Shown here piece after piece: positions 1 through 64,000 of a DNA stretch of 64,000 nt. Under the pieces are notes generated by a model. It saw only the letters and a program-made list of their open reading frames with translations. It did not search any database and was not told the origin of the DNA. The stretch's first letter is position 1; every line of letters begins with the position of its first letter. The position numbers were made by a program, and so were the translations under genes. Location of the stretch: positions 124,001 through 188,000 of the forward strand of contig JAJEKV010000261.1 in assembly GCA_021234155.1 (NCBI GenBank). The letters run 5' to 3'. Source of the stretch: Isoetes taiwanensis (taxonomy: Eukaryota > Streptophyta > Lycopodiopsida > Isoetales > Isoetaceae).

Positions 1-136
1 TTCAAGTCTTGAGGATGAGAGACTGGGTCTGTTTGCCTTCATGATTGATAATGGCATGTATTATCTTCAGTGGGGAATAACAACCACGACATTTGTGTGG
101 TCTATCATTCGTTTATTCGTCCAATCTGATTTTGGC
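1..136 (+). repeat. Duplicated gene fragment, identical to 1645-1780
   Basis: The first 136 bases of the window match 1645-1780 base for base; that stretch is the middle of the gene downstream. The copies diverge abruptly after TTTGGC: here the frame meets a TAG two codons later, followed by GTAATA. The fragment is either the visible end of an upstream tandem copy of the gene or a small segmental duplication. Perfect identity implies a recent event or an assembly duplicate. What precedes it lies outside the window. Confidence 0.85.
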
Positions 137-183
137 ATTTAGGTAATATACTCTTAATGGTGAGCACCACCAGGGAAACAAAG

Positions 184-1092
184 ATGACGTATTTAATAAA
201 ATTTGGACTTATTCAAATCTAATAAATGTACTTCAAGGATGCCTTGATAATATTATATATATTTTTAGCTCTTATTGATTTTAATAATTTGTTATGTTTA
301 TCTTTAGATAACAAATATGATACTTACTAAAATTTAAAGTTGCTTTCTAAACTAATTCTCAGTTTCATCTATTTATAATTAAATTTTCATCTAAGATAAC
401 TCTGTATAATTAAAATGTTATATTCTTTTCAAAATATTTAAAGAAAGTTTTAGATTGAAATTAATTAAATGATTACGTTTATATTTAATAAAAATTGAAT
501 AGTTTATTATTGATTAAATGTCAATATATTTTATTTCATCAATAATAAATTATTCAATGGTTATTAATAAAACAATAAATTTATATCATTTAATTAATTT
601 CAACCTAAAACTTTTCTTAAAGTTTTTAAAAGTGTAAAAGTTTGTAAATTCTTAAAATCTAATAATATTTTTAAGTCAATCACTTATGAAACCATCAGAT
701 TTCATTTAATTATCATGGTTGTTAAATTTGAATCTATTAAATCACTACAAATTGAAATTGTTATATTCTTGAAATGTCCAATTTTAAATAGATTCAAATA
801 AAAAAATTAGTTTGGAAAGCAAGTTTATTCTTTGATAACCATTATAATTTTAATTGAAAGATAAACTTATATAATTAAAACTTATAAATATATAACAATA
901 AAGCAGACTAAAAAAACACATTTATAATGGCGTTCTTGAAGTGTTATATATTAAATTTGAATAAGTCCAAATATAATTAAAACTTATAAAAATTATAACA
1001 ATAAAGAAGAATAAAAAAATACATTTATAATGGCGTTCTTGAAGTGCTATCTATTAAATCTGAATAAGTCCAAATTTTGTTGAATATGTCAT
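184..1092. mobile_element. Foldback / MITE-like element with long terminal inverted repeats
   Basis: The ends are inverted copies: ATGAC..ATTTGGACTTATTCAAAT on the left and its near reverse complement ending in GTCAT on the right. The similarity continues inward for more than 90 bases and reappears near the centre, where 495-516 pairs with about 541-560. The element is very AT-rich, has no coding capacity and could fold into one long hairpin. AAAG precedes the left end (180-183) and follows the right end (1093-1096), a possible 4-bp target duplication. Its right end is 19 bases upstream of the ATG of the next gene. The superfamily is not assigned. Confidence 0.65.
871..1075. repeat. Tandem duplication, period about 102 bp
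   Basis: Two adjacent copies (871-972 and 973-1075), each containing TTTATAATGGCGTTCTTGAAG. They lie in the right arm of the foldback element and explain why the two arms differ in length. Confidence 0.8.
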
Positions 1093-1111
1093 AAAGGGAA
1101 AGAATATTTCT

Positions 1112-1532
1112 ATGGAGGAAGGAAATGCTAACCAGCATGATATAGAAGAGGGCAATGAGGCAGCCTTACCTTCACATGATCTGCGTAAAGTGTTGTATGA
1201 AAGATTTTTTGTGAAGAAAGAGCCGGAGGAGGTGGAAGTCCAAAAGCAATCGCAAAGAATTGAGTGGATCAAGATGATTATATGTCTAAAGGCGATGTTC
1301 ATTCAGCTTTCATTATGGTTTTCCAAAGTGAACGGTTTCCTGGGAGCCGCTGTATTGTTGGGCGGCTTTGTGAGCCAGCTCTCGTCTTATGACTTTCATC
1401 TGATCTCTGCATTTATCTTAGGCAGTGCCATTAGAGTCTTTGGTGCCACTGTCTACCAGCCTACGCTCGTGCATCCTTACCAAGTTTACCAAGGAATACT
1501 AAATCTTTTGCTTCCTGCCATTCCATTGGTAA

Positions 1533-1628
<96 letters not shown>

Positions 1629-2987
1629 CTCTTTCGCCAGAATTTTCAAGTCTTGAGGATGAGAGACTGGGTCTGTTTGCCTTCATGATTGATAATGGCA
1701 TGTATTATCTTCAGTGGGGAATAACAACCACGACATTTGTGTGGTCTATCATTCGTTTATTCGTCCAATCTGATTTTGGCGACCAAAAAAACCAACAAGT
1801 GGCCACCAAGTTCTTTTATGGCATGGTACTTACAGAATCATCAACCTATCTATGTAGCACTGTTTGTTCTATCTTAATCCTCATTAGCTATTATATAGTT
1901 CCTTTTGGATACAGTGGTTTAGGAGCGTGTTATTTAAGTAGTGTTTATGAAAAAGCCTTTAAGGAGAACAGCATAAGGGCTATCAACATGAGCCTTACAG
2001 TGTATGCCTCCCAACAACTTATGGCAGGAGAAACTAGCTTGAGCGGCATCAGAGAGAAACACTATATTATTAAGGTGTTAGCATGCTTGTGGTCAGGCAG
2101 AAACATAACTGACTTCCAGATGAGACTGCAGGTTTTGCTACGTATGCTGGAGCACATTTGGCAAAATTTTGGCACTGGTGATAATACATATTCCAGGCGG
2201 TTAGCATTAAAGCTGCTCTTCCATGAGAGAAGGAAATTTTTCGTAACTGACAGGTATCGACCTTCTGCAAAAATATTAGAAAGAGCAACTCGAGACAACT
2301 CCAAAGCAGTTAGCATGCTAACTGAGATTCCTAACATTGGCTAATTACCTCCATCTACTCCTGCTTGATAATGCAGCCGTGACACTTGAAGAAGCACGTT
2401 GGATGCGCCATCAGAAGGAACAAACATTTGCACTTATAGTTTTGATGAGGTTTGGCCTGCACCTTCAGTCCTCCACTTCCACATTCTTATATAAAGGTCT
2501 AAAGCAAGAGATGTTGAAGTTGGCTAATCAACCTAGGATCATGAGACCTATAGTTGGGTGGCCCATCTGGGCAAGGCGCTGCACCCGACGAAAAGCTGCA
2601 GCTACCCTGGCTCTGTGCTCCTTTGATCGTCAAACCTCCATCGAACTTGACAAGGATCCTGCATATTCGGCTTACTATATCTGTCATCTGGTAGATATAG
2701 GAGATGATTTCTTCTTCCAATGCCTAACTCAGGACCAAAAGGATCAACTCCCTATCGACGTAATGCTTAATGATTATTATAAAACTGCAAATCTCAAGTG
2801 GATGACTAAATGGATCTCCACAATGACACCTTCCATTGGCAAAGCAAAGCTTAAGAACCTGAGCTCCGATGCCGCGCGTTGGCTAGTTAGACTTGTGCAT
2901 ATGGATGACAAAAACAGAGCTCAATTTGCTAATTGGCTCGGAATTGATGAAGACTTGTCCCAATTTGCAATGTATGTCAATCTTTGA
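1112..2987 (+). pseudogene. Unrecognised membrane-protein gene, split by a one-base frameshift
   Basis: I do not recognise this family. The start at 1112 (ATGGAGGAAGG) opens a 410-residue frame to a stop at 2344. A second frame continues at once to 2987 with no overlap in content. The switch is at CATTGGCTAAT (about 2335-2345): removing one G would let the frame run on, so a single-base insertion or sequence error splits a protein of about 625 residues. The N-terminus is acidic and hydrophilic, followed by several hydrophobic, probably membrane-spanning segments (about residues 60-135, 190-215 and 240-275). The C-terminal half is soluble, Leu/Ala-rich and helical in look, perhaps ARM/HEAT-like. 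A run of about 32 Cys codons interrupts the first part; a possible donor (G|GTAAAT at 1529) and acceptor (CGCCAG at 1640) bracket it, but splicing them out would shift the frame. Confidence 0.6.
1534..1628 (+). repeat. (TTG)n trinucleotide microsatellite, about 31 units
   Basis: An uninterrupted TTG/TGT run. In the frame of the host gene it encodes poly-cysteine, which is rarely tolerated in proteins. It therefore either sits in an intron or marks the gene as non-functional. Confidence 0.95.
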
Positions 2988-3700
2988 TTGTTAGCGCTGG
3001 TCCTTTATTGGGCCTTTATCCCTTTATATAAAAGGCAGCCGTTTTAGCGTCTTTCTCCTTTCCACTTTTCTAATACCTAATGTCTTTTATTGTTAATGCA
3101 TCTCTATCTATCTCTCTATTGTTGGGCATGACTGTAAAAATACTATCTATCTGTCTATGTCTCTCTGTCTCTTTTGTGATTTCATTCTAAGCTAGTAAGT
3201 TTAACATACTTGTCTTTGCCTCTTGAGGAAAATCCAATAGCAGTTTCGGCCGATTAGTTAAGGTTTATACATGAATGTTTGTAACAGAGCTTAATCCTTT
3301 CTAAAATCTAAGACTCATGGGAAGCCATGGCATTAAGTTGTGACTGCCCGAGGCCCAAAAACACAGCTCAAGATGGCTCGAGATTTCGTAGGCAAAAGGA
3401 ATCGAAGCCCTTAGTTCTGACCTTGCTAGATTCATCACAAGTAAGAGGTTCTTGATCTTATTATTATTTTCCTCTGTATCATAAATTGGGTTCTTGAAGC
3501 ACAACTTGTAAGGTTCTAATAGAGGATTTTAAAGGTCCATTACAGTTGCAACAAGAGCCACAGGGGAAATACGAATACAGAGGAGATGGCGGATCATCCG
3601 AAAAGAGAGTGTCAGACCAAATGAGGTAACATTTGCAGGTATTCTTATTGAATTATGTTGTGCAGGCATTAAAGGCATAATTATTCAGATGACACAGATG
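2988..3700. other. 3' flank, no gene seen; CTAT/CTCT microsatellite
   Basis: AT-rich downstream sequence of the membrane-protein gene. A degenerate (TCTATCTA/TCTC) repeat lies at about 3101-3175. No coding signal or RNA gene was recognised. Confidence 0.6.
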
Positions 3701-3876
3701 AAAACCTAACCTCCAAAAATATATCTTCACAGGTTTTGGAATCCGAAATAATGGCGATGGTAGAGGATGTCCATGAAAGTCATCCTAGAAAACCTAACCT
3801 CCAAAAATATATCTTCACAGGTTTTGGAATCCGAAATAACGGCGATGGTAGAGGATGTCCATGAAAGTCATCCTAG
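3701..3876. repeat. Exact-looking tandem duplication, period 88 bp
   Basis: Positions 3701-3788 and 3789-3876 are the same 88-bp sequence (starting AAAACCTAACCTCC) with one visible substitution (AATAATGG versus AATAACGG). It lies in non-coding sequence. Confidence 0.9.
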
Positions 3877-5469
3877 AATCGGGACGTTGACAACGGCAAA
3901 CAAAAATTTTCCAAGGCCGCAAGCATCTGGAGGCAGGACATTTCCAACCGGCATCGACTTTATTTTTCTTAACCCTCCATTTCTTTAGATCAAAATCCAA
4001 CGTCATGTTGCGTGTCCCATGACAAATTTTTAGACACATGGATAGGCTAGGCTTCGAGATAATGTGCCACTCGAGGTTAGGCTGTTGCGTTTAAAAAAAA
4101 AAAGGGAAGAGAGAGAGAAAAGGAGGGAAAAAAATGAAAACAAAACTGAAAAAGAAAAAAACGAAAAAAAGGGGCAAAAACGAGGAAGGGAAAAGGGACG
4201 AATTTGCACAACTCTCTTATAGCCCAAGAACAACTACGGTTGGGCTTGGTTTCTAGTCTATCCATAAAATCATATCAATATTTTTACAACGGCTCTTTTC
4301 CCATTTTGACTTTATGAATTGCTGCTACTAAAATATGGAGTCATCTAGATACATCTGAATGAAAAAAAAAAAAAAGTTTTACTGATCTTAAACATGTCTT
4401 AGCACGTTATAATGCCACTTCATATTGTGAGGCCACTTCCATAAGGCTTGAACACAATTAACTTCAACGTAATCATTTCTTTGTTCCTTCTGACGATGTA
4501 CATTATGATGATGCAATGGTGGAAAAGTCCTACAAGAAAAGGATCCGATGCAGTTTTTAGCTGTAATTGTAGCAAAAAATAGATCCTTTAACCTCAACCA
4601 TTTTACTAGTACACAATCGAGTCTCAGCCAAGGCAAGATACCTGGGCCATGAAGGTGAAGATAATTTGTGCACATCAATGAAAAAAAGTTTTTGGAGGGG
4701 GGGGGGGATTTGCAGGGACAGACACACATTGCCAACTCTGCTTTCGTTTCTAGTTCATCGATTTGAACCCCGGTTGTTAATAGCCTTGGTACTTCTTTCA
4801 GTAGGAAAACTTAATCTATCTTGGTTTCTGAATAGAAGGCTTTCTCCTATGGGTGGTAAATTCATTGCGTCAATAAATTGATTGTTCTTCAAAGAGTACG
4901 CCTTCACAACATTAGAGAAACTTTGTTTCGACACAACATTAGAGCAACTTTGTTTCCACAGTTTGTTTGATTTATGTGGCACATGGTGGAAGGCGTTTAG
5001 AGACCTACAAAATGCATGTAGAGGAGTGTATAAGAATAATGAAAAGGGTTGCATATCTTATTTCCAACATTAGCTTGTCTTACATTTGCTTCAAAAAAAG
5101 CTGCTACAAGGTTCTTAACCCATTTTAAAGTTGAAACAAAGGAAGCAATATCATACTATCATGATAGAAATTACTTAAATTTCTTGCACAAAAGAAAGAT
5201 ATCTAAAAACTGACCTCCTTTTCCCAATGTCTTGAGTCATGGATGCTCGGGGGCTTTGTATTGTACGGGGAGAAGCTAGTCCATTATAAGCTCCCTTCTG
5301 CACAAGAAAAATAGCATTCATAAGTGGATAATAAAGACAACAACAAAGTGGTTTGTAAGTGTGATTCCAAACCGCATCCAGTTGAATGTTAATTTAAGCT
5401 TTCAGCCAGGGCAGGTCTCTTGGCAGCTTTCACCCTATTACTACTACCTCTCTACTATTAAAGTATTTG
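3877..5469. other. No gene seen; purine tract and a 27-bp tandem repeat
   Basis: A strongly purine-biased stretch runs from about 4093 to 4198 (A/G on the plus strand). There is a G10 run near 4697 and a 27-bp tandem repeat (4905-4931, 4932-4958; CACAACATTAGAG core). Short open frames here show no family resemblance. Positions 5080-5469 lie just 3' of the kinase pseudogene. Confidence 0.5.
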
Positions 5470-6731
<1,262 letters not shown>

Positions 6732-6844
6732 CTGCACAGACCTTCCATTAAAATCGAGTTTTAGATTTGCTGCCAAATTTCTACCCTTTATATGTTATTT
6801 CGATGGATTCCCCAATGTTAATTTCTGATTAGGAAAGAATATGA

Positions 6845-7306
6845 TTAGAAACAGACAAATTCTATTCTTCCTCTTTGTACATATTTACAATGAGCCTCGC
6901 TGGAAGTAGCTCCCAACCCATTGAAAAGAGGGCTTTCTTTTGTACCCTTTCTGCTAAGAAAAATCCTTTTATCTCCTTTAACACTCTGAGGACAAAACCG
7001 GGGGGAAGTATACAAACCCACTCTGTTGAAAGACTCATCCTTCACAGATGGGGAGAGAAAATGAGAATCTGAAGCCACCAAACATTCCTTCTGATCCAAG
7101 TTTTGCCTGACTTTGGCCAAGTTGAGGCGAGGAATATCAAAACATTTCTGCTGGAGGGATTTTGTATTTAAACTCTTTTTGGTTTCTCCGGTCTTCTTAG
7201 AAGGGCCATCACCAGGCTTTATAGTCAAGCCAGGCTTTCTGGTGACCTTCCTGAGGCCGGGAAACATATCCACTGGCAAAAAGGCCTCAGCATTCGGTCC
7301 ATCCAC
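6845..7306 (-). CDS. Possible N-terminal exon of the DYRK-like gene
   Basis: A 153-residue open frame in the same direction as, and just upstream of, the kinase exons. It is basic and hydrophilic, rich in Lys/Ser/Pro, as in the disordered N-terminal tails of plant DYRK-type kinases; no domain is recognisable. Only about 110 bases separate it from the first kinase exon, and they hold no room for the missing N-lobe. The exons for it must have been deleted if this belongs to the same gene. Assignment rests on position and composition only. Confidence 0.35.
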   Translation of the reverse strand: MDGPNAEAFLPVDMFPGLRKVTRKPGLTIKPGDGPSKKTGETKKSLNTKSLQQKCFDIPRLNLAKVRQNLDQKECLVASDSHFLSPSVKDESFNRVGLYTSPRFCPQSVKGDKRIFLSRKGTKESPLFNGLGATSSEAHCKYVQRGRIEFVCF

Positions 7307-7574
7307 ATAACATCCTCCTCAATCTTCAATTTTATGAACAGAATTGGATTGAACGTCTAAGTGCAGCCAATTGGATAAGAGGAATGCATCCCATAGGGTA
7401 CGGCTTCCAAGCCGAAGAAACCCAGAAGCTTGTTTTTTGCTATGGGTGATCTGGGCGCCCATGTCAAAGAAGGTCGTCGGAATGGCCGGTGCGTATCATT
7501 TGGACATCCCTAAAGAATAGTTAGGTGCTGTTCTGCCCTCTCGTCCAACCCTCTAGGTTGCTCTAGGCACGGGA

Positions 7575-7998
7575 TAGTCTTACCCTAGTTTGGGGGATCC
7601 CGGAGGGGTGATACCGGAGGACGGGATACCCAAGAGGTGTGATCCCGGAGGACGGGATCCCCGGTTACTGCGCAGTTACTGCGCAAAAATCCTGGCCCTT
7701 ATAGGGATTTTTGGGGCAAACTTGCTGTGGGATTTTCTCCCTCGATCCGGCACCGAATCGCATCGCATCGGTTCATAGCTGGTCGGAATCGGGAGGGCAA
7801 GGGGATCACGTAGATGCAAAGGAAGAAGCAGAACGAGCGCCATTGCATTGGCCTCATTCCGATCCGGTCAAAAAAACAGTCAAAACTGCACAGTAAGGCG
7901 TTAACTGCGCAGTTAACTGTGGGATCCCGGAGGAGGGGATCTCGCGTGGGGATCCCGGAGGAGGGGATCCCATTTGGGGATCCCAGAGGGTAAGACTA
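7575..7998. mobile_element. GC-rich 424-bp MITE with TAGTCTTACCCT termini
   Basis: Left end TAGTCTTACCCT (7575-7586) and right end AGGGTAAGACTA (7987-7998) are perfect 12-bp inverted repeats. Inside, GGGATCCCGGAGG-type units recur near both ends, and TTACTGCGCAGTTACTGCGC (about 7664) faces GTTAACTGCGCAGTTAAC (about 7899) in inverted order, so both arms are long and internally repetitive. CCCTCTAGGTT occurs on both sides outside the element, hinting at duplicated target sequence, although the exact boundary is unclear. There is no coding capacity. It differs sharply in base composition from its AT-rich surroundings. Confidence 0.7.
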
Positions 7999-8009
7999 GG
8001 CATGGCCCT

Positions 8010-8647
8010 CTAGGTTTCTCAAATGACTTTGTAGGTTGGTATTTTTGAGGCCATCCTCAAAAAGATCCACACGATTTTCTGGGATAAGGTAGGGATCCTA
8101 GCATAGAGCTCCCTATAAGCTCATGAATGAAATTAAGTAGTGTCCCAGTCTGCTTGACAGTACAAAGCTTCACTAAAGCATCACGCTACTTCACTAAAGC
8201 ATCACGCTCATCATGAAGTGGTGCATATTCATTTATGAAATGCTTCTTGAACTGATCCCAAGCCTTCACCTCCACACCCTTTGTTCTCAAAGGTGGAGAT
8301 GGAGTATCTCCACCTTTGAGATATTCCATCTCTCCTTGCACACTTGATCCGTCCTACATGCTGCTCATGACCACCATTCTTTAAACCTTCTTGTGTAATA
8401 GGGCTTGTGGGTGGCTGGGTAGATTTTGTTTGAAGGCGATTCATAGGAGGACGATGCCCCTCTTCTTCCTCATGGTCCAAACCTGCTACAAGCCTGTTCA
8501 TTTCTGCAATCTTTTCCTCGGAGTGGGCACATTTATACCATAGTCTACCAGATCAATATCACCAGGATTACCTTGCTCTGGTAATTCTGGCTAATCCTCA
8601 ATCCCTGGCTGTTGCACTGGATCATTAGCCCCAGAAGAGCTTGTCAT
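8010..8647 (-). pseudogene. LTR-retrotransposon gag, 5' part, decayed
   Basis: Reading the minus strand from an ATG just after the primer-binding site, the sequence encodes a Pro/Gln-rich leader and then WDQFKKHFINEYAP, followed by a Leu-rich stretch with QTGTLLNFIHEL. This is the pattern of the retrotransposon gag (capsid) family of plant LTR elements. Stops (for example after GIED) and frame changes show decay. A 21-bp tandem duplication (8168-8188, 8189-8209) adds a repeated ERDALVK-like segment. The 424-bp MITE adjoins it at the 3' side. Ty3 or Copia lineage cannot be decided, as no polymerase is present. Confidence 0.65.
8286..8320. repeat. Perfect 15-bp inverted repeat with 5-base loop
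   Basis: CTCAAAGGTGGAGAT, GGAGT, ATCTCCACCTTTGAG: a perfect hairpin lying inside the decayed gag region. It may be a local templated inversion rather than a functional site. Confidence 0.85.
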
Positions 8648-8650
8648 TGT

Positions 8651-8662
8651 GCTCTGATACCA
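8651..8662 (-). promoter_or_regulatory. Primer-binding site, initiator tRNA-Met type
   Basis: The minus strand reads TGGTATCAGAGC, the standard plant LTR-element site complementary to the 3' end of initiator tRNA-Met. It lies between the probable LTR end (8667) and the gag start (8647), as expected. Confidence 0.85.
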
Positions 8663-8666
8663 AAAT

Positions 8667-9140
8667 TGTTACACCTAATGGAAGCGCCGCCTTTAGCAAG
8701 AAGCGTACACTTACCGCCCACGCCAATGGATTCCTTGAATTTCCCACGGTGTAATCTGCAATCCCTGATTGCCAATAATCCATGAGTGACTGTTTATTTC
8801 AGCTTTTGTAGTTGCCTTAAATCAACTTCTATGGTTGCAGGAAGAAAGGGAAAAGCCAATAGCCAAGATTCCTACTCAATGAGGACGCATGAACGATCTC
8901 TGGAGCGCTTTGGCCATAATAGTATTGGTATGAGTGACCTTTCGGGAACGCTTGGGCTGGAATAGTACTTTAGGTCATAATAGTATTGGGATGAGTGACC
9001 TTCCGAGAAGTTAAGCGCACTTTGGGTCGGAATAGTACTGAGATGGATGGCCTCTTGGAAAGCTTCAGTGTTGCACCCAACCACCGCATTTTTTTTGGAA
9101 CTTAAAAAAGGTTGAGACATATTGATGGGGTCGTTCAACA
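8667..9140 (-). mobile_element. Probable 5' LTR (about 474 bp) of the gag-bearing element
   Basis: On the minus strand the segment begins TGTTGAACGA and ends GGTGTAACA four bases before the primer site, giving TG..CA ends. The inner end is well placed by the primer site; the outer end is a guess because no second LTR is visible. It contains 5S-rRNA-derived sequence in the opposite orientation (8905-9078). Confidence 0.4.
8905..9078 (+). pseudogene. 5S rRNA-derived fragments, partly repeated
   Basis: Positions 9002-9078 align with the 3' two-thirds of plant 5S rRNA: the AAGTTAAGCG box, TTGGG, AGTACT, GATGG, and the end GTGTTGCACCC. Upstream, 8905-8947, 8949-8974 and 8975-9001 are shorter imperfect copies of the same core (CTTGGGC, ATAGTA, ATGAGTGACCT). 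The 5' part of 5S is missing, and many substitutions rule out a working gene. 5S sequences inside LTRs are known from Cassandra elements, but there they share the LTR orientation; here they are antisense to the primer site. Confidence 0.75.
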
Positions 9141-10775
9141 TCTTCTTTAGCTTCAGCTTACTACAAAAGCATCATCCGTCTTCTGCTAAAACCAAGTAAC
9201 TATAGGAGCCCCTCCATTCCTATAACTAATCTATTTGTCATCCAAATGTAGCAGCTTCTATTACCCTCAATGGTTATAATGATTCCTGGTATCCTTTGCA
9301 AACTAGAGGAGAAAGGCTTGAACCAAAATCTAGGAAAGATAGTCAATAAATTGCCAAACCTTATGTTTGAAGACAAGCATTTCCATTGTAAAGGCAATGC
9401 AGATCTCTTAGCTTCCCATGAATCTAAAAACTAGACTTCAGCCTAGCCCTGTAAATTGATTTGAAACATGATGCATTGTTAGAGTTTCCACTAGATCATC
9501 ATGCTTCTTTACAAGTAAAAGTTATCCATCCACATAACCTGTCCTCATAAAGTGAATTTCAAGGTCTCCCACCCCCTGAATTTTAAGAGTTTCAGGTCTA
9601 GTTAGAAATCCCAAGGGGGGTTCACAGTTTTGGGCGTATAACCCATTTGCGTGCACGTCGAGGGGCTTTTTAATGGTTGTTGGCATACGTATATGTCCGT
9701 GAAAATACAAGTTACAGGAACACATTTTTTGTAGACTAACATGAAGGGGAGTGTGGCATGGGAACAACCTTCAACCATATATGAGAGGCCGCCTCCTTGC
9801 GAGTTGCCTCACGCTGTATGGGATTTCCCTTTAAGTTTTGAAGCTTCAAGACAGATTTTGGATTTAACTTTGGTTATTCATTTTGGACAACAAAACAAAA
9901 AAAAAAGGTGTCTCATATCAGGGGCGTTGATGTGCCTTCTTGCTCCAAATGTATCGTATGTATCGAGCTTAGTTGGAACGTCATTTATATTGCATTTGCA
10001 ACTGTTGATTCTCTATTTTAGTTCTTTCTTCAATCTGAACAATATGCAAAAACGCAGCATTGTTTTAGTTCTTTCTTCAATTTGAGCAATATGCTAAACT
10101 GTAGCATTTTGTTTGGCCTATTATCATGCCTTCTTGCATCACGCTCACATTTGTTCTCGTCATTTTTATGACCAAGTTGTACTTATAGTCCCGTGAAACT
10201 TCATTGGCAATGGTAGATGGTTCCTTTTTATGCCAAAAAAGCTGACATTCCAGAAGCAGTTTTGAAGCAGCTGAAGAACTCATTTTCTAGCTACCCATTT
10301 GCTCTTAATAAAGGCATACTAGCAAGGCAATATCTTGATTATCATGTTAGAAATTTTTTTTCTTCTCTATGCTTGATCTGGCCACTAGTATCTTTCCATT
10401 ATTTCATGTAGGAACCAATAATTTGTGGACTGTTACTTCTCCCAGTAGAAGTGATCCTGCGGGCATTAGAAGCTTCTTTACGAAAGAGAACATCAAGTCT
10501 ATTAAGGTATTTCCATTTTGCCAGCAAAGGATTCCAATATAAATTATCACTCCTTCTTATTGTCTTCCATGTGATGGCATGGATGATATTGTTATTGCCA
10601 TTATGTGTCAAAGAACTCATATATGTGTATCTCTATTGTAGCCTGCTACAAGAACATCTGGAATTAACAAGCCATCATTGCTCTATGTAATTAACCATTT
10701 ATACTATTAAGACATAACGGTCCATTTATTGTGAACTTGAAGCTTGAAAAAAGGGCATATGCTACTCGTTTGCAG
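9141..10775. other. No gene recognised
   Basis: Mixed-composition sequence with short open frames on both strands. A frame at 10217-10411 opens with ATGGTTCCTTTTTATG, and 10411-10505 has exon-like edges (TGTAG before, AAG|GTATTT after), but neither resembles a known family. These could be remote exons of the GPAT relic downstream; I see no GPAT N-terminal motif to prove it. Confidence 0.4.
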
Positions 10776-11300
10776 GCCATAGCATTCTATTTGTGTGCAC
10801 TCACAGTACAGGGTTGCTGGAGGAAGGGATGTGACAGGATTAACTTATAGTATCAGCCATGTTTCTGAAGTTATTTGACCCATTAAAACTGCCTTAGCTA
10901 GAGACAGAGAAAGGGATGCTGCAAATATCAAGGCTCTGCTTTAAGAAGGGGGTAAGGTAATTCGTCCAGACGGCACTACATGCAGAGAGCCATTTTTGCT
11001 CAGATTTAGTGTATTGTTTGCAGAATTGAGTGATAAAATTGTTTATGTGGCTCTGGTTGCAAAAGGTAGTAGCTACTATAGTTAGGGGATGGAAAGGTTT
11101 GGATCCCTTTATGTTCTTTTATGAATCCATTTTCCACTTATAAGGTTACATTAATAGAGCAATTGCCCCATAAGCTTACTGTAGCAAGGGATAAAAAGCT
11201 CAGTTGAAGTTGCAAATCACATTTAGAGGGTTCTGGCTTGTACATTTGGCTATGAATGCACCTACACTTGCTTAGGTGAGCATGATCAACAAGCCCTATA
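10776..11300 (+). pseudogene. Glycerol-3-phosphate acyltransferase (GPAT), plant type, pseudogene
   Basis: The translated plus strand gives, in order, the landmarks of land-plant GPATs that acylate glycerol-3-phosphate at the ER for cutin/suberin lipids: ILFVCTHS (acyltransferase block I, its H-x4-D aspartate lost), [40 protein letters not shown] (normally PEGTTCREP), [34 protein letters not shown], and SSVEVANHI with FGYECT. Disruptions are TGA at 10876, TAA at 10942, TAG at 11224 and at least one frameshift after GWKGLDPF. A splice-acceptor-like TTTGCAG ends at 10775, suggesting a genomic rather than processed copy. The N-terminal half was not found. Confidence 0.85.
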
Positions 11301-12269
11301 GACACTGTAACCTCAAATCAAACACTTGTCATTTATCTGTGTAGGTCCTTTTTAGACTCTTTAGTAAGCTTTTAGCAGTAATACATCTGCAAAACCTTTT
11401 AGCAGTAAATACGACATGCATATAAATATGATGGCAAGCCTAGATGTCGTTGGTCATAGGTTAAGTCATGGGTTTTCTTTTTGATGTTATTGAGTTGATC
11501 TATATTTAGTAGCTTAGAATGCAATTGTTCGCTTTGGATTGTGGATAGGATGTATAATGGTAGAAAATTGATCAATATGTAGGGTTTGCCTAATAGATTA
11601 TAGTTGAAGGTATGTAGGTCGGTTCATTTAGTGCAGTAGTAGAGTTATGATGCTAAGTAGAGAATAGCTTATTTAGGTTAGGAGGATGTCTAGGATAGCA
11701 CAACATTGACCATGCAAGGTTATATAGACTTTGAGAACTTCAGCTGCAGGATTCAACAACTGATATGGCTAACACATGCTTGTGCATCCCTATGTTAGTT
11801 CAATCGGTTAGACTATGGAATTCAGTCTAATTCCATAGTCTAACATGACTGAAGTCCAGCTGCCATTGTGATTTCAGTGCTTTATTAGATGGACTTCATG
11901 GACAGTAGGACCCGGCCAGACCTATGTCTATTGCTTAACATCACCCCATCACCATAATTTGGGATCAATTTCTTGCATCTATTTTAGTTTTTTAGAAGGC
12001 TGTCTATGTTTAGTGAAAGGTAATTTCTATTTGTATTTCTGGCTCAAAAGCTTTATAATGGAGCTTGCAGCATGAATCCACCCTCAATTGATAATAGTTT
12101 TTGAGCAATTAGCCTTCAAGTTTCCTTGGCTTAAAACATTTATCCTCATACTACAAGAAAATAGGGGTTTATTATCAATTCTTTTTCTTTTATATATTAC
12201 TGGAAAATCCAGAAAGACGACAAAGATCTGACCATAAAATATCAATAAAAAGTCACGATACATCATCAT
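11301..12269. other. No gene seen; contains a perfect hairpin
   Basis: AT-rich sequence downstream of the GPAT relic. The only structure noted is the inverted repeat at 11807-11844. No coding or RNA gene was recognised. Confidence 0.5.
11807..11844. repeat. Perfect 16-bp inverted repeat with 6-base loop
   Basis: GTTAGACTATGGAATT, CAGTCT, AATTCCATAGTCTAAC. It is too short for a typical plant microRNA precursor; more likely a templated local inversion or a small foldback relic. Confidence 0.9.
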
Positions 12270-12440
12270 TTTTTGTCATTTTTCTCGATAATTTTTTGTC
12301 ACATTTTTTGCATTTTTTTGTCATCAATTTTATCATAGTTTAAGCACTTCTCTTGGTAGATTTTTGCCGTAGTGTAAGCACTTCCTTTTGCAGATTTTTG
12401 CCATAGTTTAAGCACTTCTCTTGATAGATTCTTGTCATAG
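12270..12440. repeat. Degenerate AT-rich minisatellite, left flank of the LINE
   Basis: Imperfect repeats of a unit resembling GTTTAAGCACTTCTCTTG plus TTTTTTGTCATA. The same degenerate words recur at 57165-57480, beyond the other end of the LINE, so the LINE appears to have inserted into this repeat. Confidence 0.75.
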
Positions 12441-12442
12441 TT
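12435..12442. repeat. LINE target-site duplication, left copy
   Basis: TCATAG followed by the T-run, reading TCATAGTT, matches TCATAGTT at 57132-57139 just outside the LINE 5' end. The last two T bases are ambiguous with the tail. Confidence 0.65.
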
Positions 12443-12739
12443 TTTTTTTTTTTTTTTTTTTTTTTGAGGGTACGAGTAAAAGTTTATTAATTATATAAGA
12501 TAAAATACATCAAGTCCCCGATAAGGAAGGATAGGAAGAATTTTGAACAGGGATAAATAGTTAGGGAGTCTGCATCATCATGTACTCCAGAAACTACCTT
12601 CTCTTCTTCCCCAGCAAGTGGGTACTATTAGGGAGATCACCTATCTTCTCCAAATGGGCATGTACTATAGAGGAAGGTAGCTCTTGTTCTACGATGTATC
12701 CTCCCTTGATGTAGCAATTATAGCTGAATAGCTGGATCA

Positions 12740-13329
12740 CTTACCACTACTTCAGTTGCTTCCTCGCTAGTCAAGTTGAGCCAATGACACCTAAAGAAGA
12801 AATAGAAACCTTTCAAGGTCCCAACTCTGTCCAGTTCTCTGTTAGATCTCACTCCTTTTTGTTTATGGTGTGATAGAGCCATCAGTGCCACTTCCTGGTT
12901 GAAGAAATTTTTCAGCTTTTCTATGCAGATTCCAAGCCACCCATAAGTAACATCGCAACGGTGTTTCTAAATTACCCACACTGCAATGTTAACTAGCGAA
13001 GCTTCAATGCAGTTTTTGTTCGAGACTCTTATCAGTCCGGGCCAAGTTAATTGATGCATGGATAAGCCAATAATGGGAGTTACCCAGTGCCAGAATCCCA
13101 CAATCTTTGGGCAGAAGAGGTGTCCAGTAGATTCCCTAACTTGACAGCCAAGTAGACAGCTATCATCTTTTATAATAGCCCTGTTATAAAGGTTCTCTTT
13201 TGTACTCAGCCCCTCTTGGAGAGCCATCCATCTAAAAAACTGAATCTTCTTGAAGCATAGCGATTTCCAAGAGTTGGCTAATACTACTTTAGCTTCCATA
13301 TTACTTAATCCGAGCATAATCTCAGCTTT
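12740..13329 (-). pseudogene. LINE ORF2 C-terminus with zf-RVT domain
   Basis: The frame from 13335 down to 12967 encodes the zinc-binding domain that follows reverse transcriptase in plant LINEs: a KIQFFRWMAL entry, LSTKENLYNRAI, then the C..C..H..C-type region around SCLLGC and ESTGHLF. A stop at 12967 is followed by more conserved tail residues (WLGI, HRCDVTYGW), so the element is dead. Its first codons (AAA GCT GAG) continue the frame that ends at 52230 (CCA TTA AAA G) if the shared CTTT is counted once. Confidence 0.8.
13326..13329. repeat. SINE target-site duplication, left copy (CTTT)
   Basis: CTTT here and CTTT at 52227-52230 flank the SINE plus everything nested in its tail. Merging the two restores LINE ORF2 in frame. 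Confidence 0.7.
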
Positions 13330-13434
13330 GCCCATCGCGATGGTGGTTTAGTGGTAAGGCTTTGGGTTGGGGTGACCCCCACCAGGGTTCAAAACCCACC
13401 ATCAGGTGGGTGCAAGTCCCACCAACCTTGCCTT

Positions 13435-13472
<38 letters not shown>
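13330..13472 (+). mobile_element. tRNA-derived SINE with poly(A) tail
   Basis: A head of about 105 bp carries the internal Pol III promoter: A box TGGTTTAGTGG at 13344-13354 and B box GGTTCAAAACC at 13386-13396, with tRNA-like spacing. It is followed by GTGGGTGCAAGTCCCACC and an A37 tail (13436-13472). It is inserted in the LINE in the opposite orientation. The head resembles Gly/Glu-type tRNA. Confidence 0.8.
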
Positions 13473-13474
<2 letters not shown>

Positions 13475-16131
13475 TTTTAAGTCTGATTTACATCAGGCCA
13501 TTAAGACTCCTAAGTCCATTTGGACAAAAAAGCCTTTTAAATGCAGTCCTGAACTAGATACATGTGATTTATCCAATTCGGGCCTTGATTTGAGGTATTA
13601 TGTCAAAAATAATGCAAGATATGATCAGAAGACTAAAGATAGAAAAAACACCACGTTAAGTAGAATAAGATAACAATAAGCAAGCATTTTAAGTTTGAAG
13701 GCTCATTAGGACAAGAAATTACTTTAATGTTTGCACCTTAAGACATGGAAAACGACAAAGGACATAGAATACCATCATAGTTTGAACAAGATGGCTGCTA
13801 GAAATTAGATTGAAGTAAGAGGTAAAGATACAAAAATACTGAAGTCATATTATCCAAAGCAACATGTTCAAATCCAAGTGCAGAAATGGTGTTTGCTGGA
13901 AGCACAGGTCTGTAAGTCTTGTTCGAGCAAAAAATCCTTTCGCCCAAGCTAGTATGATAAAAACTTCACATGGAGGAACAAGTTTGGTTACCTGCAGTGG
14001 AACCAAATGCAAGTTAGCCAAGAACTGGGTAAATGCAAAAGCCACTAACAGGTAAGCTATAAACTTGTTCGGCTTAACGCCCTTCACCACAAATAGAATA
14101 AGAGAAAAGCTAAGACTAGCAACAGCAGTTATGAGCGTATGAGATAAGCTGAAAATGCAACTTAAGTGCAAGAGATCTACACTACTAACAGCGCATAACC
14201 AGAGAAATACAGCCATAGAGTGCAAAGTTGAAAATCATTACATAATGGCAGTCAATGAATATGATATTTATGCAAATATGCAAGACAAACAAAAGGGGAT
14301 ATTATATGGTAATGCATATGCCAGCATATGCAAACAGAGATGATGCATGCAATGAGAATTAATCCTCCAGAGATCTTGAGTATATGAAATAAACGAGAAA
14401 CTGACCAAAACCAGGGGACAAATAAAGCATCAAGAAGAATTATAACTGTTATGGAAAACATGCAAAGAGGTATAGTGTATTGAAGTAGCATATCCGGTAC
14501 CATAAATGCATAGATCAATAAAACATAATATATGCAAGGAGAACAAGATATACAAAGATGCAAAAGGAGCACAATACAGTGAGAAATTAAGAATGAGACT
14601 ACTGTCAACAAGGATAATTTAAGATATTAAAATAATGCAAAAGGAAATCTAATCAAGGTTGGCAATAGAATAAGCAAGAACTGTAAGTCTACAAGATATT
14701 ATAGCATGATAGGGCTAATTTTAGATCTGCAAGACAACCATTATTTCGCACAGATAATATAGCTAAGATAATAGCAGGGGACAATAGCTAAGATAATAAT
14801 AGCTAAGAAAATAGCTAAGATATAGCTAAGATAATATGGCTACGAGAGCAGAATAAGCAGAATATGGGATGAATATGCATCAACACTATAGGCCAGCTTA
14901 TCGATCCAATGAAGTAGCAAATAGAAGGTAAATCTAATGCCTGTTATGGAAGATTCACACGCAGTTATAGTAGAAGCCAGTTTTAGATCTAGAGGACAAG
15001 CTATAATTAGCATTAGAAAATATGGCTAAGCAACAGATAAAGCATAAGTGGAATTATAGAGCAGAATAAGGAAGGGGATAGTTAACCAGCAAAATGAAAA
15101 TGAAGAATATGGGAACCTGGTTAGCGTTGTTGCCATCATTATGTTGACATGAGTCTTGCATTGTTGGAGCTTTGTTCGAATCCATAGGAGGATTAACTGG
15201 CAGCGAAAACTTCAGTGTGCAAAATCGTGCTCAGTTTGTGCAGAGCTACCGCCCTCTTCTAAAATTGTAGAGCTCTTCTTTTAGTAGCCACATCTAAAAC
15301 CCTTCACAGGTTACTAGACCAGCCGGATCCTTTCTGATGTAGGAAGAATCGTAGTAAAATGAAAACTGCTCAAGAAACATAAATAGCCAGACCTGGATGT
15401 GGATCTATAACAGAAATAGCCTTGACAAATTAGGTTTTCATCCTCTGCCATCGTGACCCTTTGCCATCGTGACAGATTAGGGATTGGAGCGTGAAAATTT
15501 TTTTCAACCCTAAAGTTAGAGTATAAGGTGAAAAGAAATTTTTGGACAAGATGGAAAGCACTGAATAAAGATTAAACAAATTGTTTACTCCATGGATGGT
15601 CTTTGGACACCTTGTTCTAGTTAGATTTATGGTCCAACCTAGTTTCCTAGGTTATACCATTGGTTAAAGGAGGGATGTACGGGAGAAAGCCGTACGTAAA
15701 ACATGCATTCAATCTAATTATAAAGCATGGAAATTATAGCATGTGTTCCCTTGTCTGGCTGGATGAGAATAACCATGTAGTGATCAAATAGCCAGTGTAA
15801 CCTGTATGGCGCACCCAAGTATCCAACTTGCACTCTTAGTGGAGGTTACATTTATGAAGTTAATCGATGTCTAATATGTATGGCCATCACCCCTAGTAGC
15901 CTGCACTTTCTGAAAAAAATAGACAGTGGCTAGTTATCACTCAACTAAATGCGTTAGCAAGTGTCAAAGTGGGATACTTATTCCAGTTTCAATTGCTTGC
16001 AAATGCAAAACTTTGATAGCACAAAGGACATGAGTAATAGACCAAAATGTTCCCTTAAATAGTTAGTCAAGGTGGGTCCTGTTGACAATCTGCAGTGTGG
16101 TTCATGCTTTGACACCTAGGAAGATGTTATC

Positions 16132-16132
<1 letters not shown>
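13473..16132 (-). pseudogene. Block C: single-copy gene-derived block, paralogue of arrays A and B
   Basis: The block has A-runs on both sides. On the minus strand, 15117-15185 looks like a first exon: ATGGATTCGAACAAAGC.. for 23 codons (Asn/Gln-rich), ending AACCAG|GTTCCC. About 1 kb further, 13980-14100 contains the segment shared with arrays A and B: GTGAAGGGCGTTAAGCCG.., then a branch-point-like GGCTAAC, a pyrimidine-rich stretch and CACTGCAG|GTAACC. Near 13526 the words AAAAAAGCCTTTTAAA match the start of unit A. I do not recognise the protein. The minus frame through 13845-14225 (126 codons) crosses intron-like sequence and is not trusted. Confidence 0.45.
14745..14850. repeat. ATAGCTAAGATAAT minisatellite
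   Basis: Five to six imperfect repeats of ATAGCTAAGATAAT within block C. Confidence 0.75.

Positions 16133-16164
<32 letters not shown>
16133..16164. repeat. A32 run joining block C to array A
   Basis: A pure A-run between CATCC-type sequence of block C and GCCTTTTAAAATCTG, the start of unit A1. At the internal A-A junction (about 19976-19983) the same position holds only A8. Confidence 0.95.
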
Positions 16165-16165
<1 letters not shown>

Positions 16166-19100
16166 CCTTTTAAAATCTGTTCAAACAGACTTTTTCCATC
16201 CATGGACTTTTGCAAAGACCACTTCAGTACAATATGCAGCCTTAAGCCAAAACAGGTGCAAATTTGACTTAAGCCTTAAAAATGGTTAACATTTACTAAA
16301 GCAGATGAAATTACCAGATTCTATTAACAAATAAGAATTTCCTTTCGTCAATCTCATTAATGTTTTTGTTCAATACATCATTCTTACCTTTAAAAGAGTA
16401 CATAATTGACTCTAGAACAGTATAAGATCAAAATTAAAGTTTAGAGTTTCCCTTGTCTTTCAACACCATAGAGCTCAATAGACTTGTCAAAACTATATCT
16501 GCAATGCCACCATGTCTTGTAGCTTTTCCACTTGAATACATGGGAAAACACACATAGGAGCAAGAAATCCCGTTACCTGCGGTGAAACGGAGAGGACAGC
16601 TTAGCCTAAGAAGGGTAAGAGCCTAAGTCACTAAAGGTAAGCTACGGATTCCTTGGGCTTATCGCCCTTCACCTTGCATGTTAACACAAACACAATAGAC
16701 AGTCAATTTATCAGGCAAAGAGTGTAAATTACTCTGCCCTAAAAGATTAGCCTACATGCAACTTTTATCAGTATGCAAGCTTAAAAATTATTATTAAATG
16801 CTTCTCCACCAGCTTATGACAAGGTCTAGAAGCTTCATTCTTCCTACCCGCAATTGTCACGAGGTCTCCTCTATTATACCTAGCATGCATGCTATAAAGA
16901 GATTATTTTCACATATATGAGAAGGTCTGGAAGTCCATTCTTTGATGTTGCTCTCAGATACAAAATTATTAACCCAAAAGAATTCCAAATTGTAACTGCC
17001 CAAAACTAAAGTGGTTAAGAGCCCTTTAGCATTAAAAGAGCATCAGCCAGTGAGCCTATTCCTGTAAAAACATCCTAGGCAGGATTTGCACCATTTGGAT
17101 ATGCAAAATGCCAAATAGAGCAAGAACCCAATCTGGATCTAGAATTTTCGTGCAAAAATATTGAAGAGTTCAGCTTATCTTCTTCCAACCTGTAAATTTT
17201 TGCAAATGGCATCGAGACCGATTCGTGCTCACCATGCCCTGAATTCAAGTGCCCAACTTGAAAGCCTATTGGACGAAAGAGAAAAATCTGCTGTGTAGAA
17301 CTCTTTTATTCAGTTTCGGGTCCATTTTACAACTGGAAACCCACCTTAAGATTTTCTTACACTATTCCCTATTGAATTTGTAGCACTTGTTTGCCTGCAT
17401 GGCCATTAAGCTATCTATATCTAGATTCCATAAAATATTAATTCGTTTACTCTGTAGCAGTGCAAAAACAATGGAACTATTGAATTTTAAACTATACAAT
17501 GCATAGATTGTGTTTAATTAAGCATCAGCACTCTGTCCTTAAAGCTATACCACCTGCACAATAGTCCACACTGCATAGTTCAAGACTCACAGCAGTTCTC
17601 TTAATAAGTTTTAATCAAATTTTAGATCTAATAGGAACATGGCCACAACTCGTGTATGCTGCTCTGTCTCACGCTTAAATATCATGCATTAGTTGGCAGA
17701 CTTAGAAATTAAGCTTTCTACCATCTGGAGAATGTGAACATAACTGTTAAAACTCGTATATGTCTACTCATATCTGCACATTATAGACAACCTAGGTGTA
17801 TGGACAAGTGCATGCTAATCCCATTAACATCAGTCCTAAGTTCAATCCATCTTTTTAGTTTTTCTTATCTCCATTGCTTTACGGTAGCCTTGTATCCCTG
17901 TGTACAGGGTGCTTAAAAGGATACCATTTCTAAACCAGAATTCTTATGCTATAATTATCCCAATTACTACTGTTGTAGATATCTTTTAAGACCTCAGGCT
18001 TTTCTGTGCTCATTCAGTGCAATCATGAAATGAAGGCATGCTGGAAGAAGGAGCAAATACATGCTACTGCAGCAAACACATAGGCCACAAATGCACAACC
18101 CATGGCTCATTATAGTAGCACTAGACTAATGTAAACATCCAGTTGAAAAGAGAATAGATCCATACAAATAGGGTCATGCCTTATTATCATATAAAGAAAA
18201 ATATCCACACAAAGTATTCAGCAAATAGAGTTATTCAATTATTCAAACCTGGGAGTAGATCTTTGTTCCAGCATAATTGCCTTTGGTCATGTTGATCTGC
18301 AAATTGCCAGAAGCTCTCCAATGCCTTGTTTACTCAAAGAAATAGTGGATGGCATCTCTATATTAGTCTCCTGGATTATCACATGCAAAAGACAGTAGAT
18401 TCAGTTAATGTCACCAGCATCTTTCCCTTTATTCAAATTATCATAGCTCTTCAGTCCTGTTGCTACAATAGCCTTATGGAATTGGCATATCTTTTCCATG
18501 AAGTATTTACCTTCTTCTCCCAAGAAGCAGGCATCAAAGCCATCTTATTTACATCTATTTTCCATGAGCCTTTATGCACAGATTTGCAGCCCACAGTTCT
18601 ATAGAACTAGAAGATCACCCATCTTGCTATGCATTTGTGGGCTCGCCATCCAAGACATGCCATAATAATCTATATGCATCCACCTTCCAGCATTCTATGC
18701 CGCAAGAGCAAGTTCGGAATACCCTAATTAGGGTTCAAGAAATGCATTACGTTAGGTCAAGATCATAATTTACCTTTTATTTTTCTAAACCCTAGTTCTT
18801 GCATAATCGAAATCTCACCATCCATCAATGGCTAAGAGTTGCCCAATCTGTTGCAGGCCAACTGTATGGTGGCCGCTGAGCTGCCTAAAACTCTGTTACA
18901 ATCAAGTAGAGGTTCAGGGATACAAAAAGCGTGACCATCATGTTTTTCTATTTTCCACTGTATTTTTCTTTTCCACGAGTTTTCTTTGTGTACATATGTG
19001 AAGGAAATTTTCGATCAACACCACCATTATGCAACCATGGGTTTTCACCCATACTCCATTTCTGTAAACAATATCAAACCTTTGCTACATGCCCATGATA

Positions 19101-19983
19101 GTGCAATAATGCCTTAGATTCCTAAAGCTTATGATAGAGCACCTAGCGATTGTATCAATGTGCATCCATAAAGCCCCTCGGACAGAGAGCAATAATTCCT
19201 TAGAGTCCTGATGCATTAGAGCCATCATTACTTATAATAAAAAAAGCCTGCCTCCTACCGTAGGTCAGGGTGGGCCAAAATTCATAAATAGAGTTAGCAA
19301 CAAGGAGGGTAGGACCTTGTTGCCAAAGCCCTACCTATATTGCCTAACTGTACAAGTAATTATTATTCTTTAACGAGCCAGCTGGCAAGCAAGTTCACCA
19401 ATAAAATGAGTAAGAAATACCGCTTGGTAAGAGTACTGATCTGTGCCAATGCCTGCCTAACCCATATAAATTCCAGCAATATAATCTACGCACATTACAT
19501 TTTGAAAACTTGATCATAACCTTCTTTATTGTATACAATAACAGGAAGCATTTGAGTGAGAATAGATATAAGGCAGAATCTAGGAGAGGATTACCTCCAA
19601 AGCTTGCTAGTATGGTCTGCAATAGCCCAATGGCAATTCATAGAATTCATAAGCCCAATGGCAGTTTATTTCATATGACATTATTCTTGACAAAACATGT
19701 CCAATCTCACCATGTATAAACGTTACAAAAAGGCCTTGGTGCGGTTGCATTGAATAACACTATTCAAATACAATATGCTTCACAATAAGTCATTGATAAT
19801 CCAGCATTGATTATTCGTCCACATTGGCAGTCTTAGTGCGTAATTGTCCAGATTGATCGAAAATATAGAATCGTCATTTCCAGCCTATGCCAGTTCCTAT
19901 AAAGATCCAAAATGTATTAGTAAGAAATTATATACACCTGAATTTTAACCATTTTAAGAGGGAACTGAGTTAATGAAAAAAAA
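16165..19983. repeat. Array A, unit A1 (3.82 kb)
   Basis: First full unit of a head-to-tail array; it starts GCCTTTTAAAATCTG and ends at an A8 run. Minus-strand gene-like marks: the shared acceptor block (about 16565-16680), a candidate exon ending ATCTACTCCCAG|GTTTGA at about 18248, and a candidate exon with donor GGAG|GTAATC near 19600. The plus strand has AAACCCTAG near 18786 and the palindrome ACCCTAATTAGGGT at 18721-18734. Open frames are short and interrupted; the longest (92 codons at 18326) lies on the opposite strand and is not considered a gene. Confidence 0.85.
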
Positions 19984-22900
19984 CCTTTTAAAATCTGTTC
20001 AAACAGACTTTTTCCATCCATGGACTTTTGCAAAGACCACTTCAGTACAATATGCAGCCTTAAGCCAAAACAGGTGCAAATTTGACTTAAGCCTTAAAAA
20101 TGGTTAACATTTACTAAAGCAGATGAAATTACCAGATTCTATTAACAAATAAGAATTTCCTTTCGTCAATCTCATTAATGTTTTTGTTCAATACATCATT
20201 CTTACCTTTAAAAGAGTACATAATTGACTCTAGAACAATATAAGATCAAAATTAAAGTTTAGAGTTTCCCTTGTCTTTCAACACCATAGAGCTCAATAGA
20301 CTTGTCAAAACTATATCTGCAATGCCACCATGTCTTGTAGCTTTTCCACTTGAATACATGGGAAAACACACATAGGAGCAAGAAATCCCGTTACCTGCAG
20401 TGAAACCAGAGGACAGTTAGCCTAAGAAGGGTAAGAGCCTAAGTCACTAACAGGTAAGCTACGGATTCCTTGGGCTTATCGCCCTTCACCTTGCATGTTA
20501 ACACAAACACAATAGGCGGTCAATTTATCGTGCAAAGAGTGTAAATTACTCTGCCCTAAAAGATTAGCCTACATGCAACTTTTATCAGTATGCAAGCTTA
20601 AAAATTATTATTAAATGCTTCTCCACCAGCTTATGACAAGGTCTAGAAGCTTATTCTTCCTACCCGCAATTGTCACGAGGTCTCCTCTATTATACCTAGC
20701 ATGCATGCTATAAAGAGATTATTTTCACATATATGAGAAGGTCTGGAAGTCCATTTTTTGATGTTGCTCTCAGATACAAAATTATTAACCCAAAAGAATT
20801 CCAAATTGTAACTGCCCAACACTAAAGTGGTTAAGAGCCCTTTAGCATTAAAAGAGCATCAGCCAGTGAGCCTATTCCTGTAAAAACATCCTAGGCAGGA
20901 TTTGCACCATTTGGATATGCAAAATGCCAAATAGAGCAAGAACCCAATCTGGATCTAGAATTTTCGTGCAAAAATATTGAAGAGTTCAGCTTATCTTCTT
21001 CCAACTGTAGAATTTTTGCAAATGGCATCGAGGCCGATTCTGTGCTCACCATGCCACGAATTCAAGTGCCCAACTTGAAAGCCTATTGACTAAAAGAGAA
21101 AAATCTGTTGTGTAGAACTCTTTTATTCGGGTTTGGTCCGTTTTACAACCTGAAACCCACCTTAAGATTTTCTTACACTATTCCCTATTGAATCAGTAGC
21201 ACTTGTTTGCCTGCATGGCCATTAAGCTATCTATATCTAGATTCCATAAAATATTAATTCGTTTACTCGTAGCGATTGCAAAAACAATGTAACTATTGAA
21301 TTTTAAACTATACAATGCATAGATTGTGTTTAATTAAGCATCAAAGACTCTGTCCTTAAAGCTATACCACCGCACAATAGTCCACCTTTGCATAGTTCAA
21401 GACTCAGCCAGTTCTCTTAATAAGTTTTAATCAAATTTTAGATCTAATAGGAACATGGCCACAACTCGTGTATCTTTGCTCTGTCTCACGCTTTTAAATA
21501 TCATGCATTAGTTGGCGGACTTAGAAATTAAGCTTTCTACCATCCGGAGAATGTGAACATAAGCTGTTAAAACTCGTGATATGTCTACTCATATCGCACA
21601 TTATAGACAACCTAGGTGTATGGACAAGTGCATGCTAATCCCATTAACATCAGTCCTAAGTTCAATCCATCTTTTTAGTTTTTCATTCCATTGCTTTACG
21701 GTAGCCTTGTATCCACGGTAATGCTGGGGTGCTTAAAAGGATACCATTTCTAAAACCGTAATTCTTATCTTTGTAATTATCCCAATTACTACTCTGTTGT
21801 AGATATCTTTTAAGACCTCAGGCTTTTCTGTGCTCATTCAGTGCAATCATGAAATGAAGGCATGCTGGAAGAAGGAGCAAATACATGCTACTGCAGCAAA
21901 CACATAGGCCACAAATGCACAACCCATGGCTCATTATAGTAGCACTAGACTAATGTAAACATCCAGTTGAAAAGAGAATAGATCCATACAAATAGGGTCA
22001 TGCCTTATTATCATATAAAGAAAAATATCCACACAAAGTATTCAGCAAATAGAGTTATTCAATTATTCAAACCTGGGAGTAGATCTTTGTTCCAGCATAA
22101 TTGCCTTTGGTCATGTTGATCTGCAAATTGCCAGAAGCTCTCCAATGCCTTGTTTACTCAAAGAAATAGTGGATGGCATCTTTATATTAGTCTCCTGGAT
22201 TATCACATGCAAAAGACAGTAGATTCAGTTAATGTCACCAGCATCTTTCCCTTTATTCAAATTATCATAGCTCTTCAGTCCTGTTGCTACAATAGCCTTA
22301 TGGAATTGGCACATCTTTTCCATGAAGTATTTACCTTCTTCTCCCAAGAAGCAGGCATCAAAGCCATCTTATTTACATCTATTTTCACAGCCTTTATGCA
22401 CCGTTGCAGCCACGGTTCTATAGAACTAGAAGATCACCCATCTTGCTATGCATTTGTGGCTCCGCCATCCAAGACATGCCATAATAATCTATATGCATCC
22501 ACCTTCTAGCATTCTATGCCGCAAGAGCAAGTTCGGAATACCCTAATTAGGGTTCAAGAAATGCATTACGTTAGGTCAAGATCATAATTTACCTTTTATT
22601 TTTCTAAACCCTAGTTCTTGCATAATCGAAATCTCACCATCCATCAATGGCTAAGAGTTGCCCAATCTGTTGCAGGCCAACTGTATGGTGGCCGCTAAGC
22701 TGCCTAAAACTCTGTTACAATCAAGTAGAGGTTCAGGGATACAAAAAGCGTGACCATCATGTTTTTCTATTTTCCACTGTATTTTTCTTTTCCACGAGTT
22801 TTCTTTGTGTACATATGTGAAGGAAATTTTCGATCAACACCACCATTATGCAACCATGGGTTTTCACCCATACTCCATTTCTGTAAACAATATCAAACCT

Positions 22901-23801
22901 TTGCTACATGCCCATGATAGTGCAATAATGCCTTAGATTCCTAAAGCTTATGATAGAGCACCTAGCAGTGTATCAATGTGCATCCATAAAGCCCTCGGAC
23001 AGAGCAATAATTCCTTAGAGTCCTGATGCATTAGAGCCATCATTACTTATAATAAAAAAAGCCTGCCTCCTACCGTAGGTCAGGGTGGGCCAAAATTCAT
23101 AAATAGAGTTAGCAACAAGGAGAGTAGGACCTTGTTGCCAAAGCCCTACCCTACCTATATTGCCTAACTGTACAAGTAATTATTATTCTTTAACGAGCCA
23201 GCTGGCAAGCAAGTTCACCAATAAAATGAGTAAGAAATACCGCTTGGTAAGAGTACTGATCTGTGCCAATGCCTGCCTAACCCATATAAATTCCAGCAAT
23301 ATAATCTATGCACATTACATTTTGAAAACTTGATCATAACCTTCTTTATTGTATACAATAACAGGAAGCATTTGAGTGAGAATAGATATAAGGCAGAATC
23401 TAGGAGAGGATTACCTCCAAAGCTCGCTAGTATGGTCTGCAATAGCCCAATGGCAATTCATAGAATTCATAAGCCCAATGGCAGTTTATTTCATATGACA
23501 TTATTCTTGACAAAACATGTCCAATCTCACCATGTATAAACGTTACAAAAAGGCCTTGGTGCGGTTGCATTGAATAACACTATTCAAATACAATATGCTT
23601 CACAATAAGTCATTGATAATCCAGCATTGATTATTCGTCCACATTGGCAGTCTTAGTGCGTAATTGTCCAGATTGATCGAAAATATAGAATCGTCATTTC
23701 CAGCCTATGCCAGTTCCTATAAAGATCCAAAATGTATTAGTAAGAAATTATATACACGAATTTTAACCATTTTAAGAGGGAACCGAAGTTAATGAAAAAA
23801 A
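19984..23801. repeat. Array A, unit A2 (3.82 kb)
   Basis: Offset from A1 by exactly 3818 bases over long stretches. Differences from A1 and A3 cluster at CAG/CTG trinucleotides as small indels, for example CATCAAAGACTCTG here versus CATCAGCACTCTG in A1. Confidence 0.85.
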
Positions 23802-26800
23802 CCTTTTAAAATCTGTTCAAACAGACTTTTTCCATCCATGGACTTTTGCAAAGACCACTTCAGTACAATATGCAGCCTTAAGCCAAAACAGGTGCAAATT
23901 TGACTTAAGCCTTAAAAATGGTTAACATTTACTAAAGCAGATGAAATTACCAGATTCTATTAACAAATAAGAATTTCCTTTCGTCAATCTCATTAATGTT
24001 TTTGTTCAATACATCATTCTTACCTTTAAAAGAGTACATAATTGACTCTAGAACAATATAAGATCAAAATTAAAGTTTAGAGTTTCCCTTGTCTTTCAAC
24101 ACCATAGAGCTCAATAGACTTGTCAAAACTATATCTGCAATGCCACCATGTCTTGTAGCTTTTCCACTTGAATACATGGGAAAACACACATAGGAGCAAG
24201 AAATCCCGTTACCTGCAGTGAAACCAGAGGACAGTTAGTCTAAGAAGGGTAAGAGCCTAAGTCACTAACAGGTAAGCTACGGATTCCTTGGGCTTATCGC
24301 CCTTCACCTTGCATGTTAACACAAACACAATAGACAGTCAATTTATCAGGCAAAGAGTGTAAATTACTCTGCCCTAAAAGATTAGCCTACATGCAACTTT
24401 TATCAGTATGCAAGCTTAAAAATTATTATTAAATGCTTCTCCACCAGCTTATGACAAGGTCTAGAAGCTTCATTCTTCCTACCCGCAATTGTCACGAGGT
24501 CTCCTCTATTATACCTAGCATGCATGCTATAAAGAGATTATTTTCACATATATGAGAAGGTCTGGAAGTCCATTTTTTGATGTTGCTCTCAGATACAAAA
24601 TTATTAACCCAAAAGAATTCCAAATTGTAACTGCCCAACACTAAAGTGGTTAAGAGCCCTTTAGCATTAAAAGAGCATCAGCCAGTGAGCCTATTCCTGT
24701 AAAAACATCCTAGGCAGGATTTGCACCATTTGGATATGCAAAATGCCAAATAGAGGAAGAACCCAATCTGGATCTAGAATTTTCGTGCAAAAATATTGAA
24801 GAGTTCAGCTTATCTTCTTCCAACCTGTAAATTTTTGCAAATGGCATCAGACCGTTCTGTGCTCACCATGCCCTGAATTCAAGTGCCCAACTTGAAAGCC
24901 TATTGGATGAAAGAGAAAAATCTGCTGTGTAGAACTCTTTTATTCAGTTTCGGGTCCATTTTACAACTGGAAACCCACCTTAAGATTTTCTTATACTATT
25001 CCCTATTGAATCTGTAGCACTTGTTTGCCTGCATGGCCATTAAGCTATCTATATCTAGATTCCATAAAATATTAATTCGTTTACTCTGTAGTAGTGCAAA
25101 AACAATGTAACTATTGAATTTTAAACTATACAATGCATAGATTGTGTTTAATTAAGCATCAGCACTCTGTCCTTAAAGCTATACCACCTGCACAATAGTC
25201 CACACTGCATAGTTCAAGACTCACAACAGTTCTCTTAATAAGTTTTAATCAAATTTTAGATCTAATAGGAACATGGCCACAACTCGTGTATGCTGCTCTG
25301 TCTCACGCTTAAATATCATGCATTAGTTGGCAGACTTAGAAATTAAGCTTTCTACCATCTGGAGAATGTGAACATAACTGTTAAAACTCGTATATGTCTA
25401 CTCATATCTGCACATTATAGACAACCTAGGTGTATGGACAAGTGCATGCTAATCCCATTAACATCAGTCCTAAGTTCAATCCATCTTTTTAGTTTTTCAT
25501 TCCATTGCTTTACGGTAGCCTTGTATCCCTGTGTACAGGGTGCTTAAAAGGATACCATTTCTAAACCAGAATTCTTATGCTATAATTATCCCAATTACTA
25601 CTGTTGTAGATATCTTTTAAGACCTCAGGCTTTTCTGTGCTCATTCAGTGCAATCATGAAATGAAGGCATGCTGGAAGAAGGAGCAAATACATGCTACTG
25701 CAGCAAACACATAGGCCACAAATGCACAACCCATGGCTCATTATAGTAGCACTAGACTAATGTAAACATCCAGTTGAAAAGAGAATAGATCCATACAAAT
25801 AGGGTCATGCCTTATTATCATATAAAGAAAAATATCCACACAAAGTATTCAGCAAATAGAGTTATTCAATTATTCAAACCTGGGAGTAGATCTTTGTTCC
25901 AGCATAATTGCCTTTGGTCATGTTGATCTGCAAATTGCCAGAAGCTCTCCAATGCCTTGTTTACTCAAAGAAATAGTGGATGGCATCTCTATATTAGTCT
26001 CCTGGATTATCACATGCAAAAGACAGTAGATTCAGTTAATGTCACCAGCATCTTTCCCTTTATTCAAATTATCATAGCTCTTCAGTCCTGTTGCTACAAT
26101 AGCCTTATGGAATTGGCATATCTTTTCCATGAAGTATTTACCTTCTTCTCCCAAGAAGCAGGCATCAAAGCCATCTTATTTACATCTATTTTCACAGCCT
26201 TTATGCACCGTTGCAGCCACAGTTCTATAGAACTAGAAGATCACCCATCTTGCTATGCATTTGTGGCTCCGCCATCCAAGACATGCCATAATAATCTATA
26301 TGCATCCACCTTCCAGCATTCTATGCCGCAAGAGCAAGTTCGGAATACCCTAATTAGGGTTCAAGAAATGCATTACGTTAGGTCAAGATCATAATTTACC
26401 TTTTATTTTTCTAAACCCTAGTTCTTGCATAATCGAAATCTCACCATCCATCAATGGCTAAGAGTTGCCCAATCTGTTGCAGGCCAACTGTATGGTGGCC
26501 GCTGAGCTGCCTAAAACTCTGTTACAATCAAGTAGAGGTTCAGGGATACAAAAAGCGTGACCATCATATTTTTCTATTTTCCACTGTATTTTTCTTTTCC
26601 ACGAGTTTTCTTTGTGTACATATGTGAAGGACATTTTCGATCAACACCACCATTATGCAACCATGGGTTTTCACCCATACTCCATTTATGTAAACAATAT
26701 CAAACCTTTGCTACATGCCCATGATAGTGCAATAATGCCTTAGATTCCTAAAGCTTATGATAGAGCACCTAGCAGTGTATCAATGTGCATCCATAAAGCC

Positions 26801-26848
26801 CTCGGATAGAGCAATAATTCCTTAGAGTCCTGATGCATTAGAGCCATT
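23802..26848. repeat. Array A, unit A3, truncated (3.05 kb)
   Basis: Same sequence as A1/A2 until GAGCCATT, where the other units continue CATTACTTATAATAAAAAAAGCC. The unit stops at that A-rich site and passes into an A20 run. Confidence 0.85.
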
Positions 26849-26868
26849 AAAAAAAAAAAAAAAAAAAA
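26849..26868. repeat. A20 run joining array A to array B
   Basis: Pure A-run between truncated unit A3 and the first B unit. Confidence 0.95.
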
Positions 26869-29800
26869 GCCAGTAGAACTAGCCTAGTCCAACTAGCTAG
26901 CACATGCATCAACTTCGGTCAATCCCTAAGTTGTATTATCAATCCACTATAAGTCATGTAATGACAAGAATGGTACTTGCATTCTAGAAAATCATGTTCC
27001 ATCATTTGCAAACTGCTACAGAACTTAACAACATACATGTTCAACCAGCACAACATTTAACCACGGTATAGAAATCTATTGGATGTTTGATCCATTAATC
27101 TATGTGTAATCTTATAGTTTGTCTATGTAGGGCAACATATTCGTTTAAGGTCATAATGTAGTCTAAATCTCCCTGGTCCATTGAATACATAATAATACTT
27201 TATTCTCATCACATTTCTCGTCTAAGGTCGTAATCTAGCCTAAATCTCAATGGTCCATTGGATACATAATAGTACTTTCTGCCAATATGTGGAGCTAACA
27301 AAGGTTATTAAGTTATACTCTTTGCCATGCAACTTATGCAAATAATGCAGGCTATTCTTAATGCTTCCACTAAATTTTTGTAAATAATCAAGGCCGAGAA
27401 GCTAGAAAACCACAGCCATGTAATATTCATATTCATTTGGGTGTGAACAACTATTCTGTATTTTGTACTTTTAAGCCTGGACCTAGACTTGTAGGTTCAT
27501 TTTTGCTCAGCCTTTTCCATATTTAATCAGACCTACAGATGATGATTTCATAAACAGCAGATTCTGTATCTTTCCAAATCAAAGATTTAGACATAAGTTA
27601 TCCTATTAATACTTCTTCTAGACATCGAGAAGAATGCATAAATATTGAAGCCACGTTTTCAGTTGATACCTTGCTAGATCTGTTCCATTTTTTCCAGCCT
27701 ATTTGAGCACCGAAAACATATGTGCCTTACCTTATTGCATTCATAGCAAAAGATGTGAGCAAAATATTGCAATGAGAATTTTTCCATGATTTTATATAGA
27801 ACTTAAAGTCAGCTGCAGCAGCGGATATTCTAGAACGTATCTTCCACTCCAAAGACTTTTCCCAAAGAACACGTTCAAACGAGCAAATGGAAGACAAAGG
27901 GAGGTGAAAACCACGTACCTGCAGCCAATCAATCATGAATTAGCATATTAATGGTAAAACATGAAGGGCCAAAAGGTACATTGGGTTTTCACGGCTTATA
28001 GCCCTTCACCCTTTGTATCCTTTTGCCATCAGTTAGTATCCATAGAAAAAGCAAGGAGACATTTAAGAACTTCATTTCTCACACATCAGAATCATTCTAT
28101 ATTAAAGCTTAAAGCCTATGCATCTGCAATGTCTGAACATAGATGCAATTATGCTTACACCATTCTATTCCTGAAATCTGATAAATCGATGCATACTCTA
28201 CATTTGTTTTACCCCCTGTGCTACATGTTCATGATCGGGGATCATTTGCTTCAAGCATCTTGTATAACTAGAAAGCGGTTAAATCGAGAGGACTCCTCAG
28301 TTTGTTCTTTACTCGTGTACTGCCATCAGTAACCTTCTTAATGCCATCAGTAGTAACATTCTTGCTCAAGGAGCGCTTTTACTCATCAAGATTCATTTTA
28401 TAATCCTCACATTTTCTTACTGTTTGAAAATCAATGGCGCTACCATACAGGCCAATTCAAAATCTATTATTTCATTGCCGAGTGTCTCCCAATCATCTCC
28501 TAAGCTATAAACAATCCATCGTATCCGCGGTCGAAATGCTGGTCATCCATTTTGCCTTTTAGTTATAAGGCGGAAAAACTTTCTTCTTCCAAATCTAATC
28601 AATTCTTACAGTACACAAATTGCGGCCTCGTGTCCTTAGAATCTTTCTACATGCATGTATGATTTGGAGAAATCTGGGGGTCTACTCTGTATTTGCAGAA
28701 TCTAGAATAGCTCTACTAACCGTAATAAAGAAGCCAGTGCTTGAACTGTCTCTGTATGCAGCCAACCACCATATTTGTACAGTCCTGGAGAAACCCTCGC
28801 CATACAACAAGAACCGTTTTTGGCTAAACACGCAAGATTACCTCACCGGGCGAATCGAAACCCTAGCCTTCAGTAGTATTGCCACGAAATTCACTCTCGA
28901 AACCCTAGATTTTCTTATTTTGCCATAATATTTTACTTAAAGAAATTGAAGAAAATGTGTGCTTGCAAACCTTTGAAATAAAACCCTTTACCTTTGTAAG
29001 ATGCCAAGTGCCGTTGCATGCCTTTATGCTTTATGCATAAGCCTTTTTTTTGCACGAAGCACCAAATACCAAGTGCCTAACATGCATTTAAAGATGCACG
29101 CAAAAGGTTAAACTTTATAACTTTAGATGAAACATGCATTTAAAGATGCACGCAAAAGATTCAACTTTATAGGTTTGGATCTTTTCATAAATAAGTCAAG
29201 ATCCAAGTTTAAAGAAACAAATTCTCCATCGTCTCTATAGAGGACCAAGTTATGGTAAGTATATGCAAAAGGTGTTCAAAGAATTAGCCCATCTTTAGAT
29301 TTTTATCTTATAATTTCTAGGCAACCTATACAATGTGTATAATATATTAAGCTACTTTGAATCACATGTACCGTCTACTCAGTATTACTGAATCAGTGCA
29401 TAGGTGGATTCCTATGCATGTCATGCTACATACTGCCAAATAGCATCAGAAGTTTAAAATAAAAAATCCTACCTCCAACCGTTAGGTAGTTTTGACCTCT
29501 TTTTTATGTTCTTTGAAATATTAGGGAGGGCAGACCCTAATTATACAAATGAGAGGTCATGCCCTACCTAATATAACAAGCAAGCCCAATATACTTCTAT
29601 GCATCAACACCTTATTTGTATCACCGATTAGAAGAAGTATCTTTTGACAATAGCTTGGAACTTCTTGTAGCAAATTGCAGTCTCAAAGTTTCGTGCATGG
29701 GAAGTTGCCTGCCTTGATGCATCCAGGTATTCTCCTTTACAACCGAAAGTGGTTGAAACCATTGTGGACAAATCCTATATCATCTCATCAATATTGGAAG

Positions 29801-30695
29801 TCGCATAAGAAGGATTGAAATTGACATAAAGAAGTGGAAATATCTGTGAAAAAAATATTAATCTGATGATATGGTCAAAACAATTAGTACGAATATATTT
29901 TAGAGCGTTAAATGGCTTAAGACACATAATGTGTAGCCGAGTGGCATAATTTTTGTGCAACTGCATCGTGGTCTATGCCACTTTAAAAAGAATTGAACTT
30001 GTATAATGCAATCTTAAAAATACTTCACCGGATGCATAGGTATAAGATAGCTCAAAATCTCAAGACTTCTGATTATTCAAAGAGTAACTTCGGCAATCCC
30101 ATCAGCTACATCTCTGCTACTTTCATCTTTGGTTTTAATAACTGATTTCTCCATAGCTCTTGATGTATTTAAGCATTCCACAATTAGAACCCCGGTGATT
30201 CTTGGGTGTTGACCGATTTTAGTACCGTATATGCTCGTTTGTTTAATATCTAGTGGTTGGATGGCTTTTTTCAGGAACTCGACATCCTTAATTGTCCTCT
30301 CACAAGTATCCACCATCTAGCTCAACTGAATATTCATTAGATCTGCTCAGCACATTCTTCTACAACATGTACGCGTATGCTTTTGGTTCTTTCTTGTAAC
30401 AAAGCATTGCCTGTATAGCATAGTTGGAGGATCCGATCCTGTTTTTACCATATCCCATAGCTTTGAGCTCACTTTCCATACAGGTAGAACTATTTCATCA
30501 TCACATTCTTCCTGACCATAAATGATTTTCCTGTAATGTATGAGAGTAGCAACTGTTAGTGTTATAGCATCAGCATGTAATAAAAGGTATCAACTAGTAG
30601 ATTGCAATCCATAACGCAGATGTAAATGCAAGGAACATGATTCTCAAGTCACAAGTAACACTGGTTATACCAATGTATTGAAGTGTCTAAAAAAA
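26869..30695. repeat. Array B, unit B1 (3.83 kb)
   Basis: First of about 6.7 head-to-tail units; it starts at CCAGTAGAACTAGCC and ends in an A-run. Gene-like marks on the minus strand: candidate exons at 30420-30537 (IIYGQEECDDEIVLP), 30077-30316 (KDVEFLKKAIQPLDI), 29640-29850 (TMVSTTFGCKGEYLDASR after acceptor TTTTTTTCACAG) and 27730-27918 (WEKSLEWKIRSRIS, ending AG|GTAAGG), plus the shared acceptor block at about 27905-28015. The plus strand has two AAACCCTAG teloboxes (28858, 28899). Several candidate exons hold stops, so the unit is read as a gene-derived repeat. The family is not recognised. Confidence 0.85.
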
Positions 30696-33600
30696 CCCAG
30701 TAGAACTAGCCTAGTCCAACTAGCTAGCACATACATCAACTTCGGTCAATCCCTAAGTTGTATTATCAATCCACTATAAGTCATGTAATGACAAGAATGG
30801 TACTTGCATTCTAGAAAATCATGTTCCATCATTTGCAAACTGCTACAGAACTTAACAACATACATGTTCAACCAGCACAACATTTAACCACGGTATAGAA
30901 ATCTATTGGATGTTTGATCCATTAATCTATGTGTAATCTTATAGTTTGTCTATGTAGGGCAACATATTCGTTTAAGGTCATAATGTAGTCTAAATCTCCC
31001 TGGTCCATTGAATACATAATAATACTTTATTCTCATCACATTTTTCTAAGGTCGTAATCTAGCCTAAATCTCAATGGTCCATTGGATACATAATAGTACT
31101 TTCTCGCCAATATGTGGGCTAACAAAGGTTATTGTTATAACAACTTATGCAAATAATGCAAGGCTATTTTTGCTTCCACTAAATTTTTTAAATAATCAAG
31201 GCCGGACCTAGACATGTAATATTCATATTCAGGTTGAACAACATTCGTATTTTGTACTTTTAAGCCCGGACCTAGACTTGTAGGTTCATTTTTGCTCAGC
31301 CTTTTCCATATTTAATCAGACCTACAGATGATGATTTCATAAACAGCAGATTCTGTATCTTTCCAAATCAAAGATTTAGACATAAGTTATCCATTAATAC
31401 TTCTTCTAGACATCGAGAAGAATGCATAAATATTGAAGCCACGTTTTCAGTTGATACCTTGCTAGATCTGTTCCATTTTTTCCAGCCTATTTGAGCACCG
31501 AAAACATATGTGCCTTACCTTATTGCATTCATAGCAAAAGATGTGAGCAAAATATTGCAATGAGAATTTTTCCATGATTTTATATAGAACTTAAAAGTCA
31601 TTTTTTGCGTGGATGATATTCTAGAACGTATCTTCCACTCCAAAGACTTTTCCCAAAGAACACGTTCAAACGAGCAAATGGAAGACAAAGGGAGGTGAAA
31701 ACCACGTACCTGCAGCCAATCAATCATGAATTCGCATATTAATGGTAAAACATGAAGGGCCAAAAGGTACATTGGGTTTTCACGGCTTATAGCCCTTCAC
31801 CCTTTGTATCCTTTTGCCATCAGTTAGTATCCATAGAAAAAGCAAGGAGACATTTAAGAACTTCATTTCTCACACATCAGAATCATTCTATATTAAAGCT
31901 TAAAGCCTATGCATCTGCAATGTCTGAACATAGATGCAATTATGCTTACACCATTCTATTCCTGAAATCTGATAAATCGATGCATCTACATTTGTTTTAC
32001 CCCCTGTGCTACCTGTTCATGATCAGGATCATTTGCTTCAGCATCTTGTATAACTAGAAACGGTTAAATCAGAGGACTCCTCAGCTTGTTCTTTACTCGT
32101 GTACTGCCATCAGTAACCTTCTTAATGCCATCAGTAGTAACATTCTTGCTCAAGGAGCGCTTTTACTCATCAAGATTCATTTTATAATCCTCACATTTTC
32201 TTACTGTTTGAAAATCAATGGCGCTACCATACAGGCCAATTCCAAATCTATTATTTCATTGCTGAGTGTCTCCCAATCATCTCCTAAGCTATAAACAATC
32301 CATCTGTATCACAGTCGAAATGCTGGTCATCCATTTTGCCTTTTAGTTATAAGGCGGAAAAACTTTCTTCTTCCAAATCTAATCAATTCTTACAGTACAC
32401 AAATTGCGGCCTTGTGTCCTTAGAATCTTTCTACATGCATGTATGATTTGGAGAAATCTGGGGGTCTACTCTGTATTTGCAGAATCTAGAATAGCTCTAC
32501 TAACCGTAATAAAGAAGCTGCTTGAAAGCTGTCTCGTATGCGACCAACCACCATATTTATGCGATCTGGAGAAACCCTCGCCATACAAATAAGAACTGTT
32601 TTTGGCTAAACTGCAAGATTACCTCCGGCCGAATCGAAACCCTAGCCTTCAGTAGTATTGCCACGAAATTCACTCTCGAAACCCTAGATTTTCTTATTTT
32701 GCCATAATATTTTACTTAAAGAAATTGAAGAAAATGTGTGCTTGCAAACCTTTGAAATAAAACCCTTTACCTTTGTAAGATGCCAAGTGCCGTTGCATGC
32801 CTTTATGCTTTATGCATAAGCCTTTTTTTTGCACGAAGCACCAAATACCAAGTGCCTAACATGCATTTAAAGATGCATGCAAAAGGTTAAACTTTATAAC
32901 ATGCATTTAAAGATGCACGCAAAAGATTCAACTTTATAGGTTTGGATCTTTTCATAAATAAGTCGAGATCCAAGTTTAAAGAAACAAATTCTCCATCGTC
33001 TCTATAGAGGACCAAGTTATGGTAAGTATATGCAAAAGGTGTTCAAAGAATTAGCCCATCTTTAGATTTTTATCTTATAATTTCTAGGCAACCTATACAA
33101 TGTGTATAATATATTAAGCTACTTTGAATCACATGTACCGTCTACTCAGTATTACTGAATCAGTGCATAAGTGGATTCCTATGCATGTCATGCTACATCT
33201 TTGCCAAATAGCATCGAAGTTTAAAAATAAAAAATCCTACCTCCAACCGTTAGGTAGTTTTGACCTCTTTTTTATGTTTTGAAATATTAGGGAGGGCGGA
33301 CCCTAATTATACAAAGAGAGGTCATGCCCTACCTAATATAACAAGCAAGCCCAATATACTTCTATGCATCAACACCTTATTTGTGTCACCGATTAGAAGA
33401 AGTACCTTTTGACAATAGCTTGGAACTTCTTGTAGCAAATTGCAGTCTCAAAGTTTCGTGCATGGGAAGTTGCCTGCCTTGATGCATCCAGGTATTCTCC
33501 TTTACAACCGAAAGTGGTTGAAACCATTGTGGACAAATCCTATATCATCTCATCAATATTGGAAGTCGCATAAGAAGGATTGAAATTGACATATAGAAGT

Positions 33601-34459
33601 GGAAATATCTGTGACAAAAATATTAATCTGATGATATGGTCAAAACAATTAGTACGAATATATTTTAGAGCGTTAAATGGCTTAAGACACATAATGTGTA
33701 GCCGAGTGGCATAATTTTTGTGCAACTGCATCGTGGTCTATGCCACTTTAAAAAGAATTGAACTTGTATAATGCAATCTTAAAAATACTTCACCGGATGC
33801 ATAGGTATAAGATAGCTCAAAATCTCAAGACTTACAGTTATTCAAAGAGTAACTCGGCAATCCCATCAGCTACATCTCTGCTACTTTCATCTTTGGTTTT
33901 AATAACTGATTTCTCCATAGCTCTTGATGTATTTAAGCATTCCACAATTAGAACCCCGGTGATTCTTGGGTGTTGACCGATTTTAGTACCGTATATGCTC
34001 GTTTGTTTAATATCTAGTGGTTGGATGGCTTTTTTCAGGAACTCGACATCCTTAATTGTCCTCTCACAAGTATCCACCATCTAGCTCAACTGAATATTCA
34101 TTAGATCTGCTCAGCACATTCTTCTACAACATGTACGCGTATGCTTTTGGTTCTTTCTCGTAACAAAGCATTGCCTGTATAGCATAGTTGGAGGATCCGA
34201 TCCTGTTTTTACCATATCCCATAGCTTTGAGCTCACTTTCCATACAGGTAGAACTATTTCATCATCACATTCTTCCTGACCATAAATGATTTTCCCCGTA
34301 ATGTATGAGAGTAGCAACTGTTAGTGTTATAGCATCAGCATGTAATAAAAGGTATCAACTAGTAGATTGCAATCCATAACGCAGATGTAAATGCAAGGAA
34401 CATGATTCTCAAGTCACAAGTAACACTGGTTATACCAATGTATTGAAGTGTCTAAAAAA
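30696..34459. repeat. Array B, unit B2 (3.76 kb)
   Basis: As B1. It carries a degraded stretch at about 31040-31270 in which words from further downstream (GGACCTAGACATG) appear early, and it lacks one spacer between the paired ATGCATTTAAAGATGCA words near 32870. Confidence 0.85.
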
Positions 34460-37400
34460 CCAAAGAGAACTAGCCTAGTCCAACTAGCTAGCACATACAT
34501 CAACCGGTCAATCCCTAAGTTGTATTATCAATCCACTATAAGTCATGTAATGACAAGAATGTTCCATCATTTGCATTCTAGAACTTAAAAATCATGTTCC
34601 ATCATTTGCATAGAAATCTATTGGATGTTTGATCCATTAACATACATGTTAATCTTATAGTTTTTAACAACATATTCGTTTAGAAATGTAGTTAAATGTT
34701 TGGTCCATTGAATCTAATAATACTTTATTCTCATCACATTTTGTCTATGTAGGGCAACATATTAAATCTCAATGGTCCATTGGATAATAATAGTCTAAAT
34801 CTAACAAATGTTATTAAGTTATCCTTTGAATACATGCAAATAATGCAGGCTATTCTTCTCTTCCACTAAATTTTTTGTAAATAAGGCGAGAAGCTAGAAT
34901 ACCATGTAATATTCATATTCATTTGGGTGTGAACAACTATTCTGTATTTTGTACTTTTAAGCCTGGACCTAGACTTGTAGGTTCATTTTTGCTCAGCCTT
35001 TTCCATATTTAATCAGACCTACAGATGATGATTTCATAAACAGCAGATTCTGTATCTTTCCAAATCAAAGATTTAGACATAAGTTATCCATTAATACTTC
35101 TTCTAGACATCGAGAAGAATGCATAAATATTGAAGCCACGTTTTCAGTTGATACCTTGCTAGATCTGTTCCATTTTTTCCAGCCTATTTGAGCACCGAAA
35201 ACATATGTGCCTTACCTTATTGCATTCATAGCAAAAGATGTGAGCAAAATATTGCAATGAGAATTTTTCCATGATTTTATACAGAACTTAAAGTCAGCTG
35301 CAGCAGCGGATATTCTAGAACGTATCTTCCACTCCAAAGACTTTTCCCAAAGAACACGTTCAAACGAGCAAATGGAAGACAAAGGGAGGTGAAAACCACG
35401 TACCTGCAGCCAATCAATCATGAATTAGCATATTAATGGTAAAACATGAAGGGCCAAAAGGTACATTGGGTTTTCACGGCTTATAGCCCTTCACCCTTTG
35501 TATCCTTTTGCCATCAGTTAGTATCCATAGAAAAAGCAAGGAGACATTTAAGAACTTCATTTCTCGCACATCAGAATCATTCTATATTAAAGCTTAAAGC
35601 CTATGCATCTGCAATGTCTGAACATAGATGCAATTATGCTTACACCATTCTATTCCTGAAATCTGATAAATCGATGCATCTACATTTGTTTTACCCCCGT
35701 GCTACTGTTCATGATCGGGATCATTTGCTTCAAACATCTTGTATAACTAGAAACGGTTAAATCGGAGGACTCCTCGGTTTTGTTCTTTACTGTGTAATCG
35801 CCATCAGTAACCTTCTTAATGCCATCAGTAGTAACATTCTTGCTCAAGGAGCGCTTTTACTCATCAAGATTCATTTTATAATCCTCACATTTTCTTACTG
35901 TTTGAAAATCAATGGCGCTACCATACAGGCCAATTCCAAATCTATTATTTCATTGCTGAGTGTCTCCCAATCATCTCCTAAGCTATAAACAATCCATCGT
36001 ATCCACGGTCGAAATCTTTGGTCATCCATTTTGCCTTTTAGTTATAAAGGCGGAAAAACTTTCTTCTTCCAAATCTAATCAATTCTTACAAGACAAAAAT
36101 TAGCGGCCTTGTGTCCTTAGAATCTTTCTACATGCATGTATGATTTGGAGAAACTGGGGTCTACTCAGTATTTGCAGAATCTAGAATAGCTCTACTAACC
36201 GTAATAAAGAAGCGGTTTTGAAAGGCCTACGTCAGATGACCAACCACCATATTTATGCAGTCTGGAGAAACCTCTACCATAAATAAGAACCGTTTTTGGC
36301 TAGGCCTGCAAGATTACCTCTGGCCGAATCGAAACCCTAGCCTTCAGTAGTATTGCCACGAAATTCACTCTCGAAACCCTAGATTTTCTTATTTTGCCAT
36401 AATATTTTACTTAAAGAAATTGAAGAAAATGTGTGCTTGCAAACCTTTGAAATAAAACCCTTTACCTTTGTAAGATGCCAAGTGCCGTTGCATGCCTTTA
36501 TGCTTTATGCATAAGCCTTTTTTGCACGAAGCACCAAATACCAAGTGCCTAACATGCATTTAAAGATGCATGCAAAAGGTTAAACTTTATAACTTTAGAT
36601 GAAACATGCATTTAAAGATGCACGCAAAAGATTCAACTTTATAGGTTTGGATCTTTTCATAAATAAGTCAAGATCCAAGTTTAAAGAAACAAATTCTCCA
36701 TCGTCTCTATAGAGGACCAAGTTATGGTAAGTATATGCAAAAGGTGTTCAAAGAATTAGCCCATCTTTAGATTTTTATCTTATAATTTCTAGGCAACCTA
36801 TACAATGTGTATAATATATTAAGCTACTTTGAATCACATGTACCGTCTACTCAGTATTACTGAATCAGTGCATAAGTGGATTCCTATGCATGTCATGCTA
36901 CATACTGCCAAATAGCATCAGAAGTTTAAAAATAAAAAAATCCTACCTCCAACCGTTAGGTAGTTTTGACCTCTTTTTATGTTGCTGAAATATTAGGGAG
37001 GGCAGACCCCTAATTATACAGCCGAGGTCATGCCCTACCTAATATAACAAGCAAGCCCAATATACTTCTATGCATCAACACCTTATTTGTGTCACCGATT
37101 AGAAGAAGTACCTTTTGACAATAGCTTGGAACTTCTTGTAGCAAATTGCAGTCTCAAAGTTTCGTGCATGGGAAGTTGCCTGCCTTGATGCATCCAGGTA
37201 TTCTCCTTTACAACCGAAAGTGGTTGAAACCATTGTGGACAAATCCTATATCATCTCATCAATATTGGAAGTCGCATAAGAAGGATTGAAATTGACATAT
37301 AGAAGTGGAAAATATCTGTGACAAAAATATTAATCTGATGATATGGTCAAAACAATTAGTACGAATATATTTTAGAGCGTTAAATGGCTTAAGACACATA

Positions 37401-38166
37401 ATGTGTAGCCGAGTGGCATAATTTTTGTGCAACTGCATCGTGGTCTATGCCACTTTAAAAAGAATTGAACTTGTATAATGCAATCTTAAAAATACTTCAC
37501 CGGATGCATAGGTATAAGATAGCTCAAAATCTCAAGACTTACAGTTATTCAAAGAGTAACTCGGCAATCCCATCAGCTACATCTCTGCTACTTTCATCTT
37601 TGGTTTTAATAACTGATTTCTCCATAGCTCTTGATGTATTTAAGCATTCCACAATTAGAACCCCGGTGATTCTTGGGTGTTGACCGATTTTAGTACCGTA
37701 TATGCTCGTTTGTTTAATATCTAGTGGTTGGATGGCTTTTTCGGGAACTTCGACATCCTTAATTGTCCTCTCACAAGTATCCACCATCTAGCTCAACTGA
37801 ATATTCATTAGATCTGCTCAGCACATTCTTCTACAACATGTACGCGTATGCTTTTGGTTCTTTCTCGTAACAAAGCATTGCCTGTATAGCATAGTTGGAG
37901 GATCCGATCCTGTTTTTACCATATCCCATAGCTTTGAGCTCACTTTCCATACAGGTAGAACTATTTCATCATCACATTCTTCCTGACCATAAATGATTTT
38001 CCTGTAATGTATGAGAGTAGCAACTGTTAGTGTTATAGCGTCAGCATGTAATAAAAGGTATCAACTAGTAGATTGCAGTCCATAACGCAGATGTAAATGC
38101 AAGGAACATGATTCTCAATTCACAAGTAACACTGGTTATACCAATGTATTGAAGTGTCTAAAAAAA
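34460..38166. repeat. Array B, unit B3 (3.71 kb), partly scrambled
   Basis: As B1, but 34540-34900 contains the expected words in shuffled order with deletions, while the flanking sequence is normal. The unit starts CCAAAGAGAAC where most units read CCCAGTAGAAC. Confidence 0.85.
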
Positions 38167-41100
38167 CCCAGTAGAACTAGCCTAGTCCAACTAGCTAGCA
38201 CATACATCAACTTCGGTCAATCCCTAAGTTGTATTATCAATCCACTATAAGTCGTGTAATGACAAGAATCATGTTCCATCATTTGCAAACTGCTACAGAA
38301 CTTAACAACATACATGTTCAACCAGCACAACATTTAACCACGGTATAGAAATCTATTGGATGTTTGATCCATTAATCTATGTGTAATCTTATAGTTTGTC
38401 TATGTAGGGCAATATATTCGTTTAAGGTCATAATGTAGTCTAAATCTCCCTGGTCCATTGAATACATAATAATACTTTATTCTCATCACATTTCTCGTCT
38501 AAGGTCGTAATCTAGCCTAAATCTCAATGGTCCATTGGATACATAATAGTACTTTCTGCCAATATGTGGAGCTAACAAATGTTATTAAGTTATACTCTTT
38601 GCCATGCAACTTATGCAAATAATGCAGGCTATTCTTAATGCTTCCACTAAATTTTTGTAAATAATCAAGGCCGAGAAGCTAGAAAACCACAGCCATGTAA
38701 TATTCATATTCATTTGGGTGTGAACAACTATTCTGTATTTTGTACTTTTAAGCCTGGACCTAGACTTGTAGGTTCATTTTTGCTCAGCCTTTTCCATATT
38801 TAATCAGACCTACAGATGATGATTTCATAAACAGCAGATTCTGTATCTTTCCAAATCAAAGATTTAGACATAAGTTATCCATTAATACTTCTTCTAGACA
38901 TCGAGAAGAATGCATAAATATTGAAGCCACGTTTTCAGTTGATACCTTGCTAGATCTGTTCCATTTTTTCCAGCCTATTTGAGCAATCAAAACATATGTG
39001 CCTTACCTTATTGCATTCATAGCAAAAAGATGTGAGCAAAATATTGCAATGAGAATTTTTCCATGATTTTATCTGAGTAACTTAAAGTCATTGCAGTTAG
39101 TGGATATTCTAGAACGTATCTTCCACTCCAAAGACTTTTCCCAAAGAACACGTTCAAACGAGCAAATGGAAGACAAAGGGAGGTGAAAACCACGTACCTG
39201 CAGCCAATCAATCATGAATTAGCATATTAATGGTAAAACATGAAGGGCCAAAAGGTACATTGGGTTTTCACGGCTTATAGCCCTTCACCCTTTGTATCCT
39301 TTTGCCATCAGTTAGTATCCATAGAAAAAGCAAGGAGACATTTAAGAACTTCATTTCTCGCACATCAGAATCATTCTATATTAAAGCTTAAAGCCTATGC
39401 ATCTGCAATGTCTGAACATAGATGCAATTATGCTTACACCATTCTATTCCTGAAATCTGATAAATCGATGCATACGCTACATTTGTTTTACCCCCTGTGC
39501 TACCTGTTCATGATCAGGATCATTTGCTTCAGCATCTTGTATAACTAGAAACGGTTAAATCAGAGGACTCCTCAGTTTGTTCTTTACTCGTGTACTGCCA
39601 TCAGTAACCTTCTTAATGCCATCAGTAGTAACATTCTTGCTCAAGGAGCGCTTTTACTCATCAAGATTCATTTTATAATCCTCACATTTTCTTACTGTTT
39701 GAAAATCAATGGCGCTACCATACAGGCCAATTCCAAATCTATTATTTCATTGCTGAGTGTCTCCCAATCATCTCCTAAGCTATAAACAATCCATCTGTAT
39801 CACAGTCGAAATGCTGGTCATCCATTTTGCCTTTTAGTTATAAGGCGGAAAAACTTTCTTCTTCCAAATCTAATCAATTCTTACAGTACACAAATTGCGG
39901 CCTTGTGTCCTTAGAATCTTTCTACATGCATGTATGATTTGGAGAAATCTGGGGGTCTACTCTGTATTTGCAGAATCTAGAATAGCTCTACTAACCGTAA
40001 TAAAGAAGCCAGTGCTTGAACTGTCTCTGTATGCAGCCAACCACCATATTTGTACAGTCCTGGAGAAACCTCTACCATACAGCGCAACCGTTTTTGGCTA
40101 AGCCTGCAAGATTACCTCTGGCCGAATCGAAACCCTAGCCTTCAGTAGTATTGCCACGAAATTCACTCTCGAAACCCTAGATTTTCTTATTTTGCCATAA
40201 TATTTTACTTAAAGAAATTGAAGAAAATGTGTGCTTGCAAACCTTTGAAATAAAACCCTTTACCTTTGTAAGATGCCAAGTGCCGTTGCATGCCTTTATG
40301 CTTTATGCATAAGCCTTTTTTTTGCACGAAGCACCAAATACCAAGTGCCTAACATGCATTTAAAGATGCATGCAAAAGGTTAAACTTTATAACTTTAGAT
40401 GAAACATGCATTTAAAGATGCACGCAAAAGATTCAACTTTATAGGTTTGGATCTTTTCATAAATAAGTCAAGATCCAAGTTTAAAGAAACAAATTCTCCA
40501 TCGTCTCTATAGAGGACCAAGTTATGGTAAGTATATGCAAAAGGTGTTCAAAGAATTAGCCCATCTTTAGATTTTTATCTTATAATTTCTAGGCAACCTA
40601 TACAATGTGTATAATATATTAAGCTACTTTGAATCACATGTACCGTCTACTCAGTATTACTGAATCAGTGCATAAGTGGATTCCTATGCATGTCATGCTA
40701 CATACTGCCAAATAGCATCAGAAGTTTAAAAATAAAAAAATCCTACCTCCAACCGTTAGGTAGTTTTGACCTCTTTTTATGTTGCTGAAATATTAGGGAG
40801 GGCAGACCCCTAATTATACAGCCGAGGTCATGCCCTACCTAATATAACAAGCAAGCCCAATATACTTCTATGCATCAACACCTTATTTGTGTCACCGATT
40901 AGAAGAAGTACCTTTTGACAATAGCTTGGAACTTCTTGTAGCAAATTGCAGTCTCAAAGTTTCGTGCATGGGAAGTTGCCTGCCTTGATGCATCCAGGTA
41001 TTCTCCTTTACAACCGAAAGTGGTTGAAACCATTGTGGACAAATCCTATATCATCTCATCAATATTGGAAGTCGCATAAGAAGGATTGAAATTGACATAT

Positions 41101-41967
41101 AGAAGTGGAAATATCTGTGACAAAAATATTAATCTGATGATATGGTCAAAACAATTAGTACGAATATATTTTAGAGCGTTAAATGGCTTAAGACACATAA
41201 TGTGTAGCCGAGTGGCATAATTTTTGTGCAACTGCATCGTGGTCTATGCCACTTTAAAAAGAATTGAACTTGTATAATGCAATCTTAAAAATACTTCACC
41301 GGATGCATAGGTATAAGATAGCTCAAAATCTCAAGACTTACAGTTATTCAAAGAGTAACTCGGCAATCCCATCAGCTACATCTCTGCTACTTTCATCTTT
41401 GGTTTTAATAACTGATTTCTCCATAGCTCTTGATGTATTTAAGCATTCCACAATTAGAACCCCGGTGATTCTTGGGTGTTGACCGATTTTAGTACCGTGA
41501 TATGCTCGCGTTTGTTTAATATCTAGTGGTTGGATGGCTTTTTTCAGGAACTCGACATCCTTAATTGTCCTCTCACAAGTATCCACCATCTAGCTCAACT
41601 GAATATTCATTAGATCTGCTCAGCACATTCTTCTACAACATGTACGCGTATGCTTTTGGTTCTTTCTCGTAACAAAGCATTGCCTGTATAGCATAGTTGG
41701 AGGATCCGATCCTGTTTTTACCATATCCCATAGCTTTGAGCTCACTTTCCATACAGGTAGAACTATTTCATCATCACATTCTTCCTGACCATAAATGATT
41801 TTCCTGTAATGTATGAGAGTAGCAACTGTTAGTGTTATAGCGTCAGCATGTAATAAAAGGTATCAACTAGTAGATTGCAGTCCATAACGCAGATGTAAAT
41901 GCAAGGAACATGATTCTCAAGTCACAAGTAACACTGGTTATACCAATGTATTGAAGTGTCTAAAAAA
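38167..41967. repeat. Array B, unit B4 (3.80 kb)
   Basis: A clean copy of the B unit. GGTACTTGCATTCTAGAAA, present near the start of B1, B2 and B6, is missing here and in B5 and B7, which defines two sub-types. Confidence 0.85.
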
Positions 41968-44900
41968 CCCAAAGAGAACTAGCCTAGTCCAACTAGCTAG
42001 CACATACATCAACTCCGGTCAATCCCTAAGTTGTATTATCAATCCACTATAAGTCGTGTAATGACAAGAATCATGTTCCATCATTTGCAAACTGCTACAG
42101 AACTTAACAACATACATGTTCAACCAGCACAACATTTAACCACGGTATAGAAATCTATTGGATGTTTGATCCATTAATCTATGTGTAATCTTATAGTTTG
42201 TCTATGTAGGGCAATATATTCGTTTAAGGTCATAATGTAGTCTAAATCTCCCTGGTCCATTGAATACATAATAATACTTTATTCTCATCACATTTCTCGT
42301 CTAAGGTCGTAATCTAGCCTAAATCTCAATGGTCCATTGGATACATAATAGTACTTTCTGCCAATATGTGGAGCTAACAAAGGTTATTAAGTTATACTCT
42401 TTGCCATGCAACTTATGCAAATAATGCAGGCTATTCTTAATGCTTCCACTAAATTTTTGTAAATAATCAAGGCCGAGAAGCTAGAAAACCACAGCCATGT
42501 AATATTCATATTCATTTGGGTGTGAACAACTATTCTGTATTTTGTACTTTTAAGCCTGGACCTAGACTTGTAGGTTCATTTTTGCTCAGCCTTTTCCATA
42601 TTTAATCAGACCTACAGATGATGATTTCATAAACAGCAGATTCTGTATCTTTCCAAATCAAAGATTTAGACATAAGTTATCCATTAATACTTCTTCTAGA
42701 CATCGAGAAGAATGCATAAATATTGAAGCCACGTTTTCAGTTGATACCTTGCTAGATCTGTTCCATTTTTTCCAGCCTATTTGAGCACCGAAAACATATG
42801 TGCCTTACTTTATTGCATTCATAGCAAAAGATGTGAGCAAAATATTGCAATGAGAATTTTTCCATGATTTTATACAGAACTTAAAGTCAGCTGCAGCAGC
42901 GGATATTCTAGAACGTATCTTCCACTCCAAAGACTTTTCCCAAAGAACACGTTCAAACGAGCAAATGGAAGACAAAGGGAGGTGAAAACCAATTACACGC
43001 AGCCAATCAATCATGAATTAGCATATTAATGGTAAAACATGAAGGGCCAAAAGGTACATTGGGTTTTTTCACTTTTATAGCCCTTCACCCTTTGTATCCT
43101 TTTGCCATCGGTTAGTATCCATAGAAAAAGCAAGGAGACATTTAAGAACTTCATTTTCGCACATCGAATCATTCTATATTAAAGCTTAAAGCCTATGCAT
43201 CCGCAATGTCCGAACATAGATGCAATTATGCTTACACCATTCTATTCTCGAAATCGATAAATCGATGCATACGCTACATTTGTTTTACCCCCTCGTGCTA
43301 CTGTTCATGATCGGGATCATTTGCTTCAAAGCATCTTGTATAACTAGAAACGGTTAAATCGAGAGGACTCCTCGGTTTGTTCTTTACTCGTAACGCCATC
43401 AAGAACCTTCTTAATGCCATCAAGTAGTAACATTCTTGCTCAAGGAGCGCTTTTACTCATCAAGATTCATTTTATAATCCTCACATTTTTTCTTCTTGTT
43501 TGAAAATCAATGGCGCTACCATACGGGCCAATTCCAAATCTATTATTTCATTTGCCGAAAGTGTCTCCCAATCATCTCCTAAGCTATAAACAATCCATCT
43601 CAGATCACACGGTCGAAATGTTGGTCATCCATTTTGCCTTTTAGTTATAAGGCGGAAAAACTTTCTTCTTCCAAATCTAATCAATTCTTACAAGGTACAA
43701 AATTGCGGCCTTGTGTCCTTAGAATCTTTCTACATGCATGTATGATTTGGAGAAATCTGGGGTCTACTCAGTATTTGCGAGAATCTAGAATAGCTCTACT
43801 AACCGTAAATAAAGAAGCCCGTTGCTTGAACTGTCTCTCGTATGCGACCAACCACCATATTTGTGCAGTCACGAGAAACCTCGCCATACAAATAAGAACC
43901 GTTTTTGGCTAAGCCTTGCAAGATTACCTCCGGCCGAATCGAAACCCTAGCCTTCAAAATGAGTATTGCCACGAAATTCACTCTCGAAACCCTAGATTTT
44001 CTTATTTTGCCATAATATTTTACTTAAAGAAATTGAAGAAAATGTGTGCTTGCAAACCTTTGAAATAAAACCCTTTACCTTTGTAAGATGCCAAGTGCCG
44101 TTGCATGCCTTTATGCTTTATGCATAAGCCTTTTTTTGCACGAAGCACCAAATACCAAGTGCCTAACATGCATTTAAAGATGCATGCAAAAGGTTAAACT
44201 TTATAACTTTAGATGAAACATGCATTTAAAGATGCACCCAAAAGATTCAACTTTATAGGTTTGGATCTTTTCATAAATAAGTCAAGATCCAAGTTTAAAG
44301 AAACAAATTCTCCATCGTCTCTATAGAGGACCAAGTTATGGTAAGTATATGCAAAAGGTGTTCAAAGAATTAGCCCATCTTTAGATTTTTATCTTATAAT
44401 TTCTAGGCAACCTATACAATGTGTATAATATATTAAGCTACTCTGAATCACATGTACCGTCTACTCAAGATTCTTGAATCGATTGCATAAGTGGATTCCT
44501 ATGCATGTCATGCTACATCTTGCCAAATAGCATCAGAAGTTTAAAAATAAAAAAATCCTACCTCCAACCGTTAGGTAGTTTTGACCTCTTTTTATGTTGC
44601 TGAAATATTAGGGAGGGCAGACCCCTAATTATACAACAGAGGTCATGCCCTACCTAATATAACAAGCAAGCCCAATATACTTCTATGCATCAACACCTTA
44701 TTTGTATCACCGATTAGAAGAAGTACCTTTTGACAATAGCTTGGAACTTCTTGTAGCAAATTGCGATCTCAAAGTTTCGTGCATGGGAAGTTGCCCGCCT
44801 TTGATGCATCCAGTATTCTCCTTTACAACCGAAAGTGGTTGAAACCATTGTGGACAAATCCTATATCATCTCATCAATATTGGAAGTCGCGATAAGAAGG

Positions 44901-45798
44901 ATTGAAATTGACATATAGAAGTGGAAATATCGTGACAAAAAAATATTAATCGATGATATGGTCAAAACAATTAGTATGAATAATATATTTTAGAGCGTTA
45001 AATGGCTTAAGACACATAATGTGTAGCCGAAAGTGGCATAATTTTTGTGTAACCGCATCGTGGTCTATGCCACTTTAAAAAAGAATTGAACTTGTATAAT
45101 GCAATCTTAAAAATACTTCACCGGATGCATAGGTATAAGATAGCTCAAAATCTCAAGACTTACGGTTATTCAAAGAGTAACTCGGCAATCCCATCAGCTA
45201 CATCTCTGCTACTTTCATCTTTGGTTTTAATAACTGATTTCTCCATAGCTCTTGATGTATTTAAGCATTCCACAATTAGAACCCCGGTGATTCTTGGGTG
45301 TTGACCGATTTTAGTACCGTGATATGCTCTCGTTTGTTTAATATCTAGTGGTTGGATGGCTTTTTCGTGAACTCGACATCCTTAATTGTCCTCTCACAAG
45401 TATCCACCATCTAGCTCAACTGAATATTCATTAGATCTGCTCAGCACATTCTTCTACAACATGTACGCGTATGCTTTTGGTTCTTTCTTGTAACAAAGCA
45501 TTGCCTCGTATAGCATAGTTGGAGGATCCGATCCCTGCTTTTTTTTACCATATCCCATAGCTTTGAGCTCACTTTCCATGAGGTAGAACTATTTCATCAT
45601 CACATTCTTCCCGACCATAAATGATTTTCCCTGTAATGTATGAGAGTAGCAATCTGTTAGTGTTATAGCATCAACATGTAATAAAAAGGTATCAACTAGT
45701 AGATTGCAGTCCATAACGCAGATGTAAATGCAAGGAACATGATTCTCAAGTCACAAGTAACATTTGGTTATACCAATGTATTGAAGTGTCTAAAAAAA
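41968..45798. repeat. Array B, unit B5 (3.83 kb)
   Basis: The most divergent copy between about 43000 and 45000. Nearly all changes there are small indels or substitutions at CAG/CTG, for example CTG read as CCG (ATCCGCAATGTCCGAAC) or CAG read as CAAG or CG. Confidence 0.85.
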
Positions 45799-48700
45799 CC
45801 CAGTAGAACTAGCCTAGTCCAACTAGCTAGCACATACATCAACTTCGGTCAATCCCTAAGTTGTATTATCAATCCACTATAAGTCATGTAATGACAAGAA
45901 TGGTACTTGCATTCTAGAAAATCATGTTCCATCATTTGCAAACTGCTACAGAACTTAACAACATACATGTTCAACCAAAGACAACATTTTAACCCACGGA
46001 TAGAAATCTATTGGATGTTTGATCCATTAATCTATGTGTAATCTTATAGTTTGTCTATGTAGGGCAACATATTCGTTTAAGGTCATAATGTAGTCTAAAT
46101 CTCCCTGGTCCATTGAATACATAATAATACTTTATTCTCATCACATTTCTCGTCTAAGGTCGTAATCTAGCCTAAATCTCAATGGTCCATTGGATACATA
46201 ATAGTACTTTCTGCCAATATGTGGAGCTAACAAAGGTTATTAAGTTATACTCTTTGCCATGCAACTTATGCAAATAATGCAGGCTATTCTTAATGCTTCC
46301 ACTAAATTTTTGTAAATAATCAAGGCCGAGAAGCTAGAAAACCACAGCCATGTAATATTCATATTCATTTGGGTGTGAACAACTATTCTGTATTTTGTAC
46401 TTTTAAGCCTGGACCTAGACTTGTAGGTTCATTTTTGCTCAGCCTTTTCCATATTTAATCAGACCTACAGATGATGATTTCATAAACAAACAGACGTCAG
46501 ATCTTTCCAAATCAAAGATTTAGACATAAGTTATCCATTAATACTTCTTCTAGACATCGAGAAGAATGCATAAATATTGAAGCCACGTTTTCAGTTGATA
46601 CCTTGCTAGATCTGTTCCATTTTTTCCAGCCTATTTGAGCAATCAAAAACATATGTGCCTTACCTTATTGCATTCATAGCAAAAGATGTGAGCAAAATAT
46701 TGCAATGAGAATTTTTCCATGATTTTTATCTGTAACTTTAAAGTCACCGCAGCTAATGTGGATATTCTAGAACGTATCTTCCACTCCAAAGACTTTTCCC
46801 AAAGAACACGTTCAAACGAGCAAATGGAAGACAAAGGGAGGTGAAAACCACGTACCTGCAGCCAATCAATCATGAATTAGCATATTAATGGTAAAACATG
46901 AAGGGCCAAAAGGTACATTGGGTTTTCACGGCTTATAGCCCTTCACCCTTTGTATCCTTTTGCCATCAGTTAGTATCCATAGAAAAAGCAAGGAGACATT
47001 TAAGAACTTCATTTCTCACACATCAGAATCATTCTATATTAAAGCTTAAAGCCTATGCATCTGCAATGTCTGAACATAGATGCAATTATGCTTACACCAT
47101 TCTATTCCTGAAATCTGATAAATCGATGCATACTCTACATTTGTTTTACCCCCTGTGCTACCTGTTCATGATCAGGATCATTTGCTTCAGCATCTTGTAT
47201 AACTAGAAACGGTTAAATCAGAGGACTCCTCAGCTTGTTCTTTACTCGTGTACTGCCATCAGTAACCTTCTTAATGCCATCAGTAGTAACATTCTTGCTC
47301 AAGGAGCGCTTTTACTCATCAAGATTCATTTTATAATCCTCACATTTTCTTACTGTTTGAAAATCAATGGCGCTACCATACAGGCCAATTCCAAATCTAT
47401 TATTTCATTGCTGATTGTCTCCCAATCATCTCCTAAGCTATAAACAATCCATCAGATCACAAATTCGAAATGTTTGGTCATCCATTTTGCCTTTTAGTTA
47501 TAAGGCGGAAAAACTTTCTTCTTCCAAATTTAATCAATTCTTACAGTACACAAATTGCGGCCTTGTATCCTTAGAATCTTTCTACATGCATGTATGATTT
47601 GGAGAAATCTGGGGGTCTACTCTGTATTTGCAGAATCTAGAATAACTCTACTAACCGTAATAAAGAAGCCAGTGCTTGAACTGTCTCTGTATGCAGCCAA
47701 CCACCATATTTGTACAGTCCTGGAGAAACCTCTGCCATACAGCGCAACCGTTTTTGGCTAGGCCTGCAAGATTACCTCTGGCCGAATCGAAACCCTAGCC
47801 TTCAGTAGTATTGCCACGAAATTCACTCTTGAAACCCTAGATTTTCTTATTTTGCCATAATATTTTACTTAAAGAAATTGAAGAAAATGTGTGCTTGCAA
47901 ACCTTTGAAATAAAACCCTTTACCTTTGTAAGATGCCAAGTGCCGTTGCATGCCTTTATGCTTTATGCATAAGCCTTTTTTTTGCACGAAGCACCAAATA
48001 CCAAGTGCCTAACATGCATTTAAAGATGCATGCAAAAGGTTAAACTTTATAACTTTAGATGAAACATGCATTTAAAGATGCACGCAAAAGATTCAACTTT
48101 ATAGGTTTGGATCTTTTCATAAATAAGTCAAGATCCAAGTTTAAAGAAACAAATTCTCCATCGTCTCTATAGAGGACCAAGTTATGGTAAGTATATGCAA
48201 AAGGTGTTCAAAGAATTAGCCCATCTTTAGATTTTTATCTTATAATTTCTAGGCAACCTATACAATGTGTATAATATATTAAGCTACTTTGAATCACATG
48301 TACCGTCTACACTCGAAAAGATATCAATCAGTGCATAAGTGGATTCCTATGCATGTCATGCTACATAACGCCAAATAGCATCGAAGTTTAAAAATAAAAA
48401 ATCCTACCTCCAACCGTTAGGTAGTTTTGACCTCTTTTTATGGTGCTTTGAATATTAGGAGGGCGAGACCCTAATTATACAAACAGAGGTCATGCCCTAC
48501 CTAATATAACAAGCAAGCCCAATATACTTCTATGCATCAACACCTTATTTGTGTCACCGATTAGAAGAAGTACCTTTTGACAATAGCTTGGAACTTCTTG
48601 TAGCAAATTGCAGTCTCAAAGTTTCGTGCATGGGAAGTTGCCTGCCTTGATGCATCCAGGTATTCTCCTTTACAACCGAAAGTGGTTGAAACCATTGTGG

Positions 48701-49632
48701 ACAAATCCTATATCATCTCATCAATATTGGAAGTCGCATAAGAAGGATTGAAATTGACATATAGAAGTGGAAATATCTGTGACAAAAATATTAATCTGAT
48801 GATATGGTCAAAACAATTAGTACGAATATATTTTAGAGCGTTAAATGGCTTAAGACACATAATGTGTAGCCGAGTGGCATAATTTTTGTTAACCGCATGC
48901 ATCGTGGTCTATGCCACTTTAAAAAGAATTGAACTTGTATAATGCAATCTTAAAAATACTTCACCGGATGCATAGGTATAAGATAGCTCAAAATCTCAAG
49001 ACTTACAGTTATTCAAAGAGTAACTCGGCAATCCCATCAGCTACATCTCTGCTACTTTCATCTTTGGTTTTAATAACTGATTTCTCCATAGCTCTTGATG
49101 TATTTAAGCATTCCACAATTAGAACCCCGGTGATTCTTGGGTGTTGACCGATTTTAGTACCGTATATGCTCGTTTGTTTAATATCTAGTGGTTGGATGGC
49201 TTTTTTCAGGAACTCGACATCCTTAATTGTCCTCTCACAAGTATCCACCATCTAGCTCAACTGAATATTCATTAGATCTGCTCAGCACATTCTTCTACAA
49301 CATGTACGCATATGCTTTTGGTTCTTTCTCGTAACAAAGCATTGCTCAGATAGCATAGTTGGAGGATCCGATCCCTGCTTTTTACCATATCCCATAGCTT
49401 TGAGCTCACTTTCCATCTGTGTAGAACTATTTCATCATCACATTCTTCCTGACCATAAATGATTTTCCTGTAATGTATGAGAGTAGCAACTGTTAGTGTT
49501 ATAGCATCAGCATGTAATAAAAGGTATCAACTAGTAGATTGCAGTCCATAACGCAGATGTAAATGCAAGGAACATGATTCTCAAGTCACAAGTAACACTG
49601 GTTATACCAATGTATTGAAGTGTCTAAAAAAA
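45799..49632. repeat. Array B, unit B6 (3.83 kb)
   Basis: A B unit of the longer sub-type, like B1 and B2, with scattered CAG/CTG-associated differences (for example near 46490, 47452 and 48309). Confidence 0.85.
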
Positions 49633-52179
49633 CCCAGTAGAACTAGCCTAGTCCAACTAGCTAGCACATACATCAACTTCGGTCAATCCCTAAGTTGTAT
49701 TATCAATCCACTATAAGTCGTGTAATGACAAGAATCATGTTCCATCATTTGCAAACTGCTACAGAACTTAACAACATACATGTTCAACCAGCACAACATT
49801 TAACCACGGTATAGAAATCTATTGGATGTTTGATCCATTAATCTATGTGTAATCTTATAGTTTGTCTATGTAGGGCAACATATTCGTTTAAGGTCATAAT
49901 GTAGTCTAAATCTCCCTGGTCCATTGAATACATAATAATACTTTATTCTCATCACATTTCTCGTCTAAGGTCGTAATCTAGCCTAAATCTCAATGGTCCA
50001 TTGGATACATAATAGTACTTTCTGCCAATATGTGGAGCTAACAAAGGTTATTAAGTTATACTCTTTGCGATGCAAATAATGCAGGCTATTCTTAATGCAT
50101 CCACTAAATTTTTGTAAATAATCAAGGCCGAGAAGCTAGAAAACCACAGCCATGTAATATTCATATTCATTTGGGTGTGAACAACTATTCTGTATTTTGT
50201 ACTTTTAAGCCTGGACCTAGACTTGTAGGTTCATTTTTGCTCAGCCTTTTCCATATTTAATCAGACCTACAGATGATGATTTCATAAACAGCAGATTCTG
50301 TATCTTTCCAAATCAAAGATTTAGACATAAGTTATCCTATTAATACTTCTTCTAGACATCGAGAAGAATGCATAAATATTGAAGCCACGTTTTCAGTTGA
50401 TACCTTGCTAGATCTGTTCCATTTTTTCCAGCCTATTTGAGCACCGAAAACATATGTGCCTTACCTTATTGCATTCATAGCAAAAGATGTGAGCAAAATA
50501 TTGCAATGAGAATTTTTCCATGATTTTATACAGAACTTAAAGTCAGCTGCAGCAGCGGATATTCTAGAACGTATCTTCCACTCCAAAGACTTTTCCCAAA
50601 GAACACGTTCAAACGAGCAAATGGAAGACAAAGGGAGGTGAAAACCACGTACCTGCAGCCAATCAATCATGAATTAGCATATTAATGGTAAAACATGAAG
50701 GGCCAAAAGGTACATTGGGTTTTCACGGCTTGTAGCCCTTCACCCTTTGTATCCTTTTGCCATCAGTTAGTATCCATAGAAAAAGCAAGGAGACATTTAA
50801 GAACTTCATTTCTCACACATCAGAATCATTCTATATTAAATCTTAAAGCCTATGCATCTGCAATGTCTGAACATAGATGCAATTATGCTTACACCATTCT
50901 ATTCCTGAAATCTGATAAATCGATGCATACTCTACATTTGTTTTACCCCTGTGCTAATTGTTCATGATCGGGGATCATTTGCTTCAAGCATCTTGTATAA
51001 CTAGAAACGGTTAAATCGGAGGACTCCTCGGCTTGTTCTTTACTCGTGTACCGCCATCAGTAACCTTCTTAATGCCATCAGTAGTAACATTCTTGCTCAA
51101 GGAGCGCTTTTACTCATCAAGATTCATTTTATAATCCTCACATTTTCTTACTGTTTGAAAATCAATGGCGCTACCATACAGGCCAATTCCAAATCTATTA
51201 TTTCATTGCTGAGTGTCTCCCAATCATCTCCTAAGCTATAAACAATCCATCTGTATCACAGTCGAAATGCTGGTCATCCATTTTGCCTTTTAGTTATAAG
51301 TCGGAAAAACTTTCTTCTTCCAAATCTAATCAATTCTTACAGTACACAAATTGCGGCCTTGTGTCCTTAGAATCTTTCTACATGCATGTATGATTTGGAG
51401 AAATCTGGGGGTCTACTCTGTATTTGCAGAATCTAGAATAGCTCTACTAACCGTAATGAAGAAGCCAGTGCTTGAACTGTCTCTGTATGCAGCCAACCAC
51501 CATATTTGTACAGTCCTGGAGAAACCTCTGCCATACAGCGCAACCGTTTTTGGCTAGGCCTGCAAGATTACCTCTGGCCGAATCGAAACCCTAGCCTTCA
51601 GTAGTATTGCCACGAAATTCACTCTCGAAACCCTAGATTTTCTTATTTTGCCATAATATTTTACTTAAAGAAAATTGAAGAAAATGTGTGCTTGCAAACC
51701 TTTGAAATAAAACCCTTTACCTTTGTAAGATGCCAAGTGCCGTTGCATGCCTTTATGCTTTATGCATAAGCCTTTTTTTTGCACGAAGCACCAAATACCA
51801 AGTGCCTAACATGCATTTAAAGATGCATGCAAAAGGTTAAACTTTATAACTTTAGATGAAACATGCATTTAAAGATGCACGCAAAAGATTCAACTTTATA
51901 GGTTTGGATCTTTTCATAAATAAGTCAAGATCCAAGTTTAAAGAAACAAATTCTCCATCGTCTCTATAGAGGACCAAGTTATGGTAAGTATATGCAAAAG
52001 GTGTTCAAAGAATTAGCCCATCTTTAGATTTTTATCTTATAATTTCTAGGCAACCTATACAATGTGTATAATATATTAAGCTACTTTGAATCACATGTAC
52101 CGTCTACTCAGTATTACTGAATCAGTGCATAAGTGGATTCCTATGCATGTCATGCTACATACTGCCAAATAGCATCAGA

Positions 52180-52184
<5 letters not shown>
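49633..52184. repeat. Array B, unit B7, truncated (2.55 kb)
   Basis: Stops at CATCAGAAGTTT, where full units continue AAAAATAAAAAA and TCCTACCTCC. Like A3, it ends exactly at an internal A-rich site. Confidence 0.85.

Positions 52185-52226
<42 letters not shown>
52185..52226. repeat. A42 run joining array B to the LINE
   Basis: Pure A-run ending at the right CTTT target copy (52227-52230). If the nested model is right, this is the distal part of the SINE poly(A) tail. Confidence 0.95.
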
Positions 52227-52228
<2 letters not shown>

Positions 52229-52230
52229 TT

Positions 52231-55080
52231 TAATGGAGGAGTATTCTGGCCAAGACTTTGATATATTTTTGCCACACTGTAGTGCATATGGCCCTCGAGT
52301 AGCCAGCTTTCATGTGCTCCAATAACCCCTGACACATTGGTGACTCTTATCAAGATCTCTTTTAACACTGCCCTATCTCCTTTCCCTGCAGAGGGTACTT
52401 TCCTTTTCAACTTGGTCCAACAAGTCCATCTACCATTCTCCCAGAGGTGATGTAACTGTGTAAGTCCTGAGCACTTCCATTTAATTAAAATATGAGGATG
52501 AGATGGGGCTAAGGGAAGACCCCGCCTATCCCGAATGTTCGTATTTCAAAAAATACTGAACTCACCCGCCTCCTTGGGAGGGATCATGGGGGTAAAGATG
52601 TGTTGCACTTCTTTCCGTGCCTGAAGAATTTTCCTCATCACTGGGGATGTCCCAGGAGCAAGTTTGAATTTATAGGAAAAAACACCATCTCGTCCCATGG
52701 GAGGGAGGGCTTTCCATGTAATCTCCCTTGTTCCAACCAATACAATACAAATTTTAGTGCAGGAGATACCTCTCCCCCCTGCAGAGCTCTCTAGACAAAT
52801 TTGACTGCTAGGGCTTGAGCTTGTGTAAGAGGATCTTTGCAGCCCAACCCCCCATCCTGTTTGTCACGACATAGCTCATTCCAAGTCACTTTGGCCATAC
52901 CTCCCCAGATGAATTTTTCGATAATGATTTGTACTTGATTGTATATTCCTTTCTGTGCCACCAAGACCGAGGAGTAGTATATATAAGAGGAGGCCAGGAC
53001 TGCATTGGCTACAGTGACTCTCCCCGAAGTTGTTAAGGCTTTGGAAGACCACAAGCCTATCTTTTTCTTAATCTTGTCTAAAATGGGGGCCCACAGACCT
53101 TTCATAGAATCGGATAGGACAAGAGGGAAACCAAGGAGCTGAACTGATTTTCCAGGTGGTACCACCGGAAAACCTAGGCCTCTGGCACGCGGATCAATAT
53201 CACTGTCTAGTGCCCAAAGAGTAGAACATTTGCTGGCATTGAGGCCTATCCCTGATATAATCTCGAAAGAAAGGATGATATGTCGAAATGACTAGAAACT
53301 ATTGTCATCAAACCTGAGGAACATGAAGGTGCCGTCCGCATACTGCATAATTGTCAACTTCTGTGTTCCATCGGGGAAAGCCAGCCCCTCCAAGTTTCCT
53401 TCTAACTGCTTTAATAGTACCATTCTCGTTAAAAGATTCGCCATGATGAGAATAGGTACGACGCCAATGGGCATCCTTGCATGATACCCTTCATAAGATT
53501 GAAGGTACCTATAGGTTGACCATTAATCAACACTGAAGCAGAGGGTAGTTTGTTCATCCCCATGGCCAATTAAATAAACTGTGGATCAAATCCTAGGTAG
53601 TGCATCACTTCTCGCAACCCCTCCCATCTTAGTGAGTCATAAGCCTTTCTAAAAATCCATTTTGATAAGGACACAGTTTTGCTTTGAGGCTCGGCACCAA
53701 TGCACCCTTCTCTGGTTGCTAGATAGTTGTCCATAGTGTATCTTCCGGGTAGAAACGCAGATTGTTCCTTTCGAATGACTCTGTTAAGAATGGACTTTAG
53801 ACGGTTAGCAATAACCTTCATTACAACTTTATATAAGACATTAGTGAGCGTAATGGATCGCCACTCCCCAAGGTCTTGAGGTCTGGATGCCTTAGGCACC
53901 AAAGTAATGAATCCAACAGCAAGGGATGGGTGTAGAGAACCTGAGGTCCACGCCCCACATACTGCTCGGATGAAATGCTGCCCAAGCACGTCCCTGACTT
54001 CGAGAAAGAATTCAGGAGGAAAGCCATCAAGTTCTGGAGACTTTCCTGCTGCCAAAGAGCCTAAGGTTTTATGAATCTCATGTTCATCAGGAATGTGACG
54101 CAAAAGTTGGTTCTCTTCTTGAGTAACGCCACCCCTCCAGTCAATTTTATTCCTCCAATCAGCTAAAATAGGATGAAAGGATGAGGGGAGGGGTTCTTCC
54201 TGAAATTGCCTCTCAAAACTCTTACCGATGAAAGATGAGATCTCTAAGGGATCTTCCAATGTATTTCTATTATCATCTCTAATAGAAGAAATACTGTTAC
54301 CTGCTAATCTGCCCCAACCATTCTAAAGAAACATTTCAAATTTTCATGGTCCATCTCTGCATACCATTTGGTTTTGGAGCGAACCGCCACACCTCTAGCT
54401 TCAGCTTCTTCAATCGCCTTTGCTTTTCTTTCAAAAATTCTTCCTCGTATTGCTGTATGCCAATATTATACAGGTGTGCCAGCAACTCCTACTTAATCAG
54501 TCTTAACTGATTATACACCTCATTCTTTTCTCTTTTGAATTCCTGAGCTCGATTCCTACCCCACTTTTTAGCCCAGTTTTTCATTAAACTAAGCTTTTTA
54601 ACCCGAGCTTTCATATTGGGGACGTGTTCTGCATTATGATGAGAAGACAGAAACTGTCTAAAGGGTTTGCAAAATGCCTCTTTCCCCAACCAGGATGTAT
54701 TGAATTTGAAAGGCACATTCCTTATCTTCCCGGGCGTAGGGACGTAGGCACATTCCTTGTCTTCCCAAAACATGATCAGAATGTGAGAAGGCCAGCTCCC
54801 CACTGCCTTCAAACATGACTGTTTGCCAACGTCCATTCCTTCTAGCATATTGAGCATGCTGCACAAGACCTTTCCAAAGCATACTAGTGCCCCCTTTGGT
54901 TCCTCTGGCCGCACAGCTGAAGAAGATATAGTTATTGCCTACCCATTTGCCGATTGATCTAGCCTCAAAATCTGGTAGGCGATGCTTCTGTATGAGCGCA
55001 ATATCTGTATTCAAGGATCGTATGGCAGCTAGTACCCTGCCATGCTTAAGAACACCTTTTATTCTACGTAGGTTCTAAGA
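52231..55080 (-). pseudogene. LINE ORF2: endonuclease and reverse transcriptase, inactive
   Basis: Domains in order on the minus strand: AP-type endonuclease (about 55014-54489; ALIQKHRLPDF start and a downstream SDH-like stretch), and reverse transcriptase (54259-53570, with GKSPELDGFPPEFF, LVPKASRPQDLGEWRSITL, KEQSAFLPGR). The palm motif is QYADGTFMF at about 53320-53350, and the thumb/connection region is 53165-52791 (LGFPL, WSSKALTTSGRVTVANAVL, WGG). It ends in a VAKIYQSLGQNTPPLK stretch. Frames change between 54259, 53474 and 53165. Two catalytic aspartates look lost: YADG instead of YADD, and WIFRKAYD instead of LDFxKAYD. The enzyme would copy LINE RNA at nicked target DNA; this copy cannot. 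Confidence 0.85.
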
Positions 55081-55127
55081 GACAATTTTCATGGAAGAAG
55101 GATCATTGCTGTCGTTGCTGCCATTCT

Positions 55128-56640
55128 TCAATTACTCTCATTGGATAAGGTAGTTGTGCAGGAGTTGCCTCTGTACTTGCGATATTTATTGACTCTAACA
55201 AAGCCTTCTTCATCAGAGATTGCAGCCACTGGTTTCCCCTTAATATTCGCATCCTCACAGATAGGACCTGCATGAACCATCACACCACATAGGTGGCATG
55301 GCATAGGGAGGCCAGAGACTTGAAGCTTAAATTTGATTCTCTCATTGTCAAAGCCTTTGAAGAACAGAGATTCAGGGATGGGATTGAAGATATTGACTGA
55401 GACACAAATTTTAGGGGCTTCCTCAGTGCAGCCTCCCATGGAGACGAACTCCCCTAAAGGGGAGACAATGATCTTGAAGGCTTTCTCAGTCTAGAATTTA
55501 GAGTTGATATTAGAAAGTGAGATCCAGATAGGATAAAATAGAGCATTGGGATTGGTAGGATCAAACTTTGGCCGCCATCTCTGGAACAAAACCTGCCCAT
55601 TAAGACAGGTAACCACTCCTTTTTTGAAGAAGAAGTCTGCATCTCTCTCAGATGAGAAAGAGACAAGTGCAAAAAGGTTGCCCAAAGGCAGCACTCTGAG
55701 TTGGTTCTGACCTCGACAAAATCACTGCAGCACCTTCTTAACTTCTGCCAGCGAAGGATTTCCCCTTATTATCTTGGCTATGAGCCCAATATTGTTAAGG
55801 TGGCGAGTTCTATTCGCTACCTCTGGGATACGAACAGAAAGAGAAGGGGTTCCCTCCGTATCCATTGCTTCACCTCCTGTCTACTCCATAAAATGGGAGG
55901 CCTAGTAGGTCTCCAGCCAGAAGGGACCTTCTTGCAACCAAGAACAGGTGACCGGAAAAGACTGGGTGAGAATGGCCTCTGGATCTGAAAATAAGAGAAG
56001 CCTAACTAGTCTTCTCACAAAGAAAGGATCCCTTATTATGGCAAATCCTCCTACACAAAGGAACTGGTCATTGTGGACTGTTCTACTGTCAATAATGGAC
56101 GCCCACAATTGATCCACAGGCCCTTGGATGGTTCCCCACCAAATATACTCTAAATAACAAATCGAGTGATGGAAAGGACTTCCAAGAATGATGGCTGGGA
56201 TGATAGAGGTGATAGTGAGGATTCTGCAGAAAGCTGGGGGCTTGAATCAGTAGAGAAAACCAGATACTCCATAATGGGACCGCATCAACATCAGGTTGGT
56301 CTGTAGAGCTCCAGCGTTATGAAATTTGCCAAAAAAACCAGAGTAGAGCATGAACTTGGCAAGAGGAGGATGATCTGAACCCAAATATGTTGTTCTGAGC
56401 TCTATAGCAGACACAAGAGGGTCCTCAGTAGGGCTGTATTGCTCCCCAACAAAGAATACGTCAGGGAAATTGCTCTCATCCACCAGGAAGGGCCACAAAT
56501 CGACTGTTGCTTAGAAGACACAACAGATTTGACGACCACGTACTGCAGCTGAGGTTGATGGAGATGGAGGGGTAGAAGAATTAGAGGCCGTGTAACATAC
56601 AATAAACAAGGAAGTGGCAGGCCCATCAACTTCAGTCATC
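55128..56640 (-). pseudogene. LINE ORF1: DUF4283 and CCHC zinc knuckle
   Basis: Begins with an ATG at about 56640 (MTEVDGPATS..), with an in-frame stop about 43 codons in. The DUF4283-like RNA-binding domain lies at 55694-55454 (LFALVSFSSERDADFFFKKG, then PNALFYPIWISLSNI). The C-terminal zf-CCHC_4 knuckle is at about 55330-55240 (LPMPCHLCGVMVHAGPICE, spacing C-x2-C-x4-H-x4-C). This is the usual ORF1 of plant L1 elements and would package the LINE RNA. Several frame breaks occur between the segments. Confidence 0.8.
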
Positions 56641-56798
56641 TAAACCAGAGAGAAGAATAGACTAAGGCTAAAGCTTAATTCAAGTTTGAACAGATAACAA
56701 ACTTGATGCAATGAAACTAGAAGAGAACAAGAATCCATTCAAACTTAAGGGGTGATTAAATAGCCAAAAATTCTGCCCCTGCGGACTACTATATAGTA

Positions 56799-56820
56799 GA
56801 TAAGATAAGATAAGATAAGA
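56799..56820. repeat. (GATAA)4 microsatellite in the LINE 5' UTR
   Basis: Four and a half tandem GATAA units. Confidence 0.9.
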
Positions 56821-57131
56821 ATTTTTACGTCCAGCAGAATCGACGAGCAATGGTAGGAAAAGTCTCTATCAAAGGGCCTTGAACAGCCGCCCTATTCTTC
56901 TGTTTCAAAAAAGGTTGCCCCCCAACGAGGGGCAACATTGTAGCTCTGCAGATCACCAGGCCTTTTGCCTTTGGATTCACGAAGAACCAGGGGCAGGACA
57001 GCCAGACTAGCAGCCGTTAGCAACAGTTAGCCGGCCTGACCAGTTACCATATTCTCCAATGATTTATTTCGGTTCATTGTGTCAAACCATGAGAGAACTC
57101 GATCAAGGAGCGGCAGCGGCAGTGCAGCTAA

Positions 57132-57139
57132 TCATAGTT
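57132..57139. repeat. LINE target-site duplication, right copy
   Basis: TCATAGTT matches the bases next to the T-run at 12435-12442. The GC-rich LINE 5' end (CAGCTAA on the plus strand) directly abuts it. Confidence 0.65.
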
Positions 57140-57164
57140 CTTTTCCAACCGAGCTTTTTTTTCC

Positions 57165-57480
57165 ATAAATGTTTTCTCCTTGTCATATATTTAAGCATTT
57201 CTCTTGGCATTTTCTTGTCAGCTATTTCATCATATTTTTGGCATTTTTTATCATTAATTTTGTTATGATTTAAGCACTTATCTTGGCAATTTTTTGTCAC
57301 CTATTTTGTCATATTTTCATAATGCTTCTTATACAGTTCAAGGTATTTTTTGGCAATTGGTTGTCACGTAATTTATCATATTTTTATCACTTTTATTGGC
57401 ATAGTTTTGGCATAGTTTGAGATATATTTGGCACCTTTTTTTTGCAATTTGTTGTCACCCATTTTGTCATATGTGAGTCA
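57165..57480. repeat. Degenerate AT-rich minisatellite, right flank of the LINE
   Basis: Repeated words such as TTTAAGCACTTATCTTGG and TTTTTTGTCACCTATTTTG match the left flank at 12270-12440, now about 45 kb away. Confidence 0.75.
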
Positions 57481-59150
57481 TGAAATAGCTTATTCAGTTG
57501 AATGTAAAGCTTATGAAGCCCAATCCATCGTCCGTAAATGCTAACTACACGAGAATGAATTTGAACTCAAATTTGGGTATGGGGCTCTAAAAGTGATGGA
57601 ATTTATGCTACCCCAAATCCAAAAATAAGTGCATGTCAGAAGAGAACGATCTCGTCTGATGGAGATAATAAGTGAATAAATTATGAACTCTGATAAATAT
57701 TGCACCAAGGATTCATAATGAAAAATATGGCAAAAACTTGTTGAGTCAGGAGCCCTATATTAGAGAACAAGGCTATGAAACAATTAGTGAATGTAAAGTT
57801 TATAGATTTGAATTCAAGTTTATGTGATGAAATTTGGAGTTTAGAAAATTGAAAAGATAAGAGTATGTAAGAAGAAAATGATCTCTTGAAAAAGGAAACA
57901 ACATGAAGAGAGGCTTGGATGGAAATAACATGGATGAAAATGTCAAATAAAAATAACCTGGAGCTGGACTGAGCAGAACAATGGCCTGACGCGCATTGCA
58001 AATCATAGAAGTAAGAAAAGAAGTTAGGAAAAAATAGCCAAAGGAAAAAAGCATGTTTGCAAACAAACATTTGAAGCTAGACTCAATTGGCTAACTAAGT
58101 TCAAGTGAGGAAAGATGGAAAGAAATGGCCATGAAAAAAATGTCAAAAAATCTAGGCTAACACATCCCCAGGTTACAAAACTTTAAAGGCAGCAAATCCT
58201 ATCTTGACTGCATCAGATAATTCTAGGTAATCCAATGAATGGTTGGGGGTTGCTTAATAAATGTCAGTTCATGCAGGAAGCTGTGCAAGAATGGCTAGAG
58301 CCAGCTTTAATATGTGCGAGGTCTTACAGGAAGAGCGAACAATTAAGACCATGTCTAGAGGAATGAGTTCCAAACTTGGAACATGGCTAATGTAGCAAGG
58401 GAATATTTGAAAGTAAACTCAATGTCTTGGATTTACGAATATGAGAACAAGGAAAGTTAACCATAAGAGTATAGGTTGATCCTAGAAAAAGGAATTACAA
58501 CCATTCAATTAGAGCCCATGGAGTAAACTCTTGAGAGCAAAGTAAGTCAATGTCAAACTCAATGATGAAGATAACTGGATAGTTAAATAACCTGGAAAAG
58601 TTAAGGACCCAATGCCCAATAAATTAGAATCGTGTAAAACAACGGCTTAAAACAGAGGAGAAAATAAGGCATATCAATGCAGACTAATGAGCTAAAAAGA
58701 TCATCCGTGAGCTTGTTTTCTTAGAAACCAATGGTTAGATGTATCAACCTGGAAATTCAAACAATGCGATGAATAAGAATCCTAGAAGATATTATATAAG
58801 AGAGGAAATCGAATTAGCAGAAAGGAGTATAACCGGTGATGCTGGCGAGCAAAAGGATGTGATTGAGATTTGTGGGATATGTGAAGTAATTGAAAGAAGA
58901 GGCATGGTCACTAAAATTGGTATATAAGAAGAGGAAGGTAAAAAGATGATTGATTTTAACCAGGAAGAGAATGCATGGTCTACTTTGATATCTTATGGCA
59001 TATGTGAGAAAAAATATGTTCAAATAAACTAGCTTATGAAGAGGATGCATGATCAAACAATATTGCAGATTTGCAGTTTGGAGTCAATGGGGAGAAACCA
59101 ACAATATTTGTATTCTTTCACAGGGTTGACATGATAATTGAAGAAAACAA
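57481..59150. other. No gene recognised
   Basis: AT-rich sequence with short frames only. The 129-codon minus frame at 57681-58070 is Phe/Ser-rich low-complexity translation of A-rich DNA and is not considered a gene. Confidence 0.5.
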
Positions 59151-59157
59151 AAGTATG

Positions 59158-59690
59158 TGAATCGATCCACTCCGTATGATCGAGATTCTCAAGAGGAGGA
59201 GCTTGCACGCATGTTTTGCATTATTTGTATGTTGTGCATGCAGTATTGGGCCTTTAGTTTAGCTTTTTATAGCATGAGTCTTTTTCAGCTTCTCGATTCG
59301 GCGTTTCTTCTTCGTCTCAACAGTTTCCTTAACCATGCAAGGGAGGGACTTCTTCCTGCATGGATGGATGACTCTTGACGTTTTTTCATTCTCCTCTTTC
59401 CATCCTGGCTTGGTTGTCTAGATTGAAGCAATTCTATTTCGTCCTTCGCGATTCTTCAAAGTTAAGCAGAGTTCTCTTCTTATCGGCGGTTTGGATGCAT
59501 GATGCGAGTCCTTATGAGAATGCGAATCGATCCACTCTATAGGATCGAGATTCTCAGACGGAGGAGCATGTTTTGCATGCAGTTTGGACCTTTGATTTAG
59601 TTTTTTATAGCAGGGGTCTTCTTCAGCTTCTCAAATCGACGTTTCTTCTTCGTCTCAGCAATTCTCGTTCTCTTTCTCTTGAACCGACTC
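59158..59690. repeat. Direct repeat pair about 360 bp apart, each with an inverted-repeat head
   Basis: Positions 59158-59330 and 59519-59690 share GAATCGATCCACTC, GATCGAGATTCTC, GGAGGAGC, TTTAGTTTAGCTTTTTATAGCA-like and GTTTCTTCTTCGTCTCA words. In each copy GAATCGATCC faces GGATCGAGATTC, forming a short palindrome. It could be solo repeats of a small LTR/TRIM-like element or a local duplication. Confidence 0.65.
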
Positions 59691-59739
59691 TACAACCCCT
59701 TTTCAATGATATATAATTAATTAATTCTCTCACTCTCTC

Positions 59740-60170
59740 TCTATTTATCAACCGAAGATGCTCATACAACAAGAAGCAATGCTCAATATTCTCAACCCTC
59801 TGCTTACATAAAGGATAGAGCTCTTTCGATTATCAAATTTATAAACTAGCTTGTTGACTCTGAGACATCTATGGATTACTTACCAATACAGAACGGCTAG
59901 TTCGGGATGAAGCAACTTATCCCACACCCATGTCCAAACACTTTTCCACTGTGGCTGAGGGACCTGAACATGCCATCTATTAGGCAGAGGCAAGGTGTCA
60001 GAATGAAGAAGCAATTTATAAATAAAAGAAACAAAGCAACCTAGCTTGATACACTGATGACAATCCCATATAACTATGTCAATTTGTAAACCAGAATCTC
60101 GTAACAACAATGTAGCAGTATGAGCCAAAATTGCTCTATCCCATCTGTATAACAACAATCTTGTTTAGAA
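59740..60170 (-). pseudogene. LINE fragment, zf-RVT region
   Basis: The minus frame 60158-59880 ends in PQWKSVWTWVWDKLLHPELAVLYW. After a frameshift the sequence encodes RCLRVNKL and LCKQRVENIEHCFLLYEHL, the cysteine/histidine zinc-binding tail that follows reverse transcriptase in plant LINEs. Only this 3' region is present, next to the LTR start at 60206. It is a different LINE from the one spanning 12-57 kb. Confidence 0.7.
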
Positions 60171-60205
60171 TACTTCCCATGAGAGGAGATGGCCCTAACT
60201 CATAC

Positions 60206-61823
60206 TGTGACGTTCCACGTATTTATACGGTCTACTATACGAGACACGTACAAATACAAGCACGTCACTCCCTAAAGGTACGCTACCATGGGGGTATGGG
60301 AACTTAATTGCAACCTAGGGGGTTACCTTAAAAAGGATTAAATTAGCTATGCTAATTTAACACATTAATAATAATAACCTATAACCTAGGAAATTAGGCT
60401 AATTACCATTTGGGAAGGCGCCACCTGCCCCAATCGATTGGGTAGCATGGGGATTGCCAAGTTTGGATGCCAACTTGACCCCTATCCACGGGATTGACTC
60501 TCGAAGATCGACCAAGGAAGGCCGGGAGTGGCGCCATCGGACACTTGCGTAAGATCACCATAACATATCGCCCCTGTGAAGTAACAATTTGAATTCTCAA
60601 CTCCCCTTTAAGATGGAGGCGCCCCATGGAAACGAGTCCAGCCAGAATTCAGGTAGGTGGTTATGTGGATTCTAGATAACGCTTGGTTGTGTCCGTTTCT
60701 CTGTTCTCTTTGTGATTCAATCATAGAAACTAACCCTTGATTGAACAAACAAGTTCTCTTTATATTCAATTCTGGTTCTTACTCTGAAAGGATGGATTGT
60801 TAGTTCTTTGTTTAATCTGACTTTGAAACGGGGGGATTACGGGGGGTAGAGGCCTCTGAACCATGTATTGTAGTATGCTTCTAGATAGCGCCCTGTACAA
60901 TCCCATTAATTGCGGCCTGTGCACAAGAACCCACCGGGTCCTAGATGCTATGGTCTGGCTTAGCACCAGACAAGGAACACAGTGGTGACATGAGGGGTGG
61001 GGTCTTGCATGAGCATACAAGGCTCCTGAGACTCCTACAGTGGGCTAGGCCTGATAGCCGGTCACGTTGAGGGCCGGGTATGGGTCTGACACTCCCTGGG
61101 TGTAGAGGTGTGATCCGTATGGAGCACCATGCACTTTGAGTAGATTTAGGGTGAGTAAGTCGGGTACGGATGCGGGGGTCGCTGATGCGGCACGTATTCT
61201 CTAGCTCACCCATGGAACCTTGTGATTTGGAAGGGGACGCCTCCCCGACACGCCTCATCGGACCGGGCGCCATGAACTGGAGTAGGCTCAGGGAGGGTGA
61301 TGCCCGAGTTTGCGCGTCTCCGGAAGGCTATAGCAAAGCCATAGCATGAATTGACCCATCTGCAAAGTGTGCACAGGAGGGGCGGATGGAGTGGACAACC
61401 CTAGCCAATGCTCTATGCCAGCCAACGCCATGCCAAGACTCGGTCTGCTGATCTCTTGAGGCTCAGCCGTCAGTCGATCCTCACGGGAGTCTGAGCTGGG
61501 GTAGAACCTGGGTTCTGGGTGTTTTCATAGGATTAGATGCATATTCTATGCCGTTGGTATATTAGAAGGATGCGCCACCCTTCGTGGTGGTTATTTATGT
61601 ATATTCATGCTGTGTGCTAACCCTTGTATTCATGCTTCCGCGACGTAGGAGTCCCACTGAAGGCGTGGGCCGAATGACCCCTTCGTGTCCTTCTTTCGGG
61701 CCTCATTTCATAGATGGCCTGAAATAGACGGAGGGCCCTGCTCATGGTGAGATGGTTGCCATGGGAGGGGAAAGTCCCCGTATGTATACGTCCGAGGGTC
61801 GTATATATTCTGGGAGCGTCACA
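60206..61823 (+). mobile_element. 5' LTR of a Ty3-like retrotransposon (1618 bp)
   Basis: Begins TGTGACG and ends CGTCACA, perfect inverted ends with TG..CA, one base before a tRNA-Met primer site. It is GC-richer than its neighbours. The five bases before it are CATAC. The 3' LTR would lie beyond the window, so identity between LTRs cannot be judged. Confidence 0.85.
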
Positions 61824-61824
61824 G

Positions 61825-61836
61825 TGGTATCAGAGC
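61825..61836 (+). promoter_or_regulatory. Primer-binding site, initiator tRNA-Met type
   Basis: TGGTATCAGAGC directly after the LTR, followed by CGTG; the site from which minus-strand cDNA synthesis starts. Confidence 0.95.
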
Positions 61837-62865
61837 CGTGTTTTCGGTTGTTCGAAATCATAGCACTGGCCAAACACTAACTCGTAGCACGGTAGTTAGG
61901 AGGAGGCTAAGTCAATGTGTCGTTAGTTCTCTTTGTTGTTTGGCTTGGTGTTAGGTTAAGTTAAGAAATTGTAGCTTTGAAGTGGAGGGGCCAAGATTGG
62001 AGGCCTAGCAGGTGCCAGTGGGTAGCTCAAATGACAAAGATGATGGCTCCATTGGATTGGGCGTACTCGAATTACCCTAAAACAGTCAACTCTAGGCGAA
62101 AAATGGTCAAGGGCAGGCCCAAAAATGAACTCGGGCGCCGCTTGCCTTTTGTCACTTTGCAGTCAAGATCGAAGCGCCCGAAATCTTTGTCGGCGACCTA
62201 AATCCGGGACTTCGAGTCAACGCTGGCCCGCCAGTCAACTCGGTAGCTTGCATTTCGGCGACACCGGTCGAGGCGTAAAACCCGTGTATAATGCCATCAT
62301 TTTACCGACCGTATGTGTGGCGTATTTCCGCCAGATAATTTTTTAATAATAAAATTTTGAAGTTAATAAGAAAAAATTTTGAAATTAAGTTAATTGGCCG
62401 TTTAGCAAACCATTTTGTCATTTGTTTTGCTTCGGTGCCTCCAACCGCTTCGAGCCCCCTCGCCATCGCCACCGGACCCCGGACCTTGATCCTGCGCCCT
62501 TGTGCTTTGTGCATCTTAAGCCCCCTTTGCCATCCCTTCGCGCCCGGCGCCGCACTAACCGCTATGGCTATTACCAAGAGCGCTCGGATCCGTCCACCAT
62601 GAGCATCGTGGAGATCACGCCATGATTGCTAAGCACATGGCTCTTGACCCGGCCCTCATCGACATCTTGTTGGATGAGCTGGTCAATAGGTTTGAGAACA
62701 ATGATAGGATTCCATATCCTCGCGTCTATCACTTCTCGAGCCATTCCTCATCAATTTGAACCTACGCCCGACTCCCATATACCCTTGTTGAGCAACCTGA
62801 TATGGTGATGATGCTCATCAAATTTTATCCTCCCGAACGGGAAGGCCATACCGAGGAGGAGGAAG
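61837..62865 (+). other. Internal leader / gag-like region of the LTR element, decayed
   Basis: No long frame is open. Between 62600 and 62760 one frame reads IAKHMALDPALIDILLDELV and then RIPYPRVYHFSSHSS, coherent protein-like sequence that crosses stops and frames. It looks like the decayed 5' part of the frame at 62866. No recognisable protease, integrase or polymerase motif is present. Confidence 0.4.
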
Positions 62866-63435
62866 ATGTCGGGGCCTGAGGTCGGCCGTATTAGGGGTTT
62901 TGCCAGGGAGGACGACCACCGGGAGATTGAGCGGGCTGACACAGCAGCTCGGGGTAGGGAGTACCGGTACCTCGGGGACGGCTTTGCCGTCATTGATGGC
63001 AGAGCCATTGAGGTTCCCCCATACCACTGGCATGAGGGTTCCAACAGCTTTGTCTGGGGAGAAATCCCCGACATTAGCATAGACTATCTGACAACTATTC
63101 AGATAGATATGGGTCTGCGGCCACAACGGTACCACGCTGAACTTAATCGCCGTGCCGCAGCCCAGCTTTTTGCTCAGATCCAAGAAGACCTAAGGAGAGC
63201 TCGGGAAGAGCGCGAGAAGTTGGAGCAAGATGAGCGGGACCGACAAGATCAGCGGGACCAACAGGGAGGAGGTGCATCTGGGAGTGGCTCGAACCCAAAA
63301 ACCGACGATCCGATTAAGCTCCGGAGGAAGGAGTTGCCCATAAGGCGGGGCAATCAATACAAGGATAAGTTAAGGACCCGCCGGGGCTTTTGGGAAGAAG
63401 ACCAGCTCCGACCGGAGGCAGCAGAGAGTGGATAA
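62866..63435 (+). CDS. Unrecognised 189-codon frame, possibly gag-related
   Basis: Starts MSGPEVGRIRG and stops at 63435. Residues about 45-95 look folded (YRYLGDGFAVIDGRAIEVPP, YHWHEG, FVWGEIPDISIDYL). Residues about 100-140 form a highly charged probable coiled coil (LRRAREEREKLEQDERDRQD), followed by a Gly/Ser linker and a basic tail. In position (about 1 kb after the primer site) it could be the C-terminal part of a gag-like protein, but no zinc knuckle or capsid motif is visible and I do not recognise the family. Codon use is GC-rich, like the LTR and unlike the AT-rich arrays. Confidence 0.45.
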   Translation: MSGPEVGRIRGFAREDDHREIERADTAARGREYRYLGDGFAVIDGRAIEVPPYHWHEGSNSFVWGEIPDISIDYLTTIQIDMGLRPQRYHAELNRRAAAQLFAQIQEDLRRAREEREKLEQDERDRQDQRDQQGGGASGSGSNPKTDDPIKLRRKELPIRRGNQYKDKLRTRRGFWEEDQLRPEAAESG

Positions 63436-63439
63436 CTCC

Positions 63440-63820
63440 CCGGCGGTTCTGGGGCTAAGACGGTGCCAACATCGTCGGGGCACGGGCCCTGGGCGGAAGC
63501 CTCATCGGTTCCGACCGGCACCGGGTGGCATTGCGGGAGATCCGCAAATTTCGAGAAGTCCACGGATCTTCCGATCAGAAGCTACCTTTTCGGAGGCCGG
63601 TACGGAGATCGCCGCGGCAATTTAAGACCGATCTCCGCTTCCGGACCTTTTTTGCAATTTTGGCTCCAAGAGGTCGCTGAAGCCTACTTGGTAGCACTTT
63701 TGGTGATGCCAACCTTTGCGCTTTATCCACGCAAAGAGGGTCACCATAATGCCTAAGGATTTAGCCCTCGCCCCGTAGGATACGGGGAGCAACCTTAGCC
63801 TACTTAAGGGATCTGCGTTT
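63440..63820 (+). pseudogene. Histone H3-derived sequence, frame-disrupted
   Basis: Across the three plus frames the translation follows canonical H3: PHRFRP (about 63501-63518), VALREIRK, an interrupted KSTDLLIRKLPF, FKTDLRF, EAYLV, NLCAL and, near 63740-63770, VTIMPKD and LA..RI-like DNA. H3 packages DNA in nucleosomes; KLPF and KTDLRF indicate a canonical rather than centromeric H3. Several one- and two-base indels break the frame, some exactly where H3 would have CAG or CTG (CGAG near 63552, CCG near 63569). It may be a retroposed or captured pseudogene, or a real H3 gene damaged by consensus errors. Confidence 0.75.
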
Positions 63821-63901
63821 GTACATATTTTTTGTGATAATTAATAAAAAGGCGTTTATTTTGAATTAAAAGTTTAGTGTTTTTTTTTTAAATTTAAAAA
63901 T

Positions 63902-63992
63902 GCTGACGTCAGCTTTAATAAGAGGGTTTAAAAGGGGACTGTAAGGTTATTTTAAACGCTTCTTTTCCTCTCTCCTCCCTTCTAGCGCCATG
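63902..63992 (+). promoter_or_regulatory. Promoter-like region and start codon of a gene leaving the window
   Basis: GCTGACGTCAGC (63902-63913) is a perfect palindrome containing the ACGTCA hexamer known from plant histone promoters. TTTAAAA (63927-63933) could be a TATA box; a CT-rich leader follows, then GCGCCATGGCTGCC with the ATG at 63990-63992 in good plant context. Only three codons (Met-Ala-Ala) are visible, so the gene cannot be named. Confidence 0.45.
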
Positions 63993-64000
63993 GCTGCCGC

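Follow-up and report, generated by a model that had tools for sequence, protein, structure and literature searches.

Comparison with related elements confirmed that, in a 64,000-nucleotide stretch of the Isoetes taiwanensis genome (hereafter the window, C523:124001-188000), one L1-type LINE has been cut in two by 38.9 kb of inserted sequence. The insert consists of four plus-strand pieces, each ending in pure poly-A: a SINE, a single repeat unit (block 0) and two tandem arrays (A and B). We favour, at about even chances, the reading that it is a chain of four retrocopies produced by LINE-type machinery and joined when the reverse transcriptase jumped between templates; insertion one after another into poly-A tails accounts for the data nearly as well.

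Both LINE pieces lie, as the preliminary description had proposed, on one strand and in the correct order; that strand is the minus strand. The 3' part (12466-13329), comprising the 3' end of ORF2 and the 3' UTR, carries a zf-RVT domain (PF13966, Pfam E 9e-10), and the 5' part (52227-57131) carries RVT_1 at 53570-54322 (Pfam E 3.3e-11) among open frames interrupted by several frame breaks. The 5' part also contains ORF1-like and endonuclease-like regions, both recognised by eye; the ten pieces searched gave no Pfam match to an endonuclease. The poly-A tail of the element reads as T25 at 12441-12465 in a scan for A/T runs, and the 8-mer TCATAGTT stands at both outer ends as a target-site duplication (12435-12442 on the 3' side, 57132-57139 on the 5' side), with further occurrences at 12333 and 13775. 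The reverse transcriptase, C-terminal zf-RVT domain, poly-A tail and duplication together characterise an L1-type LINE. The degenerate minisatellite reported on both outer flanks was likewise recovered (68 bp at 81%).

CTTT is present at both inner edges (13326-13329 and 52227-52230), as had been noted, and counting it once rejoins the LINE to about 5.8 kb, the length previously calculated. Aligning the rejoined ends to 14 relatives (L030-L043), the check originally suggested, gave alignments reaching the break for 13, all except L041. Two relatives, L032 and L033, read CAGCTTTTAATGGA there exactly, and in the other alignments shown we observed only substitutions and gaps of at most 3 bases, with no extra stretch longer than this. 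Because the relatives read continuously over the break with CTTT once, the split is confirmed to the base. We compared identity in 150-bp steps for seven of the 14 relatives (L030-L036). Between points about 0.7 kb to the left of the break and 1.1 kb to its right, L030-L033 kept 83-94% identity without any step where the LINE is cut, and the first step of L032 stood at 53%; further right L031-L033 fell to 47-71% and L030 held 92-94% until a last step of 77%, and L034-L036 ranged over 73-98%. Given the similar identity on either side, we rejected an origin of the two pieces from different L1 subfamilies. Relatives in the same genome that lack the insert also support the proposed order of events, in which the LINE entered the minisatellite and the insert then entered the LINE.

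The four pieces abut without filler, and their tails are A37 for the SINE (13436-13472), A32 for block 0 (16133-16164), A20 for array A (26849-26868) and A42 for array B (52185-52226). The window holds six A/T runs of at least 12 nt: an A14 at 4362, the T25 of the LINE, and four A-runs placed exactly at the piece ends. Different pieces in one orientation with no filler between them are the anatomy of a chimeric retrogene, here with a putative RNA origin, and the clean joints count in favour of a retrocopy chain.

The leftmost piece is a plus-strand, tRNA-like SINE (body 13329/13330-13435) whose 5' start agrees with that of three other copies (L083-L085). It has pol III A and B boxes recognised by eye, an A-rich tail and dispersed copies (602 first-look candidates, of which 40 were scored; the best other copy among those scored shares 90%), as expected of a tRNA-derived SINE. 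We set aside identity with a tRNA or tmRNA, since ARAGORN returned no match in the SINE or the window and Rfam no match to the SINE. Because the SINE starts T-GCCCATCG in the three other copies, the last T of the left CTTT may be its first base, and the duplication around the insert is thus 3-4 bp (CTT or CTTT). This is short compared with the duplications seen by eye at L083 and L084 (17 bp and about 10 bp); reading of L085 revealed none.

The SINE sits at the left edge of the insert, complete with its own tail, so the remaining insert lies after that tail and the earlier view of an insertion inside a SINE needs correcting. Of the sequence of events proposed with it, a SINE followed by one large block entering the SINE tail, the first half may stand. 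The block, by contrast, resolves into three poly-A-terminated pieces, and the SINE may equally have entered in the same event. Such joint entry fits, because two composites elsewhere in the genome have one short duplication around an upstream fragment together with an array.

Block 0 (13473-16164, plus strand) is a single 2.7-kb non-coding core (13473-16132) with its A32 tail; its relatives lie in tandem arrays, and it shares its 3' end with a copy at C1042. Array A (16165-26868, plus strand, 10.7 kb) contains three cores followed by A20, with units starting at about 16165, 19984 and 23802; the first two are 3.82 kb long and the third is cut to its core at 26848. Array B (26869-52226, plus strand, 25.3 kb) contains seven cores and six spacers followed by A42, with units starting at about 26870, 30697, 34461, 38168, 41970, 45800 and 49634 and the last core ending at 52184. 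Both arrays therefore read core-(spacer-core)n, and in their inner units nothing longer than A6-A8 tracts is found at or close to the places that match the tails. In the three families cores measure about 2.6-3.05 kb and spacers about 0.76-1.24 kb. The three long-repeat families have little sequence in common: block 0 and A gave a best match score of 245 (best shuffle 105) and A and B one of 110 over 105-110 bp (best of 40 shuffles 100), while block 0 and B did not rise above chance (95, best shuffle 105).

Units differ by 1.1-2.4% within A and 1.4-4.6% within B, mostly through private changes, which in B are concentrated in B3, B5, B6 and B2 with few in B1, B4 and B7. Because the changes among B units are mostly private, B may have expanded after insertion, which counts against multi-unit copying of this array, or the differences may be polishing errors, as their concentration in some units may also indicate. 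The same concentration would suit an assembly artefact, whether misjoined pieces or a misread repeat number and misread A-runs, as would the placement of the window on a 482-kb contig and the dependence of the A-run lengths on an assembly that is probably Nanopore-based. The published assembly for this species is described as 1658.30 Mb in 204 scaffolds and 909 contigs from Nanopore reads with Illumina polishing (PMC8566536). We regard an artefact as very improbable, given that the inner edges rejoin the LINE to the base and that the same anatomy recurs at many places.

Each core in the window contains a hairpin motif, M1, which lies at 13973-14088 on the plus strand in block 0 and at 16558, 20376 and 24194 in array A. 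A covariation model of M1, built with sequences of the same families that were later searched included, matched the window 11 times, once per core (one, three and seven in block 0, A and B), always on the plus strand. In a covariation test on seven hand-chosen sequences, 15 of 30 pairs had changed on both sides, a number that none of 500 shuffles reached and slid versions did not approach (at most 6); one of five covariation measures, further pair types, was unexceptional and was reached by 62 of the 500 shuffles. G-U pairs occur on the plus strand. A second motif, M2, follows the core 3' end in all three families and shows hairpins and a possible pseudoknot by eye; its first copies at a spacer start lie on the plus strand at 19223-19330 in array A and at 29444-29570 in array B, both with approximate ends and pairing judged by eye only. 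Rfam gave no gathering match in the window, and permissive scans, one covering block 0 plus an A unit and another a B unit, likewise gave none at M1, so identity of M1 with a known structured RNA was rejected; two sub-threshold Rfam matches elsewhere in B look like chance. The seven open frames searched (101-155 aa) yielded a single sub-threshold Pfam match. We accordingly rejected both a coding role for the arrays and a Penelope-like or other autonomous retroelement with a reverse transcriptase of its own among these frames. That all cores of the window have kept this hairpin suggests a use for the RNA itself.

Relatives of all three families were found in a search of the genome (1,658,258,908 bases in 1110 contigs). 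Block-0 relatives form arrays with units of about 2.9-3.9 kb. Array A gave 730 first-look candidates, of which 40 were scored, and array B gave 134, with nine of the 40 scored places lying on C1002 over 42 kb and seven on C1027. We examined 32 array starts (three in the window, 13 in fetched contexts, and 12 and four in two further sets), leaving out those preceded by a spacer, namely six more from the source of the 12, three more from the source of the four and the inner units of the contexts. An A-run of at least 10 nt precedes 26 of the 32; the exceptions are C1027 (A9), C1064 (A8), C941 (A7), C1044 and C919b with interrupted A-rich runs, and C930a, where the start is truncated and no run is present. 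The opening units of A, B and C930b are each preceded by an additional G that is absent before their inner units, and neither for A nor for B was it matched at the 39 further places scored. This fits what a copied cap would give, at three starts only, one of which (that of B) could be a C-to-G change.

At the other end, 20 stretches covering 3' ends of the block-0 family comprised eight internal ends (A5-A7, then spacer), eight that finish in A13-A35 followed by other flanking sequence (one, with A13, resolved by a second fetch) and four with neither tail nor spacer; L060 and L061 count as one event because they share a flank. The position of the end shifts by about 20 nt between copies, which is how poly-A sites behave, and further ends of this family with A15-A32 were observed for block 0 in the window and at C1042, C1029, C930a and C930b. 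Many arrays elsewhere also end in poly-A near one site. Constant starts, ends resembling poly-A sites, tails, short duplications and the extra G at three starts together fit reverse-transcribed RNA.

These ends bear on an alternative that acts on DNA, in which array DNA was captured during break repair through A-tract microhomology and resized by unequal crossing-over. A5-A8 tracts do occur in inner units at or close to the two core ends, and C930a (1.6 kb at 97.5%), C1042 (283 bp at 90%) and C1029 (by eye) have duplicated flanks of 0.3-1.6 kb, a feature untypical of target-primed insertion that counts against retrocopies. Several arrays moreover have units more alike within than between arrays: divergence is as low as 0.7% at C1042 and 1.4% at C1098, with no such likeness at C1019, C930a and C930b. 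In C1042, C1098, A and B this likeness may reflect later exchange or the donors' own state. Against capture, C1042, C1007, C930b and array A end up to 20 nt upstream of the longest A-tract and then continue in pure A13-A31, and the duplications at two composite loci, C1093 and C930b (12-14 bp), are of LINE size. We consider DNA-level capture unlikely.

We infer an RNA intermediate, a promoter in the spacer and joining by template jumps, and the retrocopy chain would operate as follows. A core would extend from a putative transcription start, CC... behind a short A-tract, as far as a putative poly-A site, and the spacer between cores should contain the promoter. Read-through transcription would then generate a core-(spacer-core)n RNA carrying a single poly-A tail, and this multi-core RNA would be reverse-transcribed into the LINE. 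On reaching the RNA 5' end, the reverse transcriptase would jump to the poly-A of the next RNA, in the order B, A, block 0 and SINE. Three of the four pieces would derive from families of non-coding genes repeated in tandem. A circular RNA copied by a rolling-circle mechanism is disfavoured because the starts fall at the same place and not anywhere. Pure expansion in situ of a single core is also disfavoured, because a one-core RNA would bring no spacers and because the C930b units differ by 8.3%.

At C930b, a 14-bp duplication encloses a 324-nt fragment with A17, followed by two cores that finish in A30. This fragment represents the end of a multicopy poly-A retroposon truncated on its 5' side, and a copy at C1045 matches all 324 nt without a difference; it has nine genome matches including itself, and the four other copies examined end in A12-A21 followed by differing flanks. 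Over about 780 bp the two cores have diverged by 8.3%, and since they lie beside an unchanged fragment, the units probably diverged before insertion, which implies that more than one unit was copied from a multi-unit template. At C1093, a 12-13-bp duplication surrounds 7 nt, A24, an array of about 7.1 kb (read at its two ends) and A13; judged by eye, the left and right flanks continue a single LINE frame, and they carry no A-run at that point. At a third locus, C907, the duplication measures 28 bp, so that duplications span 12-28 bp at these three loci; over 96 bp C907 and C1088 have the upstream fragment and the joint in common. Stretches examined at C427, C173, C1007 and C1088 revealed no target-site duplication.

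The same composites allow a second RNA-based route, in which each array transcript inserted separately into an existing A-run, first the SINE tail and then the tail of the preceding array. Use of the A-run strand as primer would force the shared orientation, and the upstream neighbours are often ordinary tailed retroposons, as with the SINE here, the multicopy retroposon end at C930b and, at C1078, an L1 3' end (score 227, against at most 121 in 200 shuffles) with A17 preceding the array. The composite at C1078 counts for the retrocopy chain too. C427 and C1064 share one upstream neighbour, and at C1042 an A-rich run occupies the equivalent place in a neighbouring paralogous copy, a point in favour of A-runs being the target. 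Serial insertion has more difficulty with C1093, where the neighbour is only 7 nt plus A24 within a single duplication, and with the joints at which array follows array (two in the window, one at C1088); the 26 of 32 starts would also require very strong targeting. We rate this route below the template-jump chain and as less likely than not. C1093 is the locus that most favours template jumping, C1042 the one that most favours serial insertion.

The retrocopy chain itself has evidence counting against it. The duplication around the insert is only 3-4 bp, six of 32 starts and four of 20 ends are atypical, and the extra G is confined to three starts. The absence of a right poly-A tail at C907, together with the joint that this locus shares with C1088, also speaks against it and would suit DNA-level capture. 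To our knowledge, a 25-kb cDNA would far exceed known LINE lengths.

Chimeric retrogenes made by LINEs are already known, and the chain differs from them by its length, its number of pieces and its tandem arrays. One report describes template switching in Magnaporthe (WEIRD, Mg-SINE and MGL) as well as human and mouse examples, with bipartite and tripartite retrogenes bounded by duplications of 14 bp in Magnaporthe and 15-16 bp in mouse (PMC2104539). As in the cases described there, the window combines copies of what would be different RNAs, a SINE included, in one orientation; the single short duplication around the whole has a counterpart of 12-14 bp at C930b and C1093, and of 3-4 bp in the window (PMC2104539). 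Unlike those retrogenes, the insert has four pieces rather than two or three, includes tandem arrays of several units each (10.7 and 25.3 kb), and has a poly-A tail against a 5' end at every joint (PMC2104539). A 2026 survey covers LINE-1 recombination with diverse RNAs (PMC13174262). Our narrow search of the open-licence literature found no chain of kilobase tandem arrays.

Three other systems offer partial parallels. Zepp-type LINE clusters grow by insertion into earlier copies and share with the insert a single orientation and poly-A between successive pieces; here the pieces are non-coding and come from different families, and a serial origin is only the rival reading. D4Z4-like macrosatellites of retrogene origin also form arrays of 3-4-kb units with the poly-A site used in the last unit, whereas the Isoetes repeats are non-coding and occur as many separate arrays, most of those read being bounded by A-runs. 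HeT-A of Drosophila telomeres obtains its promoter from its upstream neighbour, and the tandem arrangement here would similarly let each insertion carry a putative promoter, although, unlike HeT-A, the arrays yielded no coding frame among the seven open frames searched.

A more tentative proposal, which we think clearly less likely than not, is that the families are non-coding retroposons whose tandem arrangement preserves the promoter, with arrays of satellite size spreading as RNA. A single-core transcript would lose its promoter on retroposition and be a dead end. A core-(spacer-core)n transcript would carry a promoter between its cores, so that a new insertion would be transcribable again; terminal redundancy would here take the place of an LTR in a pol II RNA that LINE enzymes mobilise. 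Collectively, these data suggest that RNA copying is a way in which tandem repeat arrays can spread. If this is true, LINE enzymes would move multi-unit tandem arrays and seed them at distant sites through RNA rather than DNA exchange, one event, or one poly-A hotspot, could add nearly 40 kb, and a pol II non-coding RNA would have a simple route for keeping its promoter through retroposition.

Each core in the window carries a single copy of M1, a conserved RNA hairpin of ~115 nt (13973-14088, 16558-16673, 27901-28010 and 8 further cores), which exhibited strong covariation and had no match in an Rfam search of the window. A second motif, M2, lies 3' of the core end, at 19223-19330 and 29444-29570 of the window, and was also observed in three sequences fetched from the same genome (L046, L048 and L058). 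M2 contains hairpins whose G-rich loop could engage in a candidate pairing with GCCCTACC downstream; judged by eye, the pairing letters seem to differ between families.

Elsewhere in the window, a perfect (TTG)31.7 repeat (1534-1628) yields a cysteine run within an open frame of 426 codons, minus-strand frames at 5470-6794 look like putative protein kinase gene pieces, and a plus-strand open frame at 62812-63435 looks like a putative retrotransposon gag region.

Upon inspection of block-0-family arrays on other contigs, we observed one 96-nt upstream fragment common to C907 (L009/L010) and C1088 (L015), followed at both loci by ~A20 and then block-0 sequence. The C907 insert exhibits a 28-bp duplication, and its right side lacks poly-A. 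At C930:9997000-10016999 (L019 and L020), the array lies between direct copies of 1.64 kb with 97.5% identity, and duplicated flanks were likewise found at C1042 and, judged by eye, at C1029.
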